Shown here: piece by piece, positions 1 through 44,341 of the stretch
How positions within the stretch are numbered: the first letter of the stretch is position 1
Layout: every line of letters begins with the position of its first letter
Notes under the pieces: generated by a model
Seen by the model: only the letters and a program-made list of their open reading frames with translations
Database searches by the model: none
What the model was told of the DNA's origin: nothing
Assembly (NCBI GenBank): GCA_013202525.1
Contig: JABMQS010000025.1
Location: forward strand, 1-44,341
Direction: 5' to 3'
DNA from: Candidatus Omnitrophota bacterium
GTDB lineage: Bacteria; Omnitrophota; Gorgyraeia; JABMRG01
DNA: 44,341 bases
Made by a program: the position numbers and the translations under genes

Positions 1-2
1 AC

Positions 3-242
3 CGCCTGATCAATGTGGCAATACCGAGAGTAAGAGATTTTCGTGGCATCTCCCCCAAGTCATTTGATAAAGGCGGCAGCTATACCTTGGGCCTAAAGGA
101 GCATACGATCTTTCCGGAGCTGGATATAGATAAGATCACCAAGGTTAAGGGCATGAACGTTACTATTACCTTGAGTAAAACGACTGCTAAAGAGGCACAT
201 GAGTTATTACGGTTATTTGGTATGCCTTTCAGCGAAAAGTAA
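3..242 (+). CDS. rplE: 50S ribosomal protein L5 (C-terminal part, cut by left edge)
   Basis: The reading frame is open to the left edge, so the first codons (3-14) read R-L-I-N directly before the segment [11 protein letters not shown], a hallmark of the L5 C-terminal half. About 79 of the usual ~180 residues are present. The GTG at position 15 is an internal valine, not a start. L5 binds 5S rRNA and the central protuberance of the 50S subunit. It is followed 27 bp later by rpsN, the standard spc-operon order. Confidence 0.97.
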
Positions 243-269
243 GGCTAAAGAAGATATAGGAGCGAGGCA

Positions 270-455
270 TTGGCTAAACAGGCATTGATAGAGAAACAGA
301 AGCGAAAACCTAAATTCAAGGTCCGTGGGTATACCCGCTGCATGATATGCGGAAGGCCAAGAGGTTATATCAGGAAGTTCAAGCTTTGCAGGATATGCTT
401 CAGGGAGATGGCTTTACGCGGCGAGATACCAGGGGTCACAAAGGCAAGCTGGTAG
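270..455 (+). CDS. rpsN: 30S ribosomal protein S14, zinc-binding type
   Basis: This 61-residue protein has the length of the short, zinc-ribbon form of S14. Cysteines C24, C27, C40 and C43 form two CxxC pairs that would hold zinc. It binds 16S rRNA in the head of the 30S subunit. The start is TTG at 270, supported by the purine-rich AGGAGCG at 258-264 and by the conserved N-terminal M-A-K. The long non-zinc form carries no such cysteines, so the class is clear. Confidence 0.97.
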
Positions 456-457
456 AT

Positions 458-517
458 TCGTACATCGTACTTCGTACATCGAAAACGGAGTACCAAGCAC
501 GAAAGACGAAGTACGAA
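458..517. repeat. Intergenic inverted repeat, GTAC-rich family
   Basis: The rpsN-rpsH gap contains the phrase TACATCGTACTTCGTACATC (461-480), found again with one mismatch at 1609-1628. Within the gap, TCGTACTTCG (465-474) is an exact inverted match to CGAAGTACGA (507-516), so a 10-bp stem can form. Function is unknown. A dispersed REP-like element is more likely than a terminator, since no T-tract follows. Confidence 0.6.
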
Positions 518-540
518 ACTAATATATTAGGAGACAGCAA

Positions 541-945
541 ATGTCACAGACAGATACGATAGCAGATTTTATTACACGCATAAGAAACGCTTCTTTCGCA
601 AAGAAGGATACGCTCGAATGCCCGTTGTCGAATATGAGGAAGAGCATAAGCGAGATCCTGAAGCGCGAAGGTTTCATACGGGATTTTAGGGTTATGAAGG
701 ATAAGCGTCAGGGATTATTGAGGATATACCTTAAGTACTCAGCTCAAAAGGATAAGATTCCGGCGATAACCAATTTGAAGAGGATATCAAAGCCGGGTCT
801 TCGCATCTACGAGAAAGGTGCAGATATACCGACCATCTTAGGCGGCAGGGGAATTGCCCTTGTATCGGCATCGAAAGGTGTACTGACCGATACCGAGTGC
901 CGCGAACAAAATATTGGCGGAGAGGTTCTCTGCTACGTATGGTGA
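541..945 (+). CDS. rpsH: 30S ribosomal protein S8
   Basis: The protein of 134 residues begins with the typical T-D-T-I-A-D-F-I-T-R-I-R-N-A segment and ends with the conserved G-I-A-L-V-S-A-S-K-G-V-L-T-D block followed by G-G-E-V-L-C-Y-V-W. S8 binds helix 21 of 16S rRNA and is an early assembly protein. In E. coli it is also the translational repressor of the spc operon; whether that holds here is not visible. A good ribosome binding site (AGGAGA, 529-534) sits 6 nt before the ATG. Confidence 0.98.
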   Translation: MSQTDTIADFITRIRNASFAKKDTLECPLSNMRKSISEILKREGFIRDFRVMKDKRQGLLRIYLKYSAQKDKIPAITNLKRISKPGLRIYEKGADIPTILGGRGIALVSASKGVLTDTECREQNIGGEVLCYVW

Positions 946-967
946 GGTTGACACAGTTCCCTCGTTT

Positions 968-987
968 CGCCTTTGCAACCAAAGGCG
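968..987. repeat. Intergenic hairpin in rpsH-rplF gap
   Basis: CGCCTTTG (968-975) and CAAAGGCG (980-987) form a perfect 8-bp stem around a CAAC loop. TCCC and GGGA outside it (958-961 and 995-998) could extend the structure. No T-tract follows, so it is not a classical terminator. It shares the 121-bp gap with a second hairpin. Confidence 0.6.
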
Positions 988-1006
988 GTAACTCGGGATT
1001 AAATCC

Positions 1007-1049
1007 GCGCATATAATTTATGCTTCCTGCGGCCGCGTAAATTATGCGC
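1007..1049. repeat. Second intergenic hairpin in rpsH-rplF gap
   Basis: GCGCATATAATTTA (1007-1020) pairs with GTAAATTATGCGC (1037-1049) apart from a two-base bulge, with a GC-rich loop between them. It ends 17 nt before the rplF start codon and could influence rplF translation or mRNA processing; that role is inference. Confidence 0.6.
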
Positions 1050-1066
1050 TCATTCAAGAGGTAAAT

Positions 1067-1603
1067 ATGTCGCGTATAGGAAAACGACCCATAGATATGC
1101 CACAAGGTGTTAAGGTAAGCATAGATGCTACCTCTATCACTGTTGAAGGCTCGAAGGGGAAGCTCAAGCTCGATATCCAAGAGAACATAAAGGTCGAGAC
1201 TAAGGATAACGCTATCATTGTCAGTCGCACATCTGATGAGAAAGAGTGCCTCATGAAGCATGGCCTGATGCGCGCCCTAATCAATAATATGGTTATGGGT
1301 GTGACTGAAGGTTTTGCTAAGGAGCTGGAGATCATAGGCGTTGGTTTCAAGGCACAGGTCAGCGACAAGAAACTTGTCCTGAATCTCGGTTTTTCGCATC
1401 CGGTAGAATATGAGATACCGGAGGGGATCACCATAGAGGCGCCAAAGCCTACACAGCTGAAGGTCTCAGGCATAGACAAGCAGCTGGTTGGTGAAGTTGC
1501 GGCTGAGATAAGAGATTTCTATAAGCCCGAACCGTATAAGGGCAAGGGCATAAGATATGTTGGTGAGTATGTGAGGAAGAAAGCAGGAAAGACTGTAGCA
1601 TAG
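1067..1603 (+). CDS. rplF: 50S ribosomal protein L6
   Basis: The length of 178 residues matches the family. The start S-R-I-G-K-R-P-I and the C-terminal P-E-P-Y-K-G-K-G-I-R-Y signature are diagnostic. L6 is built from two related alpha/beta domains and binds 23S rRNA helix 97 near the factor-binding site. The ATG at 1067 follows AAGAGG (1055-1060). The gene lies in normal spc order after rpsH, separated by a 121-bp gap with two hairpins, which is much longer than usual in this operon. Confidence 0.98.
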   Translation: MSRIGKRPIDMPQGVKVSIDATSITVEGSKGKLKLDIQENIKVETKDNAIIVSRTSDEKECLMKHGLMRALINNMVMGVTEGFAKELEIIGVGFKAQVSDKKLVLNLGFSHPVEYEIPEGITIEAPKPTQLKVSGIDKQLVGEVAAEIRDFYKPEPYKGKGIRYVGEYVRKKAGKTVA

Positions 1604-1608
1604 TTTCC

Positions 1609-1631
1609 TACATCGTACTTTGTACATCGTA
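1609..1631. repeat. GTAC-rich intergenic repeat, second copy
   Basis: TACATCGTACTTTGTACATC (1609-1628) matches the element at 461-480 at 19 of 20 positions. It lies in the 55-bp rplF-rplR gap. Two near-identical copies in non-coding gaps of one operon point to a dispersed repeat family rather than chance. Confidence 0.6.
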
Positions 1632-1658
1632 TGTTGAACAAAAAGGATAAGGCTTAAG

Positions 1659-2021
1659 ATGCAGAAGAAGAGGATAACGCAGAGAAAGATAAGGCATAAC
1701 AGATTAAGGAAAAAGGCGGTAGGCACAAGTCAGCGCCCAAGGCTATGTGTGTATAGGTCGCTGAATAACCTTTCAGCTCAGATCGTGGATGATATATCAG
1801 GCAAGACGCTGTTATCGCTTTCAACGTTTGGCAAGGAGCTCAAGAGTTCCTTAAAGTACGGCGGCAATACAAAGGCAGCCCAGGTACTTGGCGGACAACT
1901 GGCCCAAAAGGCCAAGGCCAAAGGTGTGGAAAAGGTCGTTTTTGACAGAGGCGGTTATAGGTACCATGGGAGAGTCAAGGTATTTGCCGAGGCAGCACGG
2001 AAGGCAGGACTTGTATTCTAG
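1659..2021 (+). CDS. rplR: 50S ribosomal protein L18
   Basis: The 120-residue protein has the basic N-terminus and the conserved [12 protein letters not shown] block, the [15 protein letters not shown] motif and the [13 protein letters not shown] end of L18. It binds 5S rRNA together with L5 in the central protuberance. The ATG at 1659 is preceded by AAGGATAAGG. Order and length are normal for an spc operon. Confidence 0.98.
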
Positions 2022-2027
2022 CTTGCG

Positions 2028-2082
2028 GATAGGCGGGACATTCTTGTCCCGCAGCTGGCGGGGTTAGAAAACCCCGCCTATC
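2028..2082. repeat. Twin-hairpin palindromic element between rplR and rpsE
   Basis: Two perfect hairpins stand side by side: GCGGGACA/TGTCCCGC (2033-2052, TTCT loop) and GGCGGGGTT/AACCCCGCC (2057-2078, AGAA loop). An outer pair GATAGGCGG (2028-2036)/CCGCCTATC (2074-2082) can replace parts of the inner stems and close the whole unit. It ends just before the rpsE ribosome binding site AAGGAGGA (2085-2092). This is the architecture of REP/BIME-type elements. Confidence 0.75.
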
Positions 2083-2098
2083 TTAAGGAGGAAGAATC

Positions 2099-2686
2099 TT
2101 GGCAGACAAGACGCAGAAAGAACTGAAGCAAGATATAGAGAAGAAGCAGGAGGACGCAAAGGTACGGGATATCCTGCCTAAAGAGATCAAGCCACAGGCT
2201 CAGGTTCAAATCCAGGAGGAGATGTTTGAGAAGGTCCTGACTATCAACCGTACCTCCAAGGTCACAAAAGGCGGCAAGAAGCTTGGGTTTAGCGCCTTAG
2301 TCATCGTTGGCGACAGAAAAGGGCACGTTGGCTGTGGATTCGGCAAGGCCAATGAGGTAGCCGATTCTATAAGAAAGGCCATGAACGATGCACGTAAGAC
2401 CATGTTTGAAGTCCCCCTTAAGGGGGTAACCATTCCTCATGAGGTGATAGGACGTTATGGTGCAGGAAGGGTACTCCTGAAGCCGGCAGGCGAAGGAACA
2501 GGTGTAATTGCCGGTGGCGCAACCAGGGCGATATGTGAAGGCGCAGGTATACGGGATATACTTACAAAGTGTCTGGGCAGCAACAACCCTTTTAACATAG
2601 TCAAGGCGACGATGCAGGGCCTAAAAGAGTTGAGACACAGAAATGAGATCCGCGAACTTCCATCAGAGAAGGTAGAGGATAAATGA
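2099..2686 (+). CDS. rpsE: 30S ribosomal protein S5
   Basis: At 195 residues it has a ~40-residue charged N-terminal extension followed by the double-stranded-RNA-binding fold (V-V-T-I-N-R-like segment at ~47-55, [16 protein letters not shown]) and the C-terminal domain with [10 protein letters not shown] and G-T-G-V-I-A-G-G. S5 sits near the mRNA entry tunnel and decoding site. The start is TTG at 2099, supported by AAGGAGGA 6 nt upstream. Its stop overlaps the ATG of rplO by 4 nt, leaving no room for rpmD. Confidence 0.97.
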
Positions 2687-3282
2687 GCATTATAGATTAT
2701 ATGGTTTTGCCAAAAGGCGCCAAGAAGAAGAGAAGAAGACGCGGTAGAGGGCAGGGTTCCGGCATGGGAAAGACCTCTGGCCGTGGCCACAAAGGCCAGA
2801 CCGCACGCGGCAAGACCAAGAAGTCCAAGGGTTTTGAAGGCGGGCAGATGCCTCTCTTGAGAAGGGTCCCAAAAAGGGGCTTTACCAGTATATTCAAGAG
2901 GCAGTATCAGATCGTTAACATAGACCGCATGCAGCATATGAAGTCACTGCCAAAAGATAATACCCTCACCCCGGAGCTTATGGAGCAGAAAGGCTTGATC
3001 AAGAGCTCGAAGCTCTCCATAAAGGTGCTGGGAGACGGTGAATTGAAGAAGGAGCTTATAGTTCATGCACATGCCTTTAGTAAAAGTGCCAAGGGTGCGA
3101 TCGAAAAGGCAGGTGGCAAGGCGGTTCTAATACAGAAGAAGACTCAAGAAAAAGCCAAAGTCAAGAAGGCACGAGTTAAGGTTGACAAGAAGCAATTTGA
3201 GAAGGCACGTGTTAAGGTTGACAAGAAGCAAGTTGAGCAGGCGCAGGTTAAGGAAAAGACAGACGAAAAGCAAGGAAAGTAA
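2683..3282 (+). CDS. rplO: 50S ribosomal protein L15 with repeat-bearing C-terminal tail
   Basis: The N-terminal G-R-G[16 protein letters not shown] block and F-E-G-G-Q-M-P-L segment identify L15, a late-assembly protein of the 50S subunit. The family core ends near residue 152; here the chain runs to 199. The extra tail is Lys/Glu/Gln-rich and contains a 12-residue unit ([13 protein letters not shown]) repeated at 162-173 and 174-185, with a degenerate third copy at 186-197. The start ATG overlaps the rpsE stop (ATGA), consistent with coupled translation. Confidence 0.96.
3166..3237 (+). repeat. 36-bp tandem duplication in the rplO tail
   Basis: Two adjacent 36-bp units (3166-3201 and 3202-3237) differ at only a few bases and encode the same 12-residue basic/acidic unit. 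A diverged third copy follows to 3273. The near identity of the DNA shows recent slippage or duplication in a coding tail. Confidence 0.9.
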
Positions 3283-3285
3283 GGT

Positions 3286-4635
3286 ATGTTTGCAGCATTA
3301 TCAAATATATTTAAAGTACCAGACCTAAGAAAGAAGCTGATCCTGACCTTTGGCCTTATATCCGTATACAGGATTGGTGCTTATATACCTACTCCCGGAA
3401 TTGACGGTTCGGCCCTGGCAAAGTTCTTTGAGAATATCACCAAGACTCAAGGCGGCACACTCTTTGGCATTATGGATCTTTTTAGCGGTGGCGCTATCTC
3501 GAAACTGACGATATTTGCCCTCGGTATTATGCCTTATATATCGAGTTCTATCATAATGCAGCTTTTAACTACCGTTATCCCAAGCCTTGAAAGACTGGCA
3601 AAAGAAGGCGGGGAAGAGGGCAGGAAAAAGATAACACAATATACAAGATACGGTACCGTAGTCCTTGCTATTATACAGTCGTTTTTCATCGCAATGTGGG
3701 TTGAAAACCCCGCGCACTTTCAAGGCATACAGATAGTTCAGTATCCGGGTCTGGGCTTCAGGTTGTTGACGATCCTTACCTTTGCAAGCGGTACGGCCTT
3801 TATCATGTGGCTCGGGGAACAGATATCAGAGTATGGTATCGGCAACGGCATGTCCATAATAATAACCGCTGGTATTATATCGCGTCTGCCTACCGCTGTA
3901 CGTCAGCTGATACTCTTATTTTCGCCGACCGCTGCCGGCCAGAGCCAGATGAATGTCTTAAAGCTGTTATTCATGTGCGCGCTTTTGGTGGGGGTCATAG
4001 TCGCGGTAGTCATGATAACCCAGGGGCAGCGCAAGATACCTGTGCAGTATGCTAAACGGATCATTGGCAGGAAGATCTATGGCGGACAGAGCACTTATAT
4101 TCCATTTCGCGTTAACCACGCCGGTGTTATACCGATCATATTTGCACAGTCCCTGTTGATGTTTCCGGCTACGATAGCGGGGTTTTTCCCGAATAAGGCA
4201 TTCCAGGGCATAGCGAGCGCTCTATTGAACCAGAATGTCTTGTACAGCATATTATACTCAGGACTGATCATCTTCTTCTGCTACTTTTATACGGCGATCA
4301 CATTTAACCCTGCTGAGGTTTCAGATAACATGAAGAGGTACGGTGGTTTCATCCCGGGCATAAGGCCGGGCAGGCCTACCGCAGAGTATTTTGAGTATAT
4401 ATTGAACAGGGTCACCTTACCCGGCGCAATATTTTTGGCGCTTATAGCGATATTTCCGACTATCATCAGCAGGTGGCTTAACATACCGTATCTTATAGCA
4501 TCGTTCTTTGGGGGCACCGCTATACTTATAACCGTTGGTGTCATGCTCGATACCATGAAGCAGGTAGAGTCTCAGCTTCTTATGAGGCACTATGAGGGCT
4601 TTCTAAAGAAGGGCAAAATGAAGGGAAGACGTTGA
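3286..4635 (+). CDS. secY: Protein translocase subunit SecY
   Basis: The 449-residue polytopic membrane protein has the SecY N-terminal signature (I-G-A-Y-I-P-T-P-G-I-D) and the plug region with F-S-G-G-A-I-S-K-L-T-I-F-A-L-G-I-M-P-Y-I. The cytosolic loops carry E-Q-I-S-E-Y-G-I-G-N-G-M-S and the basic R-R/K-I-P-V-Q-Y-A-K segment. Ten membrane spans are expected. It forms the SecYEG channel. It starts 3 nt after rplO, and its stop overlaps the TTG start of adk. Confidence 0.98.
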   Translation: MFAALSNIFKVPDLRKKLILTFGLISVYRIGAYIPTPGIDGSALAKFFENITKTQGGTLFGIMDLFSGGAISKLTIFALGIMPYISSSIIMQLLTTVIPSLERLAKEGGEEGRKKITQYTRYGTVVLAIIQSFFIAMWVENPAHFQGIQIVQYPGLGFRLLTILTFASGTAFIMWLGEQISEYGIGNGMSIIITAGIISRLPTAVRQLILLFSPTAAGQSQMNVLKLLFMCALLVGVIVAVVMITQGQRKIPVQYAKRIIGRKIYGGQSTYIPFRVNHAGVIPIIFAQSLLMFPATIAGFFPNKAFQGIASALLNQNVLYSILYSGLIIFFCYFYTAITFNPAEVSDNMKRYGGFIPGIRPGRPTAEYFEYILNRVTLPGAIFLALIAIFPTIISRWLNIPYLIASFFGGTAILITVGVMLDTMKQVESQLLMRHYEGFLKKGKMKGRR

Positions 4636-5291
4636 GATTGGTACTCCTGGGACCGCCCGGTGCCGGCAAGGGCACACAGGCAAAGGTCCTTTCCAATAAT
4701 CTGAAGATTCCACACATCTCCACCGGAGATATATTCAGGGAGACCAGAGACAGCGGCACTGAATTAGGGGATAATCTTGCAGATTATATGAAGAAGGGCC
4801 TGCTGGTGCCGGATGAGATCGTCAATCAGATCGTGGCACAGCGTCTGCAGAAGGATGATATAAAAGATTCAGGTTTTATACTCGACGGATATCCGCGTAC
4901 CAGGCAGCAGGCGGCGGTTCTCGACGAGAGTCTAGAAAAGGACGGGATCCGACTCGATACGGTCATATACATGAAGACCTCAAATGAGACGATCCTTTTA
5001 AGATTGACGGGCAGAAGGGTGTGCAAGAGATGCGGCAGGATCTTTCATGTCAAGAACATACCCCCGAAGCAGGAGGGTATATGTGATTTTTGCGGTGGCG
5101 AGCTTTACCAGCGCGAAGACGATACAAGGGAGACGGTGCTTAAGAGGTTAGAGGTCTACAACGATCAGACCAGAGAATTGATCGATTATTACGATCAGAA
5201 GCATATGCTTAATACCGTTTCCGGAGACATGGAAGTAAGGAAGCTCTACGATGTGTTGTATGAGCTCTTTGGCAAAGAAGGGCTTCTATGA
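4632..5291 (+). CDS. adk: Adenylate kinase, zinc-LID type
   Basis: The P-loop G-P-P-G-A-G-K-G-T (7-15) starts the protein, followed by the AMP-binding S-T-G-D-I-F-R (30-36) and D-G-Y-P-R-T (85-90). The LID domain holds four cysteines, C131, C134, C151 and C154, which would bind zinc as in many Gram-positive and deep-branching enzymes. It interconverts ATP + AMP and 2 ADP in the cytosol. The TTG start at 4632 overlaps the secY TGA, so translation is probably coupled; the P-loop position leaves no plausible later start. Confidence 0.97.
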   Translation: MRLVLLGPPGAGKGTQAKVLSNNLKIPHISTGDIFRETRDSGTELGDNLADYMKKGLLVPDEIVNQIVAQRLQKDDIKDSGFILDGYPRTRQQAAVLDESLEKDGIRLDTVIYMKTSNETILLRLTGRRVCKRCGRIFHVKNIPPKQEGICDFCGGELYQREDDTRETVLKRLEVYNDQTRELIDYYDQKHMLNTVSGDMEVRKLYDVLYELFGKEGLL

Positions 5292-6040
5292 TAGACCTGA
5301 AGTCTACAGAGCAGATCAGAAAGATCGCTGCTGCATCTGAGATTGTCGTCGAGGTCATCAAAAGATTGAAACAAGAGGCACGCGCCGGCGTAAAGACAAA
5401 AGAGCTCGACAGGATAGCCAGCGATACTATAAAGGCAGGAGGGGCGACCGCGGCATTTTTGGGATACCGTGGTTTTCCCGGCAGCATCTGCGCTTGCGTG
5501 AATGAGGAGGTTGTCCACGGGATACCGGGCGACAAGGCCCTGAAAGACGGAGACCTTTTGAGCATTGATGTGGGAACAAAGAAGGCCGGCTATTTTTCTG
5601 ATGCGGCTGTTACCTTTGAAATAGGCAAAATAGGCAGCAAGGCTGCACAGCTTGTTAAGGTTGCAAGAGAGGCTCTCTATAAGGCAATCGACGCTGCTAC
5701 TATAGGAAACAGGGTTTCGGATATTTCATTTGCTATTCAGGATTACGTGGAAGGCCACGGCCTTTCGGTTATAAGAGAATTTGTCGGGCACGGTATCGGT
5801 ACCGAGCTGCATGAAGACCCCCCGATACCGAATTACGGCCAGAAGGGTATGGGGCCGGCAATAAAGGAAGGCATGATCTTTGCAATTGAGACGATGATTA
5901 GCGCTGGCGGCTGGCAGGTAGAGGTGCTTGATGATGGGTGGACGGCCGTTACCAAAGATCGCAGCCTGACAGCGCATTTTGAACACACGATAGCTGTAAC
6001 TGAGAGCAGGCCCGTGATCTTAACTGATGGAATAATGTAA
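5288..6040 (+). CDS. map: Methionine aminopeptidase, type I
   Basis: The 250-residue enzyme carries all five metal ligands of type I aminopeptidases, here D94, D105, H168, E201 and E232, plus the catalytic histidine H77 in the V-V-H-G-I-P motif. It removes the initiator methionine from nascent proteins. No N-terminal zinc-finger or SH3-binding extension is present. It overlaps adk by 4 nt (ATGA), the classical secY-adk-map order. Confidence 0.97.
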   Translation: MIDLKSTEQIRKIAAASEIVVEVIKRLKQEARAGVKTKELDRIASDTIKAGGATAAFLGYRGFPGSICACVNEEVVHGIPGDKALKDGDLLSIDVGTKKAGYFSDAAVTFEIGKIGSKAAQLVKVAREALYKAIDAATIGNRVSDISFAIQDYVEGHGLSVIREFVGHGIGTELHEDPPIPNYGQKGMGPAIKEGMIFAIETMISAGGWQVEVLDDGWTAVTKDRSLTAHFEHTIAVTESRPVILTDGIM

Positions 6041-6044
6041 ATGA

Positions 6045-6121
6045 GGCCACAACTTATGGAGGCCGTAAGGCCGAGATAAGTTGTATGGCCAAATTTATCC
6101 TGAGGCCGTAAGGCCGAAGGA
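6045..6121. repeat. Two hairpins sharing GAGGCCGTAAGGCCGA, map-infA gap
   Basis: GGCCACAACTTAT (6045-6057) pairs with ATAAGTTGTATGGCC (6076-6090) around an inner GGCC-GTAA-GGCC hairpin (6061-6072). A second hairpin closed by TCC/GGA (6098-6121) contains the same inner phrase (6105-6115 region). The 116-bp gap before infA is otherwise empty. It is probably a dispersed repeat; regulatory use is unproven. Confidence 0.65.
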
Positions 6122-6156
6122 TCTAAGACAGGCGATTGACACGCGAGAAGGTTATT

Positions 6157-6372
6157 ATGAAGGAAGAAGCAATTGAGGTAGAAGGGACAATAGTAGAGGC
6201 ATTGCCAAACGCAATGTTCAAGGTGGATCTTGAAAACGGCCACCGCGTGCTTGCGCATGTCTCCGGAAAGATGAGGATGTATTTTATCAGGATACTGCCG
6301 GGCGACAAAGTAAAGATGGAATTGTCCCCTTATGATTTGACCAAGGGCAGGATTGTATACAGGGAGAAGTAA
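6157..6372 (+). CDS. infA: Translation initiation factor IF-1
   Basis: The protein is a single S1/OB-fold of 71 residues, with the family-typical [26 protein letters not shown] and P-Y-D-L-T-K-G-R-I blocks. IF-1 occupies the 30S A site during initiation. An in-frame TTG at 6136 would add 7 residues, but ATG 6157 has GAGAAGG at 6145-6151 and gives the family-standard N-terminus (M-K-E-E-A-I-E), so I choose it. Confidence 0.95.
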
Positions 6373-6377
6373 GACTC

Positions 6378-6491
6378 ATGAAGGTTAGGGCATCGGTTAA
6401 GAAGATGTGTTCAGGGTGCAAGATTATAAAGCGGCAGGGTGTGGTGAGAGTAATCTGCAAAAACCCTAAACATAAGCAGAAGCAGGGATAG
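6378..6491 (+). CDS. rpmJ: 50S ribosomal protein L36, zinc type
   Basis: A 37-residue frame begins [11 protein letters not shown] and ends K-H-K-Q-K-Q-G, the classic L36. C11, C14, C27 and H32 form the zinc-ribbon ligand set. L36 stabilises 23S rRNA near the GTPase-associated centre. The ATG follows infA by 5 nt, with the infA end GGGAGAAG acting as a likely ribosome binding site. Confidence 0.97.
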
Positions 6492-6494
6492 TTT

Positions 6495-6570
6495 CATACT
6501 TCGTCCCTCGACTTCGCTCGGGACGAATCCTGAGTGTTGCCGAGGGATTCGCATTTAGTTACGAAGTATG
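6495..6570. repeat. Nested inverted repeat in rpmJ-rpsM gap
   Basis: CATACTTCGT (6495-6504) is an exact inverted match to ACGAAGTATG (6561-6570). Inside it, CGTCCC (6502-6507)/GGGACG (6520-6525) and CGAATCC (6524-6530)/GGGATTCG (6545-6552) form further stems. The adjoining ATGTACGACATAC resembles the GTAC-rich repeats at 461 and 1609. No T-tract follows, so it is not a typical terminator. Confidence 0.65.
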
Positions 6571-6609
6571 ATGTACGACATACAAAAACATAAGAACCAG
6601 GAGTGACAA

Positions 6610-6981
6610 ATGCCGAGAGTTTGTGGTGTAGACATACCGAAAGAGAAGAGGATTGAGATAGCTCTTACTTATATATGCGGTGTAGGCAGGACCCGTTCTA
6701 GTAAGGTGCTGGAGTCGGTAAGTATAGATTCTAGCAGGAAGGCCAAGGACCTGACAGAGGAAGAGATAGCTAAGCTGACCACATTTATCATCAAGAATTA
6801 CAAGGTGGAAGGCGACCTTCGAAGGGATACAGCAGCCAATATTAAGCGGCACATGGATATAGCTACCTACAGGGGTATAAGGCATAAGAAGGGCCTTCCG
6901 GTCAGGGGGCAGAGGACAAGCACAAATGCACGCACAAGGAAAGGCCCTCGTCGGACAGTAGGGGTCCAACGAAAGAAATAG
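6610..6981 (+). CDS. rpsM: 30S ribosomal protein S13
   Basis: The 123-residue protein has the S13 start ([13 protein letters not shown]), a helix-two-turn-helix core with I-C-G-V-G-R-T-R-S, and the C-terminal [19 protein letters not shown] tail that contacts P-site tRNA and 16S rRNA. CAGGAGTG (6599-6606) lies just before the ATG. It opens the alpha-operon part of the superoperon, 118 bp after rpmJ. Confidence 0.98.
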
Positions 6982-6993
6982 AGAGGCGCTTAA

Positions 6994-7380
6994 ATGGTAA
7001 AAAAGACTAAGACAAAAAAGACTGTCAAGAAGAATGTTCCCCGCGGAGTTGTGCATATACTGGCAACATTTAATAACACAATCATCACTATTACAGACCT
7101 GGAAGGCAATGCTGTCTGCTGGGCTTCAAGCGGAGGAAGCGGCTTTAAGGGTTCAAAGAAATCAACGCCTTTCGCAGCCCAGATAGCTGCAACCAAGGCC
7201 GCTAAGAAGGCCAAGGATTCCGGTATGCAGCAGGTAGACATACAGGTAAAAGGGCCTGGGTCTGGCAGGGAATCTGCAATCAGGGCAGTGCAGGCTGCGG
7301 GCCTGCGCGTAAACTCGATTAGTGATAATACGCCTATACCACACAATGGTTGCAGGCCGTCAAAACGCAGAAGAGTTTAA
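6994..7380 (+). CDS. rpsK: 30S ribosomal protein S11
   Basis: The 128-residue protein contains the [18 protein letters not shown] segment, [18 protein letters not shown] and the terminal [18 protein letters not shown] signature. S11 lines the platform of the 30S subunit next to the mRNA exit site. The 12-nt gap to rpsM and 13-nt gap to rpsD fit the conserved order. Confidence 0.98.
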
Positions 7381-7393
7381 TAGGAGATAATCA

Positions 7394-8020
7394 ATGGCGA
7401 GAAGTACAGGAGCTTCATGCAGAGTATGCAGAAGAGAAGGCATAAAGCTGTTCTTAAAAGGGAGCCGCTGCATGGGCGGCAAGTGCACCTTTGGTAAGAG
7501 GAGCTATGTCCCGGGCCAGCACGGCCAGCGCAGGATAAAGATGTCAGATTACGGCAAGCAGCTGCGTGAAAAACAGAAGGTGAAGAGGATATATGGTATT
7601 CTGGAGCGTCAGTTCAGGTCCTATTTCCAGAAGGCTGAGAAACAGAGGGGTATTACCGGCGAGGCCCTGCTTCAATTCTTAGAGAGGCGGCTTGATAATG
7701 TTGTCTTTCGCTGCTGCTTTGCATCTTCAAGGGCCGAAGCACGCCAGATGGTAAGGCATAATTTCATCAGGATCAATGGTAAAAAGGTAAATATACCGTC
7801 TTTCCTTGTGAAGAAGGGTGATATAGTAAAGATAAAGGCAGATGAGAAAGGAATCAAGAGGATCGCCCAGACGCTGAAAGAGAACAAGGATCGCGGAGTA
7901 TCAAAGTGGATCCAGCTGGATGAGGAGAAGTTGACTGCTACCGTATCGGAGCTTCCAAAGAGAGAAGATGTAGCGTTCCCGATAGACGAGCAGCTTATCG
8001 TAGAGTTGTATTCTAAATAG
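7394..8020 (+). CDS. rpsD: 30S ribosomal protein S4, zinc-binding type
   Basis: The 208-residue protein has an N-terminal zinc knuckle with C9, C12, C26 and C31, the M-S-D-Y-G-K-Q-L-R-E-K-Q segment, and an S4 RNA-binding domain (residues ~95-155, with R-L-D-N-V-V-F-R and A-R-Q-M-V-R-H-N-F-I-R-I-N-G). S4 nucleates 30S assembly. In E. coli it represses the alpha operon; no equivalent pseudoknot was identified by eye here. Confidence 0.98.
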   Translation: MARSTGASCRVCRREGIKLFLKGSRCMGGKCTFGKRSYVPGQHGQRRIKMSDYGKQLREKQKVKRIYGILERQFRSYFQKAEKQRGITGEALLQFLERRLDNVVFRCCFASSRAEARQMVRHNFIRINGKKVNIPSFLVKKGDIVKIKADEKGIKRIAQTLKENKDRGVSKWIQLDEEKLTATVSELPKREDVAFPIDEQLIVELYSK

Positions 8021-8025
8021 TTCGG

Positions 8026-8063
8026 AGTTCGGAGTAGTACTTTTTTATTCATGACTCTGAACT
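8026..8063. repeat. Inverted repeat in rpsD-rpoA gap
   Basis: AGTTCGGAGT (8026-8035) pairs with ACTCTGAACT (8054-8063) at nine Watson-Crick positions plus one G.T. The loop holds a T-run (8041-8046). The T-run is inside the loop, so this is not a canonical terminator, and rpoA has its own good ribosome binding site just downstream (AAGGAG, 8070-8075). Confidence 0.5.
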
Positions 8064-8083
8064 AAATATAAGGAGAGTGGGGA

Positions 8084-9052
8084 ATGGGTATAGCTTGGAG
8101 AAATTTTCAAATGCCGAAGGTTTTGAAGTCTGAAGACGATACCCTTACGGACACCTACGGAGAATTTATTGCTGAGCCCTTTGAGCGGGGCTACGGCAGA
8201 ACCCTCGGTAATGCCTTAAGGCGTGTTTTGCTCTCTTCTGTTGAGGGCACTGCCGTCAGCAGTGTGAAGATAGAAGGCGTTGAGCATGAGTTTTCCTCAG
8301 TACCGGGTGTGGTGGAGGATGTTACACAGATCGTATTGAATATAAAAAAGCTGGTTTTGAGAAGCCATACCGCTGCCCCAAAACCCATATTCATCAAGGT
8401 CCACCGCAAGGGTGAAGTCACTGCCAAGGATATAATTACCGACGAGACACTGGATGTCGTAAACCCGGATCTGCACATAGCGACACTTAGCAAGAATGCA
8501 AAGTTAAATATCGAGATGGAGGTTGGCCGCGGAAGAGGGTATGTCCCCGCGGAAAGAAACAAGAAAGAAAACCAGCCGATAGGTGTAATCCCGATAGATT
8601 CCATGTTTAGCCCGGTAACAAAGACCAATTTCACCGTCGAGGATACGCGCGTAGGGCAGATAACCGATTATGACAAGCTTACTGTCCAGATAACCACTAA
8701 CAGTGCGGTTACGCCAAAAGAGGCGCTTCTTTACGCCTCCAATGTCTTACAGCGCCACCTGGATATATTTGTCAACTTTGGAAAACTTCCCGAAGATCTG
8801 GAGATAATGGAAGAACCCGAAGAGGATACCGAGCTTCTTGAGAAGGTGAAGATGCCGGTTTCAGAGCTTGAGCTTTCGGTAAGAAGTGCAAACTGCCTTG
8901 AGAAGGCCAAGATCAAGACACTGGGTGAGCTTATACAGAAGTCAGAGAGCGAGATGCTCAAGTACCGCAACTTTGGCAAAAAATCACTTACAGAGATCAT
9001 CGGCGTGCTTGAGGGCATGGGATTGTCTCTGGGCATAAAGATCAAGAAATAA
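8084..9052 (+). CDS. rpoA: DNA-directed RNA polymerase subunit alpha
   Basis: The 322-residue protein has the N-terminal assembly domain (residues ~1-235, with F-I-A-E-P-F-E-R-G-Y-G-R-T-L-G-N-A-L-R-R-V-L-L-S-S) and, after an acidic linker, the C-terminal domain (~255-318) with S-V-R-S-A-N-C-L and Y-R-N-F-G-K-K-S-L. The N-terminal domain dimerises and seats beta and beta'; the C-terminal domain contacts UP elements and activators. It lies between rpsD and rplQ as usual. Confidence 0.98.
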   Translation: MGIAWRNFQMPKVLKSEDDTLTDTYGEFIAEPFERGYGRTLGNALRRVLLSSVEGTAVSSVKIEGVEHEFSSVPGVVEDVTQIVLNIKKLVLRSHTAAPKPIFIKVHRKGEVTAKDIITDETLDVVNPDLHIATLSKNAKLNIEMEVGRGRGYVPAERNKKENQPIGVIPIDSMFSPVTKTNFTVEDTRVGQITDYDKLTVQITTNSAVTPKEALLYASNVLQRHLDIFVNFGKLPEDLEIMEEPEEDTELLEKVKMPVSELELSVRSANCLEKAKIKTLGELIQKSESEMLKYRNFGKKSLTEIIGVLEGMGLSLGIKIKK

Positions 9053-9067
9053 GGTATATTAATAAAA

Positions 9068-9712
9068 ATGAGACATAAAAATCGAAATAAAAGGTTTGGC
9101 AGGAACATGTCGCAGAGAAAACAGCTTATGCGTTCACTGGTCAGGGCGCTCTTTTCTGAATACAGGATCGAGACGACTGTTGAGAAGGCAAAGGAGGCCA
9201 GGAGAATGGCAGAGAGGCTTATTACTCTATGCAAAAGAGCCAGCATCTCTGATATAAGGGCAATAGATAGGGTTTTTCAGGACAGAGCCCTGACTAAGAA
9301 GCTTACGCAGGTAGTAGGGCCCTTATATAAGGCAAAGACAAGCGGCTATACAAGAATAATGCGCACCGGTTTTCGGAAGGGTGACGGAGCCTCCATGGCC
9401 ATTTTGGAGCTGATTGAGAAGCCGGTTGTCGAGAAGAAACCCAAGAGACCTAAGAAGGAAAAGCCCGCCGTCCCGGCAGAGAAAGAGGGCAGGCCTAAAG
9501 AGGAGCAGGCCCCTGTTAAAGAAGCGCCTGTTGCAGAGAAAGAGAGGCCTATCAAGAAAGCGCCGCCAGAAAAGGCTGTCTTGAGTCCAGAGCCCGAAAC
9601 CAAGCCAAAAGAGCCCAAGGAGGTCAAGCCCAGGGAAGAGAAGGCGCCTCCGGCTAAAAAAGGCATTTTCGGGAAATTCAAGAATCTCTTTAAGAAAGAT
9701 ACAGGCAAGTAA
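9068..9712 (+). CDS. rplQ: 50S ribosomal protein L17 with long C-terminal extension
   Basis: Residues 1-118 are a complete L17 (start M-R-H-K-N-R-N-K-R-F-G-R, then L-F-x-x-x-R-I-E-T-T-V-E-K-A-K-E and R-x-G-D-G-A-x-M-A-I-L-E-L). L17 binds 23S rRNA near the exit tunnel. Residues 119-214 are a Lys/Glu/Pro/Ala-rich, low-complexity tail ending in a short amphipathic segment (G-I-F-G-K-F-K-N-L-F-K-K). Extensions of this type occur in several phyla; their role is not settled. It closes the ribosomal block, 67 bp before the glycan cluster. Confidence 0.96.
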   Translation: MRHKNRNKRFGRNMSQRKQLMRSLVRALFSEYRIETTVEKAKEARRMAERLITLCKRASISDIRAIDRVFQDRALTKKLTQVVGPLYKAKTSGYTRIMRTGFRKGDGASMAILELIEKPVVEKKPKRPKKEKPAVPAEKEGRPKEEQAPVKEAPVAEKERPIKKAPPEKAVLSPEPETKPKEPKEVKPREEKAPPAKKGIFGKFKNLFKKDTGK

Positions 9713-9779
9713 GGCATAAGGTTAAACCCTATCGGGCACTTTCTGTCCTCAAAAACGACGCAGCCTAAAGACCAATAAT

Positions 9780-11093
9780 ATGCCTTCCAAAAATAACCTG
9801 TTGATTATAGGGGCAGGGCTCGCTGGTCTGAGCGCCGCCTATCACCTCAAAAAAGACTTCTCTTTGTTTGAAAAAGAACCGAAGGCCGGAGGCGTAGCCT
9901 CATCAGACAGAGTAGATGGTTTTGTATTTGATAAAACAGCCCACCTGTTACATTTTCAGACAAAATACGTCAAGGACCTGCTTTTTACTCTATCCAACGA
10001 TACTGCCCTGCTCAAGCACAGGCGCAGCTCCTGGGTCTTTTCTAAGGACACCTATACCAGGTATCCTTTTCAGATCAATACCTACAGGCTTCCACCTTCT
10101 ATAGTCAAAGACTGCCTTGTCAAGATGGCGCAGGCCCACAGTGCCTTGCCGCGCACAAAAGCTCCGCAAAATTTTAAGGATTGGATATTGGATAATTTTG
10201 GTGAGGGCGTGGCAAGGCATTTTATGTTTCCATACAACAGAAAGCTTTGGAAGACCCCTTTAGAAGATATGTCTACCGACTGGGTGGAGAGGTTTATACC
10301 TAAGGCCAGTTTTGACTCTGCTGTAAAAGGGGCGATTACAGATTTTTCGAGGAACTACGGTTACAATAAGAACTTCTATTATCCGGAGAGAGGGGGTATA
10401 CAGGTTATACCAGAGCTGCTGCTCGCCAGGATAAGGCCCAGGTCGTATTTTAACAGGGAACTTATTTCTGTAGACTTGAGAGCAAGAACAGCGACCTTTA
10501 AAGACGGAAAGAGCCGCAGGTTTAACAGGATGATCTCCTGCCTGCCGCTTCCCGAATTGTGCGCAAGGATAAAGAGTTTCCCCGCGCCCTTAAAGCGAAA
10601 CCTGAAACAGCTAAGGCATGTCTCCGTAGTAAACCTCAACCTTGGCATAGACAGAGATATGATATCAGATAAGCACTGGATATATTTTCCCGAGTCAAGA
10701 TATGTTTTTTATAGGGCAGGTTTTTCTTCGAATTTCTCAAAGGAGTTGGCGCCTCAGGGGAAGAGCTCCCTCTACGCGGAAGTCTCCTATACAAAGAAGA
10801 GGCCTCTGCCGTGCAGCAGAGGCATGTTAAAACATCGGATTATCGAGGATCTGCGAAAGGCCGGGATACTTAGAAGAGATGATAAGGTTATCGCAGAGAA
10901 GCTTTATGATGTAAGGTATGGCTATCCGGTGCATGACGCCAATCGTTTGGAAGCAGTGGATGGTCTCAAAAAGTTCCTAACGCGGCAGGGCATTCATTCC
11001 ATCGGCAGGTATGGCAGTTGGAGGTATATGACGATGGAGGATTGTATATTGCAGGGCAAAGAGACAGCAGACCTTATTAACACATCTACATGA
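9780..11093 (+). CDS. FAD-dependent oxidoreductase, UGM / protoporphyrinogen-oxidase-like
   Basis: The N-terminus has the dinucleotide motif G-A-G-L-A-G-L (11-17) followed by E-K-E-P-K-A-G-G, as in flavin amine oxidases, protoporphyrinogen oxidase and UDP-galactopyranose mutase (UGM). The C-terminus (G-R-Y-G-S-W-R-Y-M-T-M-E-D) resembles the FAD-contacting end of the UGM-like group. At 437 residues it fits either. No transmembrane segment is evident. Placed next to glycosyltransferases, a sugar-nucleotide or glycolipid substrate is more likely than heme synthesis, but the substrate is inference. The 67-bp gap after rplQ shows no clear promoter or terminator. Confidence 0.75.
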   Translation: MPSKNNLLIIGAGLAGLSAAYHLKKDFSLFEKEPKAGGVASSDRVDGFVFDKTAHLLHFQTKYVKDLLFTLSNDTALLKHRRSSWVFSKDTYTRYPFQINTYRLPPSIVKDCLVKMAQAHSALPRTKAPQNFKDWILDNFGEGVARHFMFPYNRKLWKTPLEDMSTDWVERFIPKASFDSAVKGAITDFSRNYGYNKNFYYPERGGIQVIPELLLARIRPRSYFNRELISVDLRARTATFKDGKSRRFNRMISCLPLPELCARIKSFPAPLKRNLKQLRHVSVVNLNLGIDRDMISDKHWIYFPESRYVFYRAGFSSNFSKELAPQGKSSLYAEVSYTKKRPLPCSRGMLKHRIIEDLRKAGILRRDDKVIAEKLYDVRYGYPVHDANRLEAVDGLKKFLTRQGIHSIGRYGSWRYMTMEDCILQGKETADLINTST

Positions 11094-11109
11094 CAGGCTC
11101 TTAAAGGCA

Positions 11110-12276
11110 ATGCCAAAGAAAAAGATCGCCCACATCATAACCCAGCTTGAATTGGGTGGAGCGCAGAAGACGACCCTGCTGATTCTGAAGTATTTGAATA
11201 CCGATAAGTACGAGCCTCACCTCATCACCTCGACAGACGGGCCCCTGGCCGATTATGCCTATTCCCTGCCTCAGCTAAAGATATTCAATGTCTCAAGCCT
11301 TACCAGCAGGATAAATCCCTTCAGGGATATCATTTCCTTTTTTAAGATACTTAGATACCTCAAGAGGGAGAAGATCTCCATAGTTCATACTCATAGCACA
11401 AAGGCAGGTATTATAGGCCGCTGGGCGGGGACCCTCGCAGGCTGCCAGTCGATATTTCATACAGTGCACGGCTGGCCTTTTTATATAGAGGCAAACGGTT
11501 TTTTCAGGTCAATACTTCTTTTTTTTGAAAGGGCTACCTCGTCGATAACAGAGCGCATAGTCGTCGTCTCCAATGCCGATCTTCAGGCGGGCTTAAAAAG
11601 AGTTTGTAAAGACAGGAGCAAATATGTTAAAATATACTACGGTATTGAAAGCCAACTGTTCCGCGGTAAGAGCGGTACCGATCCACAGCAGAGAACTCCG
11701 CTATTTAAAAGTCTAAATATTGATCAGGGCAGATGTGTTGTCGGTTCGATTGCCTGTTTTAAGCCTCAGAAGGCACCGCAGGATCTTATAAAGACCGCAA
11801 GTTTAGTCATCGATAGAGACAAGGATACCCAGTTTCTTCTCATAGGTGATGGGGCTTTGAGGCAGGGTTATGAAGATATCTCACTGAGCCTTGGTCTTAA
11901 GCCGCAGATGAAGTTTTTGGGCTGGCGGCATGACGTTAATGCCCTGCTATCGGTCATAGATATTCTTGTATTGACCTCACATTGGGAGGGCATGCCAGTG
12001 GTGCTTCTTGAGGCCATGGCCTCCGGAGTGCCTGTGGTCGCAACGGATGTGGGTGGGGTATCTGAGATAGTAAAACACGGCCTGAATGGTTTCTTAGAGA
12101 AAAAGGGCGCCTGCGAAGACCTCGCGGGAGATATATTGACGCTCATTAAGTCTCCTGGCAAGAGAAGGGAATTCTCCGATAATGCAAGAAGGAGTTTTCT
12201 GGAGACCTTTGATATAACTTGTATGATGGATGGGATCCACCGGCTTTATGAGGCCCGCTCAGAACAGTTTTCATAA
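11110..12276 (+). CDS. GT4-family (GT-B) glycosyltransferase
   Basis: The protein (388 residues) begins I-A-H-I-I-T-Q-L-E-L-G-G-A-Q-K-T, the acceptor-side glycine loop of family 4 enzymes, and contains V-H-T-H-S-T-K-A-G-I-I-G-R. The C-terminal donor domain holds E-G-M-P-V-V-L-L-E-A-M-A-S-G-V-P-V-V-A, the E-x7-E motif that binds the nucleotide sugar. It should add a sugar to a lipid-linked acceptor at the inner face of the cytoplasmic membrane, with retention of configuration. It starts 16 nt after the oxidoreductase and precedes the WecA-like gene. Confidence 0.88.
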   Translation: MPKKKIAHIITQLELGGAQKTTLLILKYLNTDKYEPHLITSTDGPLADYAYSLPQLKIFNVSSLTSRINPFRDIISFFKILRYLKREKISIVHTHSTKAGIIGRWAGTLAGCQSIFHTVHGWPFYIEANGFFRSILLFFERATSSITERIVVVSNADLQAGLKRVCKDRSKYVKIYYGIESQLFRGKSGTDPQQRTPLFKSLNIDQGRCVVGSIACFKPQKAPQDLIKTASLVIDRDKDTQFLLIGDGALRQGYEDISLSLGLKPQMKFLGWRHDVNALLSVIDILVLTSHWEGMPVVLLEAMASGVPVVATDVGGVSEIVKHGLNGFLEKKGACEDLAGDILTLIKSPGKRREFSDNARRSFLETFDITCMMDGIHRLYEARSEQFS

Positions 12277-12311
12277 TATGCCCCTTCAGTAAAATGAAAG
12301 GAGTTTCTGGA

Positions 12312-13304
12312 ATGCGCTTTCTGTTCATTTCATTCTTTGTGTGTTTGTTATCGGCTGCTGTGCTGAAAAAGCTTCTGCCTAAGAACGCTCTTTCTACTGT
12401 CAAAGAAAAGCCTATGCTGCTGGGTTTATCGGTATATTTCTCGGTTCTTGCAACAACAGCCCTGGTCCTTAACAGTTATGGGCTTTTTTCACTTTTTATC
12501 ACCAAGCTTTTAGTAGGCTCATTGCTGATATTGACTCTCGGTATAGTCGATGATATCTGGAAGCTCTCCATAGGGCTGAAGCTCCTGGGGCAGTTGATCA
12601 TCGCCTCGTTTATAGTCTTTTTGGGAGTGAGGACAACCATATATTACCTGCCGGTATGGGCCAATATCCTTTTATCCGTAATCTGGATAGTCGCGCTTCT
12701 CAACGCCTTTAATCTTCTGGACATAAAGGACGGGCTCTGCACAGGTATCAGCTTTATCATATCGATATTCTTTCTGCTTGTAAGTATGGCTACTAACGCG
12801 GAGGTTACTACGGTATTCTTTTGGATTATGTGCGGCGCCACCCTGGCAACCCTGGTCTATAATTTTCCGCCGGCAAAACTCTATCTTGGTGATTCAGGAA
12901 GTATGCTCTTGGGCTTTATTTTCGCCTGTTGCGCACTGGATATGAGCTATGCGCCGAATTTCAGGCAGGAGTTTGCTTTATTTACGCCACTCCTGCTTCT
13001 TGGTCTACCGCTTTGCGATATGTCCTTTGCCATGGCCATGAGATGGAAGAGGGGTATACCGATTGTCCACAAAAGTAATGATCACTTAGTTCTCATGATG
13101 AAGGATAGAGGTTTTGGGAACAAGAGAATCCTTGTGGTCATGTATGCCATATGCATAGCCTTTGGCATATGCGCGTTGCTTTTGCAGATCCTTGCCCCTT
13201 TATTAAAGATATGGCTTTTAGGTGCCATATTGTTATGCCTGTTATTAGTAGCTGTTTTCATTGGATCTGCAGAACCTAAGAAGTTGCAATCAAAGTCCAG
13301 ATGA
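12312..13304 (+). CDS. WecA/TagO-type polyprenyl-phosphate sugar-phosphate transferase
   Basis: This polytopic membrane protein has the family motifs V-D-D-I-W-K-L (cytoplasmic Mg2+ site), N-A-F-N-L-L-D-I-K-D-G-L, Y-L-G-D-S-G-S-M-L-L-G and a late histidine motif (H-K-S-N-D-H-L). About ten membrane spans are expected. Relatives transfer a HexNAc-1-phosphate from a UDP-sugar to undecaprenyl phosphate, the priming step of glycan assembly. An in-frame ATG at 12294 is possible, but AAAGGAG at 12297-12303 places the start at ATG 12312. The usual D-G-x-D-G-L is I-K-D-G-L here. The gene ends in a terminator hairpin. Confidence 0.87.
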   Translation: MRFLFISFFVCLLSAAVLKKLLPKNALSTVKEKPMLLGLSVYFSVLATTALVLNSYGLFSLFITKLLVGSLLILTLGIVDDIWKLSIGLKLLGQLIIASFIVFLGVRTTIYYLPVWANILLSVIWIVALLNAFNLLDIKDGLCTGISFIISIFFLLVSMATNAEVTTVFFWIMCGATLATLVYNFPPAKLYLGDSGSMLLGFIFACCALDMSYAPNFRQEFALFTPLLLLGLPLCDMSFAMAMRWKRGIPIVHKSNDHLVLMMKDRGFGNKRILVVMYAICIAFGICALLLQILAPLLKIWLLGAILLCLLLVAVFIGSAEPKKLQSKSR

Positions 13305-13327
13305 CCTAGAGCCCGGTCATTTTTTTA
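13301..13327 (+). terminator. Intrinsic terminator after the WecA-like gene
   Basis: ATGACC (13301-13306) pairs perfectly with GGTCAT (13315-13320) around an 8-nt loop, followed at once by TTTTTTATTT. The stem overlaps the stop codon (13302-13304). A 6-bp stem is short, so it may be leaky. It would split the cluster into an upstream unit (oxidoreductase, GT4, WecA-like) and a downstream unit beginning with the ABC exporter. Confidence 0.7.
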
Positions 13328-13358
13328 TTTAACCGCAAAAATACTATATATTATAAAT

Positions 13359-14138
13359 ATGTTAAGTATAAAAATAAGTAATATATATGCTTATAGGCAT
13401 ACAATATGGGATACTGCCATAAAACAGCTCAATTCAAGATATGCAGGCTCTATCATGGGCATCTGGCTTGCGATAGTAAATCCGCTGCTGATAATGCTGG
13501 CAGTAACATTTGTCTTTCAGGTCATATTCAAGGTAGCAATACAGAGGTTTTTTCTTTTTGCGCTTGCCGGTATCTTTCCGTGGCTTTTTTTCTCAAATGC
13601 CCTCTTTGAAGGGGCATTTTCTATACTAGGTCAGCGCAGCGTTCTTCATCAGTTCAGCATACCCCGTGAGATCATACCGCTGAGTTCGGTATTGTCTAAT
13701 TTCCTGAATTTTCTTATAGGATGGTGTATTGTTCTTCCCCTATTCATCATCTTTAACCCGGGCCTGATATTACTGATACCGCTGCTGGTTATTGTGCTTC
13801 TGCTAAATCTTATATTCACTATCGGCCTGGTCCTTAGCCTCTCTGTGCTGAATGTATTCTTTCGGGATATCGGCCACATAATGGGGGTCTTGTTGATGTT
13901 TTGGTTCTGGATTACACCCGTTTTCTATACCGTAGATATGGTACCTGCAGGATTTCGCTGGATCTCCTACCTGAACCCCATGACCCCGTATATAACCTAC
14001 TATCGGGAGGTTCTCTTTAATGCGGCAATTCCGAGTTTGCCCGTATTCCTTGGCGTATTTCTCTGGGCATTGGTGAGCCTTATATCTGGCATACTGATCT
14101 TTTGGCGGCTTGAACCAACACTATTAAAGCGGATGTGA
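13359..14138 (+). CDS. ABC-2 type polysaccharide exporter permease (Wzm-like)
   Basis: The 259-residue protein has six predicted membrane spans and the N-terminal signature of glycan ABC-2 permeases: an amphipathic segment with Q-L-N-S-R-Y-A-G-S-I-M-G-I-W-L-A-I-V-N-P before the first span. Near the C-terminus, L-N-P-M-T-P-Y-I-T-Y-Y-R is also typical. Wzm-type dimers pass undecaprenyl-linked glycans across the inner membrane. No Shine-Dalgarno is visible; the ATG follows an AT-rich stretch. The ATPase gene starts 1 nt after its stop. Confidence 0.93.
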   Translation: MLSIKISNIYAYRHTIWDTAIKQLNSRYAGSIMGIWLAIVNPLLIMLAVTFVFQVIFKVAIQRFFLFALAGIFPWLFFSNALFEGAFSILGQRSVLHQFSIPREIIPLSSVLSNFLNFLIGWCIVLPLFIIFNPGLILLIPLLVIVLLLNLIFTIGLVLSLSVLNVFFRDIGHIMGVLLMFWFWITPVFYTVDMVPAGFRWISYLNPMTPYITYYREVLFNAAIPSLPVFLGVFLWALVSLISGILIFWRLEPTLLKRM

Positions 14139-14139
14139 G

Positions 14140-16866
14140 ATGGATTTTATTGAATTAAAGAATGTATGGGAGATGTACCGCATTAAATTCATTACCGACG
14201 GCAAGGTTTCGTGGGACAACTTCTGGGCCTTGAAGGATGTGAGCTTTAAGGTCAAGAAAGGGGAGGCCATCGGCATTATAGGTGAAAACGGCGCAGGCAA
14301 GTCCACTATCTTGAAGTTGATTGCGGGCATGATAAGGCCGGATCGCGGGGAATTGAACCTGCGCGCCAAGGTCTCGGGTTTATTGGAATTAGGCGCGGGT
14401 TTTCAGCCTGAACTTACCGGAAGAGAGAACATATATTTAAGTGGAAGCCTTTTTGGCCTGACGCAGGCCCAGATCGACAAAAAATACGATGAGATCGAGA
14501 AGTTTGCGTCGCTTGGCAAATTCATAAATGCCCCTGTGAAGTGTTACTCTCAGGGCATGTTTGTCCGCCTTGCGTTCTCTATTGCGATACACATGGATCC
14601 AGACGTGCTTTTGATAGATGATATATTGATGGTAGGGGATGAGTACTATCAGGGAAGGTGTATAAAGAAGATCTTCCAGCTGAAAGAGCAGGGCAAGACG
14701 ATCGTGTTTGTGACACATGATATGAATATGCTCAGGCGCCTTTGCAAAAGGACCATAATGCTTAAAGAGGGCAGGATCGTCAAAGACGGCTTAACCGAGG
14801 ATGTTATCCCGCTGTATTCGCAGATGGTCGGTGCCAAAGAAGGCGTGGGCAGTCTTATGAAAGGGGATCTGACCGCTGTGTTTAATAACGGCAGGCTATT
14901 TCTTAATTGGAAGGATGTGCTTCTTACTCCCCATTCAGGGGTTCATACAAGCTTTCGCATAGGAGAGAGATGGCGCGATTCTTCACAGGCATACTGGGAG
15001 GTTGAGAAAGAATCCGATGAGAGCCTGACCGCCACAGGTACATTTTATCAGTTGGGCTTGACGCAGACCTGGAGGCTCCAGATCACCAAGGACGGCAAGA
15101 TCAGATGCGATATCGAGATAGATTCAAAGGACCCCATAGAGATCGAAGAGCGATGCACCAGCATCATGCTGACCGATGCATACACAGAGTGGTTTACACC
15201 TATGGAGAAGGGAAGTTTTCCTCAAATATGCGAAGATGCAAATAGTTGGCAGCAAATGATCGAGGCAAATATCTTCAGAAGGTGCATTGGTGTAAGATCC
15301 CCCGGGACTTCCGGCAAGAAGATGCCGTCTCTGCTTTTTGAACAGCCTGAGCGCCCCCCATCCGGCTATTCGCAGATACTTAACACAGACTATTATACCA
15401 ATTCCCGTGTATTGCAATATAAGAGTTTGGGAGCAGGTAATTATTCAGTAAGCCACGGTGGCCACCTACTTTATTTTTCCGGTGAGATCTCTTTTGATAC
15501 CCCTGATCTGGATAAGTATCTGAAGAGCCTGGAGGACGAGACCAGCCTTTCGTGTGGGAGCTTAAGGTTGATCTTAAGGGAAGGGCGCATGGCACTCTCA
15601 TGGGGCGGGACTGATCTGACAAAGGACCAGCATATGAGCACCTCGGTCTGTATAAATGGTAACTGGTACCACTCTTCATCAGCGCGCTGGAATATCAAAA
15701 AACTGAGTGAGGATCTTCTCGTGGCAGAAGGTTTTTGGCATGAGTTGTCCGTGGTCCAGATATGGACCGTAGAGCTTACTGGAAAGGATTCGTTTATCTG
15801 GAAGATAGGCATGCGTGTTGACAAAGATATCCATATTCAGCAGCAGCATATGGAGCTTATGTTTACGCCGTCATACGACCGATGGTTCAGCGACTATGAT
15901 ACAGGTGGATTTCCGTTGCAGTTTCTTGAGCTGGAGCAGGATTCTGTGCAAAGGTGTATCCCCGATGGCATAGTGGGGTTGCAGGGTAAGGAAGAGCGAT
16001 ATCCTGCATTAAATGTCGGATTTTCTGATAAGATAGGCAATTTTGCCAAGGTCTTTAATTCTGATTTTTATAGCAAGGCCAGGGTGGTAAGAATAGACAA
16101 GGTTGAGAAAGAGGCAGATGCCACGCTTTCGCCGGGTAAATATAGATGCTTTGAGACAGAGGTTTCCATAGGTAAGGCAAGGCCCGTTGATATAGGATCT
16201 CAGGCGAATATACTTGAGGCTGATGGGATAAAGTTTGCCTTTGATGCAGGCAGCGGCCGAATATACTGGAAAGGAGAAGAGCAGACCAAAAGGCTGGGCC
16301 TCTATTCTTCGTTGCGCTCCGGAGGGCGCTGGCATACCTCTGCATCATCTGCGATATGGAAGCTTGAGAACAAAGACGCCTCAGCTATTAGTGCAATAGG
16401 AAGATGGCGCTATCTGCCCCTGACCCAATACTGGCAGATAAGATTATTGCCGGAAGGTTCTATCGGATTCAAGGTCGACATGCAGGTGGATGATGAGATA
16501 GAGATAGACCGGCTTCAGATGAGCCTTATGCTTTCAGAGAGATATTTGCAATGGTTTAGAGGCAAGGATGATAAGGGGGAATTTCCTCCATTTAGGGGTG
16601 ATGTAGATGATGATTGGGACTGCATATGGTCAGGCAGGGATAAGGTTTGTATAGGTGTTACAGGGGGTGACGGGGATGGCCACCTGCCGCAGGTTTTATT
16701 CAATCCTGAAGGCCTTGATGAAGACTGGAGCCTTACCATTGTGAATTCGGACATCTATCACAGGGGCAGGGTATTGCAATTGTGCAATACCAAAAAGGCC
16801 TTACTCAAACCAGGCCAATACGCCTATGCTCAAGGCAAGATAACCGTAGGTAATCTTTTATGGTAG
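14140..16866 (+). CDS. Polysaccharide ABC exporter ATPase (Wzt-like) with three tandem C-terminal domains
   Basis: Residues 1-235 form a standard glycan-exporter ATPase: Walker A G-E-N-G-A-G-K-S-T (48-56), signature Y-S-Q-G-M (136-140), Walker B L-L-I-D-D (157-161), switch H193. The rest (243-904) is three copies of one ~225-residue domain. Anchor positions repeat in order: G-x-W/R-W-x-S-S-x-A-x-W (275-286, 506-517, 728-740); L-T-Q-x-W (307, 538, 761); Y-x-x-W-F (348, 579, 802); N-x-D-x-Y-x-x-x-R-V (415, 640, 869); P-G-x-Y (664, 890; G-N-Y at 433). Known Wzt proteins have one C-terminal beta-sandwich of ~150 residues that reads the glycan terminus; three larger copies are unusual. Glycan binding is inference. 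Confidence 0.92.
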   Translation: MDFIELKNVWEMYRIKFITDGKVSWDNFWALKDVSFKVKKGEAIGIIGENGAGKSTILKLIAGMIRPDRGELNLRAKVSGLLELGAGFQPELTGRENIYLSGSLFGLTQAQIDKKYDEIEKFASLGKFINAPVKCYSQGMFVRLAFSIAIHMDPDVLLIDDILMVGDEYYQGRCIKKIFQLKEQGKTIVFVTHDMNMLRRLCKRTIMLKEGRIVKDGLTEDVIPLYSQMVGAKEGVGSLMKGDLTAVFNNGRLFLNWKDVLLTPHSGVHTSFRIGERWRDSSQAYWEVEKESDESLTATGTFYQLGLTQTWRLQITKDGKIRCDIEIDSKDPIEIEERCTSIMLTDAYTEWFTPMEKGSFPQICEDANSWQQMIEANIFRRCIGVRSPGTSGKKMPSLLFEQPERPPSGYSQILNTDYYTNSRVLQYKSLGAGNYSVSHGGHLLYFSGEISFDTPDLDKYLKSLEDETSLSCGSLRLILREGRMALSWGGTDLTKDQHMSTSVCINGNWYHSSSARWNIKKLSEDLLVAEGFWHELSVVQIWTVELTGKDSFIWKIGMRVDKDIHIQQQHMELMFTPSYDRWFSDYDTGGFPLQFLELEQDSVQRCIPDGIVGLQGKEERYPALNVGFSDKIGNFAKVFNSDFYSKARVVRIDKVEKEADATLSPGKYRCFETEVSIGKARPVDIGSQANILEADGIKFAFDAGSGRIYWKGEEQTKRLGLYSSLRSGGRWHTSASSAIWKLENKDASAISAIGRWRYLPLTQYWQIRLLPEGSIGFKVDMQVDDEIEIDRLQMSLMLSERYLQWFRGKDDKGEFPPFRGDVDDDWDCIWSGRDKVCIGVTGGDGDGHLPQVLFNPEGLDEDWSLTIVNSDIYHRGRVLQLCNTKKALLKPGQYAYAQGKITVGNLLW

Positions 16867-18764
16867 AGATATCAGTCATCATACCAACACATAACCGTGG
16901 CCACAAGCTCAGGGAGTGCCTTGGGTCTCTGATGAGACAGGACTGGCCTGAGGAAGGATATGAGATCATAGTCGTTGATGATGGTTCGACTGATATGACA
17001 AGACAGGCAGTAGAGAGCCTTTCTGGGGGCGTTCACAACATAAGATATCTATATAAAACCCGCCAGGGGCCTGCAAGCGCCAGAAATCTGGGCATAAAAG
17101 AGGCAAGGGCGCAGATCATAGCCTTTACCGATGATGACTGCATGTTAGAAAAGGACTGGGTCAGGCTGATGGTGGAGTCCCATAAGAAGAGACCGGCAAT
17201 AGCTGCTGTAGGCGGTCTTTCTCTTACGCCTGACAGCGGAGCAGCAAGGCTAATAGGCCAGTTTTTAAGCAACGGTGCTATTTATACAAGGTCAAATGGC
17301 AAGGATGAGGTCATCTTTTTTCCAACATGCAACGTCTCTTTCAAAAGAGGCATATTCGACAGATATAGCTTTAATGAAGACTTTCCGCTGCCTGGCGGCG
17401 AAGACCTGGAGTTTTTCTGGAGCCTCTATAAGAACGGCGAGAGATTCATCTGGGATAAGCAGATAAGGCTCATGCATTGCCGGGATGACAGGCTGGCCAG
17501 TTTTATGAAACAGGCGTACAGTTATGGCAGAGGCAACTTCCTTGTTCAGAAGGTGCATAATGACCACCCGCTGCTCAAAGAGATAAGATCGGGCAGGTTC
17601 TCTTTCTGGCTTGCCACGCTTGCCAATACCATAAAGATACCACGTTTTAGCTACAGCCTTGGCAGAAGGCTTATCGATGAATATAAGATCAGGAATCTGG
17701 GCAAGAGGATATCTGTCTATACGTATTTTACATTGCACAAGATATTCTATCTGGCAGGTAATATCCGGGAGTTCTTCAGGGTGAGAAGGTTACCTCTCGG
17801 TTCTGTGCCGAAGACCCATATCCCGAAGCTCCTGATCATGGACATAACACACTCCTGTAACCTATCATGCAGGGTTTGCGATATATGGAAGACAGGCAGC
17901 AGGGAGCCTGATATAGAGGCATCTTATGTCAAAGGGATGCTCGTTGAGGCCAAGACGCTGGGGATAGAAGAGATAGCGCTATCAGGCGGTGAGCCGTTGC
18001 TGAGAAAGGATATATTTCAGCTGCTGGCCTACGCCAAAGAGATCGGGATTAGAAACTTAGGTATATTGACCAATGGTATCCTGGTTGCTGAGTGTTTCCA
18101 GGAATTGAGGCCATACCTTATTGACAGGACGATCTCACTTGTCTTCTCGCTCGACTCCCTAAGGCCGGATATCCATAATGAGGTGAGGAATTCAGATATA
18201 GCCTGGCATAAGACGAATGAGGCCCTTGAGAAGACGAGGTTGCTAAAGAGCCGGCACCCGCAGGTAAATTTTAATGTGATCACCATAGCCTTAAACCAAA
18301 ATTTAGAGGAGCTCTACGATATAGGGTTGTTTGTGCAGTCCTTAGGCGCAAACTCGATACAGTACCAGCCTCTGCTTCCTAACAATCTGAAGATGCATGA
18401 GAGAAAGAGATCCCGGTATTGGATTTCAGATAGCAACCTGCCGCTTCTGGATGGGGTTGTGGACAGGCTGATAGGGCTTAAAGAAGATAATCCCGCTTTT
18501 GTAAAGAATTCAGCCATGAACCTGTCTCTTTTTAAGAAGTATTTCCGGGGGGCATTAACCTCAGAGCAGATAGAGTGTACTTCTGCTCATAGTACTGTTC
18601 TTGTCTCCAACCAGGGTACCCTTACAACATGTTTTTCATGCTATGGAGATGTAAAGACCAATAACCTAAAGGAGGCATTAGACGGGGATGAGAGAATGAG
18701 GGCTTGGGAGAAGGCAAGAAGATGCTCGTGGCCCTGCCTCTTACCCTGTTTTTGCGACCAATGA
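16860..18764 (+). CDS. GT2 glycosyltransferase fused to a radical SAM/SPASM-like domain
   Basis: Residues ~1-310 are a GT-A family 2 transferase (V-I-I-P-T-H-N-R, V-V-D-D-G-S-T-D, F-T-D-D-D-C, G-G-E-D-L-E-F acid). Residues ~320-634 are a radical SAM enzyme with the [4Fe-4S] motif C333-x3-C337-x2-C340 and S-G-G-E-P-L-L-R for SAM binding. A cysteine-rich C-terminus ends C-S-W-P-C-L-L-P-C-F-C, compatible with an auxiliary cluster. The frame is continuous and the start overlaps the Wzt-like stop by 7 nt. The join suggests that sugar transfer and radical modification act on the same glycan, which is inference. The reaction cannot be named. Confidence 0.85.
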   Translation: MVEISVIIPTHNRGHKLRECLGSLMRQDWPEEGYEIIVVDDGSTDMTRQAVESLSGGVHNIRYLYKTRQGPASARNLGIKEARAQIIAFTDDDCMLEKDWVRLMVESHKKRPAIAAVGGLSLTPDSGAARLIGQFLSNGAIYTRSNGKDEVIFFPTCNVSFKRGIFDRYSFNEDFPLPGGEDLEFFWSLYKNGERFIWDKQIRLMHCRDDRLASFMKQAYSYGRGNFLVQKVHNDHPLLKEIRSGRFSFWLATLANTIKIPRFSYSLGRRLIDEYKIRNLGKRISVYTYFTLHKIFYLAGNIREFFRVRRLPLGSVPKTHIPKLLIMDITHSCNLSCRVCDIWKTGSREPDIEASYVKGMLVEAKTLGIEEIALSGGEPLLRKDIFQLLAYAKEIGIRNLGILTNGILVAECFQELRPYLIDRTISLVFSLDSLRPDIHNEVRNSDIAWHKTNEALEKTRLLKSRHPQVNFNVITIALNQNLEELYDIGLFVQSLGANSIQYQPLLPNNLKMHERKRSRYWISDSNLPLLDGVVDRLIGLKEDNPAFVKNSAMNLSLFKKYFRGALTSEQIECTSAHSTVLVSNQGTLTTCFSCYGDVKTNNLKEALDGDERMRAWEKARRCSWPCLLPCFCDQ

Positions 18765-19918
18765 ATACAAAATTCTTCTTAGATCTTAGCAAGAACTGTT
18801 TTTTATTCTGGCTTTCGCGAAAACTGGATTATCCGATCCTGCCTCCGGATACTGTACAGATGAATTTTAGCTTCAAGTGCAACCTGAGCTGCAAGATGTG
18901 CAGTATGGAGGCACAGGGTAGGCTGCTCGAGAGCGAGGGCAAACAGACCGAGATAGACTCAGAGACCTTCAGGAAGACTATCAGAGAGACCGTGGAGCTG
19001 GGAACAAAGACGTTTCTTTTTATCGGAGGCGAGCCCTTTTTAAGAAGTGACCTCTTCGACCTGGTAGGTTATGCCAAAGGCCTTGGCCTTAATACAGTGA
19101 TAGTCACAAACGGCGTTCTTCTGACCGAAGAGAACATTAGCAGGTGTTTCAAGAATGGCGCTGACTGGTTGAGCATATCTATAGATTCTGCCTCAAAGGA
19201 AAACTTCAGCAAGATAAGGGGCGTGGATGTGCTCGACAGGATAATCAGCAATGTCAAGACCTTGAACCATATGAAGAAAAGCCAGGGGCAGGAGACCCCG
19301 AGGCTGGTTACGGTCTGCACCATTATGGATGACAATATCCATGAGCTGATGGATGTTGTAGGCCTCTGCAGAGAACTGGGTATTGCGAGGATAATATTTC
19401 AACCGGTTGTAGCGAACAATATTGACCAGACACAACGGCAGGATCTTGCTCCCGGCTTTGTGCCAAAAACAAGATTGAACCAGCTGGATGAGTCTATAGA
19501 CAGGTTAATAGTCTTTAAGAAGGAATCGCTTGAAAATTTTGATTTTGTAGCAAATAGCATAAAACAGCTTAAACTCATAAAGGGTTATTTCAGGGGCAAA
19601 GTAAGCCCGAGAGCCTACCCTTGTTATGCGGGATATAACCGCGTGCAGATAGTGCAGGAAGGAAAGCTGTATTTCTGCGTAAACCAACAGCAGCATGTGG
19701 CAAATTTCGGTGATATCAAAAAGGATACACTTAAGGACATGTGGTATTCAAAGAAGGCAAGATCTTATAGGCAGCTGATAAGGAAATGCAGGTATCCATG
19801 CCTACAGTGGTGTTCGTACAGGGATGAATTTATTCAGCTTCAGGACGCCTTTTATAAGAAGCTTGTCTTTGGGGTATTAAAAAGAGGGCAGAACGGCAGA
19901 GGCGCAGCCAATGTTTAA
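18761..19918 (+). CDS. Radical SAM protein with SPASM-like C-terminus
   Basis: The CxxxCxxC motif is C40, C44 and C47, with G-G-E-P-F-L-R further on and a C-terminal cysteine cluster that includes K-C-R-Y-P-C-L-Q-W-C. This tail matches C-x-x-P-C-L-x-x-C in the upstream fusion and in the rSAM at 25955, so the three are paralogs. An in-frame upstream ATG at 18704 exists, but ATG 18761 overlaps the previous stop as ATGA and gives the family-length N-terminus; I choose it (385 residues). The substrate is unknown; SPASM proteins modify peptides, sugars or cofactors. Confidence 0.85.
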   Translation: MNTKFFLDLSKNCFLFWLSRKLDYPILPPDTVQMNFSFKCNLSCKMCSMEAQGRLLESEGKQTEIDSETFRKTIRETVELGTKTFLFIGGEPFLRSDLFDLVGYAKGLGLNTVIVTNGVLLTEENISRCFKNGADWLSISIDSASKENFSKIRGVDVLDRIISNVKTLNHMKKSQGQETPRLVTVCTIMDDNIHELMDVVGLCRELGIARIIFQPVVANNIDQTQRQDLAPGFVPKTRLNQLDESIDRLIVFKKESLENFDFVANSIKQLKLIKGYFRGKVSPRAYPCYAGYNRVQIVQEGKLYFCVNQQQHVANFGDIKKDTLKDMWYSKKARSYRQLIRKCRYPCLQWCSYRDEFIQLQDAFYKKLVFGVLKRGQNGRGAANV

Positions 19919-21533
19919 GAAACATATGAAGGTCAAGGTTATATTAATAATTATAATAGCCGCAGAGATCCTTGTGTTATTGAGCCCAATACCCGGGCTT
20001 ACCCGCGGGTCCATATCCTATAACACTGGCCTTACGCTTGCACAGTCTGCTCGTGTTTTTGACAACAACAGGGTATTTGATTTACACGCTCCAGACCAGG
20101 CCCACCTGAAGAATATCATTATGCACTTGTTCTTCTTTTTTGGAAGGGATGAATTTATAATACGCCTGCCAGCTATGCTTTTTGGCATTAGCAGTATACT
20201 GCTTATATTTCTGCTTGGGTCGGCGGTCTTTGACGAGAAAGCAGGCCTTTTAAGCGCTTTCCTGCTCTCCGCTTCACTGTGGCATATACACTATTCAGCA
20301 AACGCGGAGATGTATTCACTATTTGTATTTATGGCGCTTTCTTCAGCCTACTTTTTTTATAAGAGCATGGAGCGGGATTCATTGATCCTGACGGTCTGTT
20401 TTATAGTGTCTACAGCCTTGGGCTTTTATGCCTTTTATCCGTTTATTATGATCCTGGCTGCCGAGGTCTTATTTTTCCTGCTATTTTCCGCAAAGTGCAA
20501 AAAGAAATTATTCAGGTTTATGCTTTCTGTGGAGATAATAGGTGTCTTGATCTTACCCGGATTAGTGCAGGCATACGAAGGTATTATATGGAAGAGCAAT
20601 TTCGGTGATTATGCCTGGGGATGGAAGATACAAGAGGTGTTCCCTTTCTTTCTGAACACCTTTGGCGGCATCAGGAACTTTTTTCCTGTTAATATATTTT
20701 TGTTCCTGCTGGGGTTTTCTGTCTGTATCTTTAAGAAGACTGAGCGCAGAAAAGGGGTTTTTCTATTTTTGCTTTGGGCCTTTCCCTGCATCTTTTTCCT
20801 GGCGTGCTTTTTCATATTTAATGCTAATATTACAGCGCGTTATTTTCTATTCGCCTCTCCCTTCTTTATTATCCTGGCTTCCTACGGGATATTGAGTCTA
20901 AAGAATAAGGCCTTGATCGCAGGGATGGTTCTTGTCTTTTGCAGTTCAACCCTATTTTTTGTACTAAGCAGCTATAGCCTTACCACTGAAGAATATATAC
21001 CCGAAGATTACCGGCGCCACTATGCAGATTTTAGATCACTGGCAGATTATCTAAAGCAGAGCTGCAGAGAAGAGGACGCGATTATTATCATACAGGGGCC
21101 TGGTATCCTGGCAACACAGTATTACCTGGATATGAAGAATACCTCTCCCATAGAGGCGGTCATCCCATCTTGCGGAGCAGACATCTACTACAGATACGAT
21201 GGCAGCCGGGTAAAAAACTTTTTTGGTATCATCGAATTTGAGTTTGCGCAAGAAACAATTGAGAGTAATTTCAGGAATTACGAGAGGCTTTGGCTTGTGG
21301 ATCTGCATCACATCCTTCATACTGATAAGGATGGCAAGATGCAGGAATGGGTAGACGCCAATTCCTCTAAGGAGTATGAATTCGATGGTGGTATCGTATA
21401 TCTTTTTGGTAACAAGGCAAAAATGCAACAGAGCAATGTGCAGGAGGGTAGTTGCAGCAAGAAGGGTTGCAGCCTGAATTGCAGACCCTTGTGTACCATA
21501 CCCATATATTATCCTTTTGAGAAGGAGCAGTAG
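19911..21533 (+). CDS. GT39/ArnT-like membrane glycosyltransferase
   Basis: The 540-residue protein has about ten to twelve hydrophobic spans in residues 8-360 and a soluble C-terminal part. The segment R-D-E-F-I-I-R-L-P-A-M-L-F-G is typical of polyprenyl-phosphate-sugar-dependent transferases (GT39/ArnT/PMT group), which act on the periplasmic side. The first-loop catalytic Asp of ArnT is not obvious, so the family call is moderate. The tail has an odd cysteine cluster (C-S-K-K-G-C-S-L-N-C-R-P-L-C). The gene overlaps the preceding rSAM by 8 nt. Confidence 0.7.
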   Translation: MFKKHMKVKVILIIIIAAEILVLLSPIPGLTRGSISYNTGLTLAQSARVFDNNRVFDLHAPDQAHLKNIIMHLFFFFGRDEFIIRLPAMLFGISSILLIFLLGSAVFDEKAGLLSAFLLSASLWHIHYSANAEMYSLFVFMALSSAYFFYKSMERDSLILTVCFIVSTALGFYAFYPFIMILAAEVLFFLLFSAKCKKKLFRFMLSVEIIGVLILPGLVQAYEGIIWKSNFGDYAWGWKIQEVFPFFLNTFGGIRNFFPVNIFLFLLGFSVCIFKKTERRKGVFLFLLWAFPCIFFLACFFIFNANITARYFLFASPFFIILASYGILSLKNKALIAGMVLVFCSSTLFFVLSSYSLTTEEYIPEDYRRHYADFRSLADYLKQSCREEDAIIIIQGPGILATQYYLDMKNTSPIEAVIPSCGADIYYRYDGSRVKNFFGIIEFEFAQETIESNFRNYERLWLVDLHHILHTDKDGKMQEWVDANSSKEYEFDGGIVYLFGNKAKMQQSNVQEGSCSKKGCSLNCRPLCTIPIYYPFEKEQ

Positions 21534-21535
21534 AG

Positions 21536-22969
21536 ATGTTGCCCTGGTTTAAAAAAAGAGATGAGTACCTGGATCTTGTACTTGTGATGTGCCCTGGCTG
21601 GGGCGTGATTCAGGCCCCAGCAGCTATTGGTTACTTAAAGGGCTTTTTGGAGGCAAACAATATAACCTGCAGATGCTTTGACATAAATATCAAGTCGTAT
21701 AAGATGTTTGATGAAAAGAAGTACTGGGAGCTAAACTATCCAGACCACTTTGTCTTGCCTCATATGTTCGAGAGGGATATCCAGAAATTCCTTGCGCCAT
21801 TTATTGATATCTGGGCCAGGAGGATACTGGAGTTTAAGCCCAGGGCCGTAGGCCTGTCTTTATACATGTCCAGTATAAATGCGAGCGTGGCTCTTGCAAG
21901 GAGCCTTAAGAAGATGGAGCCGCAGATTGTGATTATTGGTGGAGGCCCTGAGGTGGACAGGATTAAGAGGGTTGCGCTCGATGGCATAAGGCCTATATCC
22001 CCTGCGAACAGGGATATATTCGATACCTTTGATGTCCTGGTCTCCGGCGAGGGGGAAGAGACCCTGCTTGAGCTTATGAGCAAGATCAAAAAGGGTGAGG
22101 ATTTCAGCACTACAACAGGCATTGTCTTAAAAAGAGATGAGCAGATCATCGCAAACAGCCCGCGTGAATTAATGAAGGATTTGGACCTTATACCCGAGCC
22201 CGATTATACAGATCTTGACCTGGCCGATTATACGGGAAAGGCCTTGCCTGTTGTGACCAGCAGAGGCTGTATAAACAGGTGCACCTTTTGCGCTGACAGC
22301 CCTTTATGGAAGAGGTACCGCTGCTTATCGCCTGAAAAGACTGTGAAGGATATGAGGAATCTGGCAAAGCGATACTCTGCAAGTTCTTTTGAGATCGTGG
22401 ATTCTATCTTTAACGGTGATATAGAGCGCCTTGAGAAGATATGCGATCTTATCATCGATTCAGGAATCCGCATGCAATGGTCAGCCAAGGCCATGCTGAG
22501 GAGAGAGATGGATTATAGGCTGCTTTCGAAGATGAAGAAGGCCGGGTGCTGCGCCCTGGCATACGGGGTTGAGAGCGGTTCACCCGGGGTCTTAAAAGAC
22601 ATGAGAAAATCCACTGATCTGGGTGCGATCAGGCGTATTATAAAGGATACCCACAGCGCAGGCATTGAACCGAACTGCTTTTTTATTATTGGTTACCCCA
22701 CTGAAACAGAGGAAGATTTCAAACAGACCTTGAGGTTCATCGAAGAGATGGGGGAGTTTATACATAGATTCGACCAGGTAACGTCTTGCCACATTGAGGA
22801 GGGTTCTTTTTTAGGTTTAAATACCGAAACCTATGGCATTACCTTTGATGATCAGGGGCACTGGTACTCTAAGGAGAGCACGCCTGAGATAAGGCAGGAG
22901 CGAATGGGGCGCTTTAGGGATCTGGCAAGAAAGCTTCATACGCACTATGAATGTGAAGTTCAGGCATAA
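21536..22969 (+). CDS. B12-binding-type radical SAM protein
   Basis: The N-terminal ~210 residues form a Rossmann-like cobalamin-binding domain (A-P-A-A-I-G-Y-L-K-G-F-L, I-V-I-I-G-G-G-P, S-G-E-G-E-E-T), without the D-x-H-x-x-G motif, as is usual in B12-rSAM enzymes. The radical SAM core follows, with C245, C249 and C252 in R-G-C-I-N-R-C-T-F-C. Characterised relatives are often C-methyltransferases, but others do other chemistry. It is most similar by eye to the next gene. The start ATG is preceded by AAGGAG (21521-21526). Confidence 0.87.
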   Translation: MLPWFKKRDEYLDLVLVMCPGWGVIQAPAAIGYLKGFLEANNITCRCFDINIKSYKMFDEKKYWELNYPDHFVLPHMFERDIQKFLAPFIDIWARRILEFKPRAVGLSLYMSSINASVALARSLKKMEPQIVIIGGGPEVDRIKRVALDGIRPISPANRDIFDTFDVLVSGEGEETLLELMSKIKKGEDFSTTTGIVLKRDEQIIANSPRELMKDLDLIPEPDYTDLDLADYTGKALPVVTSRGCINRCTFCADSPLWKRYRCLSPEKTVKDMRNLAKRYSASSFEIVDSIFNGDIERLEKICDLIIDSGIRMQWSAKAMLRREMDYRLLSKMKKAGCCALAYGVESGSPGVLKDMRKSTDLGAIRRIIKDTHSAGIEPNCFFIIGYPTETEEDFKQTLRFIEEMGEFIHRFDQVTSCHIEEGSFLGLNTETYGITFDDQGHWYSKESTPEIRQERMGRFRDLARKLHTHYECEVQA

Positions 22970-22983
22970 GGGGTTTGAGCAAA

Positions 22984-24417
22984 ATGAATATTATTTTAGT
23001 GCAGGCGCCATCATGGACAACGAGTACACCACCTTACAGTTTGGCGCTGCTTAAGGCGGTCTGTGAGGAGCAGGGGCATAAGGCCAGGTGCCTGGATCTG
23101 AATATAAGATTCTATAGATACCTCCTTGAGAAGGGGCAGGCAGGTATATATGATAATCCGACAAACTGGTATAGCGATGAGTACGTCAGCCATATTATTA
23201 GAGAACATGGCGATTTTATAGATCTCTGTGTTAGGGAGATCCTGCGGGCGACTTGCGGCCTTATAGGTTTTACGGTTACCGGCCTGAATAAGTTTTTTTC
23301 AGAGGAGATAGCAAAAAGAATAAAGACAAAGAATAAAGACATACTTATTATCTTTGGCGGCCCGCACTGCTTTAAGACTGAACTCGGAGAGGTATTATTA
23401 CACAATAACCCGGATGTAGATGCAGTCTGCTGCCTGGAGGGTGAAAAGGCATTACCCCGTATCTTAGAGATGGCAGTGAAGGAAGGAAGGATAGGCCCCT
23501 TTCCCGGCATAGCTTCAAGAGGAGAAGATGGCAGGGTCCTATCCTGCGAAGATGCAGATCTTATAGAGGATCTGGATTCCTTACCCTTTGCAGATTATTC
23601 AGATTTTGATATGCTGGAGTATGGTTTTAAGGAGCTGCCCATTTCAATAAGCAGGGGCTGTATCTACAGGTGTTCGTTCTGCAGTGAATCGCGAATATGG
23701 AAGAAGTACCGCTTTCGAAGCGCAGAGAATATATTTAAGGAAATAGAATTCCAGCTTACCAGGTACCCTTTTATTAAGTCGTTCTTCTTCAGCGGTTCCC
23801 TCATCAACGGTAATATAGAGGCCTTGTCCGGGCTGGCAGACCTGCTGATAGATAAGAAGGTCTCTATTTCCTGGGGCGGACAGGCATCTTTGAGAAAAGA
23901 GATGGATGAGGCTTTTATATCCAGGATGAGAAGGGCAGGGCTTAGCCATGTGAGCTATGGCCTTGAGAGCGCAAGCCCCGCGATATTGGAACGCATGAGC
24001 AAGGCCTTTACAGTAGAGGCAGCAGAGAGGATCATAAGGCAGACAAAGGGTGCCGGGATACGCACAGATGTCAATATAGTGGTTGGATATCCCGGGGAGA
24101 CCGAAGATGACATCGCCATGACAGCCGATTTTTTAAGCAGAAACAGGAGATTTATAGATGAGATATATTATCATCCACTGGTGATAATGCGCGGCTCATA
24201 CCTCTATATGCACAAGGATGAGCTTGGGATAAGGTTCGACAATGAGTTTAATCCTAACGACTGGTATTCCACAAATGAGGAGAACACGCTGGAGAAAAGA
24301 TTGGAAACGGTCGCATTCTTTAAGAGGCATATCGGTAGGAAGGGCAGGAGTTTCTTCACTTCTGCCCAATACCAGCAATTTATTAAAGAGCGGACAAGTA
24401 TCCGGCGAACGCCATGA
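22984..24417 (+). CDS. B12-binding-type radical SAM protein, paralog of upstream gene
   Basis: The N-terminal domain has the B12-type start (I-I-L-V-Q-A-P-S-W, P-P-Y-S-L-A-L-L-K) and I-F-G-G-P-H-C, and the radical SAM core carries C226, C230 and C233 in R-G-C-I-Y-R-C-S-F-C. Both this protein and its upstream neighbour share the R-G-C-I-x-R-C-x-F-C block, W-K-R/K-Y-R and a late N-D/S-W-Y-S-type segment, so they arose by duplication. A TTG at 22975 would add three residues; ATG 22984 is preferred. Its stop overlaps the next ATG. Substrate unknown. Confidence 0.86.
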   Translation: MNIILVQAPSWTTSTPPYSLALLKAVCEEQGHKARCLDLNIRFYRYLLEKGQAGIYDNPTNWYSDEYVSHIIREHGDFIDLCVREILRATCGLIGFTVTGLNKFFSEEIAKRIKTKNKDILIIFGGPHCFKTELGEVLLHNNPDVDAVCCLEGEKALPRILEMAVKEGRIGPFPGIASRGEDGRVLSCEDADLIEDLDSLPFADYSDFDMLEYGFKELPISISRGCIYRCSFCSESRIWKKYRFRSAENIFKEIEFQLTRYPFIKSFFFSGSLINGNIEALSGLADLLIDKKVSISWGGQASLRKEMDEAFISRMRRAGLSHVSYGLESASPAILERMSKAFTVEAAERIIRQTKGAGIRTDVNIVVGYPGETEDDIAMTADFLSRNRRFIDEIYYHPLVIMRGSYLYMHKDELGIRFDNEFNPNDWYSTNEENTLEKRLETVAFFKRHIGRKGRSFFTSAQYQQFIKERTSIRRTP

Positions 24418-25085
24418 TGAGGACCATCTTTAACAGGGCAGCCGCCCTTTTTATATGCGCTCTATTTTTAGCATCACTGATCCTTTACGCATATCGTATA
24501 CTGGGCCCGAAGGAGAGAGCGGCGGATTTCCTGGAGATGGAGGAGAGGAAGATGATAGAGAAGCACGGCCTGGCTGAAAAAAAGATATATTTCCCATCTT
24601 CCTATACGGTCTCTGATGGCGGCATGCTTGAAGCGGCAGATGGCAAAGGTGTAGAGATCAGCGGCAACGTCTTAAATATACACCTTAGCGATGATGAGAA
24701 GAAGCAGGTCCGGGGATTTCTTTTCTCACTGTCGTTAGTGATTAAGGACTGCTATGAAGATGGAGTCCTGCAGTTTCTTATAAGAGGCAATGGCAGGCCA
24801 CAGCAGAGACTGCGATTGCAGGTCTACCTTAAGGAGATAAACAGTGGCGAGGATGTAGCTGTGGCTTCTAAGTATGTCGTATCGGACCGAGCTTGGCATA
24901 CGGTATCTATACCCTTGGTGGAATTTTTGCCCGATGATAATGATTATGAAAACAGGGATTTTTCATGGGAGATCAGAGAGATCCTGTTTTCGGTAGAGCC
25001 CTCCGGGATGAAGAGGTCCTTAAGATTGTCCATTCGTAATATAAGGATAACTGACGGCAGAAAGGTCGTCTATAAACTCCTATAA
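24414..25085 (+). CDS. Membrane-anchored beta-rich protein of unknown function
   Basis: I do not recognise the family. The 223-residue protein has one hydrophobic segment at residues ~7-26, likely a signal anchor, and a soluble part that looks all-beta in residues ~75-220 (alternating hydrophobics, R-L-R-L-Q-V-Y-L, W-H-T-V-S-I-P-L, L-S-I-R-N-I-R-I). This pattern recalls galactose-binding-like or carbohydrate-binding beta-sandwiches, but that is a guess. Two adjacent ATGs (24414, 24417) are possible starts. It is followed 1 nt later by an SGNH hydrolase, and both would be periplasmic-side proteins. Confidence 0.7.
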   Translation: MMRTIFNRAAALFICALFLASLILYAYRILGPKERAADFLEMEERKMIEKHGLAEKKIYFPSSYTVSDGGMLEAADGKGVEISGNVLNIHLSDDEKKQVRGFLFSLSLVIKDCYEDGVLQFLIRGNGRPQQRLRLQVYLKEINSGEDVAVASKYVVSDRAWHTVSIPLVEFLPDDNDYENRDFSWEIREILFSVEPSGMKRSLRLSIRNIRITDGRKVVYKLL

Positions 25086-25086
25086 G

Positions 25087-25968
25087 ATGCTAAAGAGGAT
25101 CTTTATATATCTCATTTTTCTTCTTGTAATGACAGAGCTGATACTCAGGCTGTTTGCCTGTTTCTATGGACAGAGGGAGAAACTCGGAGAGCTTCCCAGC
25201 GACAGTTATAATATCATATGCCTGGGTGATTCTTTTACCTATGGCTGGGGTGTTGAGCCGGAGTTCACATACCCAAAGCAGTTGGAGAAGATGTTAAATG
25301 AACATAGGCCCTATAACAGAGACTATAAGGTCTTTAATCTGGGCATGCCAGGCTCTAATTCCAGCCAGGCCTTAAAGTATCTAAGGCATATGTTGATTTC
25401 AGGCATAAGGCCCGACATGGTGATAGTCTTGACAGGCGCAAATGATAGATGGAATTTTGCAGACAGTAATATCTATAGATTCATAACGCTAAATCCATTT
25501 TACAGGTTGATCACCAGGCTTAAGATATATCTGTCAGAAATGCGTACATACAAAATGATAGAACTGATCCTGCTCAACACAAGAGCTCTTTCGGAGGAGC
25601 CGGCAGTAGATCCCCTTGAACACGTCACAGGTGACAGGGCTATTGATCCAGAGGCCCTGGAAGAGATGTTCGATTACAATCTAAAGCAGATGCTTATCCT
25701 TGCAAAACAATATGGGGTCAAGATAATAATTCAGAGCTATCCAGATGAAGACCCTGATGGGATAGATGAGAAGAGGTCTATTGCAAAAGATTTTTCTGTG
25801 CCGGTTATCGACAATGATTCTCTTTTCCAGGAGAGGCTAAAGAGAGCTGAGATGAGTGACCTCTTCCTGTATGATAACTCTCACCCCAATGCAGAAGGAT
25901 ATAAGATTATCACAGAAAACCTGTATGAGGTTATTAAGAAGGAACTTAGGAAAGATGGATTATCTTAA
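25087..25968 (+). CDS. SGNH/GDSL-family hydrolase, membrane-anchored
   Basis: After an N-terminal membrane segment (residues ~5-25) the protein shows block I C-L-G-D-S-F-T (nucleophile S49), block III G-A-N-D-R and block V D-N-S-H-P (D263 and H266), the complete catalytic set of SGNH esterases. At 293 residues it has no further domain. Such enzymes add or remove O-acyl groups on glycans; no MBOAT acyl-donor partner is in the window, so an esterase role is as likely as a transferase role. It overlaps the next rSAM by 14 nt. Confidence 0.83.
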   Translation: MLKRIFIYLIFLLVMTELILRLFACFYGQREKLGELPSDSYNIICLGDSFTYGWGVEPEFTYPKQLEKMLNEHRPYNRDYKVFNLGMPGSNSSQALKYLRHMLISGIRPDMVIVLTGANDRWNFADSNIYRFITLNPFYRLITRLKIYLSEMRTYKMIELILLNTRALSEEPAVDPLEHVTGDRAIDPEALEEMFDYNLKQMLILAKQYGVKIIIQSYPDEDPDGIDEKRSIAKDFSVPVIDNDSLFQERLKRAEMSDLFLYDNSHPNAEGYKIITENLYEVIKKELRKDGLS

Positions 25969-27091
25969 GGAGTTTGAGACCAACCTTGCGTATCACTTTT
26001 CAGAGGTCCTGGAATATCTCTTTGCCAGGCCTTACTGGGTCTATGTGAGCCTGAGCCATAAGTGCACCTATAATTGCCAGATGTGCGGCGTTGTAAAGAT
26101 TTTAAAGGGTTATGAGCTTCCAAGGGAGACATTAGAAAAGGCACTGGATGAGATCGCCGGGTGGGACTGGGATTGTTCTGTGATACTGACAGGAGGCGAA
26201 CCCTTTTTAAGGGCAGATATCTTCGAATTGATAGATTATGCTGTAAGGAGAGGTATCCCGGTTGAGTCTGTATCCAACGGCTCATTGATAGATAAGGAGC
26301 TGGCTCACAAGATAATAAGCTCAGGATTAGAGAATATAGCCATCTCTCTGGATGGTGCAAAGGAAGCCACACATGATTCCATAAGGCAGAAGGGCAGTTT
26401 CTCACAGGCCATGAATGCCATAAGGAATCTTGTCCTGGCAAAAGAGGAGTTGGGCAGGGGTCCCCAGATATCTGTCTGGACCACAATAATGAAGGAGAAT
26501 GTCACCGAGTTGTACGATATTATACCGCTGGCGCGAGGATTAGGCATCGATTGTCTGGTATACCACCCTGTAGTCGTTGCCCAGGATGATATGCAGAATA
26601 CCTCGCCTGATGCCCCCTTCTGGATAAGGCAGGATAATCTTAAGCTGCTCAAGGGGCAGATAGATAAGATATGCGATTATCAGGACAAAAACGGCCTCGT
26701 GGCCTTTTTGCACGATCCTTACTTGTGGGTCAAGCATTTCGAAGGTGCCCTCACCAGGCAAGATTGGAAGTGCAATCCCTTTGTATTCATAAATATAGGC
26801 CCTGATGGAGAGGTAAGAAGTTGTGGTTCAAGCTTCGGCAATATAGGAAAGCGTTCGCTCGATGACTGCCTTCATACCAAAGAGGCGCATAAGGCACGTT
26901 GCCTAATGAAGAAGTGCCAAAAACCGTGTCTTCAGACATGTTGGGCACATCCCGTCTCCGATTCCCCGATTTTTATCGCGGATGCCCTTATCAAAAGGCT
27001 GAAAGAGGATAAGGTAGGTACTGAGAAAAAAAGAGAGATCATAGAGAAGGCAATAGCCGCGTTAGAAAGATATGAGGATATAGCCAAGTAA
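25955..27091 (+). CDS. Radical SAM protein with SPASM-like C-terminus
   Basis: C37, C41 and C44 form the [4Fe-4S] motif and T-G-G-E-P-F-L-R the SAM-binding loop. The C-terminal region has W-K-C-N-P, a G-x-V-R-S-C-G strand and the K-C-Q-K-P-C-L-Q-T-C tail shared with the rSAMs at 16860 and 18761. An upstream in-frame ATG (25856) lies deep inside the SGNH gene; ATG 25955 has AGGAA (25948-25952) just before it and gives the expected N-terminus (378 residues). Function unknown, presumably glycan modification from context. Confidence 0.85.
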   Translation: MDYLKEFETNLAYHFSEVLEYLFARPYWVYVSLSHKCTYNCQMCGVVKILKGYELPRETLEKALDEIAGWDWDCSVILTGGEPFLRADIFELIDYAVRRGIPVESVSNGSLIDKELAHKIISSGLENIAISLDGAKEATHDSIRQKGSFSQAMNAIRNLVLAKEELGRGPQISVWTTIMKENVTELYDIIPLARGLGIDCLVYHPVVVAQDDMQNTSPDAPFWIRQDNLKLLKGQIDKICDYQDKNGLVAFLHDPYLWVKHFEGALTRQDWKCNPFVFINIGPDGEVRSCGSSFGNIGKRSLDDCLHTKEAHKARCLMKKCQKPCLQTCWAHPVSDSPIFIADALIKRLKEDKVGTEKKREIIEKAIAALERYEDIAK

Positions 27092-27092
27092 G

Positions 27093-28319
27093 ATGGCCAG
27101 ATTAAAAGAGATAATATTTTGCGTAACGAACAGGTGCAACCTGAGATGCAGGATGTGTGACATCCCTCATAATAAGACAGAGGAGCTAAGCACAGACCGG
27201 TTAAAACAGGTTATAACGGACGCGGCAAGGCTCGGGTTCTACACCTTTGTCTTTTCCGGGGGAGAGCCTTTATTAAGGGATGATATATTTGAGCTCATAT
27301 CCCATGCAAAAGCAAGCCATATGACAGCCTGCCTGACCTCCAACGGGCACAAAATAGATGATCAGGTTGCTGGCAGGCTTTTTGAAGCAGGGGTCGATGT
27401 TGTCAATATATCCATAGACGGGCCGCAGCAGATTCATGATCATCTCAGGGGCAAAGGTGCCTTCAAGACAGCGATTGAGGCATTAGAAAATTTGAAGAAA
27501 CATAAGATCGAGGCTACAGTAGCTACCATGGTATGCAGGGATAATTACGAAAACATGCCTTATATAGTAGAGTTCTCCAAATTATACGGGGTTACAACTA
27601 TAATGTTTCAGCCCTTTAGCAGGCTCTTCGTGAGCGATAAATCCAGGGAAAAGGAGTTCTTTATAAACAAAAAGGATCTGGATAATGCTGCCGGTATCAT
27701 CGAAGAGGTCATTGAACGTGCAGGAAGAGAGCATATCTCTATCAACCCTGAAGGTTATTTGAGGCGGATACCTTCTTATCTGAGCGGCGAGCCGGTTGGC
27801 TTAAGGCATGGCTGCGAAGGCATCTATGATACGTGTTCAATACGCTCGAAAGGCGACATTTTTCCGTGTTGGGTTATAAATGATTCCGATAAACTGATAG
27901 GTAATGTGGGAAAGACCAGACTCTTTGACTTATGGGATTCAGAGCGACATAAGCGCATAAAGAGGATGGTGGAAGAGGGTGGCTGCCCTGGCTGCATGAT
28001 GAGTTGTTATGATGAGGTCTTCGGGCCCAATGAGCAAAAAAAGACCCATCTGAATAAGATCAGCAAGTTGAAAAGTCCCAGGGCCTACAGCAGACTGATA
28101 AACAGGCTCATACAGGATACCAGGGGCATTATGGCGCATATAGGAAACAGGTATAGGTTCTATAGATCCTATAGAGGTTCATTAAAGGCCGTTTTTAAGA
28201 GGCTTGTAAAGAGGTTTCAGAGAAGCGTCCTGCCTAAGCGCTCGCTGGGCAAAGGGGAGATAAGCAAGGCGCTCCAGGAGATCAAGATAGCGAAGAAGAG
28301 GCTTGAGAGAGAACTGTAA
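27093..28319 (+). CDS. Radical SAM protein, MoaA/PqqE-like
   Basis: The cluster motif lies close to the N-terminus (C15, C19, C22 in R-C-N-L-R-C-R-M-C), followed by S-G-G-E-P-L-L-R-D-D. A SPASM-like region has C-E-G-I-Y-D-T-C, F-P-C-W and C-P-G-C-M-M-S-C. The C-terminal ~80 residues are basic and hydrophobic-poor, with many Arg/Lys, possibly for membrane or glycan contact. It starts 1 nt after the preceding rSAM, so the pair is probably co-translated. The substrate is unknown. Confidence 0.85.
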   Translation: MARLKEIIFCVTNRCNLRCRMCDIPHNKTEELSTDRLKQVITDAARLGFYTFVFSGGEPLLRDDIFELISHAKASHMTACLTSNGHKIDDQVAGRLFEAGVDVVNISIDGPQQIHDHLRGKGAFKTAIEALENLKKHKIEATVATMVCRDNYENMPYIVEFSKLYGVTTIMFQPFSRLFVSDKSREKEFFINKKDLDNAAGIIEEVIERAGREHISINPEGYLRRIPSYLSGEPVGLRHGCEGIYDTCSIRSKGDIFPCWVINDSDKLIGNVGKTRLFDLWDSERHKRIKRMVEEGGCPGCMMSCYDEVFGPNEQKKTHLNKISKLKSPRAYSRLINRLIQDTRGIMAHIGNRYRFYRSYRGSLKAVFKRLVKRFQRSVLPKRSLGKGEISKALQEIKIAKKRLEREL

Positions 28320-28329
28320 GGTTAAGGAT

Positions 28330-29601
28330 ATGAAGATAGGGCTCTATATTCCATGTTTTAACGCAGAGAAGCACATAGGGGCTACGCTTAAAGGTGTTTT
28401 TAAGCAGCGTCTTATGCCGGATGAGGTTGTTGTTGTGGATGACGCCTCGACAGATGATACTGCCAGGATCGTCTCACGTTATCCTGTGCGGCTGGTAGGG
28501 CATAAAAGAAATAAGGGCCTGGCAGCCGCAAGGAATACGGCCATAAAGAGTATAGACGCAGACCTTATTGCATCTCTGGATGCGGATTGTGTGCCTGAGC
28601 CCGATTGGCTTAGCCTGCTGTCGAAAAGAGTCAGAGCTGGCAAGGCATCAGGCGCCGGAGGAAGGCTGGCCGAGGCGCATACGACTACTGTGTTCGATCT
28701 ATGGCGCTCTACGCATATGAGGCAATATTGGCATAAGAAGCAGACTCAGCCTCCGTTTTTATTTGGATCTAATGCCCTTTTTTGCAAAGAGGCCCTGATG
28801 AAGGCAGGTCTATATAAAGAAGACTTAAGAAACAACTATGAGGATGTTGATATATGTCAGCGCCTCAAGAAGAAGGGTTGTAAGCTTTCATATGAACCCA
28901 AGGCATTGGCACACCATCAGAGGCGTGATAGTGCCTACTCTGTACTGAGTGGCTACTGGAATTGGCATTTTCCCTATTATCAGAAGAAGGGGTACTACTC
29001 GAGCGAGAAGAGACTTAAGGCAAAGATCAAGGATAGCATAGGTTTGGCAAACCGCTATATGACTGAGGATATCAAGGCAAGAAGATACCGCTTGGTGTAT
29101 ATGGACTTTTTGCTGGGGTTTCACCACGTGGTCAAGGATTTTGAATACTATCTCTATCAGAAAAATGGCGCAAGGCCAGACGCCACCTCGCTCTCCTGCT
29201 GGCTTTCGTTGCTGGATCTGACATTTTCTTATCATTATTTCCGCGGCAAGCAGCTAACGAGCCTTGCAAAAAAAGACCTTTCATTTCAGCAGAACTTCTT
29301 TGCTATGAATCTGGTTTTAGGAAAGGTTGTCAGAGACCATTTTAGCAGGAGCCTGCACAAGAGGCTTTTTAGAGATATCCTGATGACCACCTATAAGATA
29401 AAGGATTCTAAACTTGTAGATAAACTCCATAATCTTGTTACGCTGCATCCGGATTGGAACGATCTTCGAAAAAAGAATCACCCCAATCTTCGCGAATATT
29501 TCCTGGATGCTGTATATCTGAATTATCACAAGTGGCTCAATAGTTTGGCAGCCTCTTACCCCAAGGCCATCAGCATGATAGAGGCAGCTGCAAAGAGATA
29601 A
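28330..29601 (+). CDS. GT2-family glycosyltransferase with C-terminal helical domain
   Basis: Residues ~1-230 form a GT-A fold: I-G-L-Y-I-P-C-F-N-A-E, V-V-V-D-D-A-S-T-D-D, S-L-D-A-D-C (metal-binding acids), N-N-Y-E-D-V-D (catalytic acid region). Residues ~230-423 look helical and I do not recognise them. In-frame TTG 28303 would overlap the previous gene by 17 nt; ATG 28330 fits the GT2 start and follows AAGG at 28318-28321. It acts at the cytosolic side on a lipid-linked or soluble acceptor; the sugar is unknown. Confidence 0.86.
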   Translation: MKIGLYIPCFNAEKHIGATLKGVFKQRLMPDEVVVVDDASTDDTARIVSRYPVRLVGHKRNKGLAAARNTAIKSIDADLIASLDADCVPEPDWLSLLSKRVRAGKASGAGGRLAEAHTTTVFDLWRSTHMRQYWHKKQTQPPFLFGSNALFCKEALMKAGLYKEDLRNNYEDVDICQRLKKKGCKLSYEPKALAHHQRRDSAYSVLSGYWNWHFPYYQKKGYYSSEKRLKAKIKDSIGLANRYMTEDIKARRYRLVYMDFLLGFHHVVKDFEYYLYQKNGARPDATSLSCWLSLLDLTFSYHYFRGKQLTSLAKKDLSFQQNFFAMNLVLGKVVRDHFSRSLHKRLFRDILMTTYKIKDSKLVDKLHNLVTLHPDWNDLRKKNHPNLREYFLDAVYLNYHKWLNSLAASYPKAISMIEAAAKR

Positions 29602-29635
29602 GGCTATTTGCGAAAGTGGTGGGGGGTTTAATTCG

Positions 29636-29690
29636 CCCCTGCCGCTTTGCTTCGCATCCTTCGGATACAGGCAAAGCGAAGCAGCAGGGG
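29636..29690. repeat. Large imperfect hairpin before the coiled-coil protein gene
   Basis: CCCCTGCCGCTTTGCTTCGC (29636-29655) pairs, with a few mismatches, with GCAAAGCGAAGCAGCAGGGG (29671-29690); ATCC/GGAT close the top. It lies in the 113-bp gap that is the longest in the 9780-43769 cluster, 10 nt before the ribosome binding site AAGGAGG (29701-29707). A stretch of four As follows it rather than Ts, so on the + strand it is not a standard terminator. It could be a dispersed repeat or an mRNA processing site. Confidence 0.65.
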
Positions 29691-29714
29691 CTCATTAAAA
29701 AAGGAGGATTAATA

Positions 29715-30440
29715 ATGAAGATAGACAGTATGCTTGCGAAGGATAAGATGCCGATCACCCGTTGCTTAGCGGCCGTTTCCTGGCTGACAGCCATAGCTGC
29801 CTCTGGCGCAGGCCTATATCTTATTTTAAGGGGTTTTGGCGAGGCGGCGTTTCTATTTAAAGGGATCGCGGTATTATTGGCAGGCCTTATTGCTGCTTGC
29901 TGCATCAGGATGTTCGGCAACATAGGCCAGGGCCTTTTTGACCTAAAGGGTTTCTTGTCCAATGACCTGACAATCCTTTTTCAGGAGGCAATTGGTGTCT
30001 CAAGCCAGATAAGAGAGACCAGCCAGGCCTTAAAGGCAGAGCTCGAATCCCTCTCGCATAACCTGAAAGAATTAAAATCTCAAGGTAGCGTCAATATGCA
30101 GAGAATCATATCAAGTTTACAGGATGTGGCAGGCAACATGCAGTCTATGGCCGGCGACACGCAGTCTATGGCCGGTAACACGCAGTCTATGGCCGGCGAC
30201 ATGCAGTCTATGGCCGGTAACACGCAGTCGATGGATGCCAACATACAGGATTCAAGAGATCAGCTTCAGGCTCTATCTATAGGTATTAGCGCACTCGAGA
30301 AAGAGATCCCCCCTGTTCTTGCAGAGCTAAAGAGTGATTCTGAGCAGATGAACTGCGATACAAGAGATCTTAACCAGAACATTCAGCAGATAAGGACATT
30401 CTTTGAGCAGATCCAAAGACATCTGGACCTTAAGAAATAG
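29715..30440 (+). CDS. Two-span membrane protein with repeat-bearing coiled coil
   Basis: I do not recognise the family. The 241-residue protein has two hydrophobic spans (residues ~17-38 and ~46-66) and then a long, probably coiled-coil region to the end. Residues 136-177 consist of a seven-residue unit (Q-S-M-A-G-D/N-T/M) in about six copies, matching a 21-bp DNA repeat. Seven residues is one heptad, so copy number could change coiled-coil length without breaking register. The start ATG 29715 has an excellent AAGGAGG 7 nt upstream; the frame extends upstream, but only through non-coding sequence. A scaffold role is a guess. Confidence 0.8.
   Translation: MKIDSMLAKDKMPITRCLAAVSWLTAIAASGAGLYLILRGFGEAAFLFKGIAVLLAGLIAACCIRMFGNIGQGLFDLKGFLSNDLTILFQEAIGVSSQIRETSQALKAELESLSHNLKELKSQGSVNMQRIISSLQDVAGNMQSMAGDTQSMAGNTQSMAGDMQSMAGNTQSMDANIQDSRDQLQALSIGISALEKEIPPVLAELKSDSEQMNCDTRDLNQNIQQIRTFFEQIQRHLDLKK
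30120..30245 (+). repeat. Six tandem 21-bp coding repeats
   Basis: Units of 21 bp start at 30120, 30141, 30162, 30183, 30204 and 30225. The inner four are nearly identical and alternate between GGCGACACG/GGCGACATG and GGTAACACG endings; the first and last are diverged. They encode heptads of the downstream coiled coil. The pattern suggests recent slippage. Confidence 0.92.
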
Positions 30441-30441
30441 C

Positions 30442-31800
30442 ATGAGGACACTTTTACTAAACCCGCCATGGAAGAAAGAAGGGCGCCTTGGTGTGCGTGC
30501 AGGCTCGCGATGGCCATTTACTTCAGAGCCTGAAGCCGACGGCCTTATCCACTATATTCCTTTTCCGTTCTTTCTTGCTTATTCAACGTCGCTTCTTAAG
30601 AGAGAAGGCAAGCAGGCGCGCCTGATAGACTCTATTGCCGAGGGCAGCGATGAGGCCTCGCTTATCGAGAAGATTAAGGCCTATGATCCGGGCCTCATCC
30701 TTATTGAGACCTCTACGCCTTCTTTTAAAAATGACATAAGCCTCATTGATTCTATTCACAGGAGTTTTGGGAATTGCCGAATAGGGCTTTGTGGTCCGCA
30801 TGCAAGCATCTTTGCCCAAGAGATACTAACAGAGCATGGATTTATAGATTATATCCTGACCGGTGAGTACGAATATACGCTATTAGAGCTTATAGATTCC
30901 CTCGAGAAGGGCTTAACATTGAAATCGGTGCTGGGCCTGGTTTACAGGGACGACTCTCATATCAGGGCAAACAGCCCCAGGCCGACGATCGATGATCTTG
31001 ATAGCTTGCCATGGCCTGAGAGAAAAGACGTGCCTATTTTAAATTATAATGACGCATTTTGTGATCTCCCCCTGCCCAATGCGCAGGTCTGGTCGAGCAG
31101 GGGCTGCCCATTTGGATGTAGTTTCTGCCTCTGGCCGCAGACGATCTACAAGGAGCACAGGCACAGAAAGAGAAGTCCCAAAGACGTTGTGGATGAGATG
31201 GAGTATTTGATCAAGGCCTTTGGGTTTAAGGCGGTATACTTTGATGATGATGTCTTTAATATTGATAGAGACCACGTCCTTGATATCTGCAGTGAGATTA
31301 TGAGCAGAGGTATAGAGATACCCTGGGCAGCTATGGCAAGGGCCGACCTTATGGATAGAGAGCTCCTTGAAGCTATGCAGGCAGCAGGCCTTTATGCTAT
31401 CAAGTACGGTATCGAGTCTGCGGATAGCAGGATTTTGGACCTTTGCGGCAAGAAGATGGATCTAAAAAAGGCACATTCTGTGATCAAGATCACCATGGAG
31501 CTCGGCATAAAGGTCCACCTTACATTTTGCTTAGGTTTACCCGGCGAGACGAAGGAGACACTTGATGAGACAAGGGGCTTTATAGAAGAGATAGGGCCCG
31601 ATTCTGTGCAGTTTTCTTTTGCAACGCCGTTTCCCGGCACAGAGTATTTCAGGATTATGAAACAGAATAAGAGGCTCCTGGCGCAGTCATGGGAAGACTA
31701 TGATGCTGGACAAAGATGTATTATCAGAACAGATGAGTTGAGTGCAGATGACCTGGAAGGAGCAAGGATTGCTTTCAGTAATTGTATTAACACGAAATAG
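30442..31800 (+). CDS. B12-binding-type radical SAM protein
   Basis: The N-terminus L-L-L-N-P-P-W starts a cobalamin-binding domain with G-L-C-G-P-H-A and L-T-G-E-Y-E-Y (about residues 1-180). The radical SAM core carries C222, C226 and C229 in R-G-C-P-F-G-C-S-F-C, followed by Y-F-D-D-D-V-F. A longer in-frame start at 30403 lies inside the preceding gene; ATG 30442 directly follows that gene's stop and gives the family start (452 residues). Of the six B12-type proteins here it is closest to the B12-rSAM at 37557 in the F-D/E-D-D segment. Substrate unknown. Confidence 0.86.
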   Translation: MRTLLLNPPWKKEGRLGVRAGSRWPFTSEPEADGLIHYIPFPFFLAYSTSLLKREGKQARLIDSIAEGSDEASLIEKIKAYDPGLILIETSTPSFKNDISLIDSIHRSFGNCRIGLCGPHASIFAQEILTEHGFIDYILTGEYEYTLLELIDSLEKGLTLKSVLGLVYRDDSHIRANSPRPTIDDLDSLPWPERKDVPILNYNDAFCDLPLPNAQVWSSRGCPFGCSFCLWPQTIYKEHRHRKRSPKDVVDEMEYLIKAFGFKAVYFDDDVFNIDRDHVLDICSEIMSRGIEIPWAAMARADLMDRELLEAMQAAGLYAIKYGIESADSRILDLCGKKMDLKKAHSVIKITMELGIKVHLTFCLGLPGETKETLDETRGFIEEIGPDSVQFSFATPFPGTEYFRIMKQNKRLLAQSWEDYDAGQRCIIRTDELSADDLEGARIAFSNCINTK

Positions 31801-32632
31801 CATAGATTATATAAGCCACTGCCTGCGTTCTCTCTGCCTGCAGGATATTCGCGGGGTGGAGGTAATCGTCTCGGATAACGGTTCAGACGACGGAACGCTT
31901 GAGCTTATCAGAAGAGACTACCCGCAGGTTCTCCTGATTGAAAACAACCAGAATATCGGCTCATGTAAGGCAAGGAACCGGGCAATAGAGGCAGCTCAGG
32001 GTGAGTGGATATTGACACTGGATTGTGACGCGGTCTTAGGTAAAGACTTTATCGCAAAGGCGCTGAAGGCCATAGATACCCTCACCCCTGATACCGGAAT
32101 AGTGCAGCCGAAGGTATTAAGCCCAGGCTCTGAGACCATCTACTCCTGTGGTATACGGCTATCCTGGTCAAGGAGGTTCTATGATATAGGCAGCGGTGCA
32201 AAGAACAACGGCCATTTTAGCAAATCTATGCCTGTATTTGGCGCCTGCTCTGCCGTCGCGCTCTACAGGCGAAGTATGCTGGAGGATCTGAAAGAGGAGA
32301 CAGGATATTTTGATGAGAGGTTCTTTTTTCTAGTTGAAGATGTGGATCTGGCCTGGCGCGCTCAGAAGAAAGGCTGGAAAGGAATCTTTCTGCCTGAGCT
32401 CTTATGCTGTCATTCCGGAGACAGCTCAAGAAGCAGCAGGGCCTTCAGGCAGTACCTATGCTTTAGAAACCGCTATTATTCCATTGCAAAGAACGATTCG
32501 TTAAAGAATTATTTTATAAAGGTCGCGCCCGCGCTCTTCTATGATCTGCCAAGGATCGCCTACTTATTTGCTACAAATCCGTACATGAAAGATAAGGTCA
32601 AAAGGATGCCCTACGGGGCAGTGCAGGTATGA
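31769..32632 (+). CDS. GT2-family glycosyltransferase
   Basis: The protein (287 residues) has L-S-V-I-V-L-T-R-N, V-S-D-N-G-S-D-D-G-T, T-L-D-C-D-A-V-L and F-L-V-E-D-V-D-L-A-W-R, the donor- and metal-binding motifs of rhamnosyltransferase-like GT2 enzymes. Possible starts are GTG 31742, ATG 31748 and TTG 31769; the TTG has AAGGAG at 31757-31762 with 6-nt spacing and gives the usual GT2 N-terminus, so I choose it. It overlaps the preceding rSAM by 32 nt. It overlaps the GT9 gene as ATGA. Confidence 0.84.
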   Translation: MLSVIVLTRNSIDYISHCLRSLCLQDIRGVEVIVSDNGSDDGTLELIRRDYPQVLLIENNQNIGSCKARNRAIEAAQGEWILTLDCDAVLGKDFIAKALKAIDTLTPDTGIVQPKVLSPGSETIYSCGIRLSWSRRFYDIGSGAKNNGHFSKSMPVFGACSAVALYRRSMLEDLKEETGYFDERFFFLVEDVDLAWRAQKKGWKGIFLPELLCCHSGDSSRSSRAFRQYLCFRNRYYSIAKNDSLKNYFIKVAPALFYDLPRIAYLFATNPYMKDKVKRMPYGAVQV

Positions 32633-33831
32633 ATATAACACTGGCGAAAAGGATAGATTTTTTTGCGGGGATACCTATCTGCGCGCTCCTTTCGTTATGC
32701 AATATGATATGCAGGCCATTATCTTCAAGGCGCGTCTGCAATGATAAGCCAAAAAAGGTCCTCTTTCTGGGATTTTCAGAGATCGGGTCTGCTATCCTTG
32801 CTTCTCAAGCGATAGAAAAGGCAAGGAAAAGATTCCCCGGCGCAGATATCTTCTTTTGGTCTTTCGGGGAGACGGCGCAGATCGTCCGGCTGATCGGGCT
32901 GGTACCCGATGATAATATCATTACAATGCGTAGCAGCAGTATCCCCGCGTTATTTACGGATTGCCTGAAGAATATCAGAAGGATCAGGAATGAGCAGATA
33001 GATACAGTTGTGGATATGGAACTCTTTTCGCGGTTTTCAAGTATCTTAAGCTATGTGACAGGCGCTGTCAGGATAGCGGGTTTTTACAGATACAAGTCAG
33101 AGGGGCTTTACAGGGGTAATCTGCACACCCATAAGGTTACATATAACCCATATCTTCATATGAGTGAAAACTTTATCGCATTGGTTGATTCCCTCGATGT
33201 TGCAAAGAATGAAAGGCCTTTACTCAAGAGCCATGTGCAGACAGAAAGAACCCGCTTACCCAAGATAACCAGAACCACAGAAGAGATAGGCCGGATGTGG
33301 CAAAGGTTGAAAAAGGCCAACAGCCCTATTAAAGATAAGATGAGAACCGTTATTGTAAATTACGGCTTTGATGACAAGCTTATTGTGAGAAGATGGCCTG
33401 TCGAATACTATACAGAGCTGATACGCCGCCTTCTTGCGCAAGAGGATGTCCTTGTTCTCTTGATAGGCTCGGGCAAAAGGCCGGCATGTTCGATCCCTAT
33501 CTCCCATGAACGCTGCCTGGATCTTATCGGAAAGACTACTATGGCTGAGCTTTTGACATTGTGCAGTATGTCACAAGTACTTATAAGCCATGACAGCGGC
33601 CTTGTCCATATAGCCTCTCTTACCGACATCCCCATAGTAGCCCTTTTTGGGCCAGAGACCCCGCTCTTGTACGGCCCGCTTACGCAGACAAAAAAGGTCT
33701 TCTATAAGAAATTTGCCTGCAGTCCATGCCTGAGCGCCTATAATCATAGAAGCACAGTATGCAGGGACAACATGTGCCTAAAGGCCATAACCGTTGATGA
33801 GATATATGATGAGATTTGCACTCATATTTAA
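32629..33831 (+). CDS. GT9-family (heptosyltransferase-like) glycosyltransferase
   Basis: The two-domain GT-B protein (400 residues) contains V-L-F-L-G-F-S-E-I-G near the N-terminus and S-H-D-S-G-L-V-H-I-A-S-L with V-A-L-F-G-P-E-T-P near the C-terminus, the ADP-heptose-binding region of GT9 enzymes. GT9 enzymes usually build LPS inner core, but family members also use other sugars. It is ~50 residues longer than E. coli WaaC. A heptose pathway is not encoded in the window. It is translationally coupled to both neighbours. Confidence 0.85.
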   Translation: MNITLAKRIDFFAGIPICALLSLCNMICRPLSSRRVCNDKPKKVLFLGFSEIGSAILASQAIEKARKRFPGADIFFWSFGETAQIVRLIGLVPDDNIITMRSSSIPALFTDCLKNIRRIRNEQIDTVVDMELFSRFSSILSYVTGAVRIAGFYRYKSEGLYRGNLHTHKVTYNPYLHMSENFIALVDSLDVAKNERPLLKSHVQTERTRLPKITRTTEEIGRMWQRLKKANSPIKDKMRTVIVNYGFDDKLIVRRWPVEYYTELIRRLLAQEDVLVLLIGSGKRPACSIPISHERCLDLIGKTTMAELLTLCSMSQVLISHDSGLVHIASLTDIPIVALFGPETPLLYGPLTQTKKVFYKKFACSPCLSAYNHRSTVCRDNMCLKAITVDEIYDEICTHI

Positions 33832-35305
33832 TCCATTCAAATATAAGGTCCACGAGGAGAACCTGAGGGTCGTCCAGAAGTACTTTGGCCTGTTTCCCCC
33901 GTTGAGCCTGGCCTGGGTGGCCGCTATTGCTGAAAAAGCCGGCCACGAGGTAATAATTGTGGATGCAAGGACCCTCAACCTGTCAAAACAGCAGACACTG
34001 GAGAGGCTGAAGAGATTCAATCCCGACATCTTAGGGTTCATGATGACGACATATATGTTTCCCGATACCATGGATTGGATCAGATTCTTAAAGAAGCATC
34101 TCGATCTGCCCGTAGTTATAGGCGGCTATAACCTGAGGACTTATCCGCATGAATCTGTTTCGCATCCTGAGATAGATTTCGGTATTCACGAACATGCTTA
34201 TTATACTATACCCGCGCTCTTGGGGGAGATTGAGAGCGGGAATCCGTCATTTGATAAGGTTCCGGGCCTTGTCTACAAGAAGGCCGGCAAAACCATTGTT
34301 ACACCGCATCCCCAGCAAATAGATTTTGATAAGTTCCCGAACCCCGCGCGCCATCTCCTGCCGAATGAACTCTATGCAGAGTTTCCTACAGAGAGAAGGA
34401 ATTTTACTGTTATGGTCACATCCTTGGGCTGCCCCTACGCATGCAGCTTCTGTGAAGCAGGAAGGACCCAATATAATCCCCGCTCGCCTGAGACGGTAAT
34501 AAAGGAGATCGAAGAGTGCTACCACCGTTATAATATCAGAGAGATAGATATCTTCGATTATGAGTTTACTGTTGTAAGGGAACGCGTGATGGAGATATGC
34601 AGGCTTTTGCAGGAGAAGGGGATGGATATCGAGTGGGCCTGCCGCTCGCGTGTCGATACAGTAGACAAGGAATTGCTTTCTGAGATGCAAAAGGCAGGCT
34701 GCAGAAGGATATACTTTGGCCTGGAGTCCGGCGCTCCTGGTGTATTGAAGGGTATTAACAAAGGCATATCTATCAGCCAGGTAGAGCAGGCGGTGGGCGC
34801 CTGTCGCGATTTGGGCATAAGGTCTCTGGGCTTCTTTTTGATAGGCGCCCCGCATGATACAGAAGAGACGGTCAAGAGCACTGTGGCGTTTGCCAAGAGA
34901 CTCAATTTAGACTATGTGCAATTTTCAAAATGTCTTGCCAAACCATTGACTCCCTTGTGGCAGGAGATGGTCAAGTCTACAAACAGGGATTATTGGCGTG
35001 ATTGGATCCTGGGCAGAGAGAAGGACAGAGAGCTTCCACGGCCATGGACCTCACTTACCAATCAACAGATCAACGAGCTTACAAGATGGGCGTATATCTC
35101 ATATCACACGCGGCCCTCATATATCTTTGAACATATAAAGAGGCTGAGGTCCTTTCAGGAGTTGGGAAGAAAGGCGCGCGCCTTTTTAGACATGGCCTTC
35201 AGGCAGGAGAAGGCCGCTTTAGAGGATAAGGGCTTTGAGGCCTTCAACGAGAACAGCCCTGATAAGATAGAGAAGCTCAAGAAGGAATATACTGCCCGAG
35301 GATGA
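33809..35305 (+). CDS. B12-binding-type radical SAM protein
   Basis: The N-terminal domain (A-L-I-F-N-P-F, F-P-P-L-S-L-A-W-V-A-A-I-A-E-K-A-G, V-V-I-G-G-Y) is cobalamin-binding-like, and C208, C212 and C215 (L-G-C-P-Y-A-C-S-F-C) form the cluster site. The protein has 498 residues, with a C-terminal helical region (~375-498) longer than in its neighbours. In-frame TTG 33794 and ATGs 33797 and 33806 are alternatives; I take ATG 33809, which overlaps the GT9 end by 23 nt. The P-L-S-L-A-W-V-A-A start resembles BchE/HpnJ-like proteins. Substrate unknown. Confidence 0.85.
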   Translation: MRFALIFNPFKYKVHEENLRVVQKYFGLFPPLSLAWVAAIAEKAGHEVIIVDARTLNLSKQQTLERLKRFNPDILGFMMTTYMFPDTMDWIRFLKKHLDLPVVIGGYNLRTYPHESVSHPEIDFGIHEHAYYTIPALLGEIESGNPSFDKVPGLVYKKAGKTIVTPHPQQIDFDKFPNPARHLLPNELYAEFPTERRNFTVMVTSLGCPYACSFCEAGRTQYNPRSPETVIKEIEECYHRYNIREIDIFDYEFTVVRERVMEICRLLQEKGMDIEWACRSRVDTVDKELLSEMQKAGCRRIYFGLESGAPGVLKGINKGISISQVEQAVGACRDLGIRSLGFFLIGAPHDTEETVKSTVAFAKRLNLDYVQFSKCLAKPLTPLWQEMVKSTNRDYWRDWILGREKDRELPRPWTSLTNQQINELTRWAYISYHTRPSYIFEHIKRLRSFQELGRKARAFLDMAFRQEKAALEDKGFEAFNENSPDKIEKLKKEYTARG

Positions 35306-36567
35306 CTATGTTTGGCTTTCGCGCTTTACCAAGACACAGCATAAACCTTTCTGCACCGGTTTTGCGCAGGGTATGTGATCTGATATTTAGCGGAAAGGTT
35401 CTTAAGGGTGTCGATGTAGAGGCCTTTCAGGAGGCCTTTGCAGGATATGTCGGTAGTAATCACGCCCTCTCTGTTTACTCGGCAAGGCTCGGTCTATACC
35501 TATCCATAAAGGCGCTTGGCCTCAGGGAAGGGGATGAGGTTATAGTTGCGGCCTACAACTTTCACATAGTACCCGTTCTCATAAAGGCCATGGGAATTAA
35601 ACCGGTCTTTGTAGATATTGATCCAGATACCTATAATATAGATCCATCCTTGATCGAAGCCAAGGTTTCAGAAAAGACAAAAGCGATCCTGGCCACGCAT
35701 CTTTTTGGCCAGAGCTGCCGCATGGATAAGATCATGGAGGTGGCGCGCAAACACAACCTTAAGGTCATCGAGGACTGTGCGCACTCCTGCGGCGCTGAAT
35801 ACAAAGGTCAGAAAGTCGGCACCTTCGGTGATCTGGGGGTCTTCAGCTTTGCTATGGGGAAGACCATAACATGTTTTGGCGGAGGCATGATAGTTTCAGG
35901 CAATAAGGAGCTGGCAGAGAAGATAGCCGGCTATATGAAAGATTATGCATATCCGGCCAAGAGTGCCCTGCTTGCAAAGATCCTTAAGATATCCATCTTA
36001 TTTGCGGTTACACATCCTCTCATATATCCTTACATAGGATATCCCCTATCTTTGGCCTGTTCACTGCTGGGCATAGATGTATTTGACAGATTTTCTGAGG
36101 AGCTTGTAGAAGAGTGGAAAGATCTGCCTAAGGGCCTGTTTAAGAGATTCACAAACCTGCAGGCCGCTGTAGGTACAGAACAGCTAAAGGGCATCGATGC
36201 CAGGATAGCATCAGCCAGGGAAAATGCGTTTATGTTAAGCAAAGGTCTTGGAGGAGAGGCTGAGCTTTCATTGCCTAAAGCAGCAGACGAAGCAAGGCAT
36301 ATCTATTTTTCGTATCGCCTGAGGCTGGATCGTGAGCCCGGGCCTTTCAGGAAGGCATTGTTAAGGAAGGGCATAGATACCAAACCGGACGATATCTCCG
36401 TCTGCCCTGAGATAGGCTTTTTTCAAGACGAAGACGCCAGCCCTTACAGTGCAGCCTTAGGCATAAAGAGAAAGTCCTTTGGCCTTCCATGCAGCCACTT
36501 TTTAGAAGAGGCTGATATCCGCTACATGATAGAGAAGATAAGAGAGGTCAACCTTATATCCTCATGA
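35302..36567 (+). CDS. DegT/DnrJ/EryC1-family aminotransferase with hydrophobic insert
   Basis: PLP-enzyme motifs are clear: V-I-E-D-C-A-H-S (D158, pyridine ring contact), F-S-F-A-M-G-K-T (K187, the Schiff-base lysine) and the preceding T-F-G-D-L-G-V. Family members transfer an amino group to a keto-sugar nucleotide. At 421 residues it is longer than the usual ~370-390, because residues ~221-262 (35962-36087) form a strongly hydrophobic insert. This may place the enzyme at the membrane. It overlaps the genes on both sides by 4 nt (ATGA). Confidence 0.86.
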   Translation: MTMFGFRALPRHSINLSAPVLRRVCDLIFSGKVLKGVDVEAFQEAFAGYVGSNHALSVYSARLGLYLSIKALGLREGDEVIVAAYNFHIVPVLIKAMGIKPVFVDIDPDTYNIDPSLIEAKVSEKTKAILATHLFGQSCRMDKIMEVARKHNLKVIEDCAHSCGAEYKGQKVGTFGDLGVFSFAMGKTITCFGGGMIVSGNKELAEKIAGYMKDYAYPAKSALLAKILKISILFAVTHPLIYPYIGYPLSLACSLLGIDVFDRFSEELVEEWKDLPKGLFKRFTNLQAAVGTEQLKGIDARIASARENAFMLSKGLGGEAELSLPKAADEARHIYFSYRLRLDREPGPFRKALLRKGIDTKPDDISVCPEIGFFQDEDASPYSAALGIKRKSFGLPCSHFLEEADIRYMIEKIREVNLISS

Positions 36568-37553
36568 GCATGAGACATCTTTTCCAGGGGGCCAACGCAG
36601 TAACGAGAGAGATCTTTCTAAAAAGAAGGATCCCACTGGCTGTCAGCTGGTCACTGACCCATCGCTGTAATCAGAAGTGCCTCTACTGCGGGATCTCGAA
36701 TCACAGTTGCGCGGAGCTGGATACGCAGAAGATACTGAATATGATAGAAGATCTTCGCAACATGGGTATGCGATGGGTATCTTTTACAGGGGGTGAGCCG
36801 CTATTGAGAGAAGACCTTGGGCAGATAGCAGCTTTTTCAAAGGCCAGAGGCCTGTATGTAAGCATCAGCACAAATGGCAGGCTGGTAAGCGAAAGATTGA
36901 ATGATCTGCTGTGTGTTGACAGGGTCAAGTTGAGCCTGGATGGGCCGCGTGATATTCAGGACACAATAAAGGGTGAGGGTTCTTTTGACAAGGTGATGGA
37001 GGCGATAGAATTGTGCAAAAAAAACAAGATACCACTATGCCTTGAGTGCGTGCTTTCCAGGTATAATATCAAATCGATCGATTACCTGCTCAGGTTTGCT
37101 TCAGAGCGCGGCCTGAAGGTTATCTTCCAGCCAGCCACTGAAAAGATTCTTTGGCAGGAGGAGCTCAATCCTCTGGCAGCCCCTAAAGATAGTTATAGGG
37201 GCGCAATAAGCCGCCTGATGAATGAGAAGAGAAGAGGCGCGCCTGTATATAATTCATTATCAGGTTTAAGACACCTTTACAGCTGGCCAGAGTCTAAGAG
37301 TATCAGATGCAGCGCAGGTCGCTTGAGCTTTGATATCAAGCCAGATGGTAGGATATTGGCATGCGACAGGATCCAGAGAAACTTCCCAGGCGCTAAGCCT
37401 TCAGGCGTCAGGGATGCTGTAAATAACATACCGCGCCCTTTAGATTGCAAGGATTGCTGGCGCAGTTCGCAGGTAGAATTTAATCTGTTATCTTCATTAA
37501 ATCCAGAGGCCATCTTTAGCTTTTTGGCCTTAGGCAGAAATGGCAGCGAGTGA
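36564..37553 (+). CDS. Radical SAM protein, MoaA/PqqE-like
   Basis: C35, C39 and C42 (H-R-C-N-Q-K-C-L-Y-C) and T-G-G-E-P-L-L-R-E-D define the core. The C-terminal part has I-R-C-S-A-G, G-R-I-L-A-C-D-R and C-K-D-C-W, a reduced SPASM/twitch-like set. At 329 residues it is the shortest of the rSAM set. It overlaps the aminotransferase by 4 nt and precedes three more rSAM genes without a break. Substrate unknown. Confidence 0.85.
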   Translation: MSMRHLFQGANAVTREIFLKRRIPLAVSWSLTHRCNQKCLYCGISNHSCAELDTQKILNMIEDLRNMGMRWVSFTGGEPLLREDLGQIAAFSKARGLYVSISTNGRLVSERLNDLLCVDRVKLSLDGPRDIQDTIKGEGSFDKVMEAIELCKKNKIPLCLECVLSRYNIKSIDYLLRFASERGLKVIFQPATEKILWQEELNPLAAPKDSYRGAISRLMNEKRRGAPVYNSLSGLRHLYSWPESKSIRCSAGRLSFDIKPDGRILACDRIQRNFPGAKPSGVRDAVNNIPRPLDCKDCWRSSQVEFNLLSSLNPEAIFSFLALGRNGSE

Positions 37554-37556
37554 GCT

Positions 37557-38987
37557 ATGATCAAGATCGCATTATTGAGGGCACCGCTTATATCTGAAGA
37601 CAAAACGATCCATGCAAGGCAGCTCCATCCCCCTTTTGACCTTAAATATATCCAGTCGATTCTTGGTGCAGAGGGTTGCCATATCAGTTTGACCGACTGT
37701 TGGGTAGAACCTCATACCTTAAAGGGTGTGGCAGCGAGCCTGCTTGATTACGCCCCTGAGATGCTTGTGATCTCAGCCACAAATTATAATTATGACTGGT
37801 CCAGAGAGCTTGCATCTATCCTGAAGTCAGAAGGTAAGGATATGATCATTGTGGCCATAGGAGCAGATGCGAGCAGTTCACCTAAGAGATACAGATATGA
37901 GGGTTCACCCTTTGATGTCTGCATAAGGGGTGAACCGGAAGAAGAGATACTCAGTTTTGTAAAAGGCCTTAAGGCAGGCAGGCCTGCCTGCCGGACAGGC
38001 GGGGATGCACATGGGTTGATAGATGGGACGACAGACCTATGCATTGTAAAGGACCTGGACAGTTTGCCTCCGCCGCAATATACGAAGGAAGAGATCAGGA
38101 GGTATAATTTTCTCTACCCGCTGCCATTACGAAAGAAGATAAGGTGGGGCTTTCTTATATCTTCAAGGGGTTGTTGGCACAAATGCAGCTTTTGTTCCTG
38201 CTACATACGCAAGAGTTTCGGAAAGACCGTTAGGTTCAGAAAACCGGAGCATGTCGCCGACGAGATAGAGGGCCTGAAGAAAATTGGTGTTAACATGGTA
38301 TCTTTCGAGGATGACGACTTTACCTTGAGCAGAAAGCACCTGCGGTCTGTATGCAGTGAGATAAAGAGAAGGGGCATCGATATAAACTGGTCTTGTCACG
38401 CACGTCTGGATGAGCTCGATTCCGAGATATTGGGTGAGATGAAGGAGGCAGGATGTGCGCTTCTGCTTATAGGCATGGAGTCCGGGTCACTGAGGATGCA
38501 CAGCTTGTTGGAGAAATTTGCAAGACCTGAGCTGGTACTTAAGAAGGGCCATGAGATACTCAAGGAGGCCAGGAGGCATAATATATCCACGCATCTTCTT
38601 TTTATGCTCGGCCTCCCCACAGAAGGCTCGGAAGATATTGCAGAGAGCATGGAGGCGGCAAAGAGGTTGTCTTCAGATACCATTCAGATGCATTTTTTTA
38701 CGCCATATCCGGACTCAAGGCTCTATTCCCAATATAAGGACAGGATTGCGCCTGAGCTTGATTCTAAGATGTACCATTACAGCTATCCCGCCCTTAATAT
38801 GAGCAACCTTTCTGATGAGGCCCTGAGAGAGAAATACACTGAATTCTACAGAAACCATTACCTGAATGCTGGATATATGATCAGGCATGCGAAGAGATAC
38901 GGCCTCTTTTACCTCTTTAACCCATCTGTGCTTAAAGGGCTCTTTTCTGTAATGGTAGATGTTACAAAACGTGAGCATAAAGGATGA
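37557..38987 (+). CDS. B12-binding-type radical SAM protein with in-frame palindrome
   Basis: The N-terminal domain (I-A-L-L-R-A-P, H-P-P-F-D-L-K-Y-I-Q) fits cobalamin-binding, with I-R-G-E-P-E-E-E as the conserved acidic turn. C206, C210 and C213 (R-G-C-W-H-K-C-S-F-C) bind the radical cluster. Residues 139-150 (K-A-G-R-P-A-C-R-T-G-G-D) are encoded by a perfect DNA palindrome plus a flank and look like an insertion in a surface loop. It starts 3 nt after the previous gene and overlaps the next by 4 nt. Confidence 0.86.
   Translation: MIKIALLRAPLISEDKTIHARQLHPPFDLKYIQSILGAEGCHISLTDCWVEPHTLKGVAASLLDYAPEMLVISATNYNYDWSRELASILKSEGKDMIIVAIGADASSSPKRYRYEGSPFDVCIRGEPEEEILSFVKGLKAGRPACRTGGDAHGLIDGTTDLCIVKDLDSLPPPQYTKEEIRRYNFLYPLPLRKKIRWGFLISSRGCWHKCSFCSCYIRKSFGKTVRFRKPEHVADEIEGLKKIGVNMVSFEDDDFTLSRKHLRSVCSEIKRRGIDINWSCHARLDELDSEILGEMKEAGCALLLIGMESGSLRMHSLLEKFARPELVLKKGHEILKEARRHNISTHLLFMLGLPTEGSEDIAESMEAAKRLSSDTIQMHFFTPYPDSRLYSQYKDRIAPELDSKMYHYSYPALNMSNLSDEALREKYTEFYRNHYLNAGYMIRHAKRYGLFYLFNPSVLKGLFSVMVDVTKREHKG
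37973..37992. repeat. Perfect 20-bp palindrome inside a coding sequence
   Basis: The segment GGCAGGCAGGCCTGCCTGCC is its own reverse complement and is followed by GGACAGGCGGGG, which partly repeats it. It is read in frame in the B12-rSAM gene at 37557. Its base composition is far richer in G+C than the surroundings. It looks like an intragenic copy of a dispersed palindromic element. Confidence 0.85.
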
Positions 38988-40480
38988 AGGTAGTATTTGT
39001 ACATTTCGGCAGAGAGAATATGGGTATCGAATACCTCTCGGCTGCATTAAGAAGGGATGGTCACGAGGTTGCGCTTGTACACGACCCCGGCCTCTTCTCC
39101 ACAGAGGACAATGTCTTCCACTCTCCCTTTCTTGAAAAGATATTCAGGACAGAAAATATTGCAGACAGGATCGTCAGCAAAAAGCCGGACCTGGTTGCAT
39201 TTTCTGCATACACGACTACATATAGGCGCCTGTTGGCCATAGCAGAGGACTTAAAAAAAAGAAGCTCTGTTCCTGTAATCTTTGGCGGTATGCATCCTAC
39301 GCTGGTTCCCGAAAGGGTCATATCCTCGCCTTTTATAGATTATGTGCATATAGGGGAGGGGGAGGCTACTTTTCCAGCTTTTGTCGCCTCTCTATCCGAT
39401 GGCAGGAGCCTGGAAGATACTAATAACATATTCTATAAAAGAAACGGCAGCATATTAAGGACCCCGCTATTTGCGCCGATCAAAGACCTTGATAGCATTC
39501 CATTTCCTGATAAGGAATTATTCGCGGGCTCGGTCCGCTACAAAGACGATTATATGATCCTGGCCAGCAGAGGATGCCACAACAGCTGCAGTTACTGTTG
39601 TGAGAGTTTTTTAAACAGGCTTTATGGGAATGGTTATTTCAGGAGGAGGTCTGTGACCTCTGTTATAGATGAACTCTGCTTCATGAAAGAGAGATATAAT
39701 TTCAGGGAAGTGATGTTCTTTGACAGCATATTGTTTACTGATAAGAAGTGGCTTAAGGAGATGCTCTCTTTATACAGGCGCAAGGTAGGCGTCCCGTTCA
39801 GATGCACCGGGCATGTCGATTTATTAGATTGCGAGACCGCAGGATTATTGAAGGATGCCGGTTGCTACACCATCGATTTTGGTGTGCAGAGTTTCAACCA
39901 GGGGTTTCGCAAGGAGGCCCTGAACCGCAGAGAGGACAACGCGCAGATAAGGAAGGCGTTTGATGTTTGCGATGGCATGAGATTAAGATATGATGTAGAC
40001 CTTATGTTCGGCTTGCCGGAGTCATCGGTGGAAGATTATAGATTGCCTCTAAGCTTTATGCAGGACAACAAGTACCTCAATCGTCTTAAGTGCTACAATC
40101 TTTCATTTTACCCGCGGCTTTCTATTACGCAAAATGCCAGAGAACGGGGTTTATTGAATGATAAGAATATAGAGGATATAGAAGAGGGCAGGATAGGAGA
40201 TTGGTTTCATGTAGATTCGATAAAAGAACCGGCACAGAAGAGGCAGAAGGAGGCTTTTCAGAAGCTCTATAAACTCTATCCGGCTATGCCCGGTTTCTTG
40301 CGTAGATTTGTGGCAAAGAGAGATCTTCACCGGGCCTTTCGTTTTATACCGTATGGGCTTGTTATCTTTGTGCAGTTTCTGATAGGCCTCTTTAAGAGGG
40401 ATTATCGTTTCAGGATATATATAAATAATTATCTGCACCATACCAGGATGCGCTTTTCTTCAAGTAAAGGTAAAAGGTGA
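38984..40480 (+). CDS. B12-binding-type radical SAM protein
   Basis: The cobalamin-binding-like domain has M-G-I-E-Y-L-S-A-A-L, V-I-F-G-G-M-H-P and H-I-G-E-G-E, the last two highly typical of B12-rSAM proteins. C198, C202 and C205 (R-G-C-H-N-S-C-S-Y-C) form the cluster site, followed directly by C206. The C-terminal ~90 residues are basic and contain a hydrophobic stretch (L-V-I-F-V-Q-F-L-I-G-L-F, near 460-471), perhaps a membrane contact. It overlaps the upstream gene as ATGA and stops 1 nt before the next gene. Substrate unknown. Confidence 0.86.
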   Translation: MKVVFVHFGRENMGIEYLSAALRRDGHEVALVHDPGLFSTEDNVFHSPFLEKIFRTENIADRIVSKKPDLVAFSAYTTTYRRLLAIAEDLKKRSSVPVIFGGMHPTLVPERVISSPFIDYVHIGEGEATFPAFVASLSDGRSLEDTNNIFYKRNGSILRTPLFAPIKDLDSIPFPDKELFAGSVRYKDDYMILASRGCHNSCSYCCESFLNRLYGNGYFRRRSVTSVIDELCFMKERYNFREVMFFDSILFTDKKWLKEMLSLYRRKVGVPFRCTGHVDLLDCETAGLLKDAGCYTIDFGVQSFNQGFRKEALNRREDNAQIRKAFDVCDGMRLRYDVDLMFGLPESSVEDYRLPLSFMQDNKYLNRLKCYNLSFYPRLSITQNARERGLLNDKNIEDIEEGRIGDWFHVDSIKEPAQKRQKEAFQKLYKLYPAMPGFLRRFVAKRDLHRAFRFIPYGLVIFVQFLIGLFKRDYRFRIYINNYLHHTRMRFSSSKGKR

Positions 40481-40481
40481 T

Positions 40482-41570
40482 ATGAATATATCCATGAGGT
40501 TTTTCGGCAGGCACATGAAGTATTACAGGATCATGAAGAGGGTTATCATCAAAAAACCCCTCGTCCTCCTGAGAATTCTGGTCAATTATTTCCGCATATG
40601 GGTGCTAAAGGAGAATGTGGTCAGGAAGGTCGAGATGGGTCTGACCTTTGATTGTCAGTGCCATTGCCCAAAGTGTTCATCCGAGATGATGAGAGGCCAT
40701 AAGAAGGAGAGGTTAGGCCTTGCGGAGATCGCGAAGGCCGCCTCTGAGATACTCGAGCTTGGGGCCGTGCAGATAAATCTGACGGGCGGAGAGCCACTGA
40801 TGGCAGAAGACTTTTTTCAGATAGTCAGATGCTTTAAGCCTCACAAGACTATAATAACTATAAATACAAACGGGCTTCTTTTGACCGAGGACATGATCGA
40901 CAGGCTGGAGAGGGCCGGCGTTGATATCATAAAGATCAGTATCGACAGCCCTATCGAGGCAGAACATGATAAGTATAGAGGCTATGATGGCTGCTATAGC
41001 CGGGCCATTAAGGCGCTCTCGTATATAAAGAGCAAGAGCTCTATCCTGGGTCAGATATCGACAGTCTGCATTAAGGAGAATCTGGGCAGTGACAGGATAT
41101 GGAAGCTTGTAGAGATGGCCAGGGAATATGATGCATTGCTTGGCCTGACTATCCCTGCCGCCTCGGGCAGGTGGTTGGGGCAGGATGGGGTGCTCTTGGA
41201 TGAAAAAGACAGGGAAGTGCTGGGGGCCCTGGTAAAGATACCGCATGTCATAAGGGATACGGATGAGGGCTATATGAGAAGCCACTGCCCGGCGGGCTCA
41301 GAGGAGTTCTACCTGACATGTTATGGAGATATCATACCCTGTCCGCTGATCCAGATCTCTTTTGGCAATGTAAAGAGTCTGCCCTTGAGGGTGATATGGC
41401 AGAGGATGTCGGATTACAAGGTATTCAAAGAAAAGAAGGGCCTGGGGTGCCTGGCAGGAGAGGACAGAGACTTTATAGACAGATACCTGATGCCTTTAAA
41501 AGACAAGGCATCCCTGCCTGTCTCGATCGAAGAGCATCACACCTCAAAAGTGGAGGATGATCTTGTCTAA
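40482..41570 (+). CDS. Radical SAM protein with SPASM/twitch-like C-terminus
   Basis: A ~50-residue basic/hydrophobic N-terminus precedes the motif C58-x3-C62-x2-C65 (with an extra C60 inside), then T-G-G-E-P-L-M-A-E-D. The C-terminus has H-C-P-A-G, C-Y-G-D-I-I-P-C-P and a final G-L-G-C-L. The basic N-terminus could bind membrane, as could the hydrophobic stretch in the preceding gene's product. It is the last of four consecutive rSAM genes (36564-41570). Substrate unknown. Confidence 0.85.
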   Translation: MNISMRFFGRHMKYYRIMKRVIIKKPLVLLRILVNYFRIWVLKENVVRKVEMGLTFDCQCHCPKCSSEMMRGHKKERLGLAEIAKAASEILELGAVQINLTGGEPLMAEDFFQIVRCFKPHKTIITINTNGLLLTEDMIDRLERAGVDIIKISIDSPIEAEHDKYRGYDGCYSRAIKALSYIKSKSSILGQISTVCIKENLGSDRIWKLVEMAREYDALLGLTIPAASGRWLGQDGVLLDEKDREVLGALVKIPHVIRDTDEGYMRSHCPAGSEEFYLTCYGDIIPCPLIQISFGNVKSLPLRVIWQRMSDYKVFKEKKGLGCLAGEDRDFIDRYLMPLKDKASLPVSIEEHHTSKVEDDLV

Positions 41571-42534
41571 GGAGAATCCCGGCAACATAGCTCTTAAGCA
41601 GCGAGATTATCGATCTTGCGGCATGAGGCCTTCTGTTTCGGCCGTGATAATACACCACAACAATAGGGACCTGCTAAAGAAATGCCTCGCGTCCTTAAAG
41701 AGGCAGACGCATGCCCCATCCGAGATACTGCTTGTAGATAATGGTTCGACAGATGGTTCGGCACTTTCTGTTTCAGCAGAGTTTCCCGAGGCCAGGCTTC
41801 TCAGAAACGATTGCAATCTGGCCTTTTCCCGGGCCTGTAACAAGGCCATAGGTATGGCAGCTGGTGAGTTTATCCTGCTGCTCAACAATGATGTAGTGTT
41901 GGACGAGGGATATATAGGATCCCTGCTCGAATGCATGTCAGCCGATGGGGGGGTAGGCATTGCAGGCGGCAAGATCCTCTCTGCGGATAGGAGGCGTATA
42001 GATTCAGCCGGGCAGTCTCTTGCCAGGTCGAGGAAGGTCATCGACAGAGGCTATGGCCAGCCCGATAATAGACAGTATGATAAGCCCATGCATGTTTTCG
42101 GGATCGGAGCGTCAGCAGCATGCTACAGGCGCAGCATGCTCGATGAGATAACCGATGAGGGCAAGTATTTTGACGAAGGATTTGAGTTCTTCTATGAAGA
42201 TATGGATCTCTCATGCAGGGCACAAAGAAAAGGCTGGAAGGCGTACTATCAGCCAAAGGCAACAGCTGCCCACGTAAGAGGCGCCACGTCAAAGACGCAT
42301 GAGCCCAGATTTTCTTTTCTGAAGAAATACTATATTGCCCATCTGAGTACCCGGCTGCAGCGCTGCGCTATAAAGAGCCGTTATCTCTTGATATCAAAGC
42401 ATGATTCCGCAGGAGATATCGCAAGGAATCTGCCTTTTTTATTATGGTATGAGATAAGGCAGGCGGCCTATATCCTGCTGTTTAACCCGGCTATTATCTT
42501 TACTAAGAAGGCAAAGGCAGGAGCAGACCATTGA
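41557..42534 (+). CDS. GT2-family glycosyltransferase
   Basis: Motifs S-A-V-I-I-H-H-N-N, L-L-V-D-N-G-S-T-D-G-S, L-L-L-N-N-D-V-V-L and F-Y-E-D-M-D-L-S-C-R-A identify a rhamnosyltransferase-like GT2 enzyme, related to the one at 31769. The start is uncertain: ATG 41557 directly abuts GGAGG (41552-41556), while TTG 41563 has ideal spacing and ATG 41623 would still keep the core. The tail (residues ~290-325) has a hydrophobic patch. It overlaps the rSAM by 14 nt and the ligase by 4 nt. Confidence 0.84.
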   Translation: MILSKENPGNIALKQRDYRSCGMRPSVSAVIIHHNNRDLLKKCLASLKRQTHAPSEILLVDNGSTDGSALSVSAEFPEARLLRNDCNLAFSRACNKAIGMAAGEFILLLNNDVVLDEGYIGSLLECMSADGGVGIAGGKILSADRRRIDSAGQSLARSRKVIDRGYGQPDNRQYDKPMHVFGIGASAACYRRSMLDEITDEGKYFDEGFEFFYEDMDLSCRAQRKGWKAYYQPKATAAHVRGATSKTHEPRFSFLKKYYIAHLSTRLQRCAIKSRYLLISKHDSAGDIARNLPFLLWYEIRQAAYILLFNPAIIFTKKAKAGADH

Positions 42535-43769
42535 ATATCTGGATATATATCCTGGTCATTATCTTTCTTTTACCGTTTTTTTCACCCGATGTCTTTCCGG
42601 CAGGCTCCTTGTGCCTATACGCTGTCTTATCGGCACTTCTTCTAGCCTTTGCTATGCAGACAAGGACCTGGCTTAAGGATCGAAAGATCATTTTGCCATG
42701 TGTAGTCTGGTTTGCCATAGTTTTTATTACCAGCCTCTTTGCTCAACACCCGGAGGCTGCTTTAACCAGCGCCTTTTATGTCGCATTAGGTGTTTTGGCA
42801 TTTATCATAATGGCAGGCGCTCATCCGAAAAAGAAGAACTCTCTTGCACTGGTGCTTATTGCTGCCTCATCTGTTGTTGCATTGCATGCCATATTGCAGT
42901 ATTTTGTCTTCTTTGATAAGCTCATACCGTATATCACCGCAAACAGGCCCGCTCTTACCGGCAGCGAACTTGTGCATATACTGGATATTATTGACAGGCG
43001 CCGCGTCTTTTCCGTGTTCAGCAGTCCAAATCTGCTTGCTTCATACCTGGCCATGATCAATATGATAGTCCTCGGTTATCTCTTATCAGCCCGGTCGACC
43101 CGGGCATTCCTTTCATTTTCTGCGGCGCTGATGCTTAACTGTTTTGGCCTTTGGCTGACATCATCAATGACAGGACTTGTGAGTTTTGTTTTCGGAATCA
43201 TCATCTTTTTTCTGATACTATTTATAAAAGACAAGAGAAGGCGCTGGCATAACAATCAGATCCTGATCTCATTTGGAGTCCTTGCAGGTACCTTATTCGT
43301 ACTCTTGTGCTTTAATAGGTCTTTTAGCAGCATATGCACAGATAGCCTCCTCGCGTCTCTAAAAAACCGCTTGATATTCTGGAAGGCGGCGATACGCATT
43401 ATATCAGCAAGCCCCCTATCCTTTACAGGCCTGGGTAATTTTGCTTATTTATACCGCACTTATGTGCCTTTTGCATCCGCTGAAAGCACGATGGTCCACA
43501 ATCTGATGTTACAGTTATGGGTCGAGACCGGTCTTTACGGGCTCCTGGCATTCCTGTGGTTTTTGTATGCGCTCATACTCAACGCGGTAAGAACTATTTT
43601 GCCTCAAGACGTTGAAAATGGCAGGGCCTATCAGAAGATAGGTATATTGTGCGCGGTATGCGTTTTCATCTTTCACAATATGGCTGGCTTTAGCTTTTTC
43701 GTGCCACAGACTGCTCTGATATTCTGGATAGTCTGCGCACTAAGCATAGACCATTCTTTATTTTCTTGA
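42531..43769 (+). CDS. O-antigen ligase / Wzy-like membrane protein
   Basis: The 412-residue protein has ~12 hydrophobic spans and the typical periplasmic loop followed by M-V-H-N-L-M-L-Q-L-W-V-E-T-G-L-Y-G-L, the O-antigen_lig signature. It would ligate or polymerise the exported glycan on the periplasmic side; in a Wzm/Wzt locus a ligase role is favoured. The TTG start at 42531 overlaps the previous TGA and has AGGAG (42519-42523) with 7-nt spacing. It is the last gene of the cluster; no terminator is visible after it. Confidence 0.83.
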   Translation: MNIWIYILVIIFLLPFFSPDVFPAGSLCLYAVLSALLLAFAMQTRTWLKDRKIILPCVVWFAIVFITSLFAQHPEAALTSAFYVALGVLAFIIMAGAHPKKKNSLALVLIAASSVVALHAILQYFVFFDKLIPYITANRPALTGSELVHILDIIDRRRVFSVFSSPNLLASYLAMINMIVLGYLLSARSTRAFLSFSAALMLNCFGLWLTSSMTGLVSFVFGIIIFFLILFIKDKRRRWHNNQILISFGVLAGTLFVLLCFNRSFSSICTDSLLASLKNRLIFWKAAIRIISASPLSFTGLGNFAYLYRTYVPFASAESTMVHNLMLQLWVETGLYGLLAFLWFLYALILNAVRTILPQDVENGRAYQKIGILCAVCVFIFHNMAGFSFFVPQTALIFWIVCALSIDHSLFS

Positions 43770-43794
43770 CTTATCTTTGCCGACTTCTTATAAT
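43766..43794 (+). promoter_or_regulatory. Near-consensus sigma-70-type promoter
   Basis: TTGACT (43766-43771) and TATAAT (43789-43794) are separated by exactly 17 nt. The -35 box overlaps the stop codon of the ligase gene. Transcription would begin near 43801, giving a ~35-nt leader with GGAGAGGGG (43823-43831) before the ATG at 43837. Confidence 0.85.
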
Positions 43795-43836
43795 ATAGAT
43801 AACATTAGAAATTGTTGTTAACGGAGAGGGGATAAG

Positions 43837-44265
43837 ATGAAGAGAGCTTTTACTATCTTTGAAATAGTGGTCGTTATAGTTATAGTAGCTGTCTTGACCA
43901 TGCTGGGCATGCCTGCCTATCAGCGCATGATCAGGCGCGGCGAGCTAAAAGAGGTAAAGGTTATGCTGGATTTGACTAAAACAGCTGCGAAGTATTATGA
44001 TTTAAGATATGCCCTTGGTTCTATCGTTGCTGACAGCACAAACCAGGACGATATATGGGAAATGCTGGATGTTGATCTACCTGCTGAGGGTGAATGTGAT
44101 TATGAGATAACAGGAGCCGTTGGGGGAGCTAAAATGCTTACGGTCTACAGTTACCCGGATGGTACTACCAGGACAGTACTTTATACATATGAGCTGCCTG
44201 TTGATTCAAGCCCGACTATAAACACAGCCAATCCCGATTCGCGTTATATAAAGAACCTGCAATAA
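43837..44265 (+). CDS. Type IV pilin-like / pseudopilin protein
   Basis: The 142-residue protein has a class III signal (M-K-R-A, then F-T-I-F-E, hydrophobic helix to ~24), with Glu at position 5 of the predicted mature chain as in type IV pilins and type II pseudopilins. The pre-cleavage residue would be Ala instead of the normal Gly, and Leu-Ile at mature 3-4 is Ile-Phe. The rest has a helical stem and a small beta-rich head. It has its own promoter and no pilus-assembly genes nearby, so it may be one of several dispersed pilin genes. Confidence 0.85.
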   Translation: MKRAFTIFEIVVVIVIVAVLTMLGMPAYQRMIRRGELKEVKVMLDLTKTAAKYYDLRYALGSIVADSTNQDDIWEMLDVDLPAEGECDYEITGAVGGAKMLTVYSYPDGTTRTVLYTYELPVDSSPTINTANPDSRYIKNLQ

Positions 44266-44341
44266 TATATCAGGGGACGTCTGTCTGAAAGCCCGCATTT
44301 AGCCTTTTAGCTAGTACCACCAGTAGTAGGAGGTGTTGCGC

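Follow-up and report, generated by a model that had tools for sequence, protein, structure and literature searches.

The twelve radical SAM (rSAM) genes described here, which lie within 25 kb of a single glycan assembly and export cluster of an Omnitrophota bacterium, point to an unusual and widespread modification of sugars rather than to simple repeated methylation. The window, meaning the whole stretch of DNA that was analysed, is the entire 44,341-bp contig C6 of a 1.64-Mb genome that is 93% complete. The initial annotation had counted six B12-type rSAM genes there (B1-B6), and this count stands, but it was incomplete: the same cluster holds six further rSAM genes without the B12-type domain (S1-S6). 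The modular rSAM glycan system that emerges is more interesting than the serial methylation first proposed, and we interpret it as a means of editing the carbons of a glycan while it is lipid-linked and not yet exported.

The cluster and its relatives

The first 9.7 kb of the window hold ribosomal protein, secY, adk, map and rpoA genes. From 9,780 to 43,769 every recognised gene lies on the + strand; many of the genes overlap, and no gap between them exceeds 54 bp. This stretch begins with a conserved-core member, an FAD amine-oxidase-fold oxidoreductase (9780-11093; Pfam Amino_oxidase) that lies beside WecA/Wzm/Wzt in relatives; in many clusters of Omnitrophota a protein of this kind is kept as the neighbour of WecA and Wzm. 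It continues with a GT4-type glycosyltransferase (11110-12276; Glycos_transf_1), a WecA-like polyprenyl-phosphate sugar-1-phosphate transferase as the initiator (12294-13304; Glycos_transf_4, with the NCBIfam WecA profile below cut-off), a Wzm-like ABC-2 permease (13359-14138; ABC2_membrane) and a Wzt-like ABC ATPase (14140-16866).

The rSAM genes follow, with assignments based on Pfam. S1 (16860-18764) encodes a GT2 glycosyltransferase-radical SAM fusion of 634 aa and S2 (18719-19918) a radical SAM/SPASM protein, after which come a GT-C-type membrane glycosyltransferase (PMT_2; 19911-21533), B1 (21536-22969), B2 (22984-24417), a protein with an N-terminal membrane segment and no Pfam match (24414-25085), a GDSL-family esterase/acyltransferase-like protein (25087-25968), the radical SAM/SPASM proteins S3 (25955-27091) and S4 (27093-28319), a GT2 glycosyltransferase (28303-29601), a membrane/coiled-coil protein that is syntenic beside B3 in relatives (29616-30440), and B3 itself (30442-31800). 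Downstream lie a second GT2 glycosyltransferase (31754-32632), a GT9, heptosyltransferase-like glycosyltransferase (32629-33831; NCBIfam score below cut-off), B4 (33809-35305), a DegT/PseC-type sugar aminotransferase (35302-36567; NCBIfam PseC below cut-off), S5 (36564-37553), in which a SPASM match was not detected, B5 (37557-38987), B6 (38984-40480), the radical SAM/SPASM protein S6 (40482-41570), a further GT2 glycosyltransferase (41557-42534) and an O-antigen ligase/polymerase-like membrane protein (42531-43769; Wzy_C). The components of ABC-dependent glycan export, namely a permease, an ATPase with a C-terminal extension, an initiating sugar transferase and glycosyltransferases, are all in the cluster, and the glycan setting of the rSAM genes is well supported. 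An Rfam scan of the window returned neither riboswitches nor other Rfam families. Directly after the ligase gene we observed a pilin-like protein with an N-terminal methylation-type segment (43837-44265); as the contig ends after this gene, the cluster may continue beyond it.

The B3 family was searched for in 84,980 species genomes, where 357 relatives were identified, and the best 80 of these 357 were analysed. These 80 derive mostly from Omnitrophota, the other hosts being Auribacterota, CSSED10-310, Calescamantes, Deltaproteobacteria and Woesearchaeota or other DPANN archaea. Locus L052 preserves the order S1-S2-B1-B2-S3-S4-GT2-coiled coil-B3-GT2, into which additional genes are interspersed in the window, and the block from GT9 to S6 is not common to the loci seen. 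Gene order thus makes B1, B2, B3 and S1-S4 look like a conserved core, and B4-B6, DegT, S5 and S6 look like a variable part.

Several further loci deserve mention in their own right. Contig C68 of the host genome carries a second DegT/S5/B5 group, where S5, B5 and two DegT genes (locus L039, G000:C68:38001-58000, at 6076-16925) are paralogous to 35302-38987 of the window and may form a sugar-synthesis cassette. Also in the host genome, locus L038 (G000:C70:1-17000) combines a Wzt-like gene with several neighbouring radical SAM matches, of which two are of B12-binding type. B3-type proteins of Woesearchaeota and other DPANN archaea were seen at six loci (L065, L086, L088, L101, L110 and L127), with Wzm/Wzt-like genes nearby in L101 and L110, and a B3-related radical SAM gene lies in a glycan cluster on a Lawsonia intracellularis plasmid (L132, 6837-8300).

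The six B12-type proteins

The six B12-type open reading frames begin where the initial annotation had placed them, and the architecture that it described, an N-terminal Rossmann-like domain with an rSAM core, was borne out by a Pfam B12-binding match followed by a Radical_SAM match in 6/6, the B12-binding scores of B1 (31.9) and B3 (28.5) lying below the cut-off of 32.1. CxxxCxxC occurs in all six proteins. D-x-H-x-x-G is, as had been claimed, absent from every one of their Rossmann domains; a single chance DTHSAG at residue 371 of B1 falls within the rSAM barrel. Of 15 B12-binding matches in the genome, six lie in this cluster, and under random placement any six of 15 would fall within 19 kb with p ~1e-5. 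The cluster enzymes may use cobalamin; the genome contains a single MetH-type cap domain, located where a contig ends, and gave no match to CobS or to class II ribonucleotide reductase.

Judged from their sequences the six are not one family, and the divergence that had been noted among them is reflected in an AU test that rejects the six as one clade. None reaches the curated cut-off of a characterised family among the NCBIfam profiles, and no protein was placed within a clade acting on tRNA, hopanoids or chlorophyll, the placement that had been named as counting against the methylation proposal. Our tree has 41 rows, among which GenK, GenD1 and Fom3 do not figure; its deep placements are uncertain, since the rows taken from the PDB are only fragments and a number of branches are long. 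In it B1 and B2 form an Omnitrophota clade beside RiPP peptide C-methylases with moderate support (93/84), and rSAM_ocin_1 is the best-scoring profile for both (163 and 141 bits, against a cut-off of 281.85 bits). B4 and B5 have HpnJ as their best profile and each pairs in the tree with paralogues from its own genome; B6, the most divergent, stands apart, and its top profile, a P-methylase, is nearly tied with others. On sequence B4-B6 are unplaced among the characterised families of the 41-row tree.

B1 and B2 had been called clear duplicates. They are indeed paralogues, but the description was overstated, the two sharing 31.5% identity over 95% and belonging to different subclades. B1 has orthologues in other Omnitrophota at 55-56% identity, which together with the separate subclades indicates that the pair is old; a recent tandem duplication is ruled out by the orthologues of each gene.

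The core protein B3 belongs to a family of 54 members with 50 invariant columns in the alignment. Its closest counterparts are HpnJ by profile and AprD4 by predicted structure, neither of which is a methylase. HpnJ (TIGR03471) scores higher on the window B3 than any other NCBIfam profile, at 265 bits against a cut-off of 577.6 bits, and matches 54/54 family members; the AprD4 family profile (NF033070) scores 117 bits against a cut-off of 500 bits and a ladderane-type profile 132 bits. The predicted B3 model (pLDDT 95.3) superposes on the B12-binding rSAM class, and its best PDB match is AprD4 with paromamine (E 8.5e-26, TM 0.80), which outranks the methylases TsrM, TokK and CysS, and OxsB. The B3 sequence profile likewise ranks AprD4 first among solved structures. 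The tree joins B3 to a radical SAM protein of an Eleftheria glycan cluster (99/93), and the wider group, with moderate support (93/82), also contains HpnJ and AprD4; further B3 relatives are located in glycan clusters. HpnJ converts BHT glucosamine to BHT cyclitol ether (PMC12583986), and the known non-methylating members of the B12-type rSAM class carry out ring formation or rearrangement (PMC13142503).

These placements bear on the proposal that the six act as cobalamin-dependent C-methyltransferases on a single glycan, which they would methylate several times in succession; of this proposal the glycan setting has held up better than the chemistry. Most characterised enzymes of the class are methylases (PMC13142503), the sugar C-methylases GenD1 and GenK exist (PMC5461906), and both the grouping of B1 and B2 with RiPP C-methylases and the nearly tied top profile of B6 are in keeping with methylation. 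On the other hand, a methylase cut-off is reached by 0/6, B3 is nearest to sugar-acting non-methylases, holding B3 together with TokK/CysS is marginally rejected by the AU test (p 0.043), and HpnJ is also the best profile for B4 and B5. We consider repeated methylation unlikely, and prefer carbon editing of the glycan.

Domain fusions and the exporter module

Fusions tie the rSAM proteins to glycosyltransferases. S1, itself such a fusion, has collinear orthologues at 47-53% identity at five loci of other Omnitrophota (L037, L052, L058, L060 and L120). In L062 and L070 (Auribacterota) and in L105 (Nitrospirae), two phyla other than that of the window, B3 forms one polypeptide with a homologue (34-41%) of the GT2 glycosyltransferase at 28303, and both domain orders occur. 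Other polypeptides are longer still: L020 has three B2-like domains in one polypeptide of 1,539 aa and three SPASM domains in another of 1,428 aa, L030 joins B3 to three SPASM-type domains in 1,917 aa, and L035 has B3, module, SPASM and module in 1,394 aa, the module being that of the Wzt protein described below. B3-type open reading frames, which were counted as such and not as independent events, some loci being present twice, are fused in 46/87 cases and alone in 41/87, the window B3 being among the lone ones; in the Omnitrophota survey 42/55 strong B3 matches lie in open frames of >650 aa. From these fusions the rSAM enzymes of the cluster would very probably act on a glycan.

The extension of the Wzt-like ATPase comprises 670 residues, made of three copies (residues 233-457, 465-682 and 687-906) of one module of ~222 aa with 27-32% mutual identity, and in relatives up to four copies occur. 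The module was found 166 times in 89 open reading frames, behind the ABC ATPase, alone, or fused to B3, B1 and SPASM proteins. None of 64 copies gave a Pfam match, known Wzt C-terminal families included, and a search of PDB sequences returned no relatives of note. Its predicted fold is all beta (pLDDT 93.5), and Foldseek likened it to the supersandwich domains of oligoglucan phosphorylase, galactosaminidase, beta-galactosidase, OpgD/OpgG and galactose mutarotase; these matches are weak (E ~1e-5 to 1e-3, TM 0.5-0.7) and mostly to carbohydrate-acting proteins, with YidC and a viral capsid protein among the non-carbohydrate ones. The predicted fold makes it likely that the module binds sugar. In known systems, what the carbohydrate-binding domain of Wzt recognises is a chemical cap at the end of the chain (PMC9445017). 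Among 285 sampled Omnitrophota genomes, B3 and the module occur together in 53, B3 only in 2, the module only in 9 and neither in 221, making 55/285 B3-positive, with one partial match counted, and 62/285 module-positive (Fisher p 1.6e-45, kinship ignored).

Alternatively, the enzymes might modify a lipid, be it a hopanoid, a tetraether-like lipid or the polyprenyl carrier, and not the sugar part. HpnJ is named for hopanoid synthesis and the ladderane-type profile does score on B3, but HpnJ acts on the sugar head group (PMC12583986) and the fusions are to glycosyltransferases and the Wzt module, and we regard a lipid substrate as improbable. A hopanoid pathway as such was rejected, with no match to a squalene-hopene cyclase in the genome. 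Maturation of a RiPP or of a mycofactocin-like glycosylated peptide cofactor, as might be read from the SPASM domains, the rSAM_ocin_1/ApyD profile similarity of B1 and B2 and the best match of the GT2 at 28303 to MftF, is very improbable in view of the same fusions, of the Wzm/Wzt, WecA and ligase-like genes in the cluster and of operon gaps that leave no room for an undetected precursor gene.

A proposed pathway and known systems

We propose instead that a polyprenyl-linked surface glycan is built in the cytoplasm and exported via the Wzm/Wzt ABC transporter, and that, while the chain is being assembled and before it is exported, the twelve radical SAM proteins would edit carbons in the glycan itself or in the lipid-linked intermediates that lead to it. 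The GT2 at 28303 would add a sugar, and B3 would edit that sugar directly afterwards or together with the GT2, most likely by an HpnJ- or AprD4-like reaction on the sugar ring (ring contraction or rearrangement, or dehydration) and not by methylation; the remaining radical SAM proteins may make further edits. The all-beta module might bind the glycan and so hold the chain for the rSAM enzymes, and might also serve the exporter in recognising the product of the editing, in the way that the carbohydrate-binding domains of known Wzt proteins recognise modified chain ends. The variable part (B4-B6, DegT, S5 and S6) would set the individual glycan structure.

As a whole we judge editing of a lipid-linked glycan before export to be the probable explanation. 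The S1 fusion, the fusions of B3 with GT2, the module fusions, the co-occurrence of B3 and module and the likeness to AprD4 and HpnJ support it. Against it stand the B3 scores far below the HpnJ and AprD4 cut-offs, a motif spacing that differs from that of AprD4, the weak fold match of the module and the 41/87 lone B3 frames. SPASM proteins often act on peptides, and this too counts against glycan editing. More tentatively, we speculate that the system could be an assembly line, in which rSAM tailoring stations in fusions of up to ~1,900 aa are each anchored to the growing lipid-linked glycan through the exporter's binding module, yielding carbocyclic, ring-contracted or otherwise carbon-edited sugars in Omnitrophota, other candidate phyla and DPANN archaea.

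Chemical changes to the surface glycans of bacteria are commonly attributed to methyl-, acetyl- and phosphotransferases and to nucleotide-sugar enzymes. If the proposal is correct, a phylum-wide complement of a dozen radical enzymes per exported glycan would place unusual carbon skeletons on the cell surface, and the sugars of an assembly line, should it exist, are not known from bacterial surface polysaccharides. B3, highly conserved across its 54 sequences, and the module that Pfam lacks are concrete, testable proteins, and B3 would add to the few B12-fold radical SAM enzymes that do not methylate. Omnitrophota are described as ultra-small and as having host-dependent traits (PMC10066038); the word 'radical' is absent from that survey, and in the papers searched, all of them under open licences, we found no description of a modular rSAM glycan system.

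Four known systems invite comparison. HpnJ shares the B12-binding and rSAM architecture, is the NCBIfam profile that B3, B4 and B5 match best, partners a glycosyltransferase and acts on a lipid-linked aminosugar without being a methylase; it differs in that B3 scores less than half its cut-off, in that the host genome lacks a hopanoid cyclase, and in that B3 is tied to Wzm/Wzt and to a GT2 with no similarity to HpnI. AprD4, a radical SAM 1,2-diol dehydratase, has a sugar as its substrate and provides the best structure for the B3 model, but has CxxxCxxxC where B3 has CxxxCxxC, and its profile score on B3 is far under the cut-off. AprD4 requires the reductase AprD3 (PMC5461906), and a general family scan recognised no AprD3-type reductase in the operon. 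The cobalamin rSAM sugar C-methylases GenK and GenD1 are alike in being B12-binding rSAM enzymes that act on sugars (PMC5461906). Lastly, ABC-transporter-dependent O-antigen systems share the WecA-like initiator, Wzm, a Wzt with a C-terminal extension, glycosyltransferases and a ligase-like protein. In the window the Wzt extension is a repeated module without a Pfam match, the chain would be tailored by rSAM enzymes where those systems use ordinary cap methylases or kinases, and in relatives one and the same module is common to Wzt and to the tailoring enzymes.
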